Part shown: positions 1 to 64,000 of the stretch, piece after piece | How the letters are laid out: every line of letters begins with the position of its first letter | Position numbering within the stretch: position 1 is the first letter of the stretch | NCBI RefSeq assembly: GCF_000482365.1 | Contig: NZ_KI535309.1 | Location: 159,945 to 223,944, forward strand | Reading direction: 5' to 3' | Source: Porphyromonas uenonis DSM 23387 = JCM 13868 | GTDB taxonomy: Bacteria; Bacteroidota; Bacteroidia; Bacteroidales; Porphyromonadaceae | DNA length: 64,000 nt | Position numbers and translations under genes: made by a program | Notes under the pieces: model-generated | Databases searched by the model: none | What the model was told of the DNA's origin: nothing | Seen by the model: only the letters and a program-made list of their open reading frames with translations

Positions 1-776
1 AGGAAACGCCTGCTCCCTGTAGGGTCTGTGAGGAAGTCGTTGCCATTGACCGATGCCACGAAGCTTGCCAAGTGGGGGCGCTCCTCAATGTGCTTCTCGT
101 AAGGCATACGGTACTTCACCTGCGGACAGGTAATAAGGTTCTTCAGTTCGTTCTCATCTCGCTTGTTGAGGGCTTTGAGCTGGTCGTCAATGTTGATGAT
201 GAGGTTTTGCCCGATAAGGCTCAGCACATCTTTCTCCTGCGGATATATCTTGCCTGTATAGCGATAGTCGGATAGAGCTGGAGGGCAGAGCAGGTCTAGA
301 AAGGTCGTTTTGAACTTGCCTTGCTCTCCTGTCAGAACAAGGCAGGTGTGATTGCGACACAGCTTGTCGTCCATAGCATTGGCTACTACAGCCACGAGCC
401 ACTTGATAAGGTATTCCTTCCACTTCTCAGAATTGTTTACACGCACGCAGTCGGAAAGAGCTGTGATAGCATCCGCATAACCATTCGTCAGCGGTAAGGA
501 TCGGAAATAGTCTTGCACGGGATTGATACGTGGGGAGAAATCGCTTTCAATAATGCTGTACAGATTATCTGTTGAGGTCTGTATGTTGGCCTCCTTGTCC
601 AAGGCTCGCTTGAGGGTGTTGATACGATAGCGGTCTACGGAGGTGTAATCGCCCTCGCCTCGTAGACGATACTCGGCTCGGTGCAACACAGTGTTGTACC
701 GAAACTGGTACTGAGCGGAAAGATACGCTTCTATTTGGTCGTTTTTGGAGAGACTATCCTTTTCTTCTATTTTCAT
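1..776 (-). CDS. VirE-like (virulence-associated protein E family) ATPase of a mobile element, partial
   Basis: This gene is read leftward from an ATG at 776-774 and runs off the left edge of the window, so only the first 258 codons are visible. There is a P-loop-like motif GEQGKFKTT at residues 150-158 and a Walker B-like stretch LIINIDDQ near 192-199, followed by a conserved block ending FVASVNGNDFLTDPTGSRRF. This is the usual look of VirE-domain replication or helicase-like proteins on Bacteroidota mobile elements, where such a gene usually precedes primase and mobilisation genes. Those would lie left of the window. Two HTH genes are divergent from it, across 442 bases. The family call is from motif recognition; the exact biochemical role is inferred from known elements. 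Confidence 0.75.
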   Translation of the reverse strand, partial: MKIEEKDSLSKNDQIEAYLSAQYQFRYNTVLHRAEYRLRGEGDYTSVDRYRINTLKRALDKEANIQTSTDNLYSIIESDFSPRINPVQDYFRSLPLTNGYADAITALSDCVRVNNSEKWKEYLIKWLVAVVANAMDDKLCRNHTCLVLTGEQGKFKTTFLDLLCPPALSDYRYTGKIYPQEKDVLSLIGQNLIINIDDQLKALNKRDENELKNLITCPQVKYRMPYEKHIEERPHLASFVASVNGNDFLTDPTGSRRF

Positions 777-1218
777 TGTGCGGATTGCTTTGTATTACAT
801 TGTTTTGATGATTAGCTCCTTTTCGAGAGCTAAAGCCAAGTTAGAAGAGTTTTTTCGCCAGAAGCACAAGGACGGTTTTCTTGCTTCTGAGTGCATCGCT
901 TTTCTCAGACACGACACAACGAAAAGCCCCTTTTCGCAATCCAAATGGAGGAAAAGAGGCTCTATGAGTGTGCAAACAGCACTAACGAAAAGTGTGTCGT
1001 TTGCTATGGATCGCGTTGTTTTACTTCGATGGATTGAAGAGATTACTTGAACTAGTGACGCAATGGAATAAAGTATGGACAATTAGAGAGTGTGCAAGAG
1101 CCACTCTTCCTAATATTTCCTCGTATATCCCGCTGTCTCTGCGCTTGGAGGAATAATGGAAGAGCCTGCTTACTTTTGCGTCAGAAAGTAATAACAACGC
1201 AAATAACACAACAACAAA
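777..1218. other. Intergenic region between the divergent virE-like and HTH genes
   Basis: About 440 bases without a convincing gene. A short stem TTAGCTC/GAGCTAA lies near 811-832, and a second weak stem AGAAGC/GCTTCT near 860-890; both would be in the leader of the leftward virE-like gene. The rightward promoter of the HTH pair is at the right end. Short open frames cover the region on both strands, but they lack family features and overlap each other. Confidence 0.4.
1171..1178 (+). promoter_or_regulatory. Putative -7 box for the HTH gene pair
   Basis: TACTTTTG fits the Bacteroidota -7 consensus TAnnTTTG and sits 40 bases before the ATG at 1219. A TTGG at about 1145-1148 could serve as the -33 element at a plausible distance. 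The A-rich leader (ACAACAACAAA) before the ATG is typical of Bacteroidota translation starts without a Shine-Dalgarno sequence. Confidence 0.45.
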
Positions 1219-1497
1219 ATGAGATTTACAGCCATTGACACTTCCGCTTGGGAGGAACTGAAAGAGTGCATCGAGGAGCTGACAAAGAGTTTCAATGAAC
1301 ATTTTGCACCTCCAGCTCAATTCCCTGACTTACTACACAATGGGGATGTATGCCGAATACTGAACATCAGCAAGCGAACATTGCAGCACTATCGGGACTC
1401 GTCCGTGCTGCCCTTTATCCAAATCGGACATAAATGCTATTACAAGCGTGAGGATGTGGAAGCTCTCCTCGCTAACTCTAACACTCGTAAAGGTTAA
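1219..1497 (+). CDS. Small helix-turn-helix (excisionase/MerR-like) protein, first of a pair
   Basis: A 92-residue protein. Its second half, from about residue 45, reads DVCRILNISKRTLQHYRDS followed by a wing-like segment IQIGHKCYYKREDVEALL. This is the HTH_17/excisionase-like fold found in small DNA-binding proteins of Bacteroides mobilizable elements. The first half is a short helical segment with no known motif. It is followed after 5 bases by a second gene with the same architecture (DVCRIL/EVCERL, RTLQHYRD/RTLQDYRD, CYYKREDV/ILYRLSDI), so the two look like an old tandem duplication. Likely roles are excision control or regulation of the divergent replication/mobilisation genes; this is inferred from similar elements. 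Confidence 0.75.
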   Translation: MRFTAIDTSAWEELKECIEELTKSFNEHFAPPAQFPDLLHNGDVCRILNISKRTLQHYRDSSVLPFIQIGHKCYYKREDVEALLANSNTRKG

Positions 1498-1502
1498 CGA
1501 CT

Positions 1503-1802
1503 ATGGAGTACGAAACGATCAATAAAGAAACACCAGAGATGAAGCAACTCATCTCGGGCATTAAAGGATTGACGAATCGAGTGAGAAGTATCGCTCAAAC
1601 TCATCGTCCTCTTTTTGAAGGTGAAATCTACCTCACAGGACGGGAGGTTTGCGAGAGACTGTTCCTTTCCCCTCGAACCCTGCAAGACTATCGGGATAAA
1701 AATATTATCCCCTACACCCAAATCGCAGGGAAAATCCTCTATCGCCTCTCAGACATAAACAAAATACTGAGTGAGAACTATAGGAAGCGTGTTAACTTGT
1801 AA
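1503..1802 (+). CDS. Small helix-turn-helix (excisionase/MerR-like) protein, second of a pair
   Basis: A 99-residue protein, with its ATG 5 bases after the stop of the first HTH gene, so the two are almost certainly co-transcribed. The HTH spans about residues 52-95: EVCERLFLSPRTLQDYRD, then the wing TQIAGKILYRLSDINKIL. The N-terminal half is predicted helical and differs from that of its neighbour. A hairpin 30 bases downstream probably ends the transcript. Excisionase or local repressor are both possible; the sequence cannot decide between them. Confidence 0.75.
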   Translation: MEYETINKETPEMKQLISGIKGLTNRVRSIAQTHRPLFEGEIYLTGREVCERLFLSPRTLQDYRDKNIIPYTQIAGKILYRLSDINKILSENYRKRVNL

Positions 1803-1829
1803 TCGCTACGATTCTTTTATATTTAATCG

Positions 1830-1862
1830 AGTAGGTCGGGAAACGAAAGTTTTCTGACCTAC
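1830..1862 (+). terminator. Hairpin after the HTH pair
   Basis: AGTAGGTC and GACCTACT form an 8-bp stem, extended inward by a GAAAAC/GTTTTC-type stem with small mismatches and a GAAA-like loop, followed by TTTC. It lies 28 bases after the second HTH gene. Confidence 0.55.
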
Positions 1863-2311
1863 TTTCGGTATGACGTATCCGTCATACAAAGCAAAAGTGG
1901 GTGTATCAGGAAAAGCTCCTTAATGTCGTGAGGTGAAAAGGAGATGTTGAATATTTACTTCCAGAAGATAACCGAATTAAGTTACGTAGGGGCGGATACA
2001 GATCTGCCCCCACACGAGTCTTAGTGGACTTCAAAACTGTGATATAGGAAGCTGGTTTCTGTCATAATAGTACCGAAATGGTAATGGTTAACTTTTTCAA
2101 AGGTACTAAAGATAGAGCCAGCTTCTTTCTTAGCCCAAAGTTAAGTCATCACACAGAATCTCGGATGAACCACATTTATTTTACTCCCGATACTCGCACG
2201 TCATGCGGATTTTTCTGTACCCTATATGGAGGTAGTTTTACCTATTCAGAGAAAAGAGGAGAGAAGCTCTCAGCCCCCCTCCTCATTTACACAATATATG
2301 ACTGCTAGTCC
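1863..2311. other. Gene-poor region with a nested hairpin (2048-2125)
   Basis: No supported gene. The clearest structure is two nested stems: GAAGCTGG (2048-2055) with CCAGCTTC (2118-2125), and inside them TAGTACC (2068-2074) with GGTACTA (2102-2108). A box TACCTTTG reads leftward at 2105-2098, but no -33 element lies at the right distance. The 76-codon open frame at 2078-2308 starts inside the hairpin and shows no family features, so it is not called. Confidence 0.4.
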
Positions 2312-3358
2312 TTATAGGATGTAAGGAATAGTCTCGTCATCAACCACAACAAAGATCTTCTCGCCCTCATAGCCGAACTTAGCCAAAGCGTAACTCTCGT
2401 AGAAGGATGTAGTACCCACAAGAGTTGTGCCATCAGATCGATAAACGGTCAGGTCGTGATGCTTGTCATCATTTACACGAATGGTCAGTCCTAATTGGTC
2501 TCGCTCTATCTGCACGTCAAGCGATTCTCTAGTCAAAGGCGCTGTAGTTCCTCTCGTTTGCTTGATGTCGCATAGTCCTGATGGGTGAAACGTATATACA
2601 TCCCCAGTTGGAGAGGTGTAGCATAGAGGGGTGTAGTCACGGTAGGTAAAGCCTGGCACCACTCCTAGTTCCTCTTTGTTAAACAAAAAACCAAAGGAGT
2701 ATCCGATACCCTCAATCCATTGGTAAACTTCTAGAGAGGAACGTGGCTTATCACTCTTTACAAGCACTCTCTCAAGAGTGTATACTATGCGGTTAGCTCC
2801 CAGCATATCTCTTGTACTAATATCGATCACTCGTAGGAGAAAGGGTTGCTTCCATCCCAAAGCTCCCTGTTCATAGTCCAAGGAGAGTCGTTCATCATTA
2901 TCATATCCCGAGTAGACCCTCACAGTGTCACCGACCTTATAATTATAGTCAAAGAGGACTACTTCCGCAGGCTGCCCATCAACCTTATTAGGATCTCGGA
3001 AATTGCAACGTAGATAGATCTTCCCTTTGTCTAGATCTTCTCGAACATATAGATTCTCACGAAATTGGGATTTCCCTATATCAAAGTAGCTTTTCCCATC
3101 AACCTCTTTGATTTTGTCTAGTTCGAACGTTTCTGTCGAAGAATTAAAAGTTGCATGCCTCTCCAAGGCGGTCGATGTATCATTGGGCAAATCAACAATG
3201 TGCAGATCCCTTCTCAACAAATGCCACTTGGCTCCCGCCTGTATGGTCGGGATGGTTGGCTCTGTTTTGGAGACTGGCTGTGTCTCTTGAGCCGATACGC
3301 CCCCAAAGCTAGTAAGGAGGAAGACTAGTGTAGCTGTGATTATATTGAAGAGTTTCAT
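2312..3358 (-). CDS. Secreted protein of unknown function encoded next to a papain-like protease
   Basis: A 348-residue protein that I do not recognise. Residues 1-24 form a clear Sec signal peptide ending VSA-Q, with no lipobox. The rest is a polar, beta-rich sequence with no cysteine cluster, no protease motif and no T9SS sorting tail. It ends FVVVDDETIPYIL. Its ATG is 21 bases after the stop of the upstream papain-like protease gene, in the same direction, so the two form an operon. Coupling of a cysteine protease with a small secreted partner suggests an inhibitor, chaperone or substrate-binding partner, but that is guesswork from position. It travels on the mobile element together with the protease. 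Confidence 0.7.
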   Translation of the reverse strand: MKLFNIITATLVFLLTSFGGVSAQETQPVSKTEPTIPTIQAGAKWHLLRRDLHIVDLPNDTSTALERHATFNSSTETFELDKIKEVDGKSYFDIGKSQFRENLYVREDLDKGKIYLRCNFRDPNKVDGQPAEVVLFDYNYKVGDTVRVYSGYDNDERLSLDYEQGALGWKQPFLLRVIDISTRDMLGANRIVYTLERVLVKSDKPRSSLEVYQWIEGIGYSFGFLFNKEELGVVPGFTYRDYTPLCYTSPTGDVYTFHPSGLCDIKQTRGTTAPLTRESLDVQIERDQLGLTIRVNDDKHHDLTVYRSDGTTLVGTTSFYESYALAKFGYEGEKIFVVVDDETIPYIL

Positions 3359-3379
3359 AGTTGTACTGTCTTGATTTGT

Positions 3380-6300
3380 TTATAGCCTATGAATCTTTTG
3401 TGTAGCGATGAGAGCTGTTCCATCGTAGTAGTGGAGGAGGTATTCCCCGCTAGGTAGTCCAGTAAGGTCTGCCGTCAGTATTTTCTCTCCTTGTGTAGAT
3501 ATGGTGTAATATGTCTTGCCACTTTCTGCTGAGGTGATTTTAATTACACCGTCTTGACGAGCGTCTGTAAGCTCTATAGAGAGTATTCCATCGGTGGGGT
3601 TAGGATAAAGCTTCATCGGCGATGCCTCAATAGTAGTTTTTTGTGGTAGTGATACTATCTTGCGATCTAAGAAGCCGTCTTTGGTAGCTTCTACCGATAG
3701 AGTTATATCTTTTAGGCTAGATCTTGAGGATAGCTCTAGTTCTTTGCCCGTTGCAATTTCTTTGCCGTCAGATGTTGACCAAATGTATTTAGCGGGTTCA
3801 CCAATGTCATGTGCTATGAGTTTAGAATCTCCATCAACAATGGTCGCCTCCGCACTGAACATAGGTCTAATATCCTTACGAAGTATGTAAGTGTTTCCTC
3901 CGATACAGTCGCCAGTCTTAGCATCTAAAGCTTGCACTCTTACTGTAAACTCCTTTTGGTCTGTTTGCTTTTGTACCAAGAAGTTAGCTTTAAGCTGAAG
4001 ATTCAATTGTTCCTTAGGTGCTAGGCGTATGCCGTCTATATGTGCGACCGAGTCTACTCGAATAAACTCTGTCGGTAACGAAGGAAGTCCCTTTTTAGTC
4101 CGATATGATTGATCGTAGCGGTATGATAGCTCGAGTTGATCCTTTACCGTTTGATACTTTTGAATTCCATCATCATAGTTTATATGAAGGTTGATATCCT
4201 TAATCTTATCTCCGTGGTTGATGACAATAATGTCGTTAAGATCTATTCCTCCCAATCCGTTGTCGGATACATTAATAATGTGGACATTCTTTTGTGCAAC
4301 ATTGTTGTTGGCTTGGACATACTTGCGAAATTCTCTGTGATCTACCAGATAGTAGGGATCTTGGATCTCAGTAATCTCTGCAAGCAAACAAGCGTGCATC
4401 TCTTTAGAAGTTTGGTCAAGGATTAGTTCAGCTGGCAGAGTCCAAGGAATCTCTATAATGGTAGACCCTCCTGCAGGGATAGAGGGAATAGCGATTGATT
4501 CGATCTCACCACCTGAGACGACCTTCTTTCCATTGGAAATGGTTGTCTTCTCTTTCCCGTGGAAGGAATCCCACCACTGCGTTGGACTAGAATATGACCA
4601 ATAAAGTCTCACCATAGCTCGAGAGATAGAGGGTTGAACTCCTTTGTTATGTATGCGTAGATATACATAGCAACGATTACCCTTGCTAAAGTTCGGGTTT
4701 TGATGCTCTTCTACCTTATCATTATTTTGGCGTACCCAAATGTCAGGACTCTCCCATTGTGGGGCATCAATGAAGTATGGTTCGACACCTTTGTCTTGTT
4801 TGACATCTCGAATGTATAGGTCTGTCATACGAAGTGTATCGCAAATGCCGTATTCATTCATCGGTCCTAGTAGTGGGTTTGAATCATTTCCATCTTGTTC
4901 TTTGGGAATGAATATATCATAGAAAGGTCTACCTACTAATCCCCAACGATAGTAGCCATCACCATCCTCGTCATAAGCTTCAATTGCAGTGTGCTTATAA
5001 AAATGACCAGGACGATGACTTTCAGTAAGCTTCCCTGATAGATAGTAAAGATCATTGATTGAAGGGACACAAATACGAGGGTCACTTGCATTCCGATGCT
5101 TCACTCTTACAAAGTAACTATAGCCACCATTTCCAAAGTTGTCTCCAAAGCTATTTTTAAAGCTCCAGTAAACTTTGCCACAGAGGGGATGGTCTGCAGG
5201 AATAGGATCCGTATCTGTAGGCCAATAGTTAAGTAATAGTCCAGGCTTTATTACTCCATAGCCGGACAGTAGCATTTCGTGTCCTGGTATACTTGCAATA
5301 AGCGGACCTTGATTAATCAGTGTATGCATCACCTCTTTGGCATCAAATCGAGCGAGTTGTAAAACATCCTCTACTTGATAAGTTACATCAGGATTCTCGG
5401 GCTTATTTTCACAAGGTTGATACTTTTTGTCAAAGGGGAACTCGTCTTCTGTAACAATGGGCTGTTTTAGATACTCTGCAACTAGAGGCATAGCTATTGA
5501 CCAAATGGGTCCACACTTATCTTTTCTCTTTTGAAGTTCTGTAGGGTCTGTACAACCCTCTTCCAAGGCTCCCGAACAAGCTATGATTTGCAATACTGAA
5601 ACCTGTCTATCTACGTTTTCTCCGTAATAACGTTTGATATAGCTTTCCATAGCCGATGCAGCTGCTTGCGCCCAACAAGACTCTGTTCCTTGTTGCCTGC
5701 GACAAGGGGTGTTCCAATTGATTCCGTGACGATCACTCCAGTCGAAGTAATCTACGTATGGATAAGTTGTTGTATCTAAAAACTCCATTTCATCAAAAGG
5801 GGTGGCCATCGGAGTATAAATGCCACCGCCATAATGCTCCAAGCCATATGCATCAACTTCGTTCAAAAACGATAAGTTTTGACGGTTTTCTGCATAGGAG
5901 CGTAGAGACAGAGATGTCTGCTTGGCTACCCAAAGGATATTATGCTCCTTGTTATAAGCGTTGATACGATCAATTTGAGATTGGATGGCATCCTGTTTCA
6001 GAGTATAAAATCTACGAAGTTGATATATCTTGCTGATGTTGTTATTGTGGGAGGTAGCCGTATGTACCTTATCTAGGTTTACGACACACCCACTAGTTCT
6101 GAGCATAAGTTTCTTAGGATGTACTCCAAAAGCAAAGAGAGCCGTTTCAAAAGCCTTGTTTGAAAGCGAGATTGGTTTATTCAATTGGTTGAAGATAGCA
6201 ATATCCCGGTATACAAGATATTGTTTGCCTGCTTGATCCTCAAAGAGGATGCTAAAGTAACCCTCCTTACTAGTAAAGGTTACTGAGAGATCTACTGCTA

Positions 6301-6529
6301 GAGCGTAGATTGGATGCGTTTGTTCCTCACTAGAGAAGGAGAACTCAGCTCCTTCTATTTCCTTTGGACTAGTCGAACCAGATCGAAGATCTCTCGTAGG
6401 AGATGCCTTGAGTGTGACAGTCTCTGCGCATAGGACTAGAGGATTGATACTCTCTTGCGCATTGATATGGTAGCCATATATGCCACTGAGTAGCGTTATG
6501 ACAAGCGATAGGATTAAGGGTTGTTTCAT
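3380..6529 (-). CDS. Papain-like (C1-type) cysteine protease with T9SS sorting domain
   Basis: A 1049-residue secreted protease. A signal peptide (residues 1-24) is followed by a propeptide-like region of about 230 residues. The papain-like catalytic core runs from about 255 to 480. The oxyanion Gln and nucleophile lie in QQGTESCWA (Cys285), the histidine in PGHEMLLSGYG (His417) and the asparagine in WSFKNSFGDNFGNGGY (Asn459), the expected order for clan CA family C1. After about 350 residues of beta-rich, adhesin-like sequence comes a T9SS type A tail starting at KLYPNPTDG, roughly 80 residues from the end. The product should cross the outer membrane through T9SS and be anchored or released there. 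The gene is visibly AT-richer than the chromosome and sits on the mobile element, so it was probably acquired. Confidence 0.85.
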   Translation of the reverse strand: MKQPLILSLVITLLSGIYGYHINAQESINPLVLCAETVTLKASPTRDLRSGSTSPKEIEGAEFSFSSEEQTHPIYALAVDLSVTFTSKEGYFSILFEDQAGKQYLVYRDIAIFNQLNKPISLSNKAFETALFAFGVHPKKLMLRTSGCVVNLDKVHTATSHNNNISKIYQLRRFYTLKQDAIQSQIDRINAYNKEHNILWVAKQTSLSLRSYAENRQNLSFLNEVDAYGLEHYGGGIYTPMATPFDEMEFLDTTTYPYVDYFDWSDRHGINWNTPCRRQQGTESCWAQAAASAMESYIKRYYGENVDRQVSVLQIIACSGALEEGCTDPTELQKRKDKCGPIWSIAMPLVAEYLKQPIVTEDEFPFDKKYQPCENKPENPDVTYQVEDVLQLARFDAKEVMHTLINQGPLIASIPGHEMLLSGYGVIKPGLLLNYWPTDTDPIPADHPLCGKVYWSFKNSFGDNFGNGGYSYFVRVKHRNASDPRICVPSINDLYYLSGKLTESHRPGHFYKHTAIEAYDEDGDGYYRWGLVGRPFYDIFIPKEQDGNDSNPLLGPMNEYGICDTLRMTDLYIRDVKQDKGVEPYFIDAPQWESPDIWVRQNNDKVEEHQNPNFSKGNRCYVYLRIHNKGVQPSISRAMVRLYWSYSSPTQWWDSFHGKEKTTISNGKKVVSGGEIESIAIPSIPAGGSTIIEIPWTLPAELILDQTSKEMHACLLAEITEIQDPYYLVDHREFRKYVQANNNVAQKNVHIINVSDNGLGGIDLNDIIVINHGDKIKDINLHINYDDGIQKYQTVKDQLELSYRYDQSYRTKKGLPSLPTEFIRVDSVAHIDGIRLAPKEQLNLQLKANFLVQKQTDQKEFTVRVQALDAKTGDCIGGNTYILRKDIRPMFSAEATIVDGDSKLIAHDIGEPAKYIWSTSDGKEIATGKELELSSRSSLKDITLSVEATKDGFLDRKIVSLPQKTTIEASPMKLYPNPTDGILSIELTDARQDGVIKITSAESGKTYYTISTQGEKILTADLTGLPSGEYLLHYYDGTALIATQKIHRL

Positions 6530-6748
6530 AATACTATGTATTTATGCGGTTGCTTCCTACTCTGATAGGTTTTCGGATCCCCCTCCTGTTAGCCAGTTGG
6601 TCTGAGAATCGTTTTTGTCATCAAGGACGATCCGACTCCTTGCGGTCTGTGTTGAGAACAACGTATGACCTAGTTTGAAGAACACGTTCTTCCATTTTCG
6701 AGCTATGGCTGCACTCTATATATCATCGTGCACTATGATATTTCGTTG

Positions 6749-7885
6749 TTATTGAGCGGTTAGTAGCACTGTTCCATAGGAGAACCTGCCACTTTCAGGG
6801 ACAAGAAGGAGTATCTTTTGCCCATGCTTTATCCCTTTCGTTCGCATCAGCTCTTCCAACGCCACGTAAATGGCAGCAGAGCCAACGTTCCCGACAGATG
6901 GGAGGTTGACAAACCACTTCTCTTTCGTCAATGCAATACCACGAGCTATGAGTTCATCATTCACTTGGTCGTAAAAGAGCATTGAGGAAAGATGTGGTAA
7001 CACGTAATCAACCTCTTCTGGATTCAAGTTGTGTTTAGCGAGAACAGTTTCGATATGATCCACCCAATACTTGATGGCATGCTTTTTTAGCTGACGAATA
7101 TCCTGCTTCCCTACAAGAACACCACGATCCTTGATTTCCTCTGGAGAGAATTCTTTCCAACTTTTTAGCCGTCCATTTGGTTCCAGCTCGGACGCCATAA
7201 ACATACAGGTCGGCAACTCATTGGCATAAGATGTCATTTCCACCCACTCCACTTTAAGAGGACAATCTCCTTCTGGATGGTCTTGTAACAATACAGCCCC
7301 AGCACCATCTGAAAGCATAAACCTCATAAAGTCTTTCTCGAATGCCATATAAGGGTCTTTGTCTGGATTGTCATGTGTCGCCTCATACTCGGGATCGTAA
7401 AACTTGGAGACCAAAGCAGGTGAGGTCAGTTCGGAAGCTACACAAACAGCATTGTCGTGCAACCTTGCGAGGATATTGCTATAGCAAATCTTCAGAGCTT
7501 GTAATGAGGTCAGACATACACCAGCAGAAGAGAATATCTCCATCGGGAAGTTATCCAACTCACCATGTACCATAGAGGCGTGCGATGGGAGCAACTGATC
7601 TGGAGTACTTGTGCCACAAGCTAAGAGAGTGATGTCACTCGGGACAGCATTTTCTTCAAACAGTCCCAATACCGCTTCTTTTGCAAGTTGAGCATTAGAA
7701 TGAGTGATCTTATGCTCTTTGTCTAATCCGTAATAGCGAGTCTTTATACCATTTTGTTTGAGGACAATAGACCGAACCCTCGACGGTTTTCCACCAATGA
7801 GACCGATATAATCCTCTATCTCCTCGTTGGATACAGGCTTATTAGGCAAAAAGACCGCAACCTTATTGATGTATACATTCCTCAT
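6749..7885 (-). CDS. 3-oxoacyl-ACP synthase III (KAS III)-like condensing enzyme
   Basis: A 378-residue thiolase-fold condensing enzyme. The catalytic triad of the KAS III family is complete: Cys124 in SSAGVCLTSLQA, His298 in VLPHLSS, and Asn333 in SVGNVGSAA. KAS III enzymes condense an acyl-CoA or acyl-thioester with malonyl-ACP. This divergent member has the KPSRVR and NGIKTRYY segments also seen in secondary-metabolism homologues such as DarB-type enzymes of dialkylresorcinol and flexirubin pathways. No ketoreductase, ACP or aromatase gene is nearby, so it probably works with the host fatty acid synthase or makes one small product. Its ATG overlaps the stop of the TetR gene (ATGA), so the two are translationally coupled and probably autoregulated. 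The specific product is unknown. Confidence 0.8.
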   Translation of the reverse strand: MRNVYINKVAVFLPNKPVSNEEIEDYIGLIGGKPSRVRSIVLKQNGIKTRYYGLDKEHKITHSNAQLAKEAVLGLFEENAVPSDITLLACGTSTPDQLLPSHASMVHGELDNFPMEIFSSAGVCLTSLQALKICYSNILARLHDNAVCVASELTSPALVSKFYDPEYEATHDNPDKDPYMAFEKDFMRFMLSDGAGAVLLQDHPEGDCPLKVEWVEMTSYANELPTCMFMASELEPNGRLKSWKEFSPEEIKDRGVLVGKQDIRQLKKHAIKYWVDHIETVLAKHNLNPEEVDYVLPHLSSMLFYDQVNDELIARGIALTKEKWFVNLPSVGNVGSAAIYVALEELMRTKGIKHGQKILLLVPESGRFSYGTVLLTAQ

Positions 7886-8496
7886 AAGCGTATAGAATTA
7901 TATAGCAGTAAGTATTTCTTTTTCAACTCGTCAATATCCAACTCATTCCCTGTTATGGAGTGGATAAACGAATCTCCATAATATAAAGATCGAAACATAG
8001 ATACGACCAGAAGCGGGTCAATGCTTTGATTCAGCTCCCTAGCAGAGAGACCTTTCTCGTAATATGTTAGCCACAATTGTGTTATTTCTTGATCCAAAGC
8101 TTTGCATCTATCATTAAAACCTTCGTAATGAAATTTGGCAGAGGATAGTAGGTTGATATACTCCGTGGAGTTCGCATCTATAAGGGTGTTCCTTACAGAA
8201 TTCATCCGCTCTTTCGTGAGATTTAATTCGTTCATAATGAAGCTAAGGAATGGCTTCTCATTTGATGCAAGCTCCTCTCTCTTTAAGGAGTTAGATAGAA
8301 GTTCAAAGACGAACTTGTCAATGACCGCTCTGTATAATCCTTCTTTGTTCTTTACCTTATAGTATATAGCTCCTCTAGACAATCCGATTATTTCTTCCAA
8401 ATCCGCCGTAGTGACATCCGCATACTCCTTCACCAAAAAGAGTTTGAATGCCCCTACGAGTATTTGATTCCTACGTTCTTCACTCTTACTTATCAT
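7882..8496 (-). CDS. TetR/AcrR family transcriptional regulator
   Basis: A 204-residue protein. The N-terminal TetR domain covers about residues 8-55: RNQILVGAFKLF, then the HTH TTADLEEIIGLSRGAIYYKV and NKEGLYRAVIDKF. The C-terminal ligand domain is all-helical and specific to this protein. It is first in a two-gene unit: its TGA overlaps the ATG of the KAS III-like gene. TetR repressors commonly control their own operon and respond to a small ligand. Here a fatty-acyl or polyketide-like product of the coupled enzyme is a reasonable guess. It reads leftward from a likely promoter near 8534-8565. Confidence 0.9.
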   Translation of the reverse strand: MISKSEERRNQILVGAFKLFLVKEYADVTTADLEEIIGLSRGAIYYKVKNKEGLYRAVIDKFVFELLSNSLKREELASNEKPFLSFIMNELNLTKERMNSVRNTLIDANSTEYINLLSSAKFHYEGFNDRCKALDQEITQLWLTYYEKGLSARELNQSIDPLLVVSMFRSLYYGDSFIHSITGNELDIDELKKKYLLLYNSIRL

Positions 8497-8533
8497 AGCT
8501 TAGTACTACCGTAATAATGTTCTTTCTGAGTGC

Positions 8534-8565
8534 CAAGTTAGACATAAAAAATCAAACCACCAAAT
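8534..8565 (-). promoter_or_regulatory. Putative promoter of the TetR-KAS III operon
   Basis: On the minus strand, TAACTTGG (8541-8534) resembles the -7 box TAnnTTTG with one change. TTTG (8565-8562) lies 20 bases upstream as the -33 element. The TetR start codon is 38 bases downstream. An operator for self-repression would be expected here, but I see no strong palindrome. Confidence 0.45.
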
Positions 8566-8640
8566 TTTGGGCGAATTTTCTTTTTCCGCACTTTCCACCC
8601 CCACCCTAATATTCGTGTAAAAGGACTCTTCATGTAGGCT

Positions 8641-9819
8641 CTAGTTCGTTTTTCTCTTGATCAACTTATCCATATCCCTTGCAATCTTTTGGTCGGTGAC
8701 TTGGGCGTAGATTTGCGTGCTGGCAATAGACGAATGCCCCATCATCTTAGCGATGCTCTCAATAGGCACACCAGCCTCTAGCGTTAGCGTCCCAAACGTG
8801 TGTCTTGCACTGTGCCAAGTCAACGGAGTACGGATGCCACATGCCAACCCTACGGCTTTGAGACGACTGAGTAGCTTCCAGTCGCTCATTGTATCGGGAA
8901 ATATCTTGTAATCCCCCTTGCTCTTCTCTTTCGTGTAAAGAGCGAGTATCTGCTCCGCTATCGGATGCAAGGGTATCAAGCTTTCCACCTCCGTTTTCTG
9001 TCTTGCCTTGCGGATATACCGCTTCCCCTCGCTGTTCGTCTCGATTTGCGAAGCTCGTAGCCCTTGTAAATCAACAAATGCCAAGCCTGTAAAGACGGAG
9101 AAAAGGAACATTCTTCGGCTTAGCTCTGCCCCTTCATCCTGCAACGGGAATGCCAAGAGCTTTGACACATCGCCCTTACTCAGAAAACGAGGTTTGCGCT
9201 CCACGACTTCATACTTCACCTCTTCAAACGGATTGAAGCGTATTGTCCCCTGACTGACGGCTCGGTACATCAATCGACTCAACCAACAGAGATGGCTATT
9301 TATCGTTGCAGGCGCATAGCCCTCCCTCTTCAGATAGAAGCGATAATCCTCAAAGAACTCAATCGTAAGAGCCGACAAGGGAACATCCCGCTCACTGCGA
9401 CTGCACATAAAAGAGTTAAGCAGCCTATCGGCGTACCGATTGTTTCTATACGTCCCCGCACTACTGCATTCTCGCTGGGCTTTGAGTTCTTCCGCACTAA
9501 GAGCGAGCAGGGTCGTTGGAGTTTTCCCGACCCCCTGCAAGTAGTTCTTCAGCAACTCGGCACTTACTGCTCCATACTTGTAAAGCAAGGTGTTGTAGCC
9601 TTGTTCGACATTCTCCCGAAAGGTTTGCAAGCGTTGGTTGGTCTTCTTCTCCTTTGCCGCCCTTCGCTTCACGCTCCAATCGTGGGGGATAGTGCTTTCG
9701 CCTGTGGTTATAACTACGCTCTCTCCGTCTATGGTAATACGGCAAAGGATTGCCGTTGTGCCGTCTGCTTTGGTCTTGCTCTTATTGATGTAGAATAGTA
9801 TTCTGAATGTACTACGCAT
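8641..9819 (-). CDS. Tyrosine recombinase (Bacteroidota-type integrase), second of a tandem pair
   Basis: A 392-residue site-specific recombinase. An arm-type DNA-binding N-terminus (about 1-90: FRILFYINKSKTKADGTTAILCRI) is followed by a SAM-like core-binding domain (about 110-210) and the catalytic domain. Catalytic residues seen are HSARHTFGTL (H-x-x-R), MGHSS (His) and TQIYAQV (the tyrosine nucleophile). The usual first arginine (TGLR) is replaced, reading TGLAFVDL. This variation is known in Bacteroides integrases of the IntDOT type and does not by itself mean loss of activity. It lies 5 bases downstream of the other recombinase gene, in one operon. Such pairs typically mark one end of an integrative element. 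Confidence 0.9.
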   Translation of the reverse strand: MRSTFRILFYINKSKTKADGTTAILCRITIDGESVVITTGESTIPHDWSVKRRAAKEKKTNQRLQTFRENVEQGYNTLLYKYGAVSAELLKNYLQGVGKTPTTLLALSAEELKAQRECSSAGTYRNNRYADRLLNSFMCSRSERDVPLSALTIEFFEDYRFYLKREGYAPATINSHLCWLSRLMYRAVSQGTIRFNPFEEVKYEVVERKPRFLSKGDVSKLLAFPLQDEGAELSRRMFLFSVFTGLAFVDLQGLRASQIETNSEGKRYIRKARQKTEVESLIPLHPIAEQILALYTKEKSKGDYKIFPDTMSDWKLLSRLKAVGLACGIRTPLTWHSARHTFGTLTLEAGVPIESIAKMMGHSSIASTQIYAQVTDQKIARDMDKLIKRKTN

Positions 9820-9824
9820 AGCTC

Positions 9825-11054
9825 TTACAAGGTTAAGGTTAAGTCTTCAGTGAAAGAGAGGAATTGCTCAAACTCATCGAAAAGTTTCTTCGGAGTCACA
9901 TGAGCATATCGCTCGGTCGTTTGGATATTGCTATGCCCCAACATGCGGCTCACCGTTTCGATCGGCACTCCTCGCTCCAACGTAATCAAGGTCGCAAAGG
10001 TGTGGCGACCAACGTGTGCCGAAAGGGGAATAGAGATACCAGCTCGAAGTTGTAGAGCTTTGAGTTGGGCGAGGTAAACCGGATAAGCAATGGGAACAAA
10101 GAGCGTAGTTCGTTCTTTCGATTGATGTCGCTCCATCAGACGGACCGCTTCAGATAAGAGCTTTACACGACAAAGCGTATTGGTCTTCTGTCTGCGGAAC
10201 TTAAGCCATAATGCCCCCTCATCATCAGTAAAGAGATGCTCCCGACTAAGAGTGACCATATCGCAGTAGGCAACACCCGTATAACAGGCGAAGAGAAAGA
10301 GGTCTCGAGCAGTTTCCAACTCCACCTCATACGGCTCAAAGGTCAGGCTCTGCAACTTATCCAACGATGCCCTATCCAATGCACGAGGTTGTTTGTTCTC
10401 CCCTCGTTCGATCGTTACGTGAGCAAACAGTTGTCGCGTTATCAAACCTTCACGATACGCCAAACGGCAGACCTTCTTCACCGCTAATGCCATCTTACGA
10501 TAATGACCTTGCGAATGCCCCAGCTCTCCGACAGAGTAGCGTTGTAGGCAATCCAAGAAGTCTTCTTCAATCTGACTGAAAGCAATATCTGAAGTGTGGA
10601 ACTTCTCCTCGATAAAGGCTCGCAGATGCTTTCGAATAGTAAAGTAACTATTCAGAGCTGTTGCCTTTATCTCGACACCCACCTTTTGCTTCATCTCTTC
10701 GAGCATTCGATCGTACCGCTCCAAAAAAGTGATTTGACTTTGCATACTACCTTGCAGCAACTCCTTGATGTCAGTCGCTGTAAAGACAACCCCTCGCTCA
10801 CAAAGGGTTTGATAAGCCGACTGCGCCGAGAGAAGCAAGCGTTCCAACTTGCCATTCGTTGCCACAGCTTCACGGCTCTTGCCGTTCAGCCTGCTCTCAC
10901 GAGCATTCCACAGCTTGGGGGCGCACGACAGCTTGCAACTGAACTGAGCGATCGTTCGCCCATAGGTTATCCGCCCCATAATCGGAGCTAGTCCCGACCT
11001 ATCCAATCCGCTCTTTTTGAGGTAGAGCAACACCTTCATTTTGTCTGTTTGCAT
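9825..11054 (-). CDS. Tyrosine recombinase (Bacteroidota-type integrase), first of a tandem pair
   Basis: A 409-residue recombinase with the same three-part layout as its neighbour: an arm-binding N-terminus (KVLLYLKKSGLDRSGLAPIMGRI), a core-binding middle and a catalytic C-terminal domain. Visible catalytic residues are SAHVGRHTFATL (H-x-x-R), LGHSN (His) and TTERYAHV (Tyr). The first arginine site reads TGVAYCDM, again the Bacteroidota variant. The two integrases are clearly diverged, so this is not a recent duplication. Its start faces a 600-base non-coding stretch that should contain the element end and attachment site. A promoter-like box lies 20 bases upstream. Confidence 0.9.
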   Translation of the reverse strand: MQTDKMKVLLYLKKSGLDRSGLAPIMGRITYGRTIAQFSCKLSCAPKLWNARESRLNGKSREAVATNGKLERLLLSAQSAYQTLCERGVVFTATDIKELLQGSMQSQITFLERYDRMLEEMKQKVGVEIKATALNSYFTIRKHLRAFIEEKFHTSDIAFSQIEEDFLDCLQRYSVGELGHSQGHYRKMALAVKKVCRLAYREGLITRQLFAHVTIERGENKQPRALDRASLDKLQSLTFEPYEVELETARDLFLFACYTGVAYCDMVTLSREHLFTDDEGALWLKFRRQKTNTLCRVKLLSEAVRLMERHQSKERTTLFVPIAYPVYLAQLKALQLRAGISIPLSAHVGRHTFATLITLERGVPIETVSRMLGHSNIQTTERYAHVTPKKLFDEFEQFLSFTEDLTLTL

Positions 11055-11360
11055 ACGCTTCTGTTTTTATGGGCAAAGTTACCCGTTACCGAAGCGTTCT
11101 CAGCTATGCAAAGCGTTGTATATCAGAGCAACAGCAACGAAATCGCAGAGAGTTCACTTACCGAATACTCTTCCGTCAGTTACCTGCTCCTACCTCTTCG
11201 TTACCATTCGGAGAATGGGCTAACGATTTGGTAACGGAACTTCTGCTCAAATCCACGCTTTCTGCACTTTACCTCGCAGTGCAAACCACAGAGATATCGT
11301 GCAAATCCCTCTCATTTCCATCTACTTATCCGCAATCCTCTCCCTAATGCCCTTCCCCCT
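11055..11360. other. Probable element end / integrase arm-site region
   Basis: This non-coding stretch precedes the integrase operon. It holds a leftward -7-like box TAACTTTG (11081-11074). The short motif CGTTACC occurs at 11084-11090 and 11199-11205 and inverted (GGTAACG) at 11230-11236; a near copy, AGTTACC, lies near 11178-11184. Repeated short motifs beside a tyrosine integrase are what arm-type binding sites look like. I cannot locate the exact attachment core because the other end of the element is outside the window. Confidence 0.35.
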
Positions 11361-11363
11361 AAT

Positions 11364-11437
11364 AGTTCCTCCGCTGGAACTAAAGAGTTCCTCCCTTGGA
11401 ACTAAAAAGTTCCAAGAGAGGAACTGTTTTTGGAACT
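11364..11437. repeat. GGAACT palindrome cluster
   Basis: Four half-overlapping units of AGTTCC-(6 bases)-GGAACT: AGTTCCTCCGCTGGAACT, AGTTCCTCCCTTGGAACT, AGTTCCAAGAGAGGAACT and a final TTGGAACT. Each unit can form its own hairpin, and neighbours can also pair with each other. Similar palindrome arrays with other cores occur near 31.8, 40.7 and 55.7 kb. The region between here and 11580 contains nothing else I can name. Confidence 0.7.
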
Positions 11438-11580
11438 CGTATGTATAACGCGTTCAGCACGATACAAGCAGCACAGACGTCACCCCCGCAGGGACGCACA
11501 GGAGACGGCTACTCGTAAGGACGCACGGATAGTATTCAGCGGGAGCGCATCCGTTGTTTCTTGGCTGTTGGCTAGAACTA

Positions 11581-11635
11581 CTAGAGTCACTAGTGACTCT
11601 AGCCCTCTAACCTCTAACTACTAACCTCTAACTAC
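11581..11635. repeat. Perfect 22-bp palindrome followed by TTAGAGG-type heptads
   Basis: Positions 11581-11602 are a perfect palindrome built on ACTAGT, flanked by CTAGAGTC/GACTCTAG. Directly after it come heptad units CTCTAAC, CTCTAAC, TACTAAC, CTCTAAC. The same heptads recur in at least five other intergenic places in this window. Confidence 0.7.
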
Positions 11636-11642
11636 TTTTTCG

Positions 11643-11650
11643 TATCTTTG
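11643..11650 (+). promoter_or_regulatory. -7 box of the DUF4301 gene
   Basis: TATCTTTG matches the Bacteroidota -7 consensus exactly and is 32 bases before the ATG at 11682. No clear TTTG lies at the -33 distance; the upstream heptad repeats occupy that position. Confidence 0.6.
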
Positions 11651-11681
11651 AGGTGCCTATTATTCTGACACCTCACATCGT

Positions 11682-13244
11682 ATGGACGACTCTACCACAT
11701 TTACCTCCGAAGACCTCAGCTACCTCGCTGAGCGGGGCATCTCTGCTGACGAAGCGGAGCGACAGCTCAAGCTACTTATCGATGGGACACCTTATCTAGT
11801 CATCGTCGACTCGGCAAAGCTCGAGCGGGGCATCATGCGCCTAGCGACTGACGAGATGCCCTACTACCTAGACTTATGGCACGACTACCTGCAGAAGCCT
11901 GGAGCCGATGTCATCAAGTTTGTCCCCGCCTCGGGAGCCGCGAGTCGCATGTTTAAGTCGCTCTATGGACTACCCAAGGAGCAGCAGATCTCGCACGATG
12001 AGTTGACACCCGACCAACAGACGTTTGTGGATCATCTGGAGTCGTTTGCCTTCTACGAGAAGCTGAGCGAGACCTGCCTGCGCAACAATTGGCGCACCAT
12101 GAGCAAGCTGATGGAGAGTGAGCAGTACGGCACCATCATCGACAACCTCCTCGACCCGCACGGCATGGGCTACGGGTCGTTGCCGAAGGGGATGCTCCTC
12201 TTCCACGATTACCCCAACGGCACCAAGCGCACCCCTATTGAGGAGCATATGGTCGAGGGGGCGCTCTATACACAAGACATTCACGGAGATGTGCGGTTGC
12301 ACTTCACCGTATCGCCTGAGCATCTAGAGGCCTTTCGCTCTCTAGTTGATCGACGCATCCAGAGCTTCGAGGATCTGTTCGGCTGTCGCTATCATGTGAC
12401 CTATAGTATTCAGGAGCGCAGCACCGACACGATTGCTCTAGACCTAGAGCGTGGCACGCCTTTCCGCCGTGCTGACGGTACGCTACTCCTTCGCCCCGGT
12501 GGGCACGGTACGCTCATTGGCAATCTCGGTCGGCTGGACGCTTCAGTCGTTTTCATCAAAAACATTGACAACGTCACGCCCGACCACCTGAAGAGCAATA
12601 CAGTCCTCTACAAAAAGCTCCTCGGCGGTATCCTCCTAGCGGTACGCGACCGCATCTTCGGCTATCTACAGCAGCTCAAGCGTTCGAAGGTGAGCAAGGC
12701 GCTGATGGAGGAGGTTTTGACCTTCCTCGATGAGACGCTCTGCATACAGATCCCGCACGCCGAGCTACTGAGCGAGGAGGAGCTGATACCTAAGCTGGTA
12801 GCTAAGCTGGACCGCCCGATACGTGTCTGCGGTATGGTACGCAACGAGGGCGAGCCTGGCGGTGGTCCCTACCTAGTACGCGAAGCGGACGGCACGACCT
12901 CGCTGCAGATCCTAGAGAGCGTGCAGGTGGACAAGAATAATCCTGAGGCTCTTGAGATGATGCGCGAGGGGACCCACTTCAACCCGGTCGACCTTTGCTG
13001 CTATATACGAGACTACGAGGGGAACCCCTTTGACCTGCACAAGTATGTCAATCCGCAGACAGCTTTCATCAGTGAGAAGAGCGTCGAGGGGCGCCCGCTC
13101 AAAGCGCTAGAGCACCCCGGCCTTTGGAATGGAGCGATGCACGACTGGAATACGATCTTCGTTGAGGTGCCGAGCGATACCTTTACCCCGGTCAAGACGG
13201 TTCTAGACCTGCTCCGTCCTGAGCACCAACCGCTTGCCGACTAG
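11682..13244 (+). CDS. DUF4301 family protein
   Basis: A 520-residue cytoplasmic protein of the Bacteroidota family DUF4301. It contains the conserved segment VKFVPASGAASRMFKSLY near residue 88, and later PEHLEAFRS and RPGGHGTLIGNLGRLDASVVFIKNIDNV, which resembles nucleotide-sugar pyrophosphorylase-like sequence. The function is not established. The early Gly/Ala/Ser-Arg motif and the GGHGTLIGNL stretch hint at nucleotide or phosphosugar binding, which is inference only. It has its own promoter and is followed after 39 bases by the Xaa-Pro aminopeptidase gene, so the four genes to 16339 may be one transcript. High GC and codon use match the chromosome, in contrast to the element on its left. 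Confidence 0.85.
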   Translation: MDDSTTFTSEDLSYLAERGISADEAERQLKLLIDGTPYLVIVDSAKLERGIMRLATDEMPYYLDLWHDYLQKPGADVIKFVPASGAASRMFKSLYGLPKEQQISHDELTPDQQTFVDHLESFAFYEKLSETCLRNNWRTMSKLMESEQYGTIIDNLLDPHGMGYGSLPKGMLLFHDYPNGTKRTPIEEHMVEGALYTQDIHGDVRLHFTVSPEHLEAFRSLVDRRIQSFEDLFGCRYHVTYSIQERSTDTIALDLERGTPFRRADGTLLLRPGGHGTLIGNLGRLDASVVFIKNIDNVTPDHLKSNTVLYKKLLGGILLAVRDRIFGYLQQLKRSKVSKALMEEVLTFLDETLCIQIPHAELLSEEELIPKLVAKLDRPIRVCGMVRNEGEPGGGPYLVREADGTTSLQILESVQVDKNNPEALEMMREGTHFNPVDLCCYIRDYEGNPFDLHKYVNPQTAFISEKSVEGRPLKALEHPGLWNGAMHDWNTIFVEVPSDTFTPVKTVLDLLRPEHQPLAD

Positions 13245-13283
13245 ACCCAGACCTATTAGAACAAAGAACAAACAATCATATAT

Positions 13284-15074
13284 ATGCCAACAAACAGTCC
13301 TATCAATCAGCGTATCGAGGCGCTCCGCCAAGCGATGCGCACGCATCATATAGATGCTTACATCATACCTAGTGGCGACGCTCATCTGAGCGAGTACACC
13401 CCCGAGCGGTGGAAGTCGCGCACTTGGATCAGTGGCTTCACCGGCTCTGCCGGCACAGCGCTTGTGACGCTGGACAAATCCTTCATGTGGACCGACTCAC
13501 GCTACTATCTGCAGGCGACGAACGAGCTACAAGGTAGCGAGATGACACTACAGCGTGGCGACGATCCCGACACGCCTACCATCGAGCAGTATCTCTCTGC
13601 GCATCTGAGCGAGGGTGCTGTCGTCGGGGTGGACGGTGCTTGCTACTCCATGGCTGAGTACGCACCGCTTGCTCAGTCACTAGCGAACCACGGCATCAAG
13701 CTGGTCTCACAGTATGACCTCATCGAGGAGGTGTGGAGCGACAGACCTGGCGTGCCGACCAATACGTTCTACCTACAGGATGTCAAGTTCTCAGGCGAGC
13801 GCACTCGTGACCGTCTGCAGCGTATCCGCAAGGCTTACCAGAGCTATGGTGCCGAGGCGGTCGCTATCACGATGGTCGATGAGCTCTGCTGGAGCTTTAA
13901 CATCAGAGGCAACGACGTCTCTTACAATCCTGTGGGCATCGCCTTTGGCTTTATCGACAATGAGCACGCTTATCTCTTTGCATTGCCTGAGAAGACGGTC
14001 CCCGAGTTACGTCAGATCCTCAATGGTGAGGGCGTAGAGGTTCGCGACTACGACACCTTCTACGACTTCCTGAGCAAACTGCCACAGGACCTCAAGGTAA
14101 TGGTCGACCCCAAGCGCACCTCACAGCGTGTCCGTGAGGAGCTGGGCGAGCGTCCAGTCATCACAGGCGACTCAGTCATATCGCACCTCAAGTCGATCAA
14201 GAACGAGACAGAGATAGCTGGCATCCACCGTGCTATGCACCGTGATGGTATCGCTCTGACCCGCTTCTTCATTTGGCTCGAGCAAGCTCTCAAGAATGGC
14301 GAGCACGTCGACGAGTACACGGCAGGCGAGACGCTCCAGCAGTTCCGTGCGAAGCAAGAGTTTTACGTCAGCGACAGCTTTGGCGTCATCTGTGGTTACC
14401 AAGCCCATGGAGCTATCGTACACTACTCCGCCACGCCCGAGAGTGCCTACAAGCTAGAGCCCAAAGGCATGCTCCTACTGGACAGTGGGGGGCAGTACAT
14501 CGATGGTACGACAGATATCACCCGCACGATCGCTCTTGGTCCCGTCACCGACCAGCAGCGGACAGACTTCACATTAGTCCTCAAGGGACACATAGCGATC
14601 GCTACGGCTCGATTCCCGAAGGGTACCCGCGGCAACCAGCTAGACATACTAGCCCGCAAGGCGCTCTGGGATAGAGGTCTTTCCTATGGTCACGGCACGG
14701 GCCACGGTGTCGGTGTCTTCCTAAATGTACACGAAGGCCCGCAAAACATTCGCACGGACAACAACCCAACGCCGATGCACCTGCACACTTTCACCAGCAA
14801 TGAGCCTGGTCTCTATCGTGCAGACCAGTATGGTATCCGCATCGAGAACTTGATCCTGACGGTCGAGAAGGAGCAGACCGAGTTCGGCACCTTCTACGGC
14901 TTTGAGACTATGACGCTCTGCTTCCTAGACAATGCGCTTGTAGAGAAGTCACTCCTGACCGACAAGGAGATCGCTTGGTACAACGACTATCAGGAGCATG
15001 TCTACCAGGAGCTCTCTCCCCTACTCACCCCTGAGGAGGCTCAGTGGCTACGCAATAAGACCTTACCTCTCTAA
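13284..15074 (+). CDS. pepP: Xaa-Pro aminopeptidase (M24B)
   Basis: A 596-residue aminopeptidase P-type metallopeptidase that removes N-terminal residues before proline. It has the three-domain layout of long eukaryote-like aminopeptidase P: two creatinase-like N-terminal domains (about 1-300) and a pita-bread catalytic domain (about 310-535), then a short C-terminal extension. Metal ligands are visible in LLLDSGGQYIDGTTDITRT (two Asp), GHGTGHGVGVFLNVHEGP (His) and in the late segments EPGLYR and RIENL (Glu). No signal peptide is present, so it is cytoplasmic. In an asaccharolytic peptide-fermenting organism it would help finish breakdown of proline-containing peptides. The gamma-carbonic anhydrase-like gene follows 5 bases after the stop. 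Confidence 0.95.
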   Translation: MPTNSPINQRIEALRQAMRTHHIDAYIIPSGDAHLSEYTPERWKSRTWISGFTGSAGTALVTLDKSFMWTDSRYYLQATNELQGSEMTLQRGDDPDTPTIEQYLSAHLSEGAVVGVDGACYSMAEYAPLAQSLANHGIKLVSQYDLIEEVWSDRPGVPTNTFYLQDVKFSGERTRDRLQRIRKAYQSYGAEAVAITMVDELCWSFNIRGNDVSYNPVGIAFGFIDNEHAYLFALPEKTVPELRQILNGEGVEVRDYDTFYDFLSKLPQDLKVMVDPKRTSQRVREELGERPVITGDSVISHLKSIKNETEIAGIHRAMHRDGIALTRFFIWLEQALKNGEHVDEYTAGETLQQFRAKQEFYVSDSFGVICGYQAHGAIVHYSATPESAYKLEPKGMLLLDSGGQYIDGTTDITRTIALGPVTDQQRTDFTLVLKGHIAIATARFPKGTRGNQLDILARKALWDRGLSYGHGTGHGVGVFLNVHEGPQNIRTDNNPTPMHLHTFTSNEPGLYRADQYGIRIENLILTVEKEQTEFGTFYGFETMTLCFLDNALVEKSLLTDKEIAWYNDYQEHVYQELSPLLTPEEAQWLRNKTLPL

Positions 15075-15079
15075 TCGGT

Positions 15080-15643
15080 ATGGCTTACGAATATCCAGCA
15101 GGAAGCATCATCCCCGTGCGGGGCTTTACGCCTCAGCTCGGGGAAGGCATCTTCGTCGCCGAGGGAGCTCGCATCATCGGTGATGTAGTCATTGGCGAGG
15201 GCAGTAGCGTATGGTTCAACGCCGTCGTACGTGGCGATGTCAACAGCATCCACATTGGCAAGCATGTCAACATCCAGGACGGCTGTACGCTCCACACGCT
15301 CCACGGACGCTCCGTATGCGACGTGGGTGACTACGCTTCACTGGGTCACAACGTGATCCTGCACGGTGCCAAGGTGGGCGCCTATGCGCTCATCGGCATG
15401 GGTGCCGTCGTCATGGACAATGCAGTGGTCGGTGAGGGCGCTATCGTAGCAGCTGGGGCTGTCGTCCTGGCCAATACAATCATTCCGCCCTACACGATGT
15501 ACGCTGGCACGCCCGCTAAGTATATCAAGGACGTGCCTCCCGAGCAGAGCCAGTCGCTCAACAAGCGCACGGCACACGACTACGGCATGTACGCTGACTG
15601 GTTTATGAATCCTGAGAAGTACTCTGAGGGTTCGCATGAATAG
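15080..15643 (+). CDS. Gamma-carbonic anhydrase-like hexapeptide-repeat protein
   Basis: A 187-residue left-handed beta-helix protein. Imperfect hexapeptide repeats run from about residue 15 to 150 (for example GEGSSVWFNAVVRGD, GKHVNIQDGC). Three histidines in the expected metal positions are visible: one in TLHTLHG and two in SLGHNVILHG. The C-terminal helix carries GTPAKYIKDVPPEQ. This is the YrdA/PaaY/CaiE branch of gamma-class carbonic anhydrases. Many members bind zinc, but anhydrase activity is not proven for all. It is packed tightly between the Xaa-Pro aminopeptidase and transaldolase-like genes. Confidence 0.9.
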   Translation: MAYEYPAGSIIPVRGFTPQLGEGIFVAEGARIIGDVVIGEGSSVWFNAVVRGDVNSIHIGKHVNIQDGCTLHTLHGRSVCDVGDYASLGHNVILHGAKVGAYALIGMGAVVMDNAVVGEGAIVAAGAVVLANTIIPPYTMYAGTPAKYIKDVPPEQSQSLNKRTAHDYGMYADWFMNPEKYSEGSHE

Positions 15644-15673
15644 CATTTTATATCTCAACCTATACCTCATATT

Positions 15674-16339
15674 ATGAAGTTTTTTATTGATACAGCCAAT
15701 CTCGAAGATATCCGCACGGCCGAAGCGCTCGGTGTCCTCGATGGCGTCACGACCAACCCCTCACTCATGGCTAAGGAAGGCATCGCTGGCGATGCGGCTT
15801 GCCGTGAGCACTACCTCAAGATCTGCAATATCGTAGACGGCGACGTGAGCGCTGAGGTGCTCAGCACAACCTACGAGAAGATGCTCCCCGAGGCTCGCGA
15901 GCTAGCTGCCCTCCACAAGAACATTGTGGTCAAGGTGCCCTGCACCGAAGACGGCATCAAGACTATCTGCCAGCTCACCAAGGAGGGTATACGGACGAAC
16001 TGTACGCTCATCTTCAACCTTGGTCAGGCTGTCCTAGCTGCTAAGGCGGGGGCTACCTATGTCTCTCCCTTTGTGGGTCGTCTCGACGACATCAGTTCGG
16101 ACGGTGTCTCGCTCATCGCCGACATCGTAGAGACCTTCGAGACCTATGGCTTTAACACGCAAGTGCTCGCCGCTAGCATCCGTCACACCCAGCACATCAT
16201 CGACTGTATGCGCGTCGGTGCTGACGTAGCCACCTGCCCGCTCAAGGCTATCCTCGGGCTGCTCAAGCACCCGCTCACCGATAGCGGTCTCGCAGCCTTC
16301 ATCGCTGACCAAGAGCGCGTCGCTAAGCAAGGCAAGTAG
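15674..16339 (+). CDS. fsa: Transaldolase / fructose-6-phosphate aldolase-like protein
   Basis: A 221-residue short transaldolase-family enzyme. Family signatures are KFFIDTANLEDIR at the start, GVTTNPSLMAKEG, and the Schiff-base lysine in NIVVKVPCTEDGIK (about residue 87). Later come NCTLIFNLGQAVLAAKAGA, SPFVGRLDD and ASIRH. The length of about 220 fits the small transaldolase/FSA group, which supplies transaldolase activity in the non-oxidative pentose phosphate pathway of many Bacteroidota. Whether it acts as transaldolase or aldolase cannot be read from the sequence. It is the last gene of the 11682-16339 group and is followed by a strong hairpin. Confidence 0.93.
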   Translation: MKFFIDTANLEDIRTAEALGVLDGVTTNPSLMAKEGIAGDAACREHYLKICNIVDGDVSAEVLSTTYEKMLPEARELAALHKNIVVKVPCTEDGIKTICQLTKEGIRTNCTLIFNLGQAVLAAKAGATYVSPFVGRLDDISSDGVSLIADIVETFETYGFNTQVLAASIRHTQHIIDCMRVGADVATCPLKAILGLLKHPLTDSGLAAFIADQERVAKQGK

Positions 16340-16379
16340 AGCTACTCCAAGCTTCGCATAATCACACGAACAAACACAC

Positions 16380-16411
16380 GAGCCACCCTCTCTAGCTAGA
16401 GAAGGTGGCTC
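16380..16411 (+). terminator. Hairpin after the transaldolase-like gene
   Basis: A 15-bp stem GAGCCACC(C/T)TCTCTA with its complement, with one mismatch and only a GC loop. The downstream side is GCGTGTTTA, which is poor in T, so it may act as a transcript-stabilising end. Confidence 0.6.
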
Positions 16412-16420
16412 GCGTGTTTA

Positions 16421-16500
16421 GAGGCTAGAGGTTAGAAGTTAGAGATTAGAGGGGACTCCACTAGTTTCACTAGGAGCACTAGAGGCACTAGTCTCTAGCT
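16421..16500. repeat. TTAGAGG-type heptad repeat with ACTAG-rich loop
   Basis: Heptads GGCTAGA, GGTTAGA, AGTTAGA, GATTAGA are followed by an ACTAGT-rich segment (CCACTAGTTTCACTAGGAGCACTAGAGGCACTAG). This is the same two-part layout as the repeat at 11581-11635, in the opposite order. Confidence 0.7.
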
Positions 16501-16503
16501 AAA

Positions 16504-16551
16504 ACCAAACTCCCGAGGGATTGTGACGTCGCACAGTCCCTCGGGAGTTTG
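16504..16551. terminator. Bidirectional terminator between the transaldolase-like and protease genes
   Basis: The arms CCAAACTCCCGAGGGA and TCCCTCGGGAGTTTGG form a perfect 16-bp stem, with a TGTG/CACA inner stem. It lies 17 bases beyond the stop of the leftward lysyl-endopeptidase-like gene and can serve both converging transcripts. Confidence 0.75.
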
Positions 16552-16568
16552 GTGTTTTGGGGTCGTCT

Positions 16569-19454
16569 TTACTTGACCAGCTTCTGGGTCGTTGTACCCT
16601 CGGCCGTCGTGACGACAGCTACGTAAGCGCCGGCTGGGAGGCGAGAGACGTCTAGCATACCAGCTAGCTCAGCTCCGCTAAACTCAGCAACAGCTACACC
16701 CTGCAGGTTGAAGAGCTGTACACGTAGCACCTCATCAGGATTGGAGAGCTGTAGCGTCTCAGCAAAGTGTACTGGGTAAAGCTCAGGAGCCACCTGCGTG
16801 ATCTGCTCGACAGGACGCAGCTCGTTCGGATAGTCGTAGATGACCTCTATGCGATACTTGCTGTCGCTCTTACCCTGAGCATCTGTCCAGGTATAGGTAT
16901 TGGCATCAGCCGTCTCATGTACCTTGACATCATCTCGGTAGATAACATACTTCTTGACCTCGGGGAAGGCTACGGGTAGCTTGCCTCTCGTAAAGGCTCT
17001 ACTGGTCGTCCCGTCCTGCTTGTTTGGATTATTGGAGATCACTAGCTCAATAGCTTGGTAGCCCATGCGCTTCTCACTATAGTGTCCGTAGGGCTCGAAA
17101 ATACGAGAGGGATTATCCGTGGACTCAAGGCCTAGCAGGCAACCATCCTGTCCGATGTGCTCATCTCTAGAGTCTGGATCAATATAGATTTTCGCACCAC
17201 TATTATCTTTAGACCAGTAAAAGCCTACCTCTAGATTGTACTCATCGTTTATCTCAATCGGCTTAAGGAGTCTCACGGGGAACCACTCTTTCTTAGCCGC
17301 TGTACCCTGAGGTATTATCATCGTGGTCGTCTGCATCCTATTATTGTCTCCATAAACACGCTGACGAGCGAAGAAGCGTATCGCCTTGCTATAGTCAGGC
17401 GCACCAGATGCTGTGAGAGGGGTATCATAAGCTGGGATCACATTGATCTGATGGATATATAGCTTCTGCCCTGCAAAAGGAGAGCGTCCCAGGCGATAAA
17501 CATCGTATAGGTAGACATTCCTAATCACATCATTGAAGCTGTATTCATTACCAGCCCTTAGGAGCCTCTTCTCGATATTATCACGATTAGAGATCTTTGA
17601 TACAATCTGAGTATTGTAAGGCATAGACCATTTGATCTCCATGCCGGCAGTTGCAGCTTTGACATCCGCATAGACTTGGCTCACCAGCTCGCCCGTGTAT
17701 ACCGAGCGGAATGCAGCAGGAGTCGTCACTTGCTTACCGTCTATCTCATAGCAAGCCTCTACCTTATAGTTGATCCGTCCAGGCTCTGTCAGAGAGGCAT
17801 CGATCGTGTCCTCATACTTCGTCTCCGTAAGCGTCTTGATCAGCTTGTCGTTTCGATAGAGATTGTAGGAGATCTTGTAGCCCTGTGGATGAGCAGGTAC
17901 AGCGTCCCATGAGAGAGCCACCTTGTTGCGATCATCTGGCACGACAGAGCCACTAAGCGCCTTAACGACTCGTAGTGGCTGGTAGTTATCATTCCAGATA
18001 CCGTCTACTTGCGTCTTACCGGTCTTGTTAGGATCGAGCCAACGCTTCATGTTGAAGCCATCTCCTTTACTTTCATACTTAGCAAAGTGTGAGTAGAAGC
18101 GACCATAACTTCCATCCTGGGGACAGATTCCTCCGAGGCCACCAGAGAGCGTACCGATCTGTCTACCAGCCTCATTAAAGAGAGGCGAGCCCGATGAGCC
18201 ACCCTCGGTGTTTCCTTTTTGAAATTTGAAGTTCAGGTGATCCCTCTCGCCACCAGGCTTTTTTCCATTCCAGTCACCAATAGCTACTCCACCATCGAAG
18301 ACAGAGACCTTGAGTGCATCACCTGCGGGGTGGTGGAGGCCAGCGCCTTTCTGCCAAGCGTTATCGGCCGCATCCCATCCTGAGTAAAAGACGCGATAGT
18401 CTGCAGGGATCGGCTTGTTGAGCTGCAAGAGTAGTCCATCCGAGTAGCCAACTATCGGCAGGAAGGCCTTCTTACTGGCACCTACCATAGAGCGTAGCAT
18501 AGGTGTCGCATAGTCTCCACTAGAGCAGCGAGGCTTCTCATAGTGGAACCCAAAGATCCAAGTGTTTAGATCGGACTTAGTCGGCTCAAACTTACTCGTT
18601 AGAGATGCACAGTGTGCTGCAGAGATGATAAAGGGAGTGAAGTCACCCTCTACGTTATTGATTAGGTTACCTGAGCACATGCCCACAACACCTTTTGCAG
18701 CTGTAGAGATTAGGATAGCTACAGAGCTAGCTTTCTGGTTCTGGTAGTTGTCACCCTCAGGGCAGTTAGCATTGATCTGGCAGAATCTTCTTAAGCCAGG
18801 GTCCGAACTGTCCTCATTTCCTTGGAAGTATTTTATATTCTCCTGTCCGTAAGCAGCGCGTAGCACTGGACGGTAGAAGTATCCCACACTACGGATCTGA
18901 AGAGAAGGGAGCTCGACACCCTCTGGTGCCTCATAGTCTAGGATTAGCTCACGACCCGCTAGAGGCTCAGTCGCAAAGCTTCCATGCTCACTATGTGTCT
19001 CATTTGTATAGGCGCCTAGGACTTGATGCCCACCAGGTGTATAGATGAAGAGTCGTCCACCCACAGGGATATAAAAGTCGTCATAGTAGAGACCTATCCC
19101 TACAGGCGTGCCTTCTAGCTGGATGGTCAGGCGATAGACCTGTGTACCAGCCTCAGAGTGCACCAGCTCAGCCTCCTGAGCGAAGTCAACCTGATAGGGT
19201 ACGAGCTGACCCACAGACAGGGGGCGGCCATCACGTGGAGACGACCAAGCATCCCGTTGCTCTAAGTCAGCGGGGTTAAAGTCTATAGATACCATATGCT
19301 TCTCTAGGTCCGAAGAGCGTAGAGAGGTCTCAGCATCAATAGCTAGAGGAGCTCCTCCAAATGACTGCTGGGCATTGGCCGCAAGCGGAACTAAAGCCAC
19401 AACAGTCCCAACTAGGAGGAGGAGTCTAGTAAAGGCATTCAATTTTGATGTCAT
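16569..19454 (-). CDS. Lysyl endopeptidase-like (S1-type) serine protease with T9SS sorting tail
   Basis: I start this gene at the ATG at 19454 (MTSKLNAFTR), giving 961 residues. A longer in-frame start lies upstream of the likely promoter, and only this start places a Sec signal peptide at the N-terminus. The trypsin-fold catalytic triad is visible: His281 in IISAAHC, Asp339 in YSDGLLL, Ser421 in EGGSSGSPLF. The HHPAGDALKVS segment is typical of Achromobacter-type lysyl endopeptidases. A fibronectin III-like domain follows (NKVALSWDAVPAHPQGYKIS), then a beta-rich region. The C-terminal T9SS sorting domain (VQLFNLQGVAVAEF, SRLPAGAYVAVV, ending KLVK) predicts export by the T9SS. Lysine specificity is inferred from family resemblance. 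Confidence 0.88.
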   Translation of the reverse strand: MTSKLNAFTRLLLLVGTVVALVPLAANAQQSFGGAPLAIDAETSLRSSDLEKHMVSIDFNPADLEQRDAWSSPRDGRPLSVGQLVPYQVDFAQEAELVHSEAGTQVYRLTIQLEGTPVGIGLYYDDFYIPVGGRLFIYTPGGHQVLGAYTNETHSEHGSFATEPLAGRELILDYEAPEGVELPSLQIRSVGYFYRPVLRAAYGQENIKYFQGNEDSSDPGLRRFCQINANCPEGDNYQNQKASSVAILISTAAKGVVGMCSGNLINNVEGDFTPFIISAAHCASLTSKFEPTKSDLNTWIFGFHYEKPRCSSGDYATPMLRSMVGASKKAFLPIVGYSDGLLLQLNKPIPADYRVFYSGWDAADNAWQKGAGLHHPAGDALKVSVFDGGVAIGDWNGKKPGGERDHLNFKFQKGNTEGGSSGSPLFNEAGRQIGTLSGGLGGICPQDGSYGRFYSHFAKYESKGDGFNMKRWLDPNKTGKTQVDGIWNDNYQPLRVVKALSGSVVPDDRNKVALSWDAVPAHPQGYKISYNLYRNDKLIKTLTETKYEDTIDASLTEPGRINYKVEACYEIDGKQVTTPAAFRSVYTGELVSQVYADVKAATAGMEIKWSMPYNTQIVSKISNRDNIEKRLLRAGNEYSFNDVIRNVYLYDVYRLGRSPFAGQKLYIHQINVIPAYDTPLTASGAPDYSKAIRFFARQRVYGDNNRMQTTTMIIPQGTAAKKEWFPVRLLKPIEINDEYNLEVGFYWSKDNSGAKIYIDPDSRDEHIGQDGCLLGLESTDNPSRIFEPYGHYSEKRMGYQAIELVISNNPNKQDGTTSRAFTRGKLPVAFPEVKKYVIYRDDVKVHETADANTYTWTDAQGKSDSKYRIEVIYDYPNELRPVEQITQVAPELYPVHFAETLQLSNPDEVLRVQLFNLQGVAVAEFSGAELAGMLDVSRLPAGAYVAVVTTAEGTTTQKLVK

Positions 19455-19512
19455 ATATCTTATCTTGGGATTTATTAGATGATTAGTAGTTAGGATAACC
19501 CGATATCTGGCG

Positions 19513-19542
19513 CAAGTTACAAAAAAGTCCGCACCTGACAAA
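19513..19542 (-). promoter_or_regulatory. Putative promoter of the lysyl-endopeptidase-like gene
   Basis: On the minus strand TAACTTG (19519-19513) is a near -7 box, with TTTG (19542-19539) 19 bases upstream. It lies between the two possible start codons and so supports the downstream start at 19454. Confidence 0.45.
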
Positions 19543-19587
19543 AGAGACGAGTAAACCGCAACTCGTGAGATTTGCGAAATTGTGGGC

Positions 19588-19619
19588 TTTGGTCAGGCTG
19601 CATAATTTTATTACCTTTG
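19588..19619 (+). promoter_or_regulatory. Promoter of the trigger factor gene
   Basis: TTTG (19588-19591) and TACCTTTG (19612-19619) are spaced by 20 bases and match the Bacteroidota -33/-7 consensus. The ATG is 38 bases downstream. Confidence 0.75.
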
Positions 19620-19657
19620 CACCTTACAAGTATACACGCATATAGCATATTAGTCCT

Positions 19658-21103
19658 ATGAACATATCACACGAGCTTAGAGACGATAATGTCGTCCTCC
19701 TAAACATCACGCTCTCCAGTGACGATATCAAAGAGCAGGTCGCTGACCAGCTGAAGCATCTGCGCAAGACCGCCGAAATGCCCGGATTTCGCCCTGGCAA
19801 GACACCGGCATCTATCATTGAGAAGAAGTACGGTCAGGCAGTGCGCTTTAGAGTGATCAACCAGATGACCTCTGACGAGATCCGCAACTACCTCAAGGAG
19901 CAAGGTATCCATACCGTCGGAGGACTGATCATGGAGCAAGATGACAACACCTATACACCTGAGCAGACGGACTATAAGCTTCAAGTATCTGCGGGACTAA
20001 TGCCAGACTTTCCCGAGACCATCGACAGCAGCGTCACGCTACCTCACTACACCGTCCAGGCTAACGATGAGGAGATCGACCAAATGATCCAAAACGCTCG
20101 CGAGAATGCAGGCGAGCGCACAGAGGTCGAGGACGTTCAGGACAAAGACGTGCTCTACGTCTCCGTACAGGAGCTAGACGACAAGGGGGAGCACGCCACA
20201 GAGGGCATCACTCTGGAGGAGAGCTACATCATGCCTCTGTACGTGACCAATGAGGAGATCCGCACAGAGATCCTCAAGGCGCACAAGGGCGATACGCTCA
20301 CCATAGACCTCCACAAGGCGTATGACGGCAACGACGTCGAGATCGCTTCATTCCTACAGATCAAGCAGGAAGAGGTCCAGGAGCACAAGAACCCATTTGA
20401 GATCAAGATCAATCGTATCCTGCGCAACAACCCAAGCCCCATCGACGAGAAGCTCTTTAAGCTAATGCTCGGCCCCACGACCAAGGTGACCAACGAGGAG
20501 GAGCTCAGAGCTGAGCTCAAGAGGCTACAAGGCGAGCGCAACGATGCCATGGCCAGCGACATCTTCACCACCGTCGCCTCTAAGTATCTCGTCGAGAAGA
20601 TACAGGGCCTGCACTTCCCAGACAAGCACCTAGCACTCCTACTAAACGAAAAGACGGAAGAGGAGACACAGAAGGCATACGACGAGCGCGTCAACCAGCT
20701 CCTACCATACGTACGCTACCAGTCTATGCTCTCATCGCTCAATAAGCAGCTAGGCGTTGAGGTCTCTGACGAGCTGGTTCGTAAGATCGTCAGAGAGGGT
20801 GTGATGAGACAGATACAGTCTGCAGGGCTCGGGCAGCTACTCTCGAACGATGACTTGATCGAGAGCGTCGTCAGCAGCACGATTGAGAAGAACGATCAGC
20901 AGCTCTTTGCCGCTAAGGAGCAGGCCAAGGAGCAAGCTTTTGCAGCAAAGGTCCAGGAGCTGGTTACGCTCGATGAGCAGGAGCCACTTCCTGTCAAAGA
21001 GCTCTACGAGGTACACGCTAAGCTGCAAAAAGAGATCAACACGCTACTCGGTCTGCAGGATTATGAATCTGTAGAGGAGGAAGTAGCACAGGAAGAGGCT
21101 TAG
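19658..21103 (+). CDS. tig: Trigger factor (ribosome-associated chaperone)
   Basis: A 481-residue protein that binds the ribosome near the exit tunnel and shields nascent chains. The N-terminal ribosome-binding domain carries the signature MPGFRPGKTP at about residues 40-50, flanked by TAE and IIEKKYG. The middle region, where other trigger factors have an FKBP-like peptidyl-prolyl isomerase domain, is present but divergent (VLYVSVQELDDKG to NRILR, about 160-255). The long helical C-terminal arms (about 260-465) form the chaperone cradle. A typical promoter precedes it and a strong terminator follows, so it is transcribed alone. Confidence 0.95.
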   Translation: MNISHELRDDNVVLLNITLSSDDIKEQVADQLKHLRKTAEMPGFRPGKTPASIIEKKYGQAVRFRVINQMTSDEIRNYLKEQGIHTVGGLIMEQDDNTYTPEQTDYKLQVSAGLMPDFPETIDSSVTLPHYTVQANDEEIDQMIQNARENAGERTEVEDVQDKDVLYVSVQELDDKGEHATEGITLEESYIMPLYVTNEEIRTEILKAHKGDTLTIDLHKAYDGNDVEIASFLQIKQEEVQEHKNPFEIKINRILRNNPSPIDEKLFKLMLGPTTKVTNEEELRAELKRLQGERNDAMASDIFTTVASKYLVEKIQGLHFPDKHLALLLNEKTEEETQKAYDERVNQLLPYVRYQSMLSSLNKQLGVEVSDELVRKIVREGVMRQIQSAGLGQLLSNDDLIESVVSSTIEKNDQQLFAAKEQAKEQAFAAKVQELVTLDEQEPLPVKELYEVHAKLQKEINTLLGLQDYESVEEEVAQEEA

Positions 21104-21126
21104 ACAAGTACCTCTACCAAACATAC

Positions 21127-21178
21127 AGAGTAGCGGGATCACCTCACGCATCGGTGAGATGATCCCGCTACTCTTTTA
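21127..21178 (+). terminator. Terminator of tig
   Basis: A perfect 15-bp stem AGAGTAGCGGGATCA/TGATCCCGCTACTCT, with a second inner stem CTCAC/GTGAG, followed by TTTTATATTATATAA. It begins 23 bases after the stop codon. Confidence 0.85.
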
Positions 21179-21212
21179 TATTATATAAGGTGTCGGAGTT
21201 TGGACCGCTTTA

Positions 21213-21305
21213 TAGAGGTTAGAAATTAGAGATTGGAGTAAGCGGAGTAATCAGAAGCCATCGGAACTATCGGAGCTGATCTCTAACTTCTAATTTCTAA
21301 CCTCC
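21213..21305. repeat. TTAGAGG-type heptads as an inverted repeat
   Basis: The left arm has GAGGTTAGAAATTAGAGATTGGAG. The right arm is its near reverse complement (CTCTAAC, TTCTAAT, TTCTAAC, CTCC), separated by about 45 bases that differ from other copies. It can fold as one long hairpin between tig and dnaE. Confidence 0.75.
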
Positions 21306-21349
21306 ATGACTCGTCAGCCGAGGCCACCGAGCATTTGCGCCGAATAATG

Positions 21350-21357
21350 TATCTTTG
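21350..21357 (+). promoter_or_regulatory. -7 box of dnaE
   Basis: TATCTTTG matches the -7 consensus. It overlaps the leftmost in-frame start codon of the dnaE frame (21355), so that start cannot be used from this promoter. This supports the ATG at 21445. Confidence 0.6.
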
Positions 21358-21444
21358 TGGAGAAGATCCGCGGTCGTACCGTGGAGCCCGAGGGTGGCGA
21401 GACATAGCTTGCTCTTGCCCCCTGTACAGCTTACGCTCAGTCTC

Positions 21445-24400
21445 ATGAATCACACACCCGACACTCCTCATAGTCCCTCGGCAGGGACACGTATGTATGT
21501 GCCACTGCACGTCCACTCGCACTACTCGATACTCGATGGCATGGCGCCTGTCGAGAAGCTTGTCGACAAGGCGGTCGCCTGCGGTATGCCTGGCATTGCG
21601 CTCACAGATCATGGTGCTATGTATGGCATTAAGAACTTTACCAACTATGCGAACGATAAGATCAACGGCGATAAGCTCGCCCAGATCAAGTCGCTCGGCA
21701 AGCAGATCAAAGAGCTGGAAGCTGATGCGGCCAACGGTGAGGAGGTGGCTCGTCTTCAGGAGGAGGTCCAGACGATCAAGCGGAGCCTCTTCAAGGCGAT
21801 CATCGGGTGCGAGGTCTACGTGGCGCGCCGCTCGCTGGAGCTGAAGGACAAGGATGCTAAGGATCCTGACAATCCGACCCGCAGCATTGACCGCAGTGGC
21901 TACCACCTGATCCTCCTAGCTAAGAACCTCAAGGGCTACCGCAACCTTATTAAGATGGTCTCCATAGCGTGGGAGCATGGCGAGTACTACAAACCACGTA
22001 TTGACAAGAAGCTTCTAGCTGAGCATCACGAGGGGATCATCGCCTCGAGTGCTTGCCTCGGCGGGGAGATAGCGCAGCATATCCTGCACGGTCGTCTGGA
22101 GGAGGCGCGCGAGACGGCTCGATGGTATCAGGAGACCTTCGGTGAGGACTACTATCTAGAGATCATGCTCCACCCGAACAGCGACCCTATGGGTGGTCAA
22201 GAGACCTATCAGAAGCAACAGCTAGTGGCTCAGGAGGTACTCAAGATAGGTCAGGAGCTGGGCATTAAGGTGATCGCTACGAATGATACCCACTTCCTCA
22301 ACGAGGAGGATGCCGAGGCGCACGACCACCTGATCTGTATGACGACCAATTCGCCGATCTCCGACCCGAACCGCATGCGCTACACCAAGCAAGAGTGGCT
22401 CAAGTCGCCCGAGGAGATGACGGCACTCTTTGCCGACTACCCCGATGTGCTGGAGAACACGCTAGAGGTGTGCAACAAGGTGGAGTACTACAGCATCGAC
22501 CACGCTCCGCTGATGCCTCACTTTGAGCTACCCGAGGGCTTTGCCAGTGAAGATGACTATCTGCGTCACCTCACTTACGAGGGTGCCAAGAAGCGCTACG
22601 GCGACCCCGTTCCACCAGAGGTGCAAGAGCGCATCGATATGGAGCTGGGGGTGATACAGAACATGGGCTTCCCGGGTTACTTCCTCGTCGTGCAGGACTT
22701 CATCGCAGCGGCCCGACAGCTGGGTGTGCGCGTAGGCCCTGGACGTGGCTCGGCCGCAGGCTCAGCAGTCGCTTACTGCCTATCGATCACACAGATCGAG
22801 CCGATTAAGCATGGCTTGCTCTTCGAGCGATTCCTCAATCCCGACCGTATATCGATGCCAGATATCGACATTGACTTCGACGATAAGAACCGCTGGCGTG
22901 TCCTCGATTGGGTGACCAATAAGTATGGCCGTGATCACGTCTCCAACATCATCACGCTCACGACGATGGCGACCAAGGGTGCGATCAAAGGGGTGGCACG
23001 TGTCGAGGAGCTGCCGCTAGACCAAGCTAACAGGCTCTGCAAGCTGATCCCCGACAGACCCCCCGAAGGGGTTAAGCACCTGAACCTCGAGTGGATGGTG
23101 CAGAACAATCAAGAGTTTCGCGAAGCGTCTGTCAGTCAGGACGAGCAGCTCGCCAATACGATCCGCTATGCCCGCCAACTGGAGGGTACCGCCAGTACGA
23201 CGGGTGTGCATGCCTGTGGCGTCATCATCAGTGGACCGCCCGTCAGCGATGTCGTGCCGCTCTCGACCGCCATCGACCCAGATACCAACGAGCGCAAGCT
23301 GGTGGCGCAGTATGAGGGCAAGGTGATCGAGCCCACAGGACTGATCAAGATGGACTTCCTCGGTCTGCAGACCCTCAGCATCATCAACGATGCGCTGGAA
23401 AACATCAAGGTGTCCTACGGCATCGACCTAGACATTGACACGATCCCCATCGACGACCCCAAGACCTTCGAGCTCTACTCACGGGGCGATACGGTCGGCA
23501 CCTTCCAGTTTGAGAGTACTGGCATGCGCAAGTACCTACAGCAGCTAGAGCCAACCGAGTTTAAGGATCTAGTGGCTATGAATGCGCTCTACCGTCCCGG
23601 ACCTATGGACAATATCCCGACCTTTATCGAGCGCAAGCATGGTCGTCAGGAGATCACCTACGACCTGCCCGAGATGGAGCCTTACCTCAAGGATACTTAC
23701 GGCATCACCGTCTATCAGGAGCAGGTGATGATCCTCTCTCGTGTGCTAGGCGACTTCACACGAGGCGACAGCGATAGCCTGCGTAAGGCAATGGGTAAGA
23801 AGAAGGAAAAAGAGATGGCGAAGTACCGCATCAAGTTTGTCGAAAACGGTGTCGCCAAGGGTCATCCACGTGATACGCTAGAGCGTATCTACGACGGGTG
23901 GCAGAAGTTTGCCAGCTACGCTTTCAACAAGAGTCACTCCGTCTGCTACGCTTGGGTGGCCTACCAGACCGCTTACCTGAAGGCGCACTACCCCGCACAG
24001 TTTATGGCGGCGCTGCTGACCTGCAACCAAAACAAGTCGGACAAGCTCACTAAGTACCTCGAGGAGGTGCAGCACATGGGGCTGGAGGTCAAGGGGCCAG
24101 ACGTCAACGAGAGCTTTACCGCCTTCTCGGCCAATAAGGAGGGGGTCATACGCTTTGGTCTCGGCGGTATCTCCCATGTGGGGCTGTCGGTCGCTGAGGC
24201 TATCATCGAGGAGCGCAAGGAGCATGGACCCTATCAAGATGTGTACGACTTCTTCCAGCGCACCGACCTGACCAACTGCTCACGACGAGCCCTCGAGGCG
24301 CTCATCTTGTCGGGAGCTTTCGACAGCTTTGGCATCGATCGGGAGGTTTACTTCGCCCCGATTGCTAAAAGTGGCGCTAGCAGCCTCTCCTATGGCAAGG

Positions 24401-25263
24401 ACGAGACCTTCCTGACGGCGCTCATGCAGTATGGCAAGATCCTCGAGAGTGAGCGTACGCAGGTGCAGGCATCGCTCTTTGGCGATAGCGACCCCAGTGT
24501 CGAGCTTCCCAAGCCCATACCCCCCAAGGATGTGGAGCCGTGGAGCCATCTGGAGCGACTGACCAAGGAGCAGACCTATATAGGGATGTACCTGAGTGCC
24601 CACCCGCTAGACCCCTACGCCTTCGTCCTCGAGTATCTCTGCAACTGTCCCGCCTCCGATCTAGCCCAGTATGCCGAGCTAGGACTCACGCAGCTGACTT
24701 GCGCTGGTCTGGTTACGAAGGTGCGTCAAGGCATTAGCAAGAAAAACGAGCCTTACGCTATCATTCAGATCGAAGACACCTCGGGCTCTGGCGAGATACC
24801 GCTCTTTGGCAAGGATTACGTGAATTTCGGTAACTTTGCACAAGAAGGACTAGCCATCTTAGTGAAGATGAGCGTCACGCCGAGCCGATTTGATCCCAAT
24901 CGCCTCTACCGCACGGTGCAGAGCATGCAGCTTCTCTCGGACATCACGGAGGATGCCTTCAGGAGCATTCAGCTGACGATCGACCTGAGTCAAGGCGAGG
25001 ATACGACCCCGAGTGACTCATACGAGGAGGGTGCTGACGGGGAGGAGGAGATACTGGATCGCCCCAACACCCTCGAGGGTGCCATCGAGCTGGGCAACGC
25101 TATCAAGGATCACCCTGGTAAGACGGAGCTGGAGATTACTTTCTGCTCCTCCATGGTCCCCTACACGACGACGATGTATGCGCCTAGCATAGAGCCTGGC
25201 AAGTGGCTCCTAGAGATCGTCAAGAAGTACCAGATCCAGTGTACCGTGCAGCAGACTAAGTGA
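21445..25263 (+). CDS. dnaE: DNA polymerase III alpha subunit
   Basis: The catalytic subunit of the replicative polymerase, 1272 residues from the ATG at 21445 (MNHTPDTP). I chose this start because an upstream in-frame start overlaps the -7 promoter box and would add a non-conserved 30 residues. The PHP domain is at the N-terminus (PLHVHSHYSILDG, LTDHGAMYG). The polymerase core has GPGRGSAAGS and the metal-binding PDIDIDFDD. Helix-hairpin-helix and OB-fold regions lie in the last third (LTCAGLVTKVRQGISKKNEPYAIIQIED). An insertion with charged coiled-coil character (KQIKELEADAANGEEVARLQEE) lies in the PHP region. The C-terminal 50 residues are acidic then basic. The gene stands alone; thioredoxin follows after 56 bases. 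Confidence 0.97.
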   Translation: MNHTPDTPHSPSAGTRMYVPLHVHSHYSILDGMAPVEKLVDKAVACGMPGIALTDHGAMYGIKNFTNYANDKINGDKLAQIKSLGKQIKELEADAANGEEVARLQEEVQTIKRSLFKAIIGCEVYVARRSLELKDKDAKDPDNPTRSIDRSGYHLILLAKNLKGYRNLIKMVSIAWEHGEYYKPRIDKKLLAEHHEGIIASSACLGGEIAQHILHGRLEEARETARWYQETFGEDYYLEIMLHPNSDPMGGQETYQKQQLVAQEVLKIGQELGIKVIATNDTHFLNEEDAEAHDHLICMTTNSPISDPNRMRYTKQEWLKSPEEMTALFADYPDVLENTLEVCNKVEYYSIDHAPLMPHFELPEGFASEDDYLRHLTYEGAKKRYGDPVPPEVQERIDMELGVIQNMGFPGYFLVVQDFIAAARQLGVRVGPGRGSAAGSAVAYCLSITQIEPIKHGLLFERFLNPDRISMPDIDIDFDDKNRWRVLDWVTNKYGRDHVSNIITLTTMATKGAIKGVARVEELPLDQANRLCKLIPDRPPEGVKHLNLEWMVQNNQEFREASVSQDEQLANTIRYARQLEGTASTTGVHACGVIISGPPVSDVVPLSTAIDPDTNERKLVAQYEGKVIEPTGLIKMDFLGLQTLSIINDALENIKVSYGIDLDIDTIPIDDPKTFELYSRGDTVGTFQFESTGMRKYLQQLEPTEFKDLVAMNALYRPGPMDNIPTFIERKHGRQEITYDLPEMEPYLKDTYGITVYQEQVMILSRVLGDFTRGDSDSLRKAMGKKKEKEMAKYRIKFVENGVAKGHPRDTLERIYDGWQKFASYAFNKSHSVCYAWVAYQTAYLKAHYPAQFMAALLTCNQNKSDKLTKYLEEVQHMGLEVKGPDVNESFTAFSANKEGVIRFGLGGISHVGLSVAEAIIEERKEHGPYQDVYDFFQRTDLTNCSRRALEALILSGAFDSFGIDREVYFAPIAKSGASSLSYGKDETFLTALMQYGKILESERTQVQASLFGDSDPSVELPKPIPPKDVEPWSHLERLTKEQTYIGMYLSAHPLDPYAFVLEYLCNCPASDLAQYAELGLTQLTCAGLVTKVRQGISKKNEPYAIIQIEDTSGSGEIPLFGKDYVNFGNFAQEGLAILVKMSVTPSRFDPNRLYRTVQSMQLLSDITEDAFRSIQLTIDLSQGEDTTPSDSYEEGADGEEEILDRPNTLEGAIELGNAIKDHPGKTELEITFCSSMVPYTTTMYAPSIEPGKWLLEIVKKYQIQCTVQQTK

Positions 25264-25319
25264 TAGTCCTACTTATTATATAGAAGACATTTCATACTAA
25301 CCTAAAATACACAAGAACT

Positions 25320-25637
25320 ATGGCAATGGAAATAACAGATGCAAATATAGCAGGCCTCATGGCTGAGGGCAAGCCGATGATTCTCGACTTCTGGGCTACT
25401 TGGTGTGGTCCCTGTCAGATGGTCGGTCCGATGATTGACGAGCTCGCCGAGGAGTTCAACGGCAAGATCATCGTTGGCAAGGTCAACGTAGACGAAAACA
25501 GCGACCTGCCCAGCCAGTACGGCATACGCAACATCCCGACGATCCTCTTCTTCAAGGGAGGTGAGCTGGTGAACAAGCTCGTCGGAGCTCAGAGCAAGGC
25601 TAAGCTACAAGAGGAGGCTCAGAAGCTACTCGACTAG
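25320..25637 (+). CDS. trxA: Thioredoxin
   Basis: A 105-residue thioredoxin with the active-site motif [10 protein letters not shown] (Cys29 and Cys32 or two less, depending on which of two nearby ATGs is used) and the cis-proline segment [12 protein letters not shown]. There is no signal peptide, so it is cytoplasmic and probably reduces protein disulfides, with electrons from thioredoxin reductase encoded elsewhere. The leader before the ATG is A-rich, typical for the phylum. It may be read with dnaE, because only 56 bases separate them and no terminator is seen between. Confidence 0.95.
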
Positions 25638-25881
25638 TCGTCACGATCGGAAGGGACGGAGGCATCGGAGGGTGACGTGCGTCCCTACAACCGTTACACG
25701 TCAAGGTCGTTACACGTATCATTTTGCGGAGCGATTAAACCTTCCCAAAGGTGTATGCTCTAAAGAAACTGAGTAGCCCGTACGAAGTGGGCGACTCGTA
25801 AGTGATATAGAACTATCGCGTGGTGACACGCACTGTGTCCGCCTTTGGATTTAAGCTTTTTACGAAGGCACTACGGGCACC
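25638..25881. other. Non-coding stretch between trxA and the C69 peptidase gene
   Basis: No supported gene. An AGGGACG/CGTCCCT arm pair lies near 25650-25690, and ACGT-rich short repeats (GTTACACGT twice, near 25693-25719) follow. The rest shows nothing I can name. Confidence 0.35.
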
Positions 25882-25943
25882 AGAAAGAAGGCACAAATGT
25901 TTTTATCGATATGGTTGTTCCCCTGTGCCTTCTTTCTTTTTTT
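25882..25943 (+). terminator. Long hairpin with T-run just before a promoter
   Basis: AGAAAGAAGGCACA (25882-25895) pairs perfectly with TGTGCCTTCTTTCT (25924-25937) across a 28-base loop and runs into a run of T residues. It looks like a terminator, but is placed only 3 bases before the -7 box of the next gene. Confidence 0.6.
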
Positions 25944-25945
25944 CG

Positions 25946-25953
25946 TATCTTTG
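25946..25953 (+). promoter_or_regulatory. -7 box of the C69 peptidase gene
   Basis: TATCTTTG, an exact -7 consensus, 93 bases before the ATG at 26047. The leader contains a further arm pair GAACCACCAACC/GGTTGATGGTTC (one mismatch). Confidence 0.6.
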
Positions 25954-26046
25954 GAACCACCAACCGCCACGACAGTGTGACCGGTTGATGGTTCTTTCTT
26001 TTATATACCGCATATATCAATCCTAACAATATAGTAATCAAGAACT

Positions 26047-27702
26047 ATGACACAGAATGCACTGACTAGGCTCTTAGCCCTATTCACTACACTTCTACTC
26101 CTAGGCACAAGCCAGAGCTACGCCTGTACGGGGCTGCTCGTTGGCAAGGGAGCATCGGCCGATGGATCGGTCATGATCTCCTATAGTGCTGACTCACACA
26201 CGCTCTACGGTGAGCTATACTACTGGCCAGCCGCCGATCACGCTCCAGGCTCTATGCGTCAGATCACGGAGTGGGACTCAGGCCAGCCTCTCGGACAGAT
26301 CCCTGAGGTAGCTCACACCTACGCCGTCATCGGCAATATGAATGAGCACGCACTAGCTATCACCGAGTCTACCTGGGGCGGCCGTGAGGAGCTGACAGAT
26401 CCTAATGGTCTGATGGACTATGGTAGCCTCATCTACGTGACGCTGCAGCGCGCCAAGACGGCTCGTGAGGCGATCGAGGTGATGACTACTCTGGTCAAGG
26501 AGTATGGCTACGCTAGCTCTGGTGAAAGCATCTCCATAGCTGACAAGAACGAGGCGTGGGTCCTCGAGCTAGTCAGCAAGGGTAAGTATGGCAAGGGCGC
26601 TGTATGGGTCGCTATGCGCATCCCTGACAACGCAATCTCTGCACATGCTAACCAGTCACGTATCCAGCAGATCAAGTTCAACGATCCCAACAACTGTCTC
26701 TACGCTCCCGATGTAATCGACTTCGCTCGAGAGAGAGGATACTACAAGGGCTCAGACAAGGACTTTAGCTTCCAAAAGGCTTACAACCCATACACTCCAG
26801 GTGGTCTACGTGGCTGCGAGGCGCGTGTGTGGTCTTTCTTCAATAAGTTTAGCGACAATGTGAAGCAGTACGAGCGCTTCGTCATGGGGGATGAGAAGGC
26901 TTCTAAGCCGATGCCTCTCTACGTCGTGCCCAATCGCAAGCTCTCTGTCAGTGACGTACGAGATATGATGCGCGACCACTACGAGGGTACCCCGATGGAT
27001 ATGACGAAGGATGTAGGTGCTGGTCCTTACGCTGTGCCTTACCGCTGGCGTCCGATGACCTTCGAGGTAGATGGTCAGACCTATGTCAACGAGCGTGCTA
27101 TCGCTACGCAGCAGACCGGCTTCGTGCTGGTGGCTCAGCTCAGACCTAACCTGCCAGACGCTTTCAGCATCTTGTGGTTTGGTGTGGATGATGCGAATAC
27201 GGCTGTCTTTACGCCTGTCTACTGCTCTTCGCTCCGCACACCTGAGTGCTACCGCGTAGGCAATGGTGATATGATGCACTTCTCCTGGACGAGTGCTTTC
27301 TGGATCCACAACTGGGTAGCCAATATGGCTTACGCCCGCTATGCTCCTATGATTAAGGACATTCGTCCTGTACAGCAGGAGCTGGAGCAAAGCTTTGACA
27401 AGCTCGTGCCAGAGATCGATCAGAAGGCACTGGCGCTCTACAAGAAGGATCCGATGAAGGCGCGCGAAGTGCTCACCACCTTCACCTGCGAGACCGCTGA
27501 CTATGCGACCTATCGCTGGAAGAAGCTCGGCGAGTACCTGCTCGTCAAGTATATGGACGGCAACATGAAGAAGGAGGAGAACGGGCAGTTCAAGACCAAC
27601 GGCTATGGTCTGAGTGCGATGCCAGACTTCCCCGGCTACGACCAGGACTACTACAAGCGCATCGCTGAGACTACAGGCGATCTGCTCAAGATCGATGAGT
27701 AA
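26047..27702 (+). CDS. Secreted C69-family dipeptidase
   Basis: A 551-residue N-terminal-nucleophile hydrolase. A Sec signal peptide (residues 1-26, ending SQSYA) is directly followed by Cys27 in ACTGLLVGKGASADGS, the expected nucleophile exposed after processing in peptidase family C69. Typical segments include TEWDSGQPLGQIPEV, AITESTWGGREEL and ESISIADKNEAWVLELV. Homologues cleave dipeptides, so a periplasmic or surface role in peptide nutrition is likely. There is no T9SS tail. It has its own promoter and is followed by a long hairpin. Confidence 0.93.
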   Translation: MTQNALTRLLALFTTLLLLGTSQSYACTGLLVGKGASADGSVMISYSADSHTLYGELYYWPAADHAPGSMRQITEWDSGQPLGQIPEVAHTYAVIGNMNEHALAITESTWGGREELTDPNGLMDYGSLIYVTLQRAKTAREAIEVMTTLVKEYGYASSGESISIADKNEAWVLELVSKGKYGKGAVWVAMRIPDNAISAHANQSRIQQIKFNDPNNCLYAPDVIDFARERGYYKGSDKDFSFQKAYNPYTPGGLRGCEARVWSFFNKFSDNVKQYERFVMGDEKASKPMPLYVVPNRKLSVSDVRDMMRDHYEGTPMDMTKDVGAGPYAVPYRWRPMTFEVDGQTYVNERAIATQQTGFVLVAQLRPNLPDAFSILWFGVDDANTAVFTPVYCSSLRTPECYRVGNGDMMHFSWTSAFWIHNWVANMAYARYAPMIKDIRPVQQELEQSFDKLVPEIDQKALALYKKDPMKAREVLTTFTCETADYATYRWKKLGEYLLVKYMDGNMKKEENGQFKTNGYGLSAMPDFPGYDQDYYKRIAETTGDLLKIDE

Positions 27703-27731
27703 GTCCTACTAGCAAACGACTATGTAATATG

Positions 27732-27803
27732 ATCGTGGGCAATGCTAAGTAAGCGAGACAACTCCCCTGTGGAGCAGGTCCGTTACTGAGCGTTGCCCAC
27801 GAT
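27732..27803 (+). ncRNA. Strong nested stem structure, terminator or small structured RNA
   Basis: Arms 27732-27746 and 27789-27803 (ATCGTGGGCAAYGCT with its complement) pair over 15 bases with one G-U or mismatch. Inside, AGTAA/TTACT and CTCC/GGAG stems can form, giving a compact three-tier fold of 72 nt. TTCTTATAT follows. It lies between the C69 gene and the ROK gene. It could simply be a terminator; the large folded apical part is more than a terminator needs. Confidence 0.4.
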
Positions 27804-27821
27804 TCTTATATCTGATAAGCA

Positions 27822-28796
27822 ATGTCTCTATACTTAGGCATCGATATAGGAGGTACCAACACAGAGCTGGGTATCGTTGATGAAGCGGGACAAATAGTCT
27901 CCTCACAGACGCTCTCGACGAAGCAGCACGGGGACTCCTTCGCTGGATACATCGTCGCGCTGAGCCAGCAGATAAACCAAATGGTCGCTGATCCCGCCTT
28001 GTCAGGCAAAGTGGTCGGCATAGGCATCGGAGCTCCTAATGCGAACTACTTCTCAGGCTGTATCGAACAGGCGGTCAATCTCCCCTGGACTGGCTCCAGT
28101 CCTATCGTTGCTGAGCTCTCAGCACAGACGGGACTACCCGTCGTCCTAGACAATGACGCTAATGCAAGTGCACTCGGCGAGCATAGCTACGGAGCTGCGC
28201 GTGGGCTGGATCACTTTGTCGAGATAACGCTCGGTACAGGCGTGGGAAGTGGCATCTATGCCGACGGGCGTCTCATACGTGGCTACCAAGGCAAGGCGGG
28301 CGAGCTGGGACATATCGCTGTAGGTGAACCGCATCAACGCTGTGGCTGTGGACGGGACGGATGTCTTGAGGCCTCTGTAGCTGCACCCGCCGTAGCACGA
28401 CGTGCCGTGAGTCTTAAGAAGCTATGCCTAGAGCAAGGTATGTGGAGCGAGCTCTGCGACATACCTGATGAACAGCTAACCAGCAAAGTGGTAGCCGAGG
28501 TGGCGCTAGCGACAGGCGACTCCTTAGCTCGTCAGGTCTTTGAGGAGACAGGCGAGATACTGGGTCGTGCCTTAGCACAGTTTGCCTGCTTCTCAGCACC
28601 CCAAGCGTTCGTCCTCTTCGGAGGGGTGGCGCAGTGTGGCGACCTACTGCTCAAGCCCGTACGCAAAGCTTTTGACCAGACGCTACTTCACATTTATCGA
28701 GGCTCCATAGAGATCCTCCTCAGTTCACTGCCTAAGGGGCAAGCGGCCGTGCTGGGTGCCGCTTCGCTAGCACGCGAACGAGACCTACAAGTATGA
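27822..28796 (+). CDS. ROK family sugar kinase (glucokinase-like)
   Basis: A 324-residue ROK protein. The phosphate-binding segment LGIDIGGTNTELGIVDE is at the N-terminus. The catalytic aspartate lies in LDNDANASALGEHSYGAA. TLGTGVGSGIYADGRLIRG follows, then the ROK zinc motif HQRCGCGRDGCLEASVA (about residue 170), and GGVAQCGDLLLKP near the end. No DNA-binding HTH domain is present, so it is a kinase rather than a repressor. Glucose or another hexose is the likely substrate. The stop overlaps the start of the Nudix gene by 4 bases, so the two are translationally coupled. Confidence 0.93.
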   Translation: MSLYLGIDIGGTNTELGIVDEAGQIVSSQTLSTKQHGDSFAGYIVALSQQINQMVADPALSGKVVGIGIGAPNANYFSGCIEQAVNLPWTGSSPIVAELSAQTGLPVVLDNDANASALGEHSYGAARGLDHFVEITLGTGVGSGIYADGRLIRGYQGKAGELGHIAVGEPHQRCGCGRDGCLEASVAAPAVARRAVSLKKLCLEQGMWSELCDIPDEQLTSKVVAEVALATGDSLARQVFEETGEILGRALAQFACFSAPQAFVLFGGVAQCGDLLLKPVRKAFDQTLLHIYRGSIEILLSSLPKGQAAVLGAASLARERDLQV

Positions 28797-29326
28797 GCCA
28801 ACGCGAGACCTTCGACTATTGTCCACGCTGTGGCGCTGATCGCCTAGAGGCGCATGGCATCAAGGCGCAGCACTGTCAGAGCTGTGGCTTCACCTACTAC
28901 CACAACCCGAGCGCTGCCGTGGCACTGCTCGTGCGCGATCTACAGGGTCGACTGCTGGTGGCGACGCGAGGCAAAGAGCCCGCCAAGGGGACGCTGGATC
29001 TCCCCGGAGGCTTTGTGGACAAAGGCGAGACCGGCGAAGAGGCCGCACAGCGAGAGCTATATGAGGAGAGTGGTCTGCGACTCCCGACGGAGCAGTTTGT
29101 CTACGCCTTCTCTCTGCCCAATAGCTACCTCTACAGCGACTTCCTCGTACCGACACTGGATCTCTTCTACATGGTTCAACTACCGAGCGAGAAGCCTACC
29201 GTACAAGCTATGGACGACGTGGCGCAGCTCCACTGGCTCGCACCCGCAGAGATAGATCCGTCACGCTTCGGACTGATATCCATCCGCCGAGGCATCGCGC
29301 GCTACCTATCCTCCCTCGGCAACTGA
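28793..29326 (+). CDS. Nudix hydrolase with N-terminal zinc ribbon
   Basis: A 177-residue protein. A zinc ribbon (CPRCGADR and CQSCGF, residues 9-35) is followed by a Nudix fold with the complete Nudix box GGFVDKGETGEEAAQRELYEESG (about residues 66-88). The zinc ribbon plus Nudix layout resembles NudC-type NADH pyrophosphatases, but this protein is shorter than NudC. The substrate, such as a nucleotide sugar, NADH or a damaged nucleotide, is not determined. Its ATG overlaps the ROK kinase stop (ATGA). Confidence 0.9.
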   Translation: MSQRETFDYCPRCGADRLEAHGIKAQHCQSCGFTYYHNPSAAVALLVRDLQGRLLVATRGKEPAKGTLDLPGGFVDKGETGEEAAQRELYEESGLRLPTEQFVYAFSLPNSYLYSDFLVPTLDLFYMVQLPSEKPTVQAMDDVAQLHWLAPAEIDPSRFGLISIRRGIARYLSSLGN

Positions 29327-29459
29327 TTTCTCACACCATTAACCTAACACTGTGCCAAACCCTTCCTCCCACAGTGGATCAAGACCGCTCAGCAGAACCA
29401 GCGTCTCGTCTCCGCCCGATAAGTTCACCACAGAAGACGAGCCAGGCTCGTTGCAGTCT

Positions 29460-29500
29460 AACGAGTAGCCTCTTGTAGGGCTACTCGTTTTATTTTTAAG
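29460..29500 (+). terminator. Terminator of the ROK-Nudix operon
   Basis: AACGAGTAGCC pairs with GGCTACTCGTT (11 bp, loop TCTTGTA) and is followed by TTATTTTT. It is 133 bases after the Nudix stop. The intervening sequence shows nothing else. Confidence 0.8.
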
Positions 29501-29570
29501 CCGTTTTTACTTCCTAGTGGGAGATTGAGAGGGGGGAGAGGTAGAGATTTATCGGACAGCTATAATACGT

Positions 29571-29620
29571 AATATGTCGCCTTGCGGGCACCAAGTGGTG
29601 CGTCCGCAAGACGACATATT
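29571..29620 (-). terminator. Strong hairpin after the carboxyltransferase gene
   Basis: A long three-segment stem: AATATGTCG/CGACATATT, CTTGCGG/CCGCAAG and GCACCA/TGGTGC, interrupted by single-base bulges. It lies 30 bases beyond the leftward stop at 29650. Confidence 0.7.
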
Positions 29621-29649
29621 GCGATTGTGCGTCGGTGTGTACCTTGTGC

Positions 29650-31515
29650 TTAGCGTCCTAGAGGACGGCGCTCACGCTGACGTGTCGTGGTCTCCTCCTC
29701 AATGCGCTTGATCGGGGGCTGATAATCGGGGTAGTGCTCCTCCTTTTCGGCGGGCTTGATGTAGGCTAGCTCGTCGCCCTTGCGGACGGTCTGACCTTGA
29801 CCTACACAGACCTCGATGAGCTTGCCCGTGAAGTTCGTATTGACACGCTCTATCTGACCAAATGGGGTCTCGATGTAGCAGAAAGGTTGACCAGTGACAT
29901 ACTCCGTGCCAGTGGCTGGAGCCATCGAACCCTCTGTCGGATCGACCTCCCAGAGTACGGTACCCGTCGTCGGTGCGGGGATCATCTGCGTGCCAGCACG
30001 CATCGCCTTCTTGATGTCGCTCTCGTCGAAGCCCTTCTTAGCCAGTGCGTCAGCCTTGGCCTTAGCAAGCGAAGCCTCAAACTCACGACGCAGGTCGCCA
30101 CTCTTGTAGCGTCTGTACTGCTCGGGGTGCATAGCCAGCTCGAAGAGCTCCTCATCGTCAGGACCAAACTCCCAGCCGTTCTCCTTCATCTCCTTGCGGA
30201 ACTCATCCAGCGCATCGGGGTAGAACTGCTGTGGGTCGGCGTCGGAAAACTCTAGCCCCTTCTCCTTAGCGAGTGCCACGAGCTCGGGATCTATCTTGCC
30301 AGGGATACGGCCAGCCTTGCCGAGGATCATGTTCCACATGTTTTGGTCTATGGCGAGCCAGCGACCCTTGCCCTGCGTCATGTTGTAGACGTTCATCAGA
30401 GCGATGTTCTTGACATACTGGCTGAATGGGGTCACTAGTGGGGGATATCCGACACGTGGCCATACGTAAGCGACCTCGTTAAAGAGCTTGACCAGTAGGT
30501 CATCAATCGATAGCTCAGGCTCGTTGTGATTACGCAGGTACATGTTGATACCTGAGTGGACGCCCTTGAGGTCGGCCATCATAGAGCCCATCATACCGCC
30601 AGGCAGACCGCACCCGACTAGTAGCGAAGAGGTCTCCTTATTGGTCGAGCCCATAAAGTATCCGAGGAAGTCATCGATAAAGCTCTGGGTCATCGAACGA
30701 GCACGCATATAAGCGTCCATATTGATCTCAGGTACGTCGAAGCCCGCATCGTAGAGCATCTCACGGATGGTGATCACGTCGGGGTGGATCTTACCCCAAG
30801 AGATCGGCTCCATAGCAACGTCTATGATGTCGGCGCCGTTTTCGCACACCTCCAGCATAGAGGCTACGGAGAAGCCAGGGCCCGAGTGTCCGTGATACTG
30901 AATGATCGTATCGGGGTGCTTAGACTTGATCGACTTAACCAGCTGTCCGAGGAAGTGAGGACGACCGATGCCAGCCATATCTTTGAGACAGATCTCGTCA
31001 GCGCCAGCCTCGATGAGCTTGTCTGCTAGTGTCGAGTAATACTCGATCGTATGTATCGGTGAGTAGGTGATACAGAGTGTCGCCTGAGCGGTCATGCCAG
31101 CCTCCTTGGCGTAGTGTATGGAGGGGATGATGTTGCGCGGGTCATTGAGACCGTCGAAGATACGTGTGATGTCTACCCCCTGCGCATGCTTGACACGATA
31201 CATCATCTTGCGCACATCTGCTGGTACGGGGTACATACGCAGTCCGTTGAGACCACGATCCAGCATGTGGGTCTTGATACCCGCCTTGTTGAGAGGCTTG
31301 GTGAAGGCGCGTACAGCGTCATTAGGATTTTCGCCAGCGAGTAGCTTGACCTGCTCGAAGGCACCTCCGTTCGTCTCGACACGAGCGAAGCAACCCATCT
31401 CGATGATGAGCGGTGCGATCGATGCTAGTTGCTCAGCGCGTGGTTGAAACTTGCCCGAGGATTGCCACATATCTCTGTATACGAGGCTAAACTGAATCTT
31501 TTTCTTTGTTGCCAT
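29650..31515 (-). CDS. Carboxyltransferase subunit (oxaloacetate decarboxylase alpha / pyruvate carboxylase B type) lacking the biotin lysine
   Basis: 621 residues from the ATG at 31515 (MATKKKIQFSLVYRDM); an upstream in-frame start lies beyond the promoter. The TIM-barrel carboxyltransferase domain covers about 1-300 with RDMWQSSGKFQPR, RIFDGLNDPRN, CITYSPIHT, LKDMAGIGRPH and IQYHGHSGPG. A conserved carboxylase domain follows (GGMMGSMM, WPRVGYPPLVTPFSQYV). The C-terminal part has biotinyl-domain shape (TNFTGKLIEVCVGQGQTVRKGDELAYI), but the expected EAMKM motif reads ETPFGQ, so no biotin lysine is present. It probably works with a separate biotin carrier in oxaloacetate/pyruvate or methylmalonyl-CoA metabolism. 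Which substrate is used cannot be told. Confidence 0.87.
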   Translation of the reverse strand: MATKKKIQFSLVYRDMWQSSGKFQPRAEQLASIAPLIIEMGCFARVETNGGAFEQVKLLAGENPNDAVRAFTKPLNKAGIKTHMLDRGLNGLRMYPVPADVRKMMYRVKHAQGVDITRIFDGLNDPRNIIPSIHYAKEAGMTAQATLCITYSPIHTIEYYSTLADKLIEAGADEICLKDMAGIGRPHFLGQLVKSIKSKHPDTIIQYHGHSGPGFSVASMLEVCENGADIIDVAMEPISWGKIHPDVITIREMLYDAGFDVPEINMDAYMRARSMTQSFIDDFLGYFMGSTNKETSSLLVGCGLPGGMMGSMMADLKGVHSGINMYLRNHNEPELSIDDLLVKLFNEVAYVWPRVGYPPLVTPFSQYVKNIALMNVYNMTQGKGRWLAIDQNMWNMILGKAGRIPGKIDPELVALAKEKGLEFSDADPQQFYPDALDEFRKEMKENGWEFGPDDEELFELAMHPEQYRRYKSGDLRREFEASLAKAKADALAKKGFDESDIKKAMRAGTQMIPAPTTGTVLWEVDPTEGSMAPATGTEYVTGQPFCYIETPFGQIERVNTNFTGKLIEVCVGQGQTVRKGDELAYIKPAEKEEHYPDYQPPIKRIEEETTTRQRERRPLGR

Positions 31516-31575
31516 ATCTAGTGTATCTGTTGTGTTACCTACAAGGCTTGATGTGTCACCACCGAACCTCACCCA

Positions 31576-31583
31576 CAAAGATA
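31576..31583 (-). promoter_or_regulatory. -7 box of the carboxyltransferase gene
   Basis: On the minus strand TATCTTTG, an exact -7 consensus, 60 bases before the ATG at 31515. It lies downstream of the longest possible start (31599), which it therefore excludes. Confidence 0.65.
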
Positions 31584-31629
31584 CATATTTTACGCACATA
31601 TAGGGACTGCTGACGCATCTTAGAAATTT

Positions 31630-31720
31630 GAGGTTAGACGTTAGAGGCTAGAAGTTAGAGATCACCACTGATGGATCTGATGATTCTAACCTCTAATTTC
31701 TAACCTCTAATCGCTAATTC
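31630..31720. repeat. TTAGAGG-type heptads as an inverted repeat
   Basis: Left arm GGTTAGA, CGTTAGA, GGCTAGA, AGTTAGA, and right arm CTAACCTCTAATTTCTAAC plus CTCTAAT. The loop (ATCACCACTGATGGATCTGAT) is itself partly palindromic. It directly abuts CCTAGG repeat copy A. Confidence 0.75.
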
Positions 31721-31722
31721 TC

Positions 31723-31920
31723 GATTCCTACCTAGGGAATGAGCAAATTCCTCCGTGGATATTTTTGATTTGCTACCTAGGAAATGGCAAATTCTTCGGA
31801 CTTATTTTTTGATTCCTCCGAAGTTTCATTTGATTCCTCCGAAGAATTTTTTATTTCCTAGGTAGGAATTGGACCAATTCCTAGGTAGCTATTTGGCAAA
31901 TTCCTAGGTAGGAATTGAAA
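31723..31920 (+). repeat. CCTAGG palindromic element, copy A (MITE-like)
   Basis: A non-coding element of about 200 bp whose ends are inverted (ATTCCTACCTAGG at the left, CCTAGGTAGGAATTGAAA at the right), with inner inverted arms ATTCTTCGGA/TCCGAAGAAT. It matches the reverse complement of 55565-55764; about 105 bases in the middle appear identical. A CTGACGCAT motif lies on its left at 31610-31618, as it does beside the other copy. Confidence 0.8.
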
Positions 31921-31934
31921 TGTGCGGACAGACC

Positions 31935-31956
31935 GTCCCGTGGAGGGACTTTTTTT
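31935..31956 (+). terminator. Small hairpin plus T-run in the receptor gene leader
   Basis: GTCCC/GGGAC stem (31935-31939 with 31945-31949) followed by seven T residues, 62 bases before the ATG at 32018. It may terminate transcription entering from the repeat or act as an attenuator. A second small stem GGGC/GCCC follows at about 31965-31977. Confidence 0.5.
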
Positions 31957-32017
31957 AAGCTTTTGGGCGTTGAGCCCGTCTAAAACGTTGACACACTTTT
32001 GACACACACGACACACT

Positions 32018-34709
32018 ATGCGACAGATACCGCTACGGAGTCTCTGCCTACTCCTCATACTGCACGCCTTATCCTTTACATTACCCGCACAAGTGATGAC
32101 GACCGTACGAGGAGTCGTACGGGACAGCGCTGAGTCGCCTCTCGTAGGAGCCAACGTGGCATTCTATCGGCACATGCCCTCTGGCGAGCGACTGCTCGTG
32201 GCGGGGGGTACGAGCGATAGCCAGGGACACTTCTCTATAACTCAAGTGCCTCTAGGGCAACTATCCCTAGAGGTCTCCTACATAGGCTACCAGAGCTACC
32301 AAGACGACCTAACGGTCGCTGCGGGGCTCAACCTCGGGGTCATACAGCTCCAAGAGGATGCCCACCTGCTAGAGGTGGTCGTCGTACAAGGCAAGGCGAC
32401 CGATATGACGGTGCGAGGGGATACGATCGCCTTCAATGCTGACGCCTACAAGGTGCCCCAAGGCGCTATGCTCGAAGAGCTGGTCAAGCGCCTCCCAGGA
32501 GCGGAGATCGATGAGAATGGACAGCTCACCATCGGCGGACAGCAGGTGGCGAAGATCATGCTCGACGGCAAGGAGTTCTTTAGCGGGGATACGAAGGTGG
32601 CTATGCGCAATCTACCCGCTACCATAGTGAATCAACTAGAGGTGCTCAGCCAGCAGAGCGATGAGGCGCGTGTCACTGGCTTTGACGATGATGAGGAGGA
32701 GACGGTCCTGAATATACGCACGAAGCCTGACATGCGACAAGGTACTTTCGGACACGCCTTGGCGGGCTATGGCTTGGGCCAGCGCTATGAGCTCAGCGGG
32801 ATGCTCAACTACTTCTCCAAGCAACACCAGACGACGCTCATAGCCGGTAGTAACAATACCAACGGGCAGGGGCTCTCTGACCTAAATCTAGACGATGGCT
32901 CTCGAGGAGGAGGCCGTGGCAGATGGGGCCGTGGCGGAGGAGGCTTCAGACCACAAGGCATCACCACCTCTGCACAGATTGCTGCCAATGAGACCTACAC
33001 GCCTAGCGATCGGCTGGAGGTCAATGCGAATGCGCGCTATGGATATAGCCAAAACGATCTTTCCGCACGTACCGAGACGGAAAACCTCCTACCCGACAGC
33101 CCCAGCACCTTTACCAATGAAACGACCGAGTCGCTCAGCCGTGGGCACAATCTGGGTGGAGATGCTTTTGTCAAGTGGCAAGCGACAGACCGCACGGAGC
33201 TGATCTACCGTCCGGCGGTACACTACAGCTGGGGCATGGCGCAGGAGCAGCGCAACTACCGCACCACAGACAGTGCCGAGAGCGAGCTACATCGTGGCAG
33301 CCAGGAGAGCCTACGGGAGTATGGCGGGCTACGCCTATTTAACATGCTCCTCTTAGGGCATAAGCTCAACGATGAGGGGCGAACCCTCAGCCTACAGCTC
33401 AATGGGGGCTTCCATGGAGACAACGCCAATACCGAGAGCCACTCGACGCTTCACTCGGCTGAGGGGGATCAGTCTCAGCAGGTGCTCATGGAGGATCGCA
33501 GTCAGACCTTTAGCTACCGCATACGCACTGGCTATGTAGAGCCTCTCACGGAGCTGCTCTCGCTACAGGCACAGCTGGAGTGGAGCGACCGCATACGTAG
33601 CAGCGAGCGGGACTACAAGATGGCCGACGCAACTAAGGAGACCAGCATGAGTACTCGTCTGAACTCTCTGAGCGGAGGGGGTGGATCTCAAGGTGGCCAA
33701 CAAACTGATCGACCTGACTGTGGGACTACGTCTCCGCCCTACCTGGATGAGTACGGAGCAGTCGCAACTAATTAGCGAAAAGCCTCACGTACGTCGTGAG
33801 ACAATATGGGCTCCCTCGCTAAGCTTTCGCTATACACCTAATAAGCAGACGATGCTTCGCCTAGGCTATTGGGGACGCTCGGAGATGCCTTCTGCAGGGC
33901 AGATGTACACGATCCCCGATGCGACCAATCTGCGGGAGTCGATCATAGGTAATCCGGACCTACGCCCCAGCTACCAGCATCAGCTGTTTGGTATGTTTCG
34001 CACGTTCCTCCCCAGCACCAGCCAAGCGATCAATCTACGTCTCTTTGGCGCTTATACCCACCACGCTGTGATCAGCGATCAGACGGTCGATGCCAAGACG
34101 CAGCGCAGGCGGATCTCCTATATCAATGCCGATGGAGGGGAATATATGCTTCATGGCAATGGCTCCTTTACCACACCTTTCTTTACCAAGTCGCTATCGC
34201 TGGCGGTCACGCTGGGCTCTGCCTACAACTACCGCTTAGGGCGCATCAACGGGGTGACCAATGGGTCGCACTCATGGACGTTCTCACCAGATCTCTCCCT
34301 GGCTTACTCAAACAGCTGGCTCTACCTACGCGCTAAGGGTGGGGTCAGATACCACTACGGAAGCCAAAGCTTACCGATCGCCACCTCGCCACACACTTAC
34401 GACTGGAACGCCGGAGGCGACGCGTCGGTGACGCTCCCGCTGGGCTTCAAGGTGGAGAGTGAGGCGCTCTACACGCAGGGGGTAGGTTACCAAGAGCCGT
34501 ACAATGTCGCCTCCGTACTATGGAGCGCGGGGCTCTCTTACTCCTTCCTGAAGGATCAAGCAGCGACCCTACGCATCAAGGTGTACGACCTGCTTAACCA
34601 GCAGCAGAGCATCACGCGTCAGGTCTCCGCTACGGAGATCAGCGACACCTGGTCCAACAGTCTCGGGCGCTACGCCATGCTCCACTTCATCTACCGCTTC
34701 CGTCTCTAG
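32018..34709 (+). pseudogene. TonB-dependent-receptor-like outer membrane beta-barrel protein, frameshifted
   Basis: Two overlapping frames together encode one protein of about 896 residues. The first frame (32018-33775) has a signal peptide (1-25, ending LPA-Q), a carboxypeptidase-regulatory-like domain (GVVRDSAESPLVGANVAFYR, about 30-110), a plug-like domain (LDGKEFFSGD) and the start of the barrel, with a Gly/Arg-rich loop near residue 295. The second frame, ending at 34709, contains the rest of the barrel (LSFRYTPNKQTMLRLGYWGR, NPDLRPSYQHQLFG) and ends in FIYRFRL. Removing one G from the run of five at 33677-33681 restores the frame (SGGVDLKVANK). It may be a real inactivating shift, a phase switch or a sequencing error. 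It belongs to the outer membrane beta-barrel family of Bacteroidota. Confidence 0.85.
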
Positions 34710-34729
34710 ACAAGTCGACTGCCCCACAA

Positions 34730-34805
34730 GGGATAGCTCTCTCATCTCACTTGCGGAGTACCTCACAGGGATAGCCGTCTCATCTTACTTGCGGAGTACC
34801 TCACA
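34730..34805. repeat. Two tandem 38-bp direct repeats
   Basis: Units 34730-34767 and 34768-34805 (GGGATAGC to TACCTCACA) differ at three positions. They lie 20 bases after the receptor pseudogene. Further right, GAGTAGCCCTTTGTAGGG resembles one arm of the terminator at 29460. Confidence 0.75.
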
Positions 34806-34879
34806 GGCTTCGCGACTCTCACGAGTAGCCCTTTGTAGGGGTCGCACGGCGCGTTCCTGGGAGTCGTTACTCGTCAGGA

Positions 34880-35054
34880 GAGACTGTTGCAAAAGTCAAC
34901 AGTCTCACAATCTTGCAAGCAAGATTGTCCTGACTTTGCAGAAAGGATGAAGCGCAAGGCGCTGAGGGTGAGGTCTGAAGGGAGCACACCTCCGTATGTA
35001 ACCAAAGCCGAATCCCGAAAGCAACACAGCGATTCGCCTTTATGCAACAGTCTC
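34880..35054. mobile_element. Candidate 175-bp MITE
   Basis: The ends are 12-bp perfect inverted repeats, GAGACTGTTGCA (34880-34891) and TGCAACAGTCTC (35043-35054). The left end also contains an internal copy of part of the end (GACTGTTG/CAACAGTC). A perfect 10-bp-arm palindrome ACAATCTTGC/GCAAGATTGT follows at 34908-34929. No gene is inside. No clear target duplication is visible. The size and ends fit a non-autonomous derivative of an insertion sequence not present in the window. Confidence 0.6.
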
Positions 35055-35105
35055 CAGGGACATCGTATATCGCACCGTCATACGTTGCTGGGGGACACAA
35101 TAGCA

Positions 35106-35144
35106 AGAGAGACGTGCATCTGCCCTTGTGGCATGCACGTCTCT
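35106..35144 (-). terminator. Terminator of the SusC/SusD operon
   Basis: AGAGAGACGTGCAT pairs perfectly with ATGCACGTCTCTCT (14 bp). It is about 100 bases beyond the leftward SusD stop at 35242; read leftward, the arm is followed by TTGCTATTG, and read rightward by ATATTATTT. It may serve transcripts from both sides. Confidence 0.65.
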
Positions 35145-35241
35145 CTATATTATTTAGTCGATGGGGAGGCCAGATTTTGGCCTTTTGTCCCCTATCTATC
35201 TACTCCTAAAGCTTGAGGCCCTAGGTGTGACGGATAGACTC

Positions 35242-36906
35242 TTACTTCCAGTTGTGCTCTAGCTCCTTATTTGCGAAGCGATCCTGAAGTGGGAACTCCC
35301 AGTAGAACATGACATCCGAAGCGTCCTTCTTGAGGTCTAGGTAAGACTTCGTTACTGTCGTAGCAGACTGACCCTTGGTAAGACCCTCCTGAAGAGGCTT
35401 ATTGGTACGATCTATAGGATCACCCCAGCGCTTGAGGTCAGTCATGCGGGTACCCATACCCACTAGCTCACGAGTACGCTCATTCTTGATCGTCTCCATC
35501 ATCTCCTTCTGGTTGCTAGCCTTGAGCTCAACTTCTAGACCACGGCTCTTGCGGAAGGTCTCCAGAGTAGTCTTTGCAGCAGTCCAGTCACCACTCCAAG
35601 CCTGAGCCTCAGCCTTGATGAGCCAAGCCTCTGCTATATCAAAGAGGTGTGTAGAGTGTGCATAAGAAATACGATTACGCTTAGCATCGGTATCCAAGCG
35701 AGGATTACCTCTAAACTTGGAGACAAAGGTAATCACCTCTTGACCATCAACCTCTCCATAGAATACGGGGAAGTCGTTGGTTCCTTTACGCCCATCAGTG
35801 TCCTCTAGCCAAACTTGACCTCGAAGGTCCTCCTTAGAGTCTTCAGGATCTTCAGGATCCATGGATTTCTTATAGAGGTCAATGAGGTACTGGTTGGGGA
35901 ACCATGTAGGAGAGGAGAACTCGTACTGAACCTTCTTACCTGTATTTGGATTGACGTTATCATAGATCCATAGACCATGTAGGATACCGTATACACGACC
36001 AACCTTTTGCGTAGCGTAGGTCTTGATCATGATCTCAGAAGAGTTCTCTGTGATCCAGAGCTTCTTCAGGCCATCTGTCGTAGCCTCCCCAAGAGGATAG
36101 CGGGTGATAAAGCGATCTACCTCCTTGATAGCATCCTGATAGCGGTGCATCTCTAGGAAGATACGAGCGCGTACAGCATAGCAGTAATCCTTGATCAGGT
36201 AGCATGGGATGCCGTCCTGCTCGAGGACGTCCGGATCTGCTAGAAAGTTATCCTTGGCAGGGATAACCTTAGAAGCCTCCTCCAGCTCGTTTAGACACCA
36301 CTCGTAGACCTCCTTTTGGGTAGCTCTCTTCTTATTGGTCTTCTGAAGCAGAGGATCATACTCCTTGATAAGGACGATACCAGGCTCCTGACCATCATTG
36401 TCGCTATAACGCTTAGAGAAGCGGCACATCAAGCGGTAGTTAGCCAGTGCACGGAGTGCTCGAGCCTCAGCGATATAGATATCTAGCTTTTTAGGCTCAT
36501 CGTCCTTGAGAGTCTTCATGAGCTCTTCGTTTGCCTTCATCTCATTGGCTCTCATGATGAAGTAGTTGGCATCCTTGATAATTGTAGCGAAGGATCCGAA
36601 GTAAGCAGCGATCATGTCGTTGCTGGAGAGGTTTTCCTTATTCCACGAGTAGAACGGGAAGTAAGTATTACCATCTTTCGCTGTCAGGTGGAATAGGTCA
36701 GCCTGCATATCTCCTAGGAAGAGGTTGCCTGGAGACTCCGCCCCACGAAGGGTCGAGTAGAGACTCTCACGGAGCCACTTGACCTCCTGGAAGCTCTTTA
36801 GAGGCTTCTGCTCCTTAACGCCCTCGGGTACGAAGCCGACCTGGCAAGCGGAGAATGCTACTAACGATAGGATGAGTAGTCCTATAGTCTTGATATATCT
36901 TTTCAT
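35242..36906 (-). CDS. SusD/RagB family outer-membrane lipoprotein
   Basis: A 554-residue surface lipoprotein. The lipobox is LVAFSACQ, with the lipidated cysteine at residue 21. The SusD fold is recognisable from the TPR-like helices in the first half (IAEARALRALANYRLMCRFSKRYSD), NERTRELVGMGTRMTDLKRWG near residue 490, and the conserved end YWEFPLQDRFANKELEHNW. SusD/RagB proteins act as the lid of a SusC/RagA barrel and bind the substrate. No glycoside hydrolase or sensor gene is next to it, so peptides rather than glycans may be the ligand, as for P. gingivalis RagB; this is inference. It follows the SusC gene by 36 bases in one operon. Confidence 0.93.
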   Translation of the reverse strand: MKRYIKTIGLLILSLVAFSACQVGFVPEGVKEQKPLKSFQEVKWLRESLYSTLRGAESPGNLFLGDMQADLFHLTAKDGNTYFPFYSWNKENLSSNDMIAAYFGSFATIIKDANYFIMRANEMKANEELMKTLKDDEPKKLDIYIAEARALRALANYRLMCRFSKRYSDNDGQEPGIVLIKEYDPLLQKTNKKRATQKEVYEWCLNELEEASKVIPAKDNFLADPDVLEQDGIPCYLIKDYCYAVRARIFLEMHRYQDAIKEVDRFITRYPLGEATTDGLKKLWITENSSEIMIKTYATQKVGRVYGILHGLWIYDNVNPNTGKKVQYEFSSPTWFPNQYLIDLYKKSMDPEDPEDSKEDLRGQVWLEDTDGRKGTNDFPVFYGEVDGQEVITFVSKFRGNPRLDTDAKRNRISYAHSTHLFDIAEAWLIKAEAQAWSGDWTAAKTTLETFRKSRGLEVELKASNQKEMMETIKNERTRELVGMGTRMTDLKRWGDPIDRTNKPLQEGLTKGQSATTVTKSYLDLKKDASDVMFYWEFPLQDRFANKELEHNWK

Positions 36907-36942
36907 AATTTCTGTGCTATAAGTATAGAGGGTTCGACACTA

Positions 36943-39900
36943 TTAGAAAGTAATCTGTAGACCACCAACATACTGACGTGTGTTAGGATATTGGTTCATA
37001 CTCATGTTACCCACAGCCTCTGGATCATACCCAGAGAATTGAGTAAAGGTCAGCAGGTTACGACCCGTCACGTAGACACGTACGCCAGAGATGAGGCCGA
37101 TCTTCTCAAACCATGCGCTAGGCAGGGTGTATGAGAGACGTAGGTTCTTCAGACGTAGGAATGAAGCGTTCTCTAGCAGACGGCTATCGGACTTCATCTC
37201 CTCACCAAACTTAGGAATGTCTGTCTTCTGACCAGGCTCCGTCCAAGCGTTAAGTAGCTTACGGCTCTTGTTCATGCCTAGGAAAACATCGTTCTTAGAC
37301 ATATTCTCATAGAAGTAGCGGTCGTTGTTGATAACATACTTACCAACGTTGAATGACCAGTCTACATCGAGAGCGAGTCCCTTCCAGCTAGCACCAAAGG
37401 ATAGACCGCCAGTAAATGGAGCCTGAAGGTTCTTACCACTAGCGCGGAGTAGCTTAGCCTCATCGTAGTACTCAGTTACCTCAGAGGTTAGGTTGCCGTT
37501 AGCATCGGGTACATACCACTGCTGCTTACCAGTCTCAGGATTGACGCCTGCATACTCTGCGATAAGGAACTGAGTAGGCTGACCAACCTTGTAGATCAGT
37601 GCCTTCGACGGCATCTTGTACTCTGGCAGATCGTAGAAGAGCTTAGTAACGCGGTTAGCATTGTAGTTCAGCGTTGTAGCTGCATATACGTTCCAGTCAC
37701 GTGTACGAACGATGTCGTAGCTGAGCGTCAGGTCGACACCCGTATTGGCTAGTGAGCCGACATTCTCATAGCGGCCAGAGAAACCAGTAGCATAGGGCTT
37801 CGGTACGAACATCAACATGTCATCTGTGATACGATGATAGATGTTGAGGACTGAGTGCAGGCGATTGTCAAAAGCGTCAAAGTCGACACCGACGTTGAGG
37901 TTAGACTGCGTCTCCCATCCGAGGTCTGGATTACCGATCGTTGAGGTATAGATACCTAGACCCTCTGAGTACTTAGTCTGTCCGTAGCGAGCCATAAAGG
38001 CGAGTGCAGGGATAGAGGAGTTACCCGTAGTACCCCAGCTAGCACGTAGACGTAGTGTGTTGATCCACTTAACGTGATCTAGGTGTGCACGATAGATATC
38101 GTAGGTGGCACCTACTGAGTAGAAGAGACCCTGACGGTTCTTAGCACCAAAGCGAGAGGAAGCATCACTACGTAGAGATAGGTCTAAGTGTAGATAGTTA
38201 TCAAATGAGTAGTTGACACGTCCGAAGAATGAGAGGTAGGAGTACCCACCCTTAGACTGAGAGGGAGGAACTAGGTCACTAGCATTGGTGCTACCCTGAG
38301 AGAGTAGTCCTAGCTGAGGATCCTCGATACCAGTAGCTACAGCAGAGATACCATCGTAGCGATACTGTACCCACTCCTGTCCTAGGAGGACGGTCATCTT
38401 GTGCTTGTCAGCAAAAGAGAAGCGATACTCGCCCGTATTGGTCCAAGTGAAGTTGTTGTCTAGTGAGCGACCCTCTAGACGGCTACCACGATCATCAACT
38501 AGAGTCCAGTAGCGACCAGGCTTGTAGAATACAGACTCTGTACCATAGGTTAGGTCGATACCTGCCTGAGTCTTGAGGATCAGGCCCTTGATTGGGGTAA
38601 CCTCAGCATAAGAAGCTATGCTAGCCTGATAGGTGTTGTAGTTGTGTGGCTGATACTTCTCTGTAAAGTCTGGGAAGATCTCCATACCAAATAGAGATAC
38701 GTAGTACTTTCTCAGATTACCGTCAGCATCATATGGAGACATGTAGCGAGGCTTGATGGCTGCACCAAAGGTACCAGCATCTGCGTAAGCACCACCCTCG
38801 AAACCTGCTGAAACCTGGTCGGTGTATGCTCCGAAGACATTTGCACCTACCTTGAGCCAGTCCTTGACGCGAGAGTCTACGCTGACACGACCGTTGTAAC
38901 GCTTGAAGCCGTTGCGACCACGTGTGATACCCTCCTGAGAGAGTGTACCCATAGAGATGTAGTACTGCGTACGGTTGCTACCACCACTCATAGAGAGGTC
39001 AGCCTGATACGTAGGCGCCTTCTTGCCCATGAAGAAGCGGAGCCAATCAAAGTTGTAGTCTGCAGGCTCATAGAACTCTATATCTGCAGGAGCGTTAAAG
39101 CCCCAAGCCTTGTTCGGGAGCTTATACTGAGACTTCTCTGTGAGCTTCTTGATTAGGTCATTCTTTGTGTACTTACCAGTGAAGTCGTAAGGCTTGAGAT
39201 ACTCATACTTAGCCTGATGCTCTAGTAGCTCATCGCCACTCATGAAGTCTTCGTAAGGCTTATAGTTTGCAAACTCAGAGATACCGTACTGTGCATTGAC
39301 GGTGATATGTCCGAGTCCCTCCTCAGAGCGCTTACCCTTCTTGGTCGTGATGACGACGACACCGTTAGCAGCACGAGCACCATAGATAGAGGTAGAGGAA
39401 GCATCCATGAGGACGTTCATACTCTCGATATCGTTAGAGTTCATAGCCATGACGGTGTTAAGGTCGGTCTGCATACCATCTACGATGTAGAGGGGAGCAT
39501 TACCAGCAGTTAGAGATCCAGTACCGTGAATCTGAACGTCAGCTACAGCATTAGGATCACCAGAGGTGGTCAAGACACTCATACCAGCGACTTTACCCTG
39601 GAGTGCGTCCATCACGTTGGCTACAGGCTTCTCAGCGATCTGCTCACCAGAGACGCGAGCCATAGATCCTGAGATCGTGCTGAGCTTCTGTCCTGAACCG
39701 TAACCTACGACAACCACCTGGTCTAGGACCTGTGAGTCGGCCGTCATGACGACATTCATCACCTTAGTGATAGGTAGGGTAACTGTCTTAAGACCTACGT
39801 AGGAGAAGGTCAGCTTCTTAGCAGAGGCAGGTACACTAAGTGTAAACTTACCATCTACGTCTGTCGTGGTACCGATAGAGGTGTTGCCCTCGACAACCAC

Positions 39901-40026
39901 GTTCGCAAACATCACTGGCTCCTTACCCTCTCCCGAGGTGACAGTACCTGTGATGGTCCTATTCTGCGCTACAGCCCATCCTATGCTGGCCGTTAGCATC
40001 AGAAAGAATAGAGCCAATCTTTTCAT
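36943..40026 (-). CDS. SusC/RagA family TonB-linked outer-membrane transporter
   Basis: A 1027-residue TonB-dependent transporter. A signal peptide (1-20, ending AVA-Q) leads into the carboxypeptidase-regulatory-like domain (NRTITGTVTSGEGKEPVMFA to about residue 100). The SusC-type TonB region DQVVVVGYGSGQKLSTISG follows, then the plug with IHGTGSLTAGNAPLYIVDGM and SIYGARAANGVVVITTKKG. The 22-strand barrel ends in TRQYVGGLQITF, the expected aromatic last residue. It imports substrates captured by the SusD lipoprotein encoded directly downstream. The gene has a good promoter but a leader of about 200 nt, which may carry post-transcriptional control. Confidence 0.95.
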   Translation of the reverse strand: MKRLALFFLMLTASIGWAVAQNRTITGTVTSGEGKEPVMFANVVVEGNTSIGTTTDVDGKFTLSVPASAKKLTFSYVGLKTVTLPITKVMNVVMTADSQVLDQVVVVGYGSGQKLSTISGSMARVSGEQIAEKPVANVMDALQGKVAGMSVLTTSGDPNAVADVQIHGTGSLTAGNAPLYIVDGMQTDLNTVMAMNSNDIESMNVLMDASSTSIYGARAANGVVVITTKKGKRSEEGLGHITVNAQYGISEFANYKPYEDFMSGDELLEHQAKYEYLKPYDFTGKYTKNDLIKKLTEKSQYKLPNKAWGFNAPADIEFYEPADYNFDWLRFFMGKKAPTYQADLSMSGGSNRTQYYISMGTLSQEGITRGRNGFKRYNGRVSVDSRVKDWLKVGANVFGAYTDQVSAGFEGGAYADAGTFGAAIKPRYMSPYDADGNLRKYYVSLFGMEIFPDFTEKYQPHNYNTYQASIASYAEVTPIKGLILKTQAGIDLTYGTESVFYKPGRYWTLVDDRGSRLEGRSLDNNFTWTNTGEYRFSFADKHKMTVLLGQEWVQYRYDGISAVATGIEDPQLGLLSQGSTNASDLVPPSQSKGGYSYLSFFGRVNYSFDNYLHLDLSLRSDASSRFGAKNRQGLFYSVGATYDIYRAHLDHVKWINTLRLRASWGTTGNSSIPALAFMARYGQTKYSEGLGIYTSTIGNPDLGWETQSNLNVGVDFDAFDNRLHSVLNIYHRITDDMLMFVPKPYATGFSGRYENVGSLANTGVDLTLSYDIVRTRDWNVYAATTLNYNANRVTKLFYDLPEYKMPSKALIYKVGQPTQFLIAEYAGVNPETGKQQWYVPDANGNLTSEVTEYYDEAKLLRASGKNLQAPFTGGLSFGASWKGLALDVDWSFNVGKYVINNDRYFYENMSKNDVFLGMNKSRKLLNAWTEPGQKTDIPKFGEEMKSDSRLLENASFLRLKNLRLSYTLPSAWFEKIGLISGVRVYVTGRNLLTFTQFSGYDPEAVGNMSMNQYPNTRQYVGGLQITF

Positions 40027-40233
40027 AAAACTCTTCTTTAGCGTTAGTTATACATTGATAGTTTGAATAGTCATAGTCACACGCCACGTCACGCTAGCGA
40101 CTGGGCAGTGTGTATCCGACATAACCTAAGAACAAGCGATAGAGTCTCTTCCCACACTATAGTTTGTACAGGCACCACCCTATACAAGCCCTTTTAGTAC
40201 GGTGGAAGGGATCCTACCTTAACCTTTCGGAAA

Positions 40234-40265
40234 CAAAGGTAGTACAAAAATGCGGGGAAAGCAAA
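40234..40265 (-). promoter_or_regulatory. Promoter of the SusC/SusD operon
   Basis: On the minus strand TTTG (40265-40262) and TACCTTTG (40241-40234), spaced by 20 bases, match the Bacteroidota consensus at both elements. The SusC start is 208 bases downstream, an unusually long leader with several weak stems (for example TTGTA/TACAA). Confidence 0.7.
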
Positions 40266-40490
40266 TCACACCCCTCTCCACCATGCCCCGTACGACCCGT
40301 CGCTGCATATGATTCAGTCGCTCGTTACAGTTTGCATTAATCTCGTTATTTACTAGGGATAGAGCAGACAAGCTGGTGTAATCAAGACGACTTCAGGCAG
40401 CTCTACCGAGGCAAGGGAAGATCGCCACAAAGCTAGTGAGTAAAAATGCCAGTGGCACTAGTGACTCTCATGTCCCTAGGTGCTACCCCT
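40266..40490. other. Non-coding stretch upstream of the susC promoter
   Basis: No supported gene. An ACTAGTGACTCTCATG segment near 40458-40472 resembles the palindrome at 11581. Otherwise I see nothing. Confidence 0.3.
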
Positions 40491-40537
40491 AAACTCTAAT
40501 CTCTGACCTCTAACTTCTAATCTCTAACTTCTAATCC
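40491..40537. repeat. TTAGAGG-type heptads (one arm)
   Basis: Heptads CTCTAAT, CTCTGAC, CTCTAAC, TTCTAAT, CTCTAAC, TTCTAAT directly abut the left end of the element at 40542. A matching partial arm (CTAACTTCTAATCTCTAATT) lies just after its right end, at 40920-40940. Confidence 0.75.
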
Positions 40538-40541
40538 AGGA

Positions 40542-40918
40542 CTGACGCATTATAATTGCTCCGTTAGGAGCTACACGTTAGCGACAAGCGAGACTTGGAT
40601 GAGTTCATTATATATACTATTGCTGTCCGACTACTCGACTTCGACCAATCTACAGTTTTCTTCGTAGGAAACTCTAGTTTCTTACCTAGGAAACTCCAGT
40701 TTCTTACCTAGGAAACTCTAGTTTCATACCTAGGAAACTTTAGTTTCATACCTAGGAAACTTTAGTTTCATGCCTAGGAAACTCCAGTTTCACCCCGTAT
40801 GGAACTTTAGTTTCACCCAAGTGGTACTGATAGTTAGCTCATTTCTGCAGAACGATCTACTCGATGCCCCCCTCAAAAAGCTTTCACTGGACAGCAATAA
40901 CTATATATAATGCGTCAG
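40542..40918. mobile_element. Candidate 377-bp MITE with 13-bp perfect terminal inverted repeats
   Basis: The ends are CTGACGCATTATA (40542-40554) and TATAATGCGTCAG (40906-40918), perfect inverted copies. A second inverted pair lies just inside: CATTATATATACTATTGCTGTCC (40606-40628) with its near complement at 40889-40912. The centre is the 22-bp palindromic tandem array. There is no open frame of note. It lies between the SusC promoter and the rsmH promoter. Confidence 0.6.
40659..40814. repeat. 22-bp palindromic tandem repeat array
   Basis: About seven units, five of them of exactly 22 bases (40681-40790), following the pattern CWTACCTAGGAAACTYYAGTTT. Each unit contains two palindromes, CCTAGG and GAAACT-NN-AGTTTC, so each can fold alone or with any neighbour. 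The outer units are degenerate. There are no variable spacers, so it is not a CRISPR array. Confidence 0.8.
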
Positions 40919-40944
40919 CCCTAACTTCTAATCTCTAATTTGAT

Positions 40945-40952
40945 TACCTTTG
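40945..40952 (+). promoter_or_regulatory. -7 box of the rsmH-ftsW cluster
   Basis: TACCTTTG, an exact -7 consensus, directly after heptad repeats. It is 87 bases before the start codon at 41040. The heptads occupy the -33 position, so the repeat family may contribute to or interfere with this promoter. Confidence 0.65.
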
Positions 40953-41039
40953 CAGTAACTCTGTGAGCATGGCGATCAGACTGCTTTCGTCGGAAGCGCA
41001 CTGAACTCTCTGTCAAACGTTTATCACTCTTTACCTCCT

Positions 41040-41972
41040 TTGTCCACTAACCTCTATCATACGCCTGTCCTCTGTGAGGATTCTCTTGACTTGCTGGTCA
41101 CGACGCCCTCGGGTCTCTATGTAGATGTCACGATGGGTGGCGGGGGGCACTCGCGTGCGCTCCTCGAGCGACTCTCTCCCGAGGGCCGCTGTATCGGTCT
41201 TGATCAAGATCCCGATGCGATGGCTAATGCGCCTCAGGATAGTCGTTACCACTTTGTGGCGACGAACTTTCGCTACCTGGGGCAGTGGCTCGACTACTGG
41301 GGGCTCACAGGAGAGGTGGATGGGATCTTGGCGGACCTAGGAGTTTCGTCTCACCACTTCGACAGTGAGGAGCGGGGCTTTAGCTTTCGCTATGAGGAGG
41401 CGATGCCTGATATGCGTATGAATAGCCGATCGGGCGTTACAGCTCGTGACCTACTGCTGAGCTATAGCGAGGAGCAGCTGGCGGATATACTATATTATTA
41501 TGGTGAGCTGCATGATGCTCGTCGCATCGCTGCGCTACTGGTATCGCATCGTGCCGTGGGTTACCCGACGATCGCCTCGCTCGTGGAGGTACTGGCGCCT
41601 GTCCTACCTAAGGGAGGGCCTCAGCTACGCAATAAGCTGAGCCGTATCTTCCAGGCGCTGCGCATCGAGGTGAATGACGAGCTGGGTGCTCTGCGTCAAC
41701 TGCTGAGCGACTCGGTGCGTCTCCTGAAGCCTGGGGGGCGCATAGCGATCATCTCTTATCACTCGCTGGAGGATCGTATGGTCAAGGAATTCTTCCGTCT
41801 GGGGAGCTTCGAACAGCCGAATGAGGCTTTGGCTGGGATGCCCATGTCAAAGCCAGCCCCCCTGCGTGTGATCACAAAAAAAGCTATCACACCCTCTGCG
41901 GATGAGATAGCAGACAATAATCGAGCTCGTAGCGCTAAGCTACGTGTGGCAGAGCTTCGTGAAGATATTTGA
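41040..41972 (+). CDS. rsmH: 16S rRNA (cytosine(1402)-N4)-methyltransferase RsmH
   Basis: A 310-residue SAM-dependent methyltransferase acting on C1402 of 16S rRNA. Signatures are YHTPVLCEDSLDLL at the start, YVDVTMGGGGHSRALLER (SAM loop), GLDQDPDAMANA, DGILADLGVSSHHFDSEERGFSF, and near the end PGGRIAIISYHSLEDRMVKEF. The start is a TTG at 41040. No ATG is available before the conserved YHTPVL, so a rare start codon is used unless the sequence is wrong. It opens the division and wall cluster. No mraZ lies upstream; the place is taken by repeats. Confidence 0.94.
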   Translation: MSTNLYHTPVLCEDSLDLLVTTPSGLYVDVTMGGGGHSRALLERLSPEGRCIGLDQDPDAMANAPQDSRYHFVATNFRYLGQWLDYWGLTGEVDGILADLGVSSHHFDSEERGFSFRYEEAMPDMRMNSRSGVTARDLLLSYSEEQLADILYYYGELHDARRIAALLVSHRAVGYPTIASLVEVLAPVLPKGGPQLRNKLSRIFQALRIEVNDELGALRQLLSDSVRLLKPGGRIAIISYHSLEDRMVKEFFRLGSFEQPNEALAGMPMSKPAPLRVITKKAITPSADEIADNNRARSAKLRVAELREDI

Positions 41973-41984
41973 GCGGGATGAGCT

Positions 41985-42665
41985 ATGGTTAAGATCGACG
42001 AATCATACTTTGACAACAACCTAGAGGAGGAGCTACAGAAGCCAACATCCGTGGCTACTGACGAGCCAGCGACTGAGCCTCTGTCGAGACCTTTGCTGGG
42101 AGATCTCCTAGACGAGGAGGACTCGCCAGAAGTTATCGAGGCGGATGCCCCGAGCGACACAGCTCCTGCTGCAATGGATCCTGCAGACGATAAGGTGACA
42201 GCTGAGCCCGCTCCCCTAGCGGAGCTAGAGGCTCCCGATGAGCAGGACGCTGCAGGAGAGCTGGAGCCCTCCGAAGAGCTAGAGGAGGAAGAGATGGCAG
42301 AAGAGTCTGACGAAGAGTCTAACGAGTCTACCCGTAAAAGCTCTTCGCGTGGTCTGTGGTACTGGCTAGGCGGAGATATGCTGGAGCAGCCTTCCTTTAG
42401 GAAGTATATACCCGCCTTTATCGCTATCCTCCTGATGGGACTGATCCATGTCACGAGCAACTATCAGGTCATCGCCAAGCGTCGCCAGATAGATAAGCTA
42501 GAGACACAGGTCAAAGACTTGACCTACAAACATATGGAGAGTGTCAGCGAGCTAACACGTCGTAGTATCGGGGGCAACTTCGAGCAGCAGCTCCAAGCGA
42601 TGGGGTCAGACCTTGAGGCACCCTCGCAGCAGACAATCATTCTCTATCGTGACACTAAGAAATAA
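41985..42665 (+). CDS. FtsL-like cell division protein with long acidic N-terminus
   Basis: A 226-residue predicted bitopic membrane protein in the ftsL position. Residues 1 to about 120 are highly acidic and rich in Glu, Asp, Ala, Pro and Ser. A single membrane segment (YIPAFIAILLMGLIHVTS, about residues 140-160) is followed by a periplasmic coiled coil (AKRRQIDKLETQVKDLTYKHM). This matches the FtsL-like family of Bacteroidota, which together with FtsQ/DivIC helps recruit FtsW and FtsI to the septum. The acidic cytoplasmic extension is much longer than in classical FtsL. It lies 12 bases after rsmH and 30 before ftsI. Confidence 0.8.
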   Translation: MVKIDESYFDNNLEEELQKPTSVATDEPATEPLSRPLLGDLLDEEDSPEVIEADAPSDTAPAAMDPADDKVTAEPAPLAELEAPDEQDAAGELEPSEELEEEEMAEESDEESNESTRKSSSRGLWYWLGGDMLEQPSFRKYIPAFIAILLMGLIHVTSNYQVIAKRRQIDKLETQVKDLTYKHMESVSELTRRSIGGNFEQQLQAMGSDLEAPSQQTIILYRDTKK

Positions 42666-42695
42666 TCTCTCGCCTCTTTAACGCACCACTCCTCT

Positions 42696-44936
42696 ATGTC
42701 GAAGCATAGTCCTATCATAGCTCGCTATCGTGCCTTAGGCTTTCTAGCCATCTTGATGACTCTATGGATCTTTATCAAGGTGATGGGCATCATCTTCGTG
42801 GATGGTCCTACATGGCGCAAGATCGCTCAGGGCTTTCACCAGCCTGATACGGTAACGATCTCGCCACTACGAGGCAATATCATTTCGTCTGATGGGCACA
42901 TCGTAGCTATTAGCAAGCCTGCGTACAAGCTCTACCTAGACTTCGGCGCAGAGGCTATTCAGCAGACGGAGCCAGACTCGCTCTACAAACAGCTAGACTC
43001 GCTGGCCTACCAGATGAGCCTCTGGAACAAGGGAGAGCAGGCGACCTATCAGGCGTTACGTAAACGACTACGTGAGGGATACCGTAAGGCGCAGCATAAG
43101 CAGCCGGGCTATCGCTACGTATCTATATACCCGTACGAGGTGAGCCACGTGGAGTATCAGCGACTTAAGCAGTCCTACCCACTGATGATGACGGTGGAGC
43201 GCAAGGGGCGCTTGGTACGTCGCCGTGGTCCGCTTAGGAATGGGTTAACCCACGAGGAGCGTGCACTACGAGACAGACCTTATGGTGAGCTGGCGAGACG
43301 TACTATCGGGAGCGTCTACAAGGAGGTCAAGGGCGACCTGACGCAGGGCGAATATGGTCTGGAGCAAAGCTTTGACACCTTACTACGGGGCGAGCCAGGT
43401 CTGGCTGTGAGACAGTACTTGGCGGGGTCTACACGACAGAATACCCTACAACCGCCTCGTGCTGGCTACAATGTGTACACGACCCTGGATATGAATCTGC
43501 AGCAGATCGTGCATCGTGCGCTCTATGAGCAGATGACTCAGTTTGAGGCGGACTACGGAGGAGCTATCCTGATGGAGGTCGAGACGGGGCGTATCTTGGC
43601 ACTGGCCAACCTTACGAAGGGTGGCGAGAGCTACTACGAAGGGGTCAATTACGCCGTCAGTGCGCTCAACGAGCCTGGCTCTACGATGAAGACGCCCTTT
43701 ATGATGGCTGCCCTAGATGATGGGGTCTGCACACCTAACGACACGATCGACACGGGCAACGGTGTCTTCAAATATGGAGGCTACAACATCCGCGATCACA
43801 ATGCCAATCGTGGAGGCTATGGACGTATCTCGGTAGCGCAGGGACTGTGGTACTCGAGCAATGTTGTCATGGCAAAGATTGCGATCAAAGGGTATGTGGA
43901 GCACCCCGACAGGATTTATCAGCATTTGAGTAACTACGGCATGCTGGAGCGTCTAGACGTAGGGCTCGAGGGGGTCGCCACCCCAACGATCATACGACCT
44001 GGGGACAAGAGCTACGGTAACTCGACGATCCCTAGCATCAGCCGTGGATATGGTATATCGGTGCCTGCGATCAATACGCTCAACTTCTACAACGGTGTCG
44101 CCAACGGCGGGCGTATCATGCGCCCCTATCTGGTGGATCGTGTAGAGGATGCGGAGGGTAAGGTGATCCAAGAGTTTCAGCCACAAGTGCTGCACGAGAA
44201 TATCTGCAAGCCTGCTACGCTGGACTCAATACGCTCTATGCTGGACAATGTAGTCATACGAGGCACTGCTAAAGGACCAGTACGCTCTAATCTGATCTCC
44301 ATCAGTGGCAAGACGGGTACGGCTCTGATGAGCAACCATGGTAGCGGTGGTTATCGTACTGGCAGTTTGACCTATATGACTTCGTTTTGCGGATACTTCC
44401 CCTCAGATCATCCTAAGTATAGTTGCTTCATCTTTGTGGTCAATCCTCACGGCGTAGGTCGTGCCTCCGGGGGTATCGTGGCTGGTAGCGGGGTGAAGCG
44501 TATCGCTGAGGAGATCTACACGCTCTCGAACCCTATTCTCCTAGACACGATCACACCATACCCGGCTAGCGAGCGATTGAGAAACTTAGATATAGCTGGT
44601 GGGGAGAAGAAGCGTGTCGAGAGCTTTGTCAAGACTTACAAGATCCCCGAGGTGCGACCCGAAGGGGGTGGTAAGGTAGCCTCTGACCAACTGGTCATAC
44701 CTCAGTACGGACGTGAGGGACTAGAGCTACATCCTCTGGCTCGCTACGCCAAAGGGGTGATGCCTCGTCTCGTGGGACTAGCGCCCAGTGAAGCGATCTA
44801 TCAGATTAGCTTGCAGGGGCTGGAGGTGCAACTGGTCGGCTACGGTCGAGTCATAGCGCAGAGCATCCCTGTCGGCACACCGATCCACCCAGGGCAGAAG
44901 GTGATCCTCCATCTAGGCAACAATCATAGACAGTAA
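42696..44936 (+). CDS. ftsI: Division-specific penicillin-binding protein (transpeptidase) with PASTA domain
   Basis: A 746-residue class B PBP that cross-links septal peptidoglycan. A short cytoplasmic start and one membrane segment (LGFLAILMTLWIFIKVMGIIF) are followed by a PBP dimerisation domain (RGNIISSDGHIVAIS). In the transpeptidase domain, the nucleophile is Ser329 in GSTMKTP (SxxK), then SSNVV (SxN) and GKTGTA (KTG, around residue 540). A C-terminal PASTA domain (VMPRLVGLAPSEAIYQISLQGL to VILHLG) ends the protein. The gene lies between ftsL-like and murE, the normal place in the division cluster. Confidence 0.95.
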   Translation: MSKHSPIIARYRALGFLAILMTLWIFIKVMGIIFVDGPTWRKIAQGFHQPDTVTISPLRGNIISSDGHIVAISKPAYKLYLDFGAEAIQQTEPDSLYKQLDSLAYQMSLWNKGEQATYQALRKRLREGYRKAQHKQPGYRYVSIYPYEVSHVEYQRLKQSYPLMMTVERKGRLVRRRGPLRNGLTHEERALRDRPYGELARRTIGSVYKEVKGDLTQGEYGLEQSFDTLLRGEPGLAVRQYLAGSTRQNTLQPPRAGYNVYTTLDMNLQQIVHRALYEQMTQFEADYGGAILMEVETGRILALANLTKGGESYYEGVNYAVSALNEPGSTMKTPFMMAALDDGVCTPNDTIDTGNGVFKYGGYNIRDHNANRGGYGRISVAQGLWYSSNVVMAKIAIKGYVEHPDRIYQHLSNYGMLERLDVGLEGVATPTIIRPGDKSYGNSTIPSISRGYGISVPAINTLNFYNGVANGGRIMRPYLVDRVEDAEGKVIQEFQPQVLHENICKPATLDSIRSMLDNVVIRGTAKGPVRSNLISISGKTGTALMSNHGSGGYRTGSLTYMTSFCGYFPSDHPKYSCFIFVVNPHGVGRASGGIVAGSGVKRIAEEIYTLSNPILLDTITPYPASERLRNLDIAGGEKKRVESFVKTYKIPEVRPEGGGKVASDQLVIPQYGREGLELHPLARYAKGVMPRLVGLAPSEAIYQISLQGLEVQLVGYGRVIAQSIPVGTPIHPGQKVILHLGNNHRQ

Positions 44937-44960
44937 AGCGGAATCCTCTCTAAGATAGAT

Positions 44961-46460
44961 ATGAATCTCAAACCACTCAATAATTATATAGTAGCACTCA
45001 CCAAGGAGCATCTACTAAGCCAAGCACACACAGAAGCCGTCTCTACGGAGCTTTGTCAAGTAACCTCTATCGAGCAGGACTCACGTCGTGCCGCCGAGGG
45101 GTGTATCTTCGTAGCGCTACGTGGTGTACATGTAGACGGAGCGGACTACATCCCGAAGGCGCTCGCAGCGGGCTGTCGTATTATCGTCACCGAGCACCCA
45201 CGACCTGAGAGCCTCTCCGACGAGGTGGTGTGGCTCACGGTGACCGACACAGCGAAGGCGATAGCGGTCCTAGCCTCTGTCTACTACGACCGTCCCGAGC
45301 GAGAGCTCACGATCGTAGGAGTCACCGGAACGAATGGCAAGACGACTACAGCCACGCTTTGCTATCAGCTGTGGAGCTGGCTCGGCATGCGGGCTGCGCT
45401 CTTTAGTACGGTCTGCATACGCATTGGCGACGAGGAGTATCCCGCTACCCACACGACGCCTGACGCTCTCGAGCTGCACCGAGTGATGAGAGATATGGTG
45501 GATGCGGGGTGTCGCTACCTCTTTATGGAGGTTTCTTCGCACGCTTTGGTACAGCAGCGGGTCTACGGCTTGCCCTTTGCGCTCGCTCTCTTTACCAACC
45601 TAACGCGTGACCACCTGGACTACCACGGCACGATGCAGGCTTACATTGCGGCAAAGAAGTTGCTCTTTGACAATCTCTCCCCAAATGCCTACGCCCTAGT
45701 CAATGCGGACGACCGCAACGGCAGCGTGATGGTGCAAAACTGCGCTGCCCACCTACACACCTATGCGCTACGTAGCCAGGCGGACTATATGGCTCAGCTC
45801 TTAGGACAGTATGTGGATGGCTCTACCCTACTGCTGGACAACGAGGAGGTAGAGATCAAGCTCGTCGGGAGCTACAACGCTTACAACGTGACGGCCGTCT
45901 ACGGTGTGGCTCGTCTCCTCCTACCCGATCTGGACAAGAGCTTGATCCTGCGTGGCATCTCTAGTCTGGAGCATGTGAACGGTCGCTTTGACCTACTCGC
46001 CTCGCCGAGAGGTTACCACGTGGTGGTGGACTATGCGCACACGCCTGACGCTCTAGAGAATCTACTGAAGACTGTCTCCGAGCTCAACGCTTCACAGGTC
46101 TACGTCGTGGTCGGCGCAGGCGGTGATCGTGACATGGGCAAGCGTCCTGAGATGGGGAGCATCGCCTATAACATGTGCGACCGCCTCTATCTCACCTCAG
46201 ACAATCCACGCTCCGAGGATCCGCAGACAATCATTGATCAAATGCTCGAGGGCATTCCTCAGACGGAGCGCGGACAAGTCTACACCAACGTCTCTCGTCG
46301 CCAAGCGATCACAGACGCTTGCACAGCTGCACAGCGGGGCGACCTAGTGGTCATCGCTGGCAAGGGACATGAGACCTATCAAGAGATCCAAGGTGTCAAG
46401 CACCACTTTGACGACAAGGAGGTGGCGCAAGAGATCTTTGCAAAAGAGAAGCTTGCCTAG
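44961..46460 (+). CDS. murE: UDP-N-acetylmuramoyl-L-alanyl-D-glutamate-2,6-diaminopimelate ligase
   Basis: A 499-residue cytoplasmic Mur ligase adding the third peptide residue to the peptidoglycan precursor. The ATP-binding P-loop VGVTGTNGKTTT is at residues 119-130. The central domain has TNLTRDHLDYHGTM and the carbamylated-lysine region. The C-terminal domain carries the amino-acid-selecting motif DNPR (414-417), which marks enzymes that add meso-diaminopimelate. YAHTPDALENLL and VVIAGKGHETYQE are also typical. It is spaced 24 bases after ftsI. Confidence 0.96.
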   Translation: MNLKPLNNYIVALTKEHLLSQAHTEAVSTELCQVTSIEQDSRRAAEGCIFVALRGVHVDGADYIPKALAAGCRIIVTEHPRPESLSDEVVWLTVTDTAKAIAVLASVYYDRPERELTIVGVTGTNGKTTTATLCYQLWSWLGMRAALFSTVCIRIGDEEYPATHTTPDALELHRVMRDMVDAGCRYLFMEVSSHALVQQRVYGLPFALALFTNLTRDHLDYHGTMQAYIAAKKLLFDNLSPNAYALVNADDRNGSVMVQNCAAHLHTYALRSQADYMAQLLGQYVDGSTLLLDNEEVEIKLVGSYNAYNVTAVYGVARLLLPDLDKSLILRGISSLEHVNGRFDLLASPRGYHVVVDYAHTPDALENLLKTVSELNASQVYVVVGAGGDRDMGKRPEMGSIAYNMCDRLYLTSDNPRSEDPQTIIDQMLEGIPQTERGQVYTNVSRRQAITDACTAAQRGDLVVIAGKGHETYQEIQGVKHHFDDKEVAQEIFAKEKLA

Positions 46461-46524
46461 ATAACGCACTTTGTCTCTCACTTAGTTCTTTCCCTATAAT
46501 CTTTATCAACTTACCCATCACACT

Positions 46525-47784
46525 ATGCTTTATCACCTCTACGATTGGCTACAGGCGCACGACGTCCCTGGCTGGCGACTAGCTCAGTATGTGACCTTCC
46601 GAGCAGGGATCAGCTTTATCCTAGCTTTGATCATCAGCACGATCATCGGTCGGCGCATCATCCACTGGCTGCATCGTATGCAGATAGGCGAGGTGGTTCG
46701 CACGCTAGGACTAGAGGGCGAGGCGATGAAGAAAGGCACCCCAACGATGGGCGGTATCATCATCATTATAGCGATCATCGTCCCGACGCTTCTCATCGCT
46801 CGTCTCAACAATGTCTACATACAGCTGATGATCTTCACAACCCTTACGATGGGCGCCTTGGGCTTTATCGATGATTACATCAAGGTCTTTAAGAAAAACA
46901 AGGCGGGGCTCCACGGGCGCTACAAAATCATCGGACAGGTGCTCCTAGGCGTTGTCGTGGCGCTCACCTTCTACTTGAGCCCAGACATTATCATTCGGGA
47001 GAATCAAGAGGTAACCCACAATGGTCGCATCGAGCAGGTTACCTTCTCCAGTCAAGAGGCTAAGAATACCCAGACGACCATTCCCTTTGTCAAGAACAAC
47101 AACTTCGACTACCTCTCGCTAATTCCAGCCTCTACACCAAATCGCGAACTGGTCGGCTGGATCGTCTTCTCGATCATCATCATCCTGATTGTCACCTTTA
47201 TCTCTAACTGTGTCAACCTGACGGATGGTCTAGACGGACTAGCTGCAGGAACAGCCGCCCCCGCGGGTGTCGCCCTGGCGGTGCTCGCCTATGTATCCTC
47301 ACACATAGCTCTGGCGCAGTACTTTAGTATCATGTTTATCCCAGGCGCTGAGGAGCTGGTGATCTTTGGGGCAGCCTTCGTGGGAGCGACCTTTGGCTTC
47401 CTCTGGTACAACGCTTATCCTGCGCAGGTCTTCATGGGCGACACGGGCAGCCTCGCCATCGGTAGCATCATCGCCGTGATGGCCGTCCTCATTCGCAAGG
47501 AGCTCCTCCTACCGATCCTCTGCTTCCTCTTTATCATCGAGGGTCTATCCTCGCTGATGCAGCAAGCATACTTCAAGATTACCAAGCGACGCACAGGGAC
47601 AGGCCGACGGATCTTCAAGATGACGCCACTGCACCACCACTTTCAGAAAGCGGGCAATAGCGGTATCGATGCTTTGATCCAGCGGCCCCTCGCACCTATC
47701 CGAGAGGCTAAGATCACCGTTCGCTTTTGGCTCATAGCTATCCTGCTGGCTGTCCTAACAGTCATCACGCTTAAGATGCGATAA
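46525..47784 (+). CDS. mraY: Phospho-N-acetylmuramoyl-pentapeptide-transferase
   Basis: A 419-residue polytopic membrane enzyme that makes lipid I from UDP-MurNAc-pentapeptide and undecaprenyl phosphate. Characteristic segments are KKGTPTMGGIIII, GFIDDYIKVFKKNKAGL, the NCVNLTDGLDGLA motif, FMGDTGSLAIGS and the histidine-rich MTPLHHHFQKAG near the C-terminus. About ten membrane segments can be seen. There is a soluble insertion of about 60 residues (ENQEVTHNGRIEQVTF to LIPASTP), as often seen in Bacteroidota MraY. It lies between murE and murD. Confidence 0.96.
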   Translation: MLYHLYDWLQAHDVPGWRLAQYVTFRAGISFILALIISTIIGRRIIHWLHRMQIGEVVRTLGLEGEAMKKGTPTMGGIIIIIAIIVPTLLIARLNNVYIQLMIFTTLTMGALGFIDDYIKVFKKNKAGLHGRYKIIGQVLLGVVVALTFYLSPDIIIRENQEVTHNGRIEQVTFSSQEAKNTQTTIPFVKNNNFDYLSLIPASTPNRELVGWIVFSIIIILIVTFISNCVNLTDGLDGLAAGTAAPAGVALAVLAYVSSHIALAQYFSIMFIPGAEELVIFGAAFVGATFGFLWYNAYPAQVFMGDTGSLAIGSIIAVMAVLIRKELLLPILCFLFIIEGLSSLMQQAYFKITKRRTGTGRRIFKMTPLHHHFQKAGNSGIDALIQRPLAPIREAKITVRFWLIAILLAVLTVITLKMR

Positions 47785-47812
47785 TTTATAGACTTACAAC
47801 GATCTCACAGAT

Positions 47813-49198
47813 ATGCAACGCAACGAATATATCATCCTAGGAGCTGGAGAAAGTGGTGTCGGAGCTGCCATCCTAGCTCAAAAGCAAGGGCTCCCCGTCT
47901 TTGTCTCCGACTCGGGACAGATCAAGCCACAATACAAAGCGGAGCTGGAGCAGTACAGCATCCCCTACGAGGAGGGTGGACACACCTTCGATCGTATCTT
48001 ATCAGCCAAAGAGGTGATCAAGAGCCCAGGCATCCCAGATAGTGCACCGCTCATACGACAGCTCGCAGAGCAGCAGACACCTATCATCAGTGAGATCGAG
48101 TTCGCCTACCGCTACGCTGGCGATAGTATGATGATCGCCATCACAGGGAGCAACGGCAAGACCACTACGACCAACTGGCTCTACCACACGCTCCACAATG
48201 CGGGACTAGATGTCTCCATGGCGGGCAATGTGGGTACCAGTCTAGCTCGTCAGGTGGCGCTCGCTCCGCACGCTTACTATGTGATCGAGCTGAGTAGCTT
48301 CCAGCTGGATCATATGTACCAGTTCAGAGCGCACATAGCGATCCTGCTCAACATCACGCCCGACCATCTAGATCGCTACGATCATAAGATGGAGCTATAC
48401 GCACGGGCCAAGATGCGCATCACACAAAACCAACAGCCCACCGACTACTTCATCTCGTGGATCGAAGACGACTGGACACAGCGCCTACTCAAGGAGCCAG
48501 GCATGGGAGCAGGACGACGGATCTTCTTCTCCACCGAAGGCTCTTCAGACGAAGCAGTCGTGGCTTCTAGTCACGATGGGAAGATACGCTTTGCCCTCCA
48601 GGAGCCAGTCGTTGAGATGCCAGAGAATGCTCTAGCTCTATCGGGCAAGCACAACGTGCAGAACGCCCTAGCCGTCGGTTGCGCTGCGCAGGCCTTAGGC
48701 GTCAAGCCTGAGGTCATACGAGCCTCCCTAGAGACCTTTACCAATGTGCCCCACCGCCTAGAGTATATCGCCAGCATCGATGGCGTAGACTATATCAACG
48801 ACTCCAAGGCGACCAACATCAACAGTACTTGGTACGCACTAGAGAGTATGCGCAAGCCGACGATTCTCATACTAGGAGGTACCGACAAGGGCAATGACTA
48901 CAACGATCTGATGGATCTAGTCAAGGAAAAGGTGGTCGGACTAATCTATATGACAACTGACTCGGCCAAGCTCCACCGTAGCTTTGACAGCGTCATACCA
49001 CGCCACGAGGAGGTTACCTCAATGCGTGACGCTATCGCCGCCGCACGCCAGATGGCCCAGGCGGGAGACACCGTGTTGCTGTCGCCAGCCTGCGCTAGCT
49101 TTGACCTCTTCACCTGCTATGAGGATCGTGGCGATCAGTTCAGAGCGGAGGTACTCGCCATCGCTCAGCAACAGCCAGATACCGACCGTTCGCTCTAG
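47813..49198 (+). CDS. murD: UDP-N-acetylmuramoylalanine-D-glutamate ligase
   Basis: A 461-residue cytoplasmic Mur ligase adding D-glutamate to UDP-MurNAc-L-Ala. The N-terminal Rossmann-type domain begins YIILGAGESGVGAAILA. The P-loop AITGSNGKTTTT is at residues 109-120. Further signatures are ELSSFQLDHM, LLNITPDHLDRY, GKHNVQNALA, DYINDSKATN, ILGGTDKGNDY and LLSPACASFDLF. It follows mraY by 28 bases and precedes ftsW by 15. Confidence 0.96.
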   Translation: MQRNEYIILGAGESGVGAAILAQKQGLPVFVSDSGQIKPQYKAELEQYSIPYEEGGHTFDRILSAKEVIKSPGIPDSAPLIRQLAEQQTPIISEIEFAYRYAGDSMMIAITGSNGKTTTTNWLYHTLHNAGLDVSMAGNVGTSLARQVALAPHAYYVIELSSFQLDHMYQFRAHIAILLNITPDHLDRYDHKMELYARAKMRITQNQQPTDYFISWIEDDWTQRLLKEPGMGAGRRIFFSTEGSSDEAVVASSHDGKIRFALQEPVVEMPENALALSGKHNVQNALAVGCAAQALGVKPEVIRASLETFTNVPHRLEYIASIDGVDYINDSKATNINSTWYALESMRKPTILILGGTDKGNDYNDLMDLVKEKVVGLIYMTTDSAKLHRSFDSVIPRHEEVTSMRDAIAAARQMAQAGDTVLLSPACASFDLFTCYEDRGDQFRAEVLAIAQQQPDTDRSL

Positions 49199-49213
49199 CC
49201 TATCCGACACACT

Positions 49214-50623
49214 ATGATACCACAAGACGAATACAATACGAGCCAAGAGACCACCCCCTCGAACATCTTCGACCTCTCTCCCCATGAGGAGACAGCACCG
49301 ATTGATAACGAGAGCGGAGGACCAACTGAAGAGCACCCGCAGGAAGAAGCTTCCCAGGAAGAGCCGACACCACGCAAGCCACGCATCACAGGTGACCGCT
49401 CGTTGTGGTTTCTCTACTTTGCGTTCTTGGCCACGTCGCTACTCTTCATCTACAGTGCTACCAGCACACTCGCCTACCGTGGGGAGAGTCTGTACGCTCC
49501 CTTCACGGGTCACCTCAAGCACATTATCCTGTCAATCTTTGCAGCGTGGTTTTGCTCACGGCTGAGCAACTCTTGGATACGCTTAGGTGGGATGGCATTC
49601 TTCGTTCTGATGCTCTTAGCCGTCATTGCGACCCCTTTCATAGGTACGGAGACCAATGAGGCTAAGCGTACGCTCTTCGGACTCCAATTCTCAGAGTTCT
49701 ACAAAGTTGGCGTCATCTGTCTCGCTTCCACTGTCCTCTCTATACGTCAGCTGGGCAGTCTCAATCGGCGCTTCTACATCTTTTGTGGGATCACCGCTAT
49801 CGGGCTGCTCTTCGTTGCCAAGGAGAGTCTCTCCATGGGACTCATCCTCGTCGCCTTCATCCTCGGCATCGGACTCGTACAGACGGGACTCTCCAAGAGC
49901 TTGCTCATGATCGGTGGCATAGGGCTGGGGATCATCACGCTACTCCTAGCCTGTCTCGTGTTACTCCCCGACAGTATTATCAAGCAAAACAGTAGTACGG
50001 CACGCTGGAAAGGTCGTATCGAAGACTTCACCGCTAAGTCAGACTCCAGTAAGTTTGTCATTGACGAGGACAACTTTCAGGAGCAGCATGCACGCATCGC
50101 CATCGCACGGAGCAATGGTACGGGCGTCTTCCCTGGCAATAGTGTAGAGCGAGACATCCTCCCCGAGGCTTACTCCGACTTTATCTATGCGATCATCATC
50201 GAGGAGACAGGCTTCATCGGTATGATCTGGGTGCCACTACTCTACATCCTGCTCTTCTTCAAGCTCTCTCGCTGGGCGACCCGCTCGCAACGTGACTGGC
50301 AGCGCATCTTCCTACTTGGTGTCGGCATCATGTACACCACGCAGGCGATCATACATATGTGCGTCGTCACGGGTATCTCGCCTAATACGGGTCAGACGTT
50401 ACCACTCATCAGTCGTGGTGGTTCTTCGCTCCTTGCTACCTCGATGGCTATCGGAACCTGCATAGCGATCACAAGACATATCCGCGAAGATGAGCACAAG
50501 CGTGCACTAGAAAAAGAAGAGCAAGCAGAGGTGACAGCTCCCGAATCTGTTACGGAGACGACCTCTACAGTTGCAGAGAGCCCCCGACTCACCTCCTCCG
50601 ACGAGGCAGATGATATGGCGTAG
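49214..50623 (+). CDS. ftsW: FtsW, septal peptidoglycan glycosyltransferase (SEDS family)
   Basis: A 469-residue SEDS protein with about ten membrane segments that polymerises glycan strands at the septum with the class B PBP encoded four genes upstream. The first 65 residues are an acidic and proline-rich cytoplasmic tail; a second polar tail of about 40 residues lies at the C-terminus. Conserved SEDS segments include GAVR-type FYKVGVICLAS, ARIAIARSNGTGVFPGNS, the EETGFIG motif and SPNTGQTLPLISRGGSSLL. It is the last gene of the cluster. murG, murC and ftsQAZ, which normally follow, are absent here. Its stop is 3 bases from the stop of the converging aroE. Confidence 0.95.
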   Translation: MIPQDEYNTSQETTPSNIFDLSPHEETAPIDNESGGPTEEHPQEEASQEEPTPRKPRITGDRSLWFLYFAFLATSLLFIYSATSTLAYRGESLYAPFTGHLKHIILSIFAAWFCSRLSNSWIRLGGMAFFVLMLLAVIATPFIGTETNEAKRTLFGLQFSEFYKVGVICLASTVLSIRQLGSLNRRFYIFCGITAIGLLFVAKESLSMGLILVAFILGIGLVQTGLSKSLLMIGGIGLGIITLLLACLVLLPDSIIKQNSSTARWKGRIEDFTAKSDSSKFVIDEDNFQEQHARIAIARSNGTGVFPGNSVERDILPEAYSDFIYAIIIEETGFIGMIWVPLLYILLFFKLSRWATRSQRDWQRIFLLGVGIMYTTQAIIHMCVVTGISPNTGQTLPLISRGGSSLLATSMAIGTCIAITRHIREDEHKRALEKEEQAEVTAPESVTETTSTVAESPRLTSSDEADDMA

Positions 50624-50626
50624 TCT

Positions 50627-51391
50627 CTACGCCTGACGGTTCCAAATGTGCCAGGCGTAGCGAGCCTGCACGAGGAGCATCTTCAGCCCATTGATCGTCG
50701 TCGCACCCTGCTCACGACAAGACTTGAGGAAGCGCGTCTCCTCGGGATTGTAGATCAGATCCATGCAGAGATGCTGTGGCGTGATCGCCTCGTAGGGGAT
50801 CTGCGGGCGCTCCATAATGAGAGGCCCCATGCCGACAGGGGTCGCATTGATGATGATCCACTTGTCCGCTATCAGCTCGGGCGTCAGCGCGCTATAGGAT
50901 AGGATATGTGGAGCTTGCGGATCTCTACTGACCAGCGTACAGTCACGACCGAGACGCTTGAGCGCCTGTGCCACCGCCTGCGCGGCGCCACCCGTTCCGA
51001 AGACGAGGGCATGCTGCTGCTCGGGCGTGAGTAGTGGCTGGAGAGTCTCCACGACACCCTGCACATCCGTGTTGTAGCCGAAGAGACGCATCCGACCGCC
51101 CGCGTGGTCCACGACGATCGTATTGACAGCTCCCACATACTTTGCCTCAGTGTCTATCTCATCTAGATAGTTGCACACCTCCACCTTGTAGGGGCTCGTC
51201 ACATTCAGTCCCACGATGGCGGGGTTAGACTCCAGCCAGGGTCTCAGCGCCGAGAGATCATCCAGCTCCTGTAGTATATAGCGAGCATCGATCCCCTGGG
51301 AGTCAAAAAGGTCGTTGAAGTAGTCTGCCGAGAGCGAATGCCCTACGGGCTTACCTATCAGTGCGTAAATGCGTTGCATACTCTTATTCAT
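50627..51391 (-). CDS. aroE: Shikimate dehydrogenase
   Basis: A 254-residue enzyme of the aromatic amino acid pathway reducing 3-dehydroshikimate with NADPH. Substrate-binding residues appear in IGKPVGHSLSADYFN, and the catalytic lysine lies in GLNVTSPYKVEVCNYLD. The cofactor-binding segment is ALVFGTGGAAQAVAQALKRLG. INATPVGM and GLKMLLVQARYAWHIW complete the family signature. It lies 8 bases after ubiE in the same leftward transcript. Confidence 0.95.
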   Translation of the reverse strand: MNKSMQRIYALIGKPVGHSLSADYFNDLFDSQGIDARYILQELDDLSALRPWLESNPAIVGLNVTSPYKVEVCNYLDEIDTEAKYVGAVNTIVVDHAGGRMRLFGYNTDVQGVVETLQPLLTPEQQHALVFGTGGAAQAVAQALKRLGRDCTLVSRDPQAPHILSYSALTPELIADKWIIINATPVGMGPLIMERPQIPYEAITPQHLCMDLIYNPEETRFLKSCREQGATTINGLKMLLVQARYAWHIWNRQA

Positions 51392-51399
51392 TTATCTCT

Positions 51400-52116
51400 T
51401 TAGGCTTCTGCGGTATATAAGACGCAGATCCCTAGAGGCATCTCTTTGTACTGTACCTCTCTAAAGCCTGCCCTACAGATCAGCGCCGTCATTGCCTCTC
51501 GCTGTGGCATCGCCTTGATAGATGCTGGGAGGTAGCTGTAGGCAGAGCGATCGTGAGCGCACAACTGTCCGATCCACGGGATCAAGTGCTTAGCATAGAT
51601 ATTATAGCCCCGGAGCAGTAGCCCCCCACGAGGTTCGCTTAGCTCCAGGATAGCGAGCCTCCCCCCTGGGCGTAAAATGCGGTGCATCTCTCGCAAGCCT
51701 TGTAGTGGATCCGAAAAGTTGCGAATCCCCAGAGTGCAGGTCACCGCATCGACCGAGTGCGAAGCTAGAGAGAGCTCCTGACAGTTCTCCGCAGAGAGCG
51801 TCACCACGGGCGCCGAGTGGACAGTCCTCTGGATACGTTCGGCAGCCACCGCCAGCATACCCTCCGAGAGGTCCACACCGACGATCTCACGCACCGACGG
51901 CAAGTAGCGAGAGAGCATCAGGATCATATCACCCGTACCGCAGGCCAGGTCAGCCACACGACGAGGCGCATAGTTCGCCAGATGCTCTATGACCTGCCAG
52001 CGCCAGGTCAGATCCATACCGCCCGTCATGAGGCGATTCATCGAGTCATAGCGTCCAGCTATGCGGTCAAACATCTGTCGCACGTAGCGAGACTTACTAT
52101 CGAGAGGTGAAGGCAT
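51400..52116 (-). CDS. ubiE: Demethylmenaquinone methyltransferase (UbiE/MenG)
   Basis: A 238-residue SAM-dependent methyltransferase for the last step of menaquinone synthesis. Family signatures are YVRQMFDRIAGRYDSMNRLMTGG at the start, VADLACGTGDMILML (SAM motif I), VGVDLSEGML, DAVTCTLGIRNFSDPLQGL and RPGGRLAILELSEPRG. The C-terminal region has the expected GICVLYTA. Bacteroidota use menaquinone, so MenG is the probable role. It is first of a two-gene unit with aroE, behind a strong hairpin that separates it from purC. Confidence 0.95.
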   Translation of the reverse strand: MPSPLDSKSRYVRQMFDRIAGRYDSMNRLMTGGMDLTWRWQVIEHLANYAPRRVADLACGTGDMILMLSRYLPSVREIVGVDLSEGMLAVAAERIQRTVHSAPVVTLSAENCQELSLASHSVDAVTCTLGIRNFSDPLQGLREMHRILRPGGRLAILELSEPRGGLLLRGYNIYAKHLIPWIGQLCAHDRSAYSYLPASIKAMPQREAMTALICRAGFREVQYKEMPLGICVLYTAEA

Positions 52117-52134
52117 AGTAAATAGAGAGATTAG

Positions 52135-52180
52135 AACCAGCGACTAGGGAGGTTGTACACAGCCCTCTCAGTCGCTGGTT
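52135..52180 (-). terminator. Hairpin between purC and ubiE
   Basis: AACCAGCGACT/AGTCGCTGGTT (11 bp) is extended inward by GGGAGG/CCCTCT after a one-base offset. It starts 24 bases beyond the purC stop. Read leftward, the following sequence is CTAATCTCTCTATTTAC, only moderately T-rich. Confidence 0.65.
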
Positions 52181-52203
52181 CATTTATATAGTTATGGAGC
52201 CTC

Positions 52204-53148
52204 CTACTTCTTGAGGAAAGCTAGCAGATTGTTCTCAATACGCTTAGCCACATCTTGGGTTTGCTCCTTGACGAAGGTCTTGCCCGTGATGTGCTCGTAG
52301 AGCTCTATGTAGCGCTCGCTCACAGAGGCTGCATACTCAGGCGTGATGGTCGGCATCTTCTGTCCAGCCTTACCCTGGAAGCCCTGCTCGATGAGCCACT
52401 GACGAACGAACTCCTTCGAGAGCTGTCGCTGAGGCTCACCCTTAGCTTGGCGCTCCTCGTAGCCCTCTAGGTAGAAGTAGCGAGAGGAGTCAGGCGTGTG
52501 GATCTCGTCGATCAGGATCACCTTGCCATCTTTCTTGCCAAACTCATACTTCGTATCCACGAGGATCAGCCCCCGCTCACGAGCGATGCGCGTCCCCTCC
52601 TCAAAGAGCGTCTGCGTGTACTGCTCGATGACCTTGTAGTCCTCCTCGGAGATCAGGCCAGAGGCGATGATCTCCTCACGGCTGATGTTCTCGTCGTGAC
52701 CCTCGTCAGCCTTAGTCGTAGGCGTGATGATCGGGTGTGGAAGGCGCTCATTCTCCTTCAGACCCTCGGGTAGTTGTATGCCACAGATCGTACGCTCGCC
52801 AGCCTGGTAAGCACGCCATGCGCTACCAGCTATGTAGCCGCGAACGATCATCTCTACCTTAAAAGGCTCGCAGCGATGTCCCACCGTAACCATCGGATCG
52901 GGAGTCGCTATCTTCCAGTTGGGCACGAGATGCGCCGTAGCGTCGAGCTGCTCAGCAGCTATTTGGTTGAGCACCTGACCCTTGTAGGGAATACCCTCAG
53001 GGAGTACCACATCAAAGGCTGAGATCCTATCCGTAGCGACCATTGCGATCAGATCGCCCTCAAGGAAGTATACATCTCTCACCTTGCCATGAAAGACAGA
53101 CTGGATACCTGGGAGAGATAGGTCGGTGTGTGTTAGAGCTTGATTCAT
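52204..53148 (-). CDS. purC: Phosphoribosylaminoimidazole-succinocarboxamide synthase
   Basis: A 314-residue SAICAR synthase of purine synthesis, in the long form of about 310 residues common in Bacteroidota. Signatures are [71 protein letters not shown] and [15 protein letters not shown]. It is the last gene of the leftward greA-HIT-phoH-purC group, 83 bases after phoH. Confidence 0.96.
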
Positions 53149-53231
53149 TGTATTATGATCAATAATTGATTTGCTAAAAAGGGGATTGCCCTCCTCCCGC
53201 CTTAGCCGAGAGAGAGCGTGTTTCTATGAGT

Positions 53232-54254
53232 CTATGAGTCTTTACCTTGATCCTTATCTAGGTCTATATCTTGATCTTGGTGAGTCTCTTGTGCGGGTCG
53301 TCCGCCCTGCAGTGCTTGATGCTCATTGCGATCGTAAGCGTCTACGACAAGCTGCACGATCGGGTGACGCACGATGTCCTGCGCATCAAAGTATACGAAA
53401 GGTATCTGCTCCACATCGCCCAGGATCCGCTCAGCAATGCGCAAGCCCGAGGTGACACCCCGCGGCAAGTCGACCTGCGAGAGGTCGCCCGTGATGATCA
53501 TCTTACTATTGCGTCCGAGACGAGTGAGAAACATCTTCATCTGATGATGGGTCGTATTCTGCGCCTCGTCAAGTATGACGACGGCATCGTTGAGCGTACG
53601 ACCACGCATGTATGCTAGCGGAGCAATCTGTATCACGTCACTCTCCATATAGGTGCGCAGGCGCTGCGTCGGGATCATCTCCTCGAGCGCATCGTAGAGC
53701 GGCTGGAGGTAAGGGTCGAGCTTGTCCTTCAGCTCACCGGGTAGGAAGCCCAACTTCTCGCCCGCCTCGACAGCGGGACGCGAGAGTATGATACGTCGTA
53801 CCTGCTTCTCCTTAAGTGCTTTGACCGCCAGTGCTATCGCTATGTAGGTCTTGCCCGTACCAGCTGGTCCGATCGCAAAGAGCATATCGTGATCCGCTAT
53901 GGCCTCCACCATCTCACGCTGGTGAGCGCCTCGGTAGCCTATGCTACGCCCCCTCGCTCCATAGAGCAGATGATTCGGAGCCACCTTGACCTCAGGGAGC
54001 TCCTCTCCCGTAGCCAGCTTGCGTATGGTCTGCTCCGTCAGGAGATTGTACCGCAGGACATGCTGTACCAGCTTATCGAGGAGCGCTGTCAAGAGCTGTA
54101 TATCGGTCGTATCACCCAGTATCTTGATGATTCGATCATGAGCCACAATCCGCAGCTTAGGATAGAGGTTGCGCAGCAATAGCAGGTACTCACGGTTAGG
54201 GCCGTAGAGCACCGCTGGATCTATCTCCTCTAGGATATATAGTCTCTCAGTCAC
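53232..54254 (-). CDS. PhoH family ATPase
   Basis: A 340-residue PhoH-like P-loop ATPase. An N-terminal KH-like region (about 1-100) is followed by the Walker A motif GPAGTGKT at residues 129-136, SRPAVEAGEKLGFLPGELKDKLDPY, and the Walker B-type VVILDEAQNTTHHQMKMFLTRLG. TGDLSQVDLPRGVTSGL follows. PhoH/YbeZ proteins are linked to ribosome and RNA metabolism, often with the endonuclease YbeY, but no ybeY is adjacent here. The last 40 residues are highly charged and repetitive (DQDIDLDKDQGKDS). The gene lies 19 bases after the HIT gene. Confidence 0.93.
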   Translation of the reverse strand: MTERLYILEEIDPAVLYGPNREYLLLLRNLYPKLRIVAHDRIIKILGDTTDIQLLTALLDKLVQHVLRYNLLTEQTIRKLATGEELPEVKVAPNHLLYGARGRSIGYRGAHQREMVEAIADHDMLFAIGPAGTGKTYIAIALAVKALKEKQVRRIILSRPAVEAGEKLGFLPGELKDKLDPYLQPLYDALEEMIPTQRLRTYMESDVIQIAPLAYMRGRTLNDAVVILDEAQNTTHHQMKMFLTRLGRNSKMIITGDLSQVDLPRGVTSGLRIAERILGDVEQIPFVYFDAQDIVRHPIVQLVVDAYDRNEHQALQGGRPAQETHQDQDIDLDKDQGKDS

Positions 54255-54273
54255 TAGGCTTCGCTACTCCTTA

Positions 54274-54666
54274 TTATATATGAGCTGCTATCTCGGAGGC
54301 GATGCGAGCCATCTCCTCGTCGGTAGGCTTCGTAGCAAGCGGTCCGTGAGCCACGTCACCCTCACTATTGATCGGTATCAGGTGGACATGAGCGTGTGGC
54401 ACCTCTAGTCCTAGGACCAGCGTAGCCACCTTGCGGCAGTGTGTCGTCTCCTGTATAGCGCGGGCCACCCGCTTGGCAAAAGCCATCAGCCGAGCCAGCT
54501 CCTCGTCCGTTAGGTCGTAATAGTAATCGACCTCACGCTTCGGGACCACCAGTGTATGCCCCAGCTGATAAGGATTGATATCTAGAAAGGCGTAGTGCTC
54601 CTCGTCCTCCGCAATGCGGTAGGAGGGGATCTCACCTGCTATGATGCGACTAAAGATTGAAGCCAT
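54274..54666 (-). CDS. HIT family hydrolase
   Basis: A 130-residue histidine-triad protein. The motif HAHVHLIPI (about residues 95-103) carries the catalytic triad. Typical lead segments are SIFSRIIAGEIPSYRIAEDE and INPYQLGHTLVVPKREVDYYYDL. HIT proteins hydrolyse nucleotide phosphoramidates such as adenosine monophosphoramidates; the physiological substrate is unknown. It lies 47 bases after greA. Confidence 0.95.
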   Translation of the reverse strand: MASIFSRIIAGEIPSYRIAEDEEHYAFLDINPYQLGHTLVVPKREVDYYYDLTDEELARLMAFAKRVARAIQETTHCRKVATLVLGLEVPHAHVHLIPINSEGDVAHGPLATKPTDEEMARIASEIAAHI

Positions 54667-54713
54667 AGAGCGTTCGTTGTTTTTGGGAGGAACTGTTCAA
54701 GAAGAGTGTCACC

Positions 54714-55184
54714 CTATCGAGTGATCTCTAGGATCTCAAAGACCAGCTTACCCGCAGGCACCTGTATCTCCGCCACATCGCCCACCTTCTTGCCGAGGAG
54801 TCCCTTGGCAATGGGGGTATTGACCGAGATCTTGTTCTCCTTAAAGTTTGCCTCAGCATCCGAGACGATGTAGTAGCTCTTCTCCTCGCCCTTCTTCTTA
54901 TTGAGCAGGCGCACATGGTTCAGTATCTGCACCTCATCGGTCTTAATCTGCGAGGGCTCCAGCACACGGGCGTTGCTCAGCTGTGCCTTGAGCATAGCGA
55001 TCTTGTCCTCGAGGTGAGCTTGCGCCTCCTTGGCAGCATCGTACTCAGCATTCTCAGATAGATCTCCCTTGTCACGCGCCTCAGCAATCTGCTGTGTGAC
55101 CTTGGGCCGCTCCTCAGCCTCCAGCTGCTTGATCGTATTGTTGAGGGCATCGTATCCCTCTTGGGTCATATAGTAATATCCCAT
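54714..55184 (-). CDS. greA: Transcription elongation factor GreA
   Basis: A 156-residue factor that helps stalled RNA polymerase cleave its transcript. The N-terminal coiled-coil hairpin shows YYMTQEGYDALNNTIKQLEAEERPKVTQQIAEARDKGDLSENAEYDAAKE, with the functional acidic tip at DLSENAEYD. The C-terminal FKBP-like domain reads SVNTPIAKGLLGKKVGDVAEIQVPAGKLVFEI. It is first in the leftward group, with a -7 box about 220 bases upstream. Confidence 0.96.
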   Translation of the reverse strand: MGYYYMTQEGYDALNNTIKQLEAEERPKVTQQIAEARDKGDLSENAEYDAAKEAQAHLEDKIAMLKAQLSNARVLEPSQIKTDEVQILNHVRLLNKKKGEEKSYYIVSDAEANFKENKISVNTPIAKGLLGKKVGDVAEIQVPAGKLVFEILEITR

Positions 55185-55403
55185 AGATGATTAGGTGATA
55201 ATGGTGTCTAATTCAGTCTAGTGCATATCCTATGAACCACACCCCGCTAGCCATCTATCGGCTGGCGAAGGCACCTCATAGATACAAAACAAATGAGGAC
55301 TTACTCCCACACAGCACCCCCTATCGTCTAGAAGAGCCACATCAGAGAAGCCTCGTCATATATTGAGTGTGCTACGCCGTCTGCACACCTCTCTTACTGA
55401 GTG

Positions 55404-55411
55404 CAAAGGTA
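55404..55411 (-). promoter_or_regulatory. -7 box of greA
   Basis: On the minus strand TACCTTTG is an exact -7 consensus. The greA start is 220 bases downstream, giving a long leader. No TTTG lies at the -33 distance. Confidence 0.5.
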
Positions 55412-55564
55412 CTAAAAAAATGTTTTCCACCCCATGCGCCTTCCACGCAAGCATAGACTATGTAACACTCACAAGTGGCTGCTGGAGGGGTGCACGGGTG
55501 GTGACTCGTCCCATCGAATTATTCGATTTGAGAAGCTGTGATCTCTCAGACATCTCCGACGATT

Positions 55565-55764
55565 TCATTTCCTACCTAGGAATTTGCCAAATAGCTACCT
55601 AGAAATTTCCCCAATCCCTACCTAGGAAATAAAAAATTCTTCGGAGGAATCAAATGAAACTTCGGAGGAATCAAAAAATAAGTCCGAAGAATTTGCCATT
55701 TCCTAGGTAGCAAATCAAAAATATCTACGGAGGAATTTGGGCAATTTCTAGGTAGGAATTGAAA
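55565..55764 (-). repeat. CCTAGG palindromic element, copy B (MITE-like)
   Basis: The reverse complement of copy A (31723-31920), with a long identical core and the same nested inverted arms (ATTCTTCGGA/TCCGAAGAAT and TTTCCTAGGTAG-type ends). The right end GGTAGGAATTGAAA is followed 16 bases later by ATGCGTCAG (55781-55789), the same motif found beside copy A and at both ends of the element at 40542. It lies just upstream of the metG promoter. The remaining 150 bases up to greA show nothing else. Confidence 0.8.
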
Positions 55765-55835
55765 CGAGCTCATTTTTATCATGCGTCAGCGCAGATTCAG
55801 ATACGATGATACCTTCGTAACAGTCTCATTTTTGC

Positions 55836-55843
55836 TACCTTTG
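55836..55843 (+). promoter_or_regulatory. -7 box of metG
   Basis: TACCTTTG, an exact consensus, 43 bases before the ATG at 55887. The repeat copy B ends about 70 bases upstream. Confidence 0.65.
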
Positions 55844-55886
55844 CGGTAGACATCGGCAGTAAGCCGTTAATCATCATAAGAACTTT

Positions 55887-57938
55887 ATGAGTACGCAACA
55901 ATTCAAACGCACTTTAGTCACTACGGCCCTACCTTATGCTAATGGGCCTGTACATATCGGACACTTAGCAGGAGTCTACGTTCCTGCCGACATATACGTT
56001 CGCTACAAGCGTATGAAGGGCGACGAGGTCCTCTTCATCGGCGGTAGCGATGAGCACGGAGTACCTATCGCTATCAAGGCAAAAGCCGAGGGCGTCTCCC
56101 CCCAAGAGGTGGTAGATCGCTACCACGCCTTGATTAAGGAGTCGTTCGCTCGCCTAGGCATCGACTTCGACATCTATTCGCGCACCACCTCCGAGACGCA
56201 CGAGAAGACGGCGAGCGCATTCTTTACCAAGCTCTACGAGTCGGGCAAGCTGATCGAGCAGACCTCGGAGCAGTACTACGACCCCGAGGCTAAGCAGTTT
56301 CTCGCAGACCGCTATATCACGGGGACCTGTCCACATTGCCACAACGAGCGCGCCTATGGCGACCAATGCGAGGCGTGTGGTACATCGCTCTCAGCGACCG
56401 ATCTGATCGATCCTCATAGCGCTATCTCAGGAGCTAAGCCTGAGCTACGCGAGACGAAGCACTGGTACCTTCCACTGGGCGACTACGAGAGCTTCCTCCG
56501 CGAGTGGATCCTCGAGGGACACAAGGAGTGGAAGCCCAACGTCTACGGGCAGTGCAAGAGCTGGCTGGACCTAGGACTACAGCCACGTGCCGTGACGCGT
56601 GACCTAGACTGGGGTATCCCCGTACCGCTCCAAGGGGCTGAGGGCAAGGTGCTCTACGTATGGTTTGACGCACCTATAGGCTACATATCCAATACGAAGG
56701 AGCTACTCCCCGACAGCTGGCGCACCTGGTGGTGCGACCCCGAGACCCGTCTGATCCACTTCATCGGCAAGGACAATATCGTCTTCCACTGTATCATCTT
56801 CCCCGCCATGCTAAAGGCGGAGGGTTCCTTTAACCTGCCAGACAATGTACCTGCGAACGAGTTCCTCAACCTCGAGGGTGACAAGATCTCGACCAGTCGC
56901 AACTGGGCTATCTGGCTCCACGAGTACCTCGACGAGATGCCTGGCAAGGAGGACGTGCTACGCTATGTCTTGACAGCCAATGCGCCTGAGACCAAGGACA
57001 ATGACTTCACATGGCGTGACTACCAAGCGCGTAATAATAATGAGTTGGTCGCTATCTACGGCAACTTTGTGAACCGCGCCTTGGTGCTGACGCACAAATA
57101 CTTCGACGGCAAGGTACCTCCGCTGGGTCATCTCACAGAGATCGACGAGGAGATGCTCCGAGAGGTGGCAGCCATACCAGCAGAGCTGGACGATCAGCTG
57201 GAGCACTTCCACTTTAGAGAGGCGCTCAAGACTGCTATGCAGCTGGCCCGCATCGGCAATAAGTACCTCGCCGACACGGAACCCTGGAAGGTGATCAAGA
57301 GCGACCCCGACCGTGTCGCTACGATCCTGCACTTAGCTTTGCAGCTGGTGGGCAATCTGTCGATTGCTTTTGCGCCTTTCACACCTTTCTCCACACGTCG
57401 ACTCCTCGCTATGCTACAGGTTGGGGAGGAAGGCTTTGCTTTCTCCCGCTTTGGTGCTACAGATCTACTCCCCGAGGGGCATCAGCTGGGTACACCCGAG
57501 CTGCTCTTTGAGAAGATTGAGGACGATGTGATCCAGGTGCAACTGGACAAGCTCGCTGCGATCAAGAAGCTCAACGAGGAGCAAAACCGTCACCCCGAGG
57601 CTCTGCTGGAGGATGTGCCGTTTGACACATTTACTAAGAGCGATATGCGTGCAGGCCGTATCCTAGCTTGCGAGAAGGTTCCCAAGGCGGACAAGCTCCT
57701 GCGCTTCTCCATCGATGATGGCATGGGCGGGCGAACGATCGTATCGGGCATCGCTCAGTACTACAAGCCGGAGGAGCTGGTCGGCAAGACCGTTGCCTTC
57801 GTTGCTAACCTCCCTGTGCGCAAGATCCGTGGTGTCGAGTCGCAAGGTATGATTATCTCGGTCGAGGACTACAAGACGGGACAGCTACAGGTGGTCACGC
57901 TGCCTGACACGATAGCGCCTGGTAGCAAACTGGTCTAG
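55887..57938 (+). CDS. metG: Methionyl-tRNA synthetase
   Basis: A 683-residue class I aminoacyl-tRNA synthetase. The HIGH motif is at residues 23-26 ([11 protein letters not shown]). The zinc-binding insert shows CPHC and CEAC near residue 150. The KMSKS loop is KISTS, starting at Lys333. The anticodon-binding helical domain follows, and a C-terminal tRNA-binding (EMAP-like) domain covers about the last 105 residues ([41 protein letters not shown]), which aids dimerisation and tRNA binding. The sugar aminotransferase gene begins 12 bases after its stop. Confidence 0.97.
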
Positions 57939-57950
57939 CCCCACAGCGAC

Positions 57951-59117
57951 ATGCGCATCCCTCTAGTCAACCTACCCCAAGAACATCGCCCCTACCAAGC
58001 TGAGCTCGATAGGAGCATCGGGAGGGTTGTCGCCTCGGGTGGTTACATCGGCGGTGAGGAGGTGCGTGCCTTTGAGGAGGAGCTGGCGGCCTACCTAGGG
58101 CTGGCTCCGTGGAGTGTCATCAGCTGTGGCAACGGGAGCGATGCGATCCTGCTGGCTTTGGCTGCGCTAGAGCTACCCCGTGGTGGCGAGGTGATCATTG
58201 CCACGCACAACTATGTGGCGGCTGCCGAGGCGGTCTGTCATCTAGGGCTCCGACCTGTCTGGGCTGACGTGATGCCCTCGCTGAGTAGCGATGGGCGTGT
58301 CTCCTTTCAGATGAATGGCTCGCTAGACTATCTGGAGTCTCTTCGCACTCCTCGGACGGTGGCACTCATAGCGGTCAATATGTACGGTATGCCCTGCCCT
58401 GCAGTCGAGCTGGCGCACTTCTGCGAGCTTCACCAGATCCCGTGGATTGAGGACAATGCTCAGGGGATGGGGGGCGTAGTCGAGGAAGTTTCGGGATGCT
58501 TAATTACTCCTGTACCGCTAGGCACACGAGCTACGATCGGCACGACGAGCTTCTTCCCGACCAAGCCACTAGGCTGTATGGGCGACGGAGGCGCTGCTTT
58601 CGTACCGCATGACCAGCAACTGGCGGATCGTCTGCGCCAACTGGCCAACCATGGACAGCGCACACGATACCAGTACGATCGGTGTGGCTACAACAGCCGT
58701 CTCGATGCGCTCCAAGCAGCCGTGCTACGGGTTAAGCTAGGTCACCTGAACGAGGCGAATCGACGACGTAGCTTGCTAGCCGACCGCTACGACGAGTTGC
58801 TGGCCGACCTCCCGATGGTGAGACGTCCGTGGCGTAGTGGGGACCGGCCTGAAGCACTTTACCTTTACACAATCTGCGTACCCTCTGACAAGCGGGACGG
58901 ACTACTCAACGAACTACGCACAGCGGGCATCGACGCACGGGTCTACTACCCGCAGATGCTTCACCAGGTAGCGGCCTACAACGCCGACTCCTCTGAGGCT
59001 TCCTGTCCCGTAGCGGAGGAGCTCCAGAAGACGATGCTCTCGCTACCGATAGCCCCAACGACCTTCTACTTGCAGGTTAGAGAGATCTGCGAGCGGATCA
59101 GACAATTTCTACTATAA
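57951..59117 (+). CDS. DegT/DnrJ/EryC1 sugar aminotransferase, WbpE/PorR type
   Basis: A 388-residue PLP-dependent aminotransferase. The Schiff-base lysine is Lys205 in TSFFPTKPLGCMGDGGA. Other family segments are SCGNGSDAILLALAAL, ATHNYVAAAEAV, IEDNAQGMGG and NHGQRTRYQYDRCGYNSRLDALQAAVL. These resemble WbpE/WlbC, which makes UDP-3-amino sugars for 2,3-diamino-glucuronate. The next gene is a WbpB/WlbA-type dehydrogenase, the enzyme that acts just before WbpE in that pathway. In P. gingivalis the corresponding protein (PorR) is needed for A-LPS and for anchoring T9SS proteins, so the same role is likely; this is inference from family and context. Confidence 0.88.
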   Translation: MRIPLVNLPQEHRPYQAELDRSIGRVVASGGYIGGEEVRAFEEELAAYLGLAPWSVISCGNGSDAILLALAALELPRGGEVIIATHNYVAAAEAVCHLGLRPVWADVMPSLSSDGRVSFQMNGSLDYLESLRTPRTVALIAVNMYGMPCPAVELAHFCELHQIPWIEDNAQGMGGVVEEVSGCLITPVPLGTRATIGTTSFFPTKPLGCMGDGGAAFVPHDQQLADRLRQLANHGQRTRYQYDRCGYNSRLDALQAAVLRVKLGHLNEANRRRSLLADRYDELLADLPMVRRPWRSGDRPEALYLYTICVPSDKRDGLLNELRTAGIDARVYYPQMLHQVAAYNADSSEASCPVAEELQKTMLSLPIAPTTFYLQVREICERIRQFLL

Positions 59118-59134
59118 AAGCCTTTACCCCCACT

Positions 59135-60211
59135 ATGACAGCGAACCACAGCGACCTAACAACCTTCGCTCCTAAGCCACTCCACAGCCCGCTCCGCTGG
59201 GTCGTCGTGGGGTGCGGACACATTGGCCGTCGGCACATGGAGCATATCTCAAAGCATCCGCAGACGCAGTTGGTCGGGATGGTCGACGTGATACCCGCTT
59301 CGGAGTGTGGTGCTGCGCAGTTTGCTGAGATTCCCTTTTACCAAAGCGTCGAGGAGCTGCTGGAGCGTGGAGGAGACACCTTTGATGTCGCGTCGATCTG
59401 CGTTCCCAACGGGCTGCACTACCCAATTGCGCTAGAGCTGATCAAGGCTGGCAAGTCGCTCCTCATAGAGAAGCCCGCCGTGCTACACCCCGACGAGGGC
59501 GAGGAGCTGATCGCCCTGGCGAAGGCGCACGGCTGTCACCTATACAGTGTCCTGCAAAACCGCTTTACGCCTGTCTCGGCGTGGCTTCACCAGATGATCG
59601 AGGAGAAGCGCCTCGGCAAGCTTTACCAGATCGAGCTGCAGTGTCTCTGGAATCGTGACGAGCGCTACTACCTGCCTCGTCGCTGGCATGGTGACCTCAA
59701 GCTAGATGGCGGGACGCTCTTCACGCAGTACTCACACTTCCTCGACCTGCTGATTTGGTGCTTTGGCATGCCTGAGGTGCAGGGCGGAAGCTTTTACAAT
59801 TACAATCACCAGACGATGGTAGACTTTGAGGACTCAGGCGTGGTGCAGCTCACCTTCCCGCAGGATACGACGGGGCTGCTGACCTACTCGACAGCCGTCT
59901 ACGGGACCAACTGCGGGGTGCGTCTGACCGTACTCGGTGAGCGTGGCTGCATCGTCCTCGACGGTCCCTTCATGAACAAGCTAACGCACTGCGTCATCGA
60001 CGGCTACGACCGCCCCGACCTAGGCGAGAGCGAGCCAGGCAATGCCTACGGAGCCTACAGTGGCTCAGCGCAAAACCATCACTTCGTCATCGACCACACG
60101 GCGCGCGCTCTGCTGGGAGACCCGACCGCTCAGGCGGTGGAGATAGAGGATGCCCTGCGTGTCGTGCGCCTCATTCGCAATATCTACCAGCACAACCCTT
60201 ACCTCTCCTAA
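59135..60211 (+). CDS. wbpB: Gfo/Idh/MocA oxidoreductase, WbpB/WlbA type
   Basis: A 358-residue NAD(P)-dependent dehydrogenase. The Rossmann motif is VVVGCGHIGRRHMEHI after an N-terminal extension of about 25 residues. Further signatures are ICVPNGLHYPIALELIKAGKSLLIEKPAVL and VLQNRFTPVSAWL, then KLYQIELQCLWNRDERYYLPRRWHGDLKLDGGTLFTQYSHFLDLLIWCFG. The last matches the WbpB/WlbA subfamily, which oxidises UDP-GlcNAc uronate at C3. Its product is the substrate for the aminotransferase encoded just upstream. Together they should make precursors of the diamino-uronate used in A-LPS and in the T9SS linker sugar. The spacing of 17 bases from the aminotransferase stop supports one operon. Confidence 0.8.
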   Translation: MTANHSDLTTFAPKPLHSPLRWVVVGCGHIGRRHMEHISKHPQTQLVGMVDVIPASECGAAQFAEIPFYQSVEELLERGGDTFDVASICVPNGLHYPIALELIKAGKSLLIEKPAVLHPDEGEELIALAKAHGCHLYSVLQNRFTPVSAWLHQMIEEKRLGKLYQIELQCLWNRDERYYLPRRWHGDLKLDGGTLFTQYSHFLDLLIWCFGMPEVQGGSFYNYNHQTMVDFEDSGVVQLTFPQDTTGLLTYSTAVYGTNCGVRLTVLGERGCIVLDGPFMNKLTHCVIDGYDRPDLGESEPGNAYGAYSGSAQNHHFVIDHTARALLGDPTAQAVEIEDALRVVRLIRNIYQHNPYLS

Positions 60212-60227
60212 GAAAGCCCTTCACGTT

Positions 60228-61985
60228 ATGAACCAACTTCAGCTTCGTACCCTACTTTATTGTCTCGCTACGCTCCTTTTGCTGGGGAGCTTCGCTAGTT
60301 GCAAGAAGGCAGAGCGAGAGACGCACACGATTCATATCCTACATACGACCGATGTGCATGGCAACATACTGGGCTACGACTTTGTCCAGGACACTTGTAC
60401 GCCTAGCGGACTGGCGCGGGTCTCTACTTATGTGGCGCAAGTGAGGAAGGAGTACCCGACGAGTACGCTGCTCTTCGACGGAGGGGATGTGCTACAGGGC
60501 AATGCAGCGGTCTACTACTCCAACTTCGTCGACACGCTACGCACACACTTCGTCTCGGACGCTATGACGCTACTGGGCTACGACGCGGCCGTCGTGGGGA
60601 ATCATGATCTAGAGGCTACGCCGAGCGTCTACAAACGCTGGCAGAAAGACATGGCTACACCACTGCTGGCTGCCAATATCATACACAGCGATGGCCCACT
60701 CGCGGGAAAGCCTTACTACTCGCCCTATAGCGTCCACACGGTTGACGGGGTGAAGGTGGCGGTGCTCGGACTGATCACCCCCGCTGTGCCTCAGTGGATC
60801 CCGCAGGCCTCTTACGAGGGGATGGCCTTTGCTGATCCGATCGCCACGGCTCACAAGTGGATTCCTACGATTCAGGAGCATGTCCACCCAGACCTCCTCA
60901 TAGTCTTGATGCACTCGGGGCTGGGAAATGAAGAGGGCGGTGAGAACTTTGCCATGCAGTTGGCAAACAGAGTCTCTGGCATCGACCTGATCCTCTACGG
61001 ACACGACCACCAGGCTAATCAGACGACGGGGCGAAGTCCTTCGGGCTCTCCAGTCTTGCTGATCAACCCGGGGAGCCATGCGACAAATGTGGCGGACGTG
61101 ACCGTCACTATCACCAAGCAGGGCGACAAAGTGGTCGACAAGAAGTTCCAAGGGGAGATAGTCCCAATGGCAGACGTGCCCGTAGACTCCGCTTTCGTCA
61201 GCTACTTTGCGGACTTTGCGGACACGGTGCGGAACTTTATCGCTGAGCCTATCACACTGCTTACGGAGCCTCTCATCGGGGTGGACGCACTCTTTGGACC
61301 TTCGGCCTATATCTCCCTACTTCACCAGCTACAGCTCGATCTGAGCGAGGCAGACATCTCCTTCTCCGCACCGCATCGCCTCTCCTTGGCACAGCGCGCT
61401 GACACGCTGCGGGTACGAAACTTCTTCGACATCTATCCTTACGAAAACTATCTCTACAAGCTACGCCTATCAGGGAAGGAGATACACGACTACCTAGAGT
61501 ACTCCTACGGCTTATGGTGTGGCCCCGAAGCCAGCTCTGGGGAGCATCTGCTCTATCTGAAGGATCAAGCTACCGAGCAACATTTCCCGACGGTCAATCC
61601 GACCTTCAACTTCAGCGCAGCCGCGGGCATCGACTACACGGTGGATCTGCGCAAACCGCAAGGCGAGCGAGTGACCATCAAGCAGCTGTCTGACGGACGG
61701 CCCTTCTCGGTCGACAGTGTCTACACCGTGGCGGTCAACTCCTACCGTGCTATTGGTGGCGGTGGGCATCTGACGCAAGGGGCTGGTCTTTCGCCCGACG
61801 AGCTACACCAGCGCGTCGTCTGGATCTCGCCTCACGACCTGCGCTATCACCTCATCGAGTGGGCAAAGGCGCACCAACCGCTCACGCCGCCCCGCTACAG
61901 CAACTGGTCCTTCATACCTAAAGAACAAACTGAAGCAGCCGTCGCACGGGATCGCCACATCATCGAGGAGAGCCTTAATAAGTAA
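60228..61985 (+). CDS. 5'-nucleotidase / cyclic phosphodiesterase lipoprotein
   Basis: 585 residues from the ATG at 60228. An in-frame start further left lies inside the previous gene and would bury the signal peptide. The lipobox LLGSFASC gives a lipidated cysteine at residue 25. The metallophosphoesterase domain (about 35-340) has TTDVHGN, FDGGDVLQGN, VVGNHDLE, LMHSG and YGHDHQ. The C-terminal 5'-nucleotidase domain (about 350-565) has IYPYENYLYKLRLSGKEIHDYLE and VAVNSYRAIGGGGHLTQG. It probably releases phosphate and nucleosides from nucleotides in the periplasm or at the surface. It is 16 bases after wbpB. Confidence 0.92.
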   Translation: MNQLQLRTLLYCLATLLLLGSFASCKKAERETHTIHILHTTDVHGNILGYDFVQDTCTPSGLARVSTYVAQVRKEYPTSTLLFDGGDVLQGNAAVYYSNFVDTLRTHFVSDAMTLLGYDAAVVGNHDLEATPSVYKRWQKDMATPLLAANIIHSDGPLAGKPYYSPYSVHTVDGVKVAVLGLITPAVPQWIPQASYEGMAFADPIATAHKWIPTIQEHVHPDLLIVLMHSGLGNEEGGENFAMQLANRVSGIDLILYGHDHQANQTTGRSPSGSPVLLINPGSHATNVADVTVTITKQGDKVVDKKFQGEIVPMADVPVDSAFVSYFADFADTVRNFIAEPITLLTEPLIGVDALFGPSAYISLLHQLQLDLSEADISFSAPHRLSLAQRADTLRVRNFFDIYPYENYLYKLRLSGKEIHDYLEYSYGLWCGPEASSGEHLLYLKDQATEQHFPTVNPTFNFSAAAGIDYTVDLRKPQGERVTIKQLSDGRPFSVDSVYTVAVNSYRAIGGGGHLTQGAGLSPDELHQRVVWISPHDLRYHLIEWAKAHQPLTPPRYSNWSFIPKEQTEAAVARDRHIIEESLNK

Positions 61986-62028
61986 CGACGGCTCGACCCA
62001 ATGCCCCTGCCTAAACCTCAACTAGACC

Positions 62029-62817
62029 ATGACTTGGGTTGACCTCCTGCTCTTACTGATCTTAGCTTGTGGCATCACCACCTTCGGCCGTAGGCGACTG
62101 CGCAAGCACAATCCCGTCTACAAAGGCGTAGAGCGTGACTTCGCCTCGCATTGCGCACTCAGCATCGAGGAGTCACCGCTCCTGCAGCTTGGCTCAGCGC
62201 CCGACGGCGCCACGCCTCGCTACCTTGTGGTAGACACCGAGACCGTATGCTATCTGCACGACACGCTTGACAAGACACAGCTCGCCTCCATCGACACGCC
62301 GCTCCTGGCGAGCCTCTCGTGGCTTCTGCTAGACGAAGAGCTCCGTGTCGTGCGCAGCGAGGACCACCTCCTGCTCAGTGGCATACCGATCACAAGCGAA
62401 GCGACCGACTACCATCAGCTGACCACCGAGTTTGTCGCTGGGCATGGCGAAGCGCCCCAAGCAGTGCTAGAGCTCTTCCTCAGAGATCTAGAAAGTGTAC
62501 AGATGCTCGTGGGGCATAGCCTAGCCTTCCACCTAGCCATCCTAGCGCACGACTTGCAGCACTACCAGTTGCCCTGTGAAAGCCTTGGGGCTAGGCGGCA
62601 GTTCTGCACCATGCGCCAAGGCATCAACTACCTCATCTCGCATTACCAAGCCGATCCCCTACAGACACGCATCAGCCTAGAGTCGCTCTATAGCAAACTC
62701 CTATGGGGTCGTGAAGAGCTGGAGATCATCTACCAGCTCAAGTCTCGCCACGACGTCGTCCTCGCCACGCACTGCTTCATCAAGCTCTACAGAGATCCGA
62801 CGACTGCCGACTCGTGA
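62029..62817 (+). CDS. Membrane-anchored exonuclease-like (DEDD) protein, probably degenerate
   Basis: A 262-residue protein. Residues 1-19 are a membrane anchor (VDLLLLLILACGITTF), followed by a basic stretch. The body resembles the DEDD 3'-5' exonuclease fold: YLVVDTETV (Asp69, Glu71) begins it. The second-motif region reads LVGHSLAFHLAILAHDL, with His in the position usually held by Asp. The last motif region SRHDVVLATHCFIKL lacks the usual final Asp. With two of four metal ligands apparently changed, it may be a non-catalytic binding protein. The identity is tentative. Its 3' end overlaps the converging transporter gene by 31 bases. Confidence 0.6.
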   Translation: MTWVDLLLLLILACGITTFGRRRLRKHNPVYKGVERDFASHCALSIEESPLLQLGSAPDGATPRYLVVDTETVCYLHDTLDKTQLASIDTPLLASLSWLLLDEELRVVRSEDHLLLSGIPITSEATDYHQLTTEFVAGHGEAPQAVLELFLRDLESVQMLVGHSLAFHLAILAHDLQHYQLPCESLGARRQFCTMRQGINYLISHYQADPLQTRISLESLYSKLLWGREELEIIYQLKSRHDVVLATHCFIKLYRDPTTADS

Positions 62818-63560
62818 CCATGTAACAGGTGAACGAGCGTGATCACAACGCCCATCACGATGAAGAGCAGTGAGATACCCACGCTCAGCCACTTGCGCCA
62901 CCGCTGCATATCTCCAGCGAAATGCGCTAAGCGACTCAACCCCATCCGTATCAAGCCATAGACCGGATAAGCGACACTCACCGTCAGGAGCGCAAAGAGC
63001 CCTAGGTAGAGCAGCCCCTCAGCACCTCCCGCCTGAGCCGTCATAGGCACCAGCACGCCGAAGTAGATCAGCCCCGTAGCAGGACAGAAGAAGAGAGCCG
63101 AGCTAAAGCCCAGCCAAAGGGCTCGCCAGCTCCACGCGCCTTGTCGCTCTAACGATTGCTCGTGATCCTCCGCTTGATGCGTCTGCTCCTCGTGCTGGTG
63201 ATCATGATGGTCGTGACGGCTGAACAGCCAGAGCAGTACTCCCAGTAAGATAATCAGCGGTCCCAGCCAATGTTCCAAGCCGTACAGGATCTGTTCCTGT
63301 AGTTGGAGCGTCTGAATGCTCGTCCGCAAGAGCCACGCCGAGAGCAATCCCAGCGAAAAGTAGAGCAGCGCACGCCCCAGCGCATAGAGCGTCGTGAGCC
63401 ACCATCCCCGCCGTCTATTCGTCTGCTGTCCAGTCAGGAAGAGCAGCGAAGAGACCACTGTCGCCAGTGGACAAGGGTTGATCGCCACAAGAAGAGCCAT
63501 CACCGCCACCGCCACAAAGGGGGTCGAACTGGTAACCAACGCTAAGATATCAGCCTGCAT
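62787..63560 (-). CDS. CcdA/DsbD-like membrane transporter with His-rich loop
   Basis: A 257-residue polytopic membrane protein with about six membrane segments. The first has AINPCPLATVVSSLLFL and the fourth FFCPATGLIYFG. These proline-flanked cysteines (Cys30, and one near residue 158) are the arrangement of the CcdA/DsbD transmembrane family, which moves reducing power across the membrane; related families export sulfite or arsenicals. The loop at about residues 115-134 is His-rich (RHDHHDHQHEEQTHQ), suggesting metal binding. It is read leftward directly after a PorU-like gene, with 10 bases between, so both are probably co-transcribed. Whether it moves electrons or a metal ligand is open. 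Confidence 0.75.
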   Translation of the reverse strand: MQADILALVTSSTPFVAVAVMALLVAINPCPLATVVSSLLFLTGQQTNRRRGWWLTTLYALGRALLYFSLGLLSAWLLRTSIQTLQLQEQILYGLEHWLGPLIILLGVLLWLFSRHDHHDHQHEEQTHQAEDHEQSLERQGAWSWRALWLGFSSALFFCPATGLIYFGVLVPMTAQAGGAEGLLYLGLFALLTVSVAYPVYGLIRMGLSRLAHFAGDMQRWRKWLSVGISLLFIVMGVVITLVHLLHGHESAVVGSL

Positions 63561-63570
63561 AACGAAACTG

Positions 63571-64000
63571 TTACCGCACTACTATCTTACCCGAGGTGAA
63601 AGCGGGCAGAGAGTCTCCCTGCGTCATCCGCAAGCGGTAGATATAAAGCCCTGGCAGCAAGGCACCGCCCGACTGTAGCTTAGGTTCCCACCGTATCAGA
63701 GCCGGCGTATCGTGCCCAGAGCGAGCCACCATCTGTGGCGAGAGCGCAACCAGCGCACCACGGTAGTCGTACAGCTCGATAGTCACATCGACCTCCACGC
63801 CTGGCGCATTGTTGTACACCTCCACAATCAGCGGATCATCAGCCGTCAGGACTCCTGGACGAGCACGGCTCTCGACCACCGTCGGTGCTTGACCAGCACG
63901 CACCCGGAAGGCAAAGCTACGCTCCGTCACATTGTTGCACACGTCCCACACGGTAAAGGTCGCTGTATGGTCGCCATCGGGCAACTCAGGGAGCAGATAT
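63571..64000 (-). CDS. C-terminal part of a PorU-like T9SS sortase / gingipain-type protein, partial
   Basis: The gene runs off the right edge; only the last 142 codons or so are seen, beginning YLLPELPDGDHTATFTVWDVCNN. That segment and the closing beta-sandwich (VDVTIELYDYRGALVAL, SGGALLPGLYIYRLRMT, ending TSGKIVVR) resemble the end of PorU, the outer-membrane sortase that cleaves T9SS signals and attaches a sugar linker. Gingipain-type proteases have similar ends, so another member of the C25 family cannot be excluded. The nearby WbpE/WbpB-type genes fit PorU, since that linker sugar is their pathway's product. Confidence 0.55.
   Translation of the reverse strand, partial: YLLPELPDGDHTATFTVWDVCNNVTERSFAFRVRAGQAPTVVESRARPGVLTADDPLIVEVYNNAPGVEVDVTIELYDYRGALVALSPQMVARSGHDTPALIRWEPKLQSGGALLPGLYIYRLRMTQGDSLPAFTSGKIVVR

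Follow-up and report, generated by a model that had tools for sequence, protein, structure and literature searches.

The two inverted, near-identical stretches of about 200 bp in the 64,000-nucleotide stretch of Porphyromonas uenonis DNA analysed here (the window) are two members of a 73-copy family rather than a pair, and they are very probably decayed copies of a non-autonomous miniature transposon (MITE) of the ISAs1 family. The 73 genomic copies were found with a 32-nt core at up to three mismatches (34 on the forward strand and 39 on the reverse), a search in which a reversed control returned none. An intact element is about 356 bp long (354–358 bp in 16 of the 29 two-ended copies) and comprises 14-bp inverted ends, a short leader, an array of about 200 nt, and a tail of about 125 nt; the array is made of palindromic units of 21–23 nt that fold as one long imperfect hairpin. 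Repeat units number two in 58 copies, three in 12, and one in 3. The longest closed open reading frame (ORF) in any two-ended copy is 68 aa, consistent with a short, non-coding MITE, and a single copy of the 73 overlaps an ORF of at least 100 aa. For 71 copies the neighbouring genes could be classed as tandem (42), divergent (20), or convergent (9).

The terminal inverted repeats are 14 bp long (CAGGGCTGACGCAT). Both ends are present at up to two mismatches in 23 of the 73 copies, with no left or right match in the reversed control; at up to three mismatches, 28 copies are without a left end and 39 without a right end. We relied upon these two thresholds, as chance matches enter the counts at up to four mismatches (52 left, 36 right, 29 both; reversed control, 3 left and 13 right). 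Genome-wide, end matches number 94 versus 4 in the control. Among the 23 end-intact copies, the flanking 10-mers agree at eight or more positions in 12 (five exactly), versus 1 of 506 mismatched left/right pairings, and at seven or fewer in the other 11; exact flanking repeats longer than 3 bp occur at length 10 only. At one locus, L171, both flanks were matched in 4 of 25 other genomes of the genus, the element is absent in all four, and in G025 and G022 the overlap between the two flank matches is exactly 10 bp. Given these 10-bp target duplications and empty sites, the sequence comparisons indicate that the family is mobile.

The assignment to ISAs1 follows from ends that match those of ISAs1 parts in the same genome and from 10-bp duplications that match those of full copies in G025. 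The ISAs1 model NF033564 has two matches in the P. uenonis genome, both above the cut-off and both 3′ parts cut by contig ends (L219 and L232); each retains one end and runs into the perfect end TTATAATGCGTCAGCCCTG, a 19-nt sequence in common with the MITE right end. The profile search thus found no complete ISAs1 copy in this assembly. Two full elements in G025 (L208 and L226) measure 1318 bp and have the same 14-bp ends as the MITE and exact 10-bp duplications; unlike the MITE, the insertion sequence carries a transposase gene and is without the hairpin array. The same search returned no ISAs1 match in G024, an element-bearing draft of 250 contigs. Conversely, ISAs1 elements whose ends are identical or almost identical to these occur in G006 and G010, neither of which gave a hairpin match, and therefore presence of the parent need not mean presence of the MITE. 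Under this scheme, an ISAs1 transposase would move the MITE in trans by recognising the common ends, and copies would decay after insertion.

Table 1. Features of the hairpin-bearing elements and of a third MITE in the window.
Feature	Position	Strand	Basis
Copy 1 hairpin core (left arm, centre, right arm), without credible right end	31723..31920	+	Sequence, alignment, fold, end search
Copy 1 left terminal repeat, imperfect: GACTGCTGACGCAT, 3 mismatches to CAGGGCTGACGCAT	31605..31618	+	End search; reversed control 0/73 left at ≤3 mismatches
TTAGAGG-type heptamer/14-mer repeats, copy 1, left end to core	31621..31718	+	Repeat search
Copy 2 hairpin core, without recognisable standard tail or far end	55565..55764	-	Sequence, alignment, fold, end search
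Copy 2 leader GACGCATGATAAAAATGAGCTCGTTTCA, 0 mismatches	55760..55787	-	Leader search (G000:C4:215704-215731)
Copy 2 terminal repeat CTGCGCTGACGCAT, 2 mismatches counted by eye	55781..55794	-	End search
Third MITE, intact, sister subfamily (type 2): CAGGGCTGACGCAT-type ends with 1 mismatch at each; inner 22-nt array of another kind	40537..40923	.	End search
Third MITE left target duplication ACTTCTAATC	40527..40536	.	Flank comparison
Third MITE right target duplication ACTTCTAATC, exact	40924..40933	.	Flank comparison
Palindromic array inside third MITE, 22-nt x 6.8	40665..40815	.	Repeat search

A preliminary description of this DNA had reported an inverted pair with about 105 identical central bases, and an ungapped alignment of copy 1 (31724–31921) with the reverse complement of 55562–55759 bears this out: 186 of 198 columns are identical (93.9%), and the longest identical run is 109 nt (31758–31866 against 55617–55725). 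The nested inverted repeats that it described were likewise found in both stretches. Its statement that neither has an open frame holds in that no ORF of at least 80 aa lies wholly within either core, but the edge of copy 1 is overlapped by a 98-aa TTG ORF (31858–32154, reverse strand). Each copy (L141 and L142) is intergenic and flanked by divergently transcribed genes. A single imperfect end survives in each, with three (copy 1) and two (copy 2) mismatches in 14, and the terminal-repeat search found no credible far end for either; the four-mismatch match 528 bp from copy 1 is of a kind that the reversed control yields in 13 of 73 copies. For these reasons both look like old, decayed elements. 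The earlier view that such conserved copies must have moved recently or be maintained by conversion is partly supported: the family as a whole is mobile, but the likeness of these two members stems from a centre that hardly varies among the copies of the genome, which either selection or conversion may explain.

The third MITE in the window (Table 1) resembles four further elements (L302, L303, L304, and L308), whose duplications match at 8, 10, 10, and 10 of 10 positions. Separately, positions 34880–35054 of the window bear ends of the MITE464/MITEPgRS type. That P. gingivalis element is, like the present family, small and dispersed, and according to a table in the available part of its source (PMC4596501) its ends are GAGACTGTTGCA, which differ from those found here; it is unrelated to the present elements.

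Across 26 genomes, including that of P. uenonis (G000), ends at up to one mismatch are most numerous where hairpins are also found (G000, 89; G001, 32; G022, 44; G024, 26; G025, 113) and number 0–12 in the other 21. Related centres recur in relatives, where both the arms and the flanks differ, which indicates that the hairpin rides on different carriers; these may include frames of several types. Both ends lie within 320 bp in only 1 of 20 sampled G001 copies and 5 of 20 sampled G025 copies, and thus the hairpin there is often outside a recognisable ISAs1-ended element. Among 47 copies chosen for their likeness to the P. uenonis element (25 from G001 and 22 from G024), 19 have at least 250 bp of homology to the locus of a P. 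uenonis copy, and about 9 by eye occupy the same intergenic gap, against a chance roughly guessed at 7–10% per copy, so that orthologous placement is no more than a possibility; hairpins near greA in G001, G024, and G025 were found by position and are excluded from these counts.

Within the P. uenonis genome, the leader and tail diverge much faster than the centre of the hairpin: about 63 nt there differ by about 1% from copy to copy, as against 11–16% for the tails of the same copies. Distance to consensus in 19 copies was 1.25% for the centre versus 11.3% for the tail, with scoring confined to the first 35 nt of the centre in copies that do not have two units, gaps uncounted, and the consensus drawn by eye. 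This comparison left out 10 of the 29 two-ended copies (L133 as a duplicate; L140, L141, and L174 as non-standard; others for a missing or odd-length tail). As the 73 copies were found via the centre, its slow change could be an artefact, and selection by leader was used as a check; 18 copies so selected gave 1.2% for the centre and 16.4% for the tail, the latter measured over a set length of 125 nt and so perhaps overestimated. The 33 leader matches fall on 24 copies that hold the core (one with two leaders) and 8 further places without it at the usual distance. Five of these lack the middle, two are cut by other sequence near a contig end, and one is split by another MITE with its core intact; none of the eight has a diverged centre. 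Median identity of the centre to its consensus is 98% within this genome, and between genomes the 60-nt centre has median identities of 77–87%, no better than long genic matches (73–95%).

The centre could be kept either by selection, as a DNA site or an RNA, or by copy-to-copy conversion. We give somewhat less than an even chance to concerted evolution, in which conversion or template switching among the roughly 70 copies, rather than selection, slows the centre. Units appear to recombine, since five elements lack the middle and unit number varies, and a centre uniform within one genome yet diverged between genomes is what species-wise homogenisation would give; however, exact runs of 38–42 nt are common to this genome and G001, and the leader and tail of those copies are not homogenised. 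More tentative still, and on balance unlikely, is that selection maintains the centre as a portable module, either an RNA element or a recognition site in DNA, at dozens of intergenic places in several Porphyromonas species. Under this reading it would travel on different transposon frames, with stems rewritten between genomes (from CCTAGG-type to CCACGTGG-type) but still palindromic, and with the spacing and most of the bases of the centre retained.

The core folds to a long hairpin (z of -8.0, -8.3, and -8.7 as RNA and -6.7 as DNA), and of the 13 copies folded from other genomes, 11 had z of -4.5 or lower; of 14 loci tried, L238 gave no centre, and among those folded L194 was mis-centred and L195 had no more than 15 pairs across the centre. 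A possible short frame (GGAGG-AATCAA-ATG..., MKLRRNQ...) was noted by eye on the opposite strand of the centre. The strong fold and the near absence of copies from longer ORFs would suit the multiplication of a family of structured RNAs or transcription terminators, but we consider this improbable: no Rfam family matched the window at gathering score, copies are not concentrated between convergent genes, and transposon ends and target duplications are present. Covariation is also absent within the genome (term 0), because paired columns hardly vary in the alignment (A1, built from 44 of 51 listed standard copies).

Two further readings have less in their favour than the ISAs1-type MITE. It had been suggested that the inverted copies could invert the intervening 24 kb; the copies are indeed in opposite orientation and 94% identical, and both lie at synteny breaks relative to G001 (36–55.4 kb collinear, 32–34.7 kb elsewhere, metG 61 kb away on the other strand) and G025 (metG 14 kb away on the same strand), which makes recombination at or near such repeats plausible. 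A dedicated inversion system nevertheless seems very improbable: nothing singles out these two among 73 copies that occur in both orientations, neither relative shows the segment inverted as one block, and no recombinase was found among eight window proteins scanned, including those of the genes flanking each copy. REP/BIME and REPIN clusters, like the present family, are arrays of short palindromes between genes, and in a REPIN/RAYT system palindromes are mobilised by a Y1 (TnpA-REP) transposase. By eye, GTAG precedes short palindromes here, a motif of such systems, and the P. uenonis genome has two Y1_Tnp matches, one above the cut-off. Y1_Tnp, however, occurs in only 3 of 26 genomes (G000, G001, and G017), the last without an element match, and is absent from three of the five element-bearing genomes (G022, G024, and G025). 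As these distributions do not fit, we rejected this system, which retains almost no probability; placement between divergent genes in 20 of 71 cases, 10-bp duplications, and the lack of a consistent Y1 transposase also set the family apart, and its inverted ends and duplications fit an ISAs1-type transposase.

The modular plan has parallels elsewhere. BOX elements of pneumococcus consist of an end, a repeated middle, and an end, a likeness in plan to the present family. Closer by genus is the BrickBuilt MITE of Porphyromonas gingivalis, which the available part of its description (PMC4596501) presents as an intergenic leader, 23-nt repeat array, and tail with predicted long stem-loops and variable repeat number, in 19 copies in ATCC 33277. 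Our family shares this plan, including the intergenic sites, stem-loops, and variable repeat number. In that same part, BrickBuilt has IS5-like ends (GAGACC...), IS5-family parents are named, and duplications vary in length or are missing; the family described here differs in its constant 10-bp duplications, 73 copies, and ends, which are CAGGGCTGACGCAT rather than GAGACCTTTGCA-like, and we did not assign it to BrickBuilt.

What had been an odd inverted pair is now a transposon family with a likely parent, ends, a target duplication, and empty sites. Its unusual feature is a hairpin centre that outlasts the ends and tails carrying it and that appears in different frames in related genomes. Repeats of this kind at synteny breaks bear on how these genomes rearrange, and the family allows a direct test between two possibilities: recruitment of a mini-transposon as a site used across the genome, and homogenisation of its copies by one another.

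The two matching stretches that a preliminary description had placed in this window were borne out in position and in their nested inverted repeats: aligned without gaps, 31724-31921 and the reverse complement of 55562-55759 were identical in 186 of 198 columns, with a longest identical run of 109 nt. They do not, however, form an inverted pair as that description had it, since a 32-nt piece of the core, with up to three mismatches allowed, matched the Porphyromonas uenonis DSM 23387 genome 73 times (34 forward and 39 reverse; reversed control, 0). When these copies were lined up, the shared sequence extended past the boundaries first described, from a leader starting CAGGGCTGACGCAT through the palindromic array (two units in 58 copies, three in 12 and one in 3) to a tail ending ATGCGTCAGCCCTG. 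At up to two mismatches, the left end was present in 41 of the 73 copies, the right in 30 and both in 23 (reversed control, 0 left and 0 right); three mismatches gave 45, 34 and 25 (control, 0 and 2), and four gave 52, 36 and 29, a threshold at which the control already yielded 3 left and 13 right ends. Sixteen of these 29 two-ended copies measure 354-358 bp, and no closed ORF in the 29 exceeds 68 aa.

The 10-mers flanking the 23 copies with both ends at up to two mismatches agreed at 10/10 positions in five, 9/10 in four, 8/10 in three, 7/10 in two and 2-5/10 in nine, while among 506 mismatched flank pairings used as a control one scored 8/10 and one 7/10. Two of the 23 (L132, G000:C3:90128-94595, and L133, G000:C3:120186-124217) have identical MITEs and printed flanks, which points to duplication of the segment or to an artefact of assembly. 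Among 12 further end-bearing loci, end pairs were found in five, with duplications of 8, 10, 10, 9 and 10 of 10, and were absent from seven. An empty site was sought for one copy, L171, by comparing its flanks with 26 genomes of the genus; both flanks were matched in four other genomes (G001, G022, G024 and G025), and the element was absent from all four. In G025 and G022 the matches to the two flanks have exactly 10 bp in common, and alignment to the joined L171 flanks leaves one copy of the target there; G001 and G024 are more divergent in the gap.

Features of the element copies and neighbouring repeats, in window positions
Feature	Position	Size or match	Remarks
Copy 1, left end	31605-31618	3 mismatches	heptamer repeats between end and core
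Copy 2, left end	55781-55794	2 mismatches	
Copy 2, leader	55760-55787	perfect match	
Third element (copy 3)	40537-40923	same ends, one mismatch each	different inner array; exact duplication ACTTCTAATC
Small dispersed element	34880-35054	175 bp	ends GAGACTGTTGCA/TGCAACAGTCTC
Heptamer arrays TTAGAGG / CCTCTAA	11604-11636, 16418-16452, 31621-31718, 40485-40534		dispersed
22-nt palindromic array AGTTCCTCCCCTGGAACTAAAA	11364-11413		further array type

For neither copy 1 nor copy 2 did a search find a credible far end. Around copy 2, homology to relatives ends at 55425-55433 and restarts at 55802-55813, and the copy therefore occupies a gap at a synteny break: the 41.0-55.4 kb region of the window lies at 205.5-219.9 kb (+) in G001 and metG at 281.4-285.9 kb (-); G025 has both on one strand, with 14 kb between them. 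About 64 kb separates the two flanks of copy 1 in G001; in G025 the distance is about 5 kb and their order is swapped. One relative, which matches at 90.6% identity along 6.5 kb, has another palindrome array (L039:640-800) in the gap upstream of metG, and the gene upstream of that gap differs from the window's.

An ISAs1 parent for these elements is suggested by several observations. The ISAs1 profile model NF033564 matches 22 of the 26 genus genomes, exceeding its cut-off in 16; in P. uenonis DSM 23387 it matches two 3' parts at contig ends, each running on into a perfect element end, and G025 has two ISAs1 copies of 1318 bp, each bounded on either side by the element's ends and flanked by an exact 10-bp duplication. 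The five genomes that bear the hairpin contain 89, 32, 44, 26 and 113 element ends; the remaining 21 of the 26 contain 0-12. Counting against such a parent, G024 has elements and no NF033564 match, and ISAs1 with identical or near-identical ends occurs in G006 and G010, neither of which gave a hairpin match.

The hairpin itself is found in other frames elsewhere. Among the matches listed for a 198-nt query, 9 of 38 family genomes were represented, five (P. uenonis DSM 23387 included) by at least 21 matches and four of a second genus by one weak match each. A 16-nt unit, with one mismatch allowed, occurs 168 times in the P. uenonis genome; among 148 other genomes drawn from the order, of which one was of the genus and none was one of the four relatives with hairpins, no genome had it more than twice. 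The best ungapped match to the P. uenonis 60-nt centre had a median identity of 0.80 in G001 (0.73-0.95), 0.87 in G025 (0.85-0.90) and 0.77 in G024 (0.70-0.80), at 20 loci each, and was 0.87 in G022 (one locus) and 0.74 in the second genus (four), against 0.47 for a shuffled control; these values lean high because the loci were chosen as best matches. G001 and P. uenonis share exact runs of 38-42 nt, and by eye many G001 and G025 copies have CCACGTGG-type arm palindromes in place of CCTAGG. Both ISAs1 ends lie within 320 bp of one of 20 G001 copies and five of 20 G025 copies. A constant 284-bp frame, its leader and tail unlike those of the P. uenonis element, is common to 19 of 20 G025 copies, and three of the 20 lie inside end-bounded elements of 518-578 bp with duplications of 10, 10 and 9 of 10; no such element surrounded any of the 20 G001 hairpins.

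Within P. uenonis, distance to the consensus was 8.5% in the leader, 1.25% in the centre and 11.3% in the tail (19 of the 29 two-ended copies; Wilcoxon, centre below tail, 6.6e-5, and below leader, 1.2e-4). Because the 73 copies had been found via their centre, we repeated the comparison on copies found by their leader: the core was present in 24, at a centre distance of 1.2%, and in the 18 with an alignable tail the tail distance (16.4%) exceeded that of the centre in every one. Eight leader sites had no core at the usual distance, through loss or interruption, and none of the eight held a diverged centre. The centre may be kept by selection or by conversion.

Each window core is predicted to fold into one long hairpin, with RNA fold z-scores of -8.0 and -8.3 for the two strands of copy 1 and -8.7 for one strand of copy 2 (DNA fold, -6.7); z was at most -4.5 in 11 of 13 copies from other genomes, the exceptions being L194, which is mis-centred, and L035, from the second genus. 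No covariation of hairpin pairs was detected in 44 aligned P. uenonis copies (term 0; two-sided change in 1 of 28 pairs), because the paired columns hardly vary. By eye, the reverse strand of the centre (e.g., 31843-31760) reads GGAGG, a 6-nt spacer, ATG and a short frame, MKLRRNQ..., which the repeats preserve, as the 21-nt unit equals seven codons.

With ORFs chosen by length and without a gene caller, 71 of the 73 copies could be classified as lying between tandem (42), divergent (20) or convergent (9) genes, a placement that does not look like that of terminators; one of the two unclassified copies overlaps an ORF of at least 100 aa. Other repeats accompany the elements. The heptamer arrays often adjoin or sit within the MITEs, copy 3 being itself inserted in one, and units similar to the 22-nt array come after copy L126. 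Among the matches listed for the small dispersed element, full-length ones in G001, G022, G024 and G025 were mostly 93-98% identical and often more alike than the adjoining genes; its ends are of the type given for MITE464/ISPg4 in a table of PMC4596501, and a similar element splits copy L300.

In the literature on Porphyromonas repeats, MITEs and ISAs1, covered mostly as titles and abstract openings and with most subscription papers outside its scope, the P. uenonis element is named nowhere, and no paper on RAYT/REPIN in Porphyromonas turned up. The closest match among the publications covered is BrickBuilt (PMC4596501), which is of the same genus and modular plan but has different ends; the main text contains neither 'asaccharolytica', 'uenonis' nor 'CCTAGG'. 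The available parts of a MITE review (PMC10969869) lack the term 'ISAs1', and those of PMC5771137 deal with P. gingivalis. The elements are a new ISAs1-type MITE family whose mode of movement appears ordinary; its unusual feature is a hairpin with a very uniform centre, borne in different frames.
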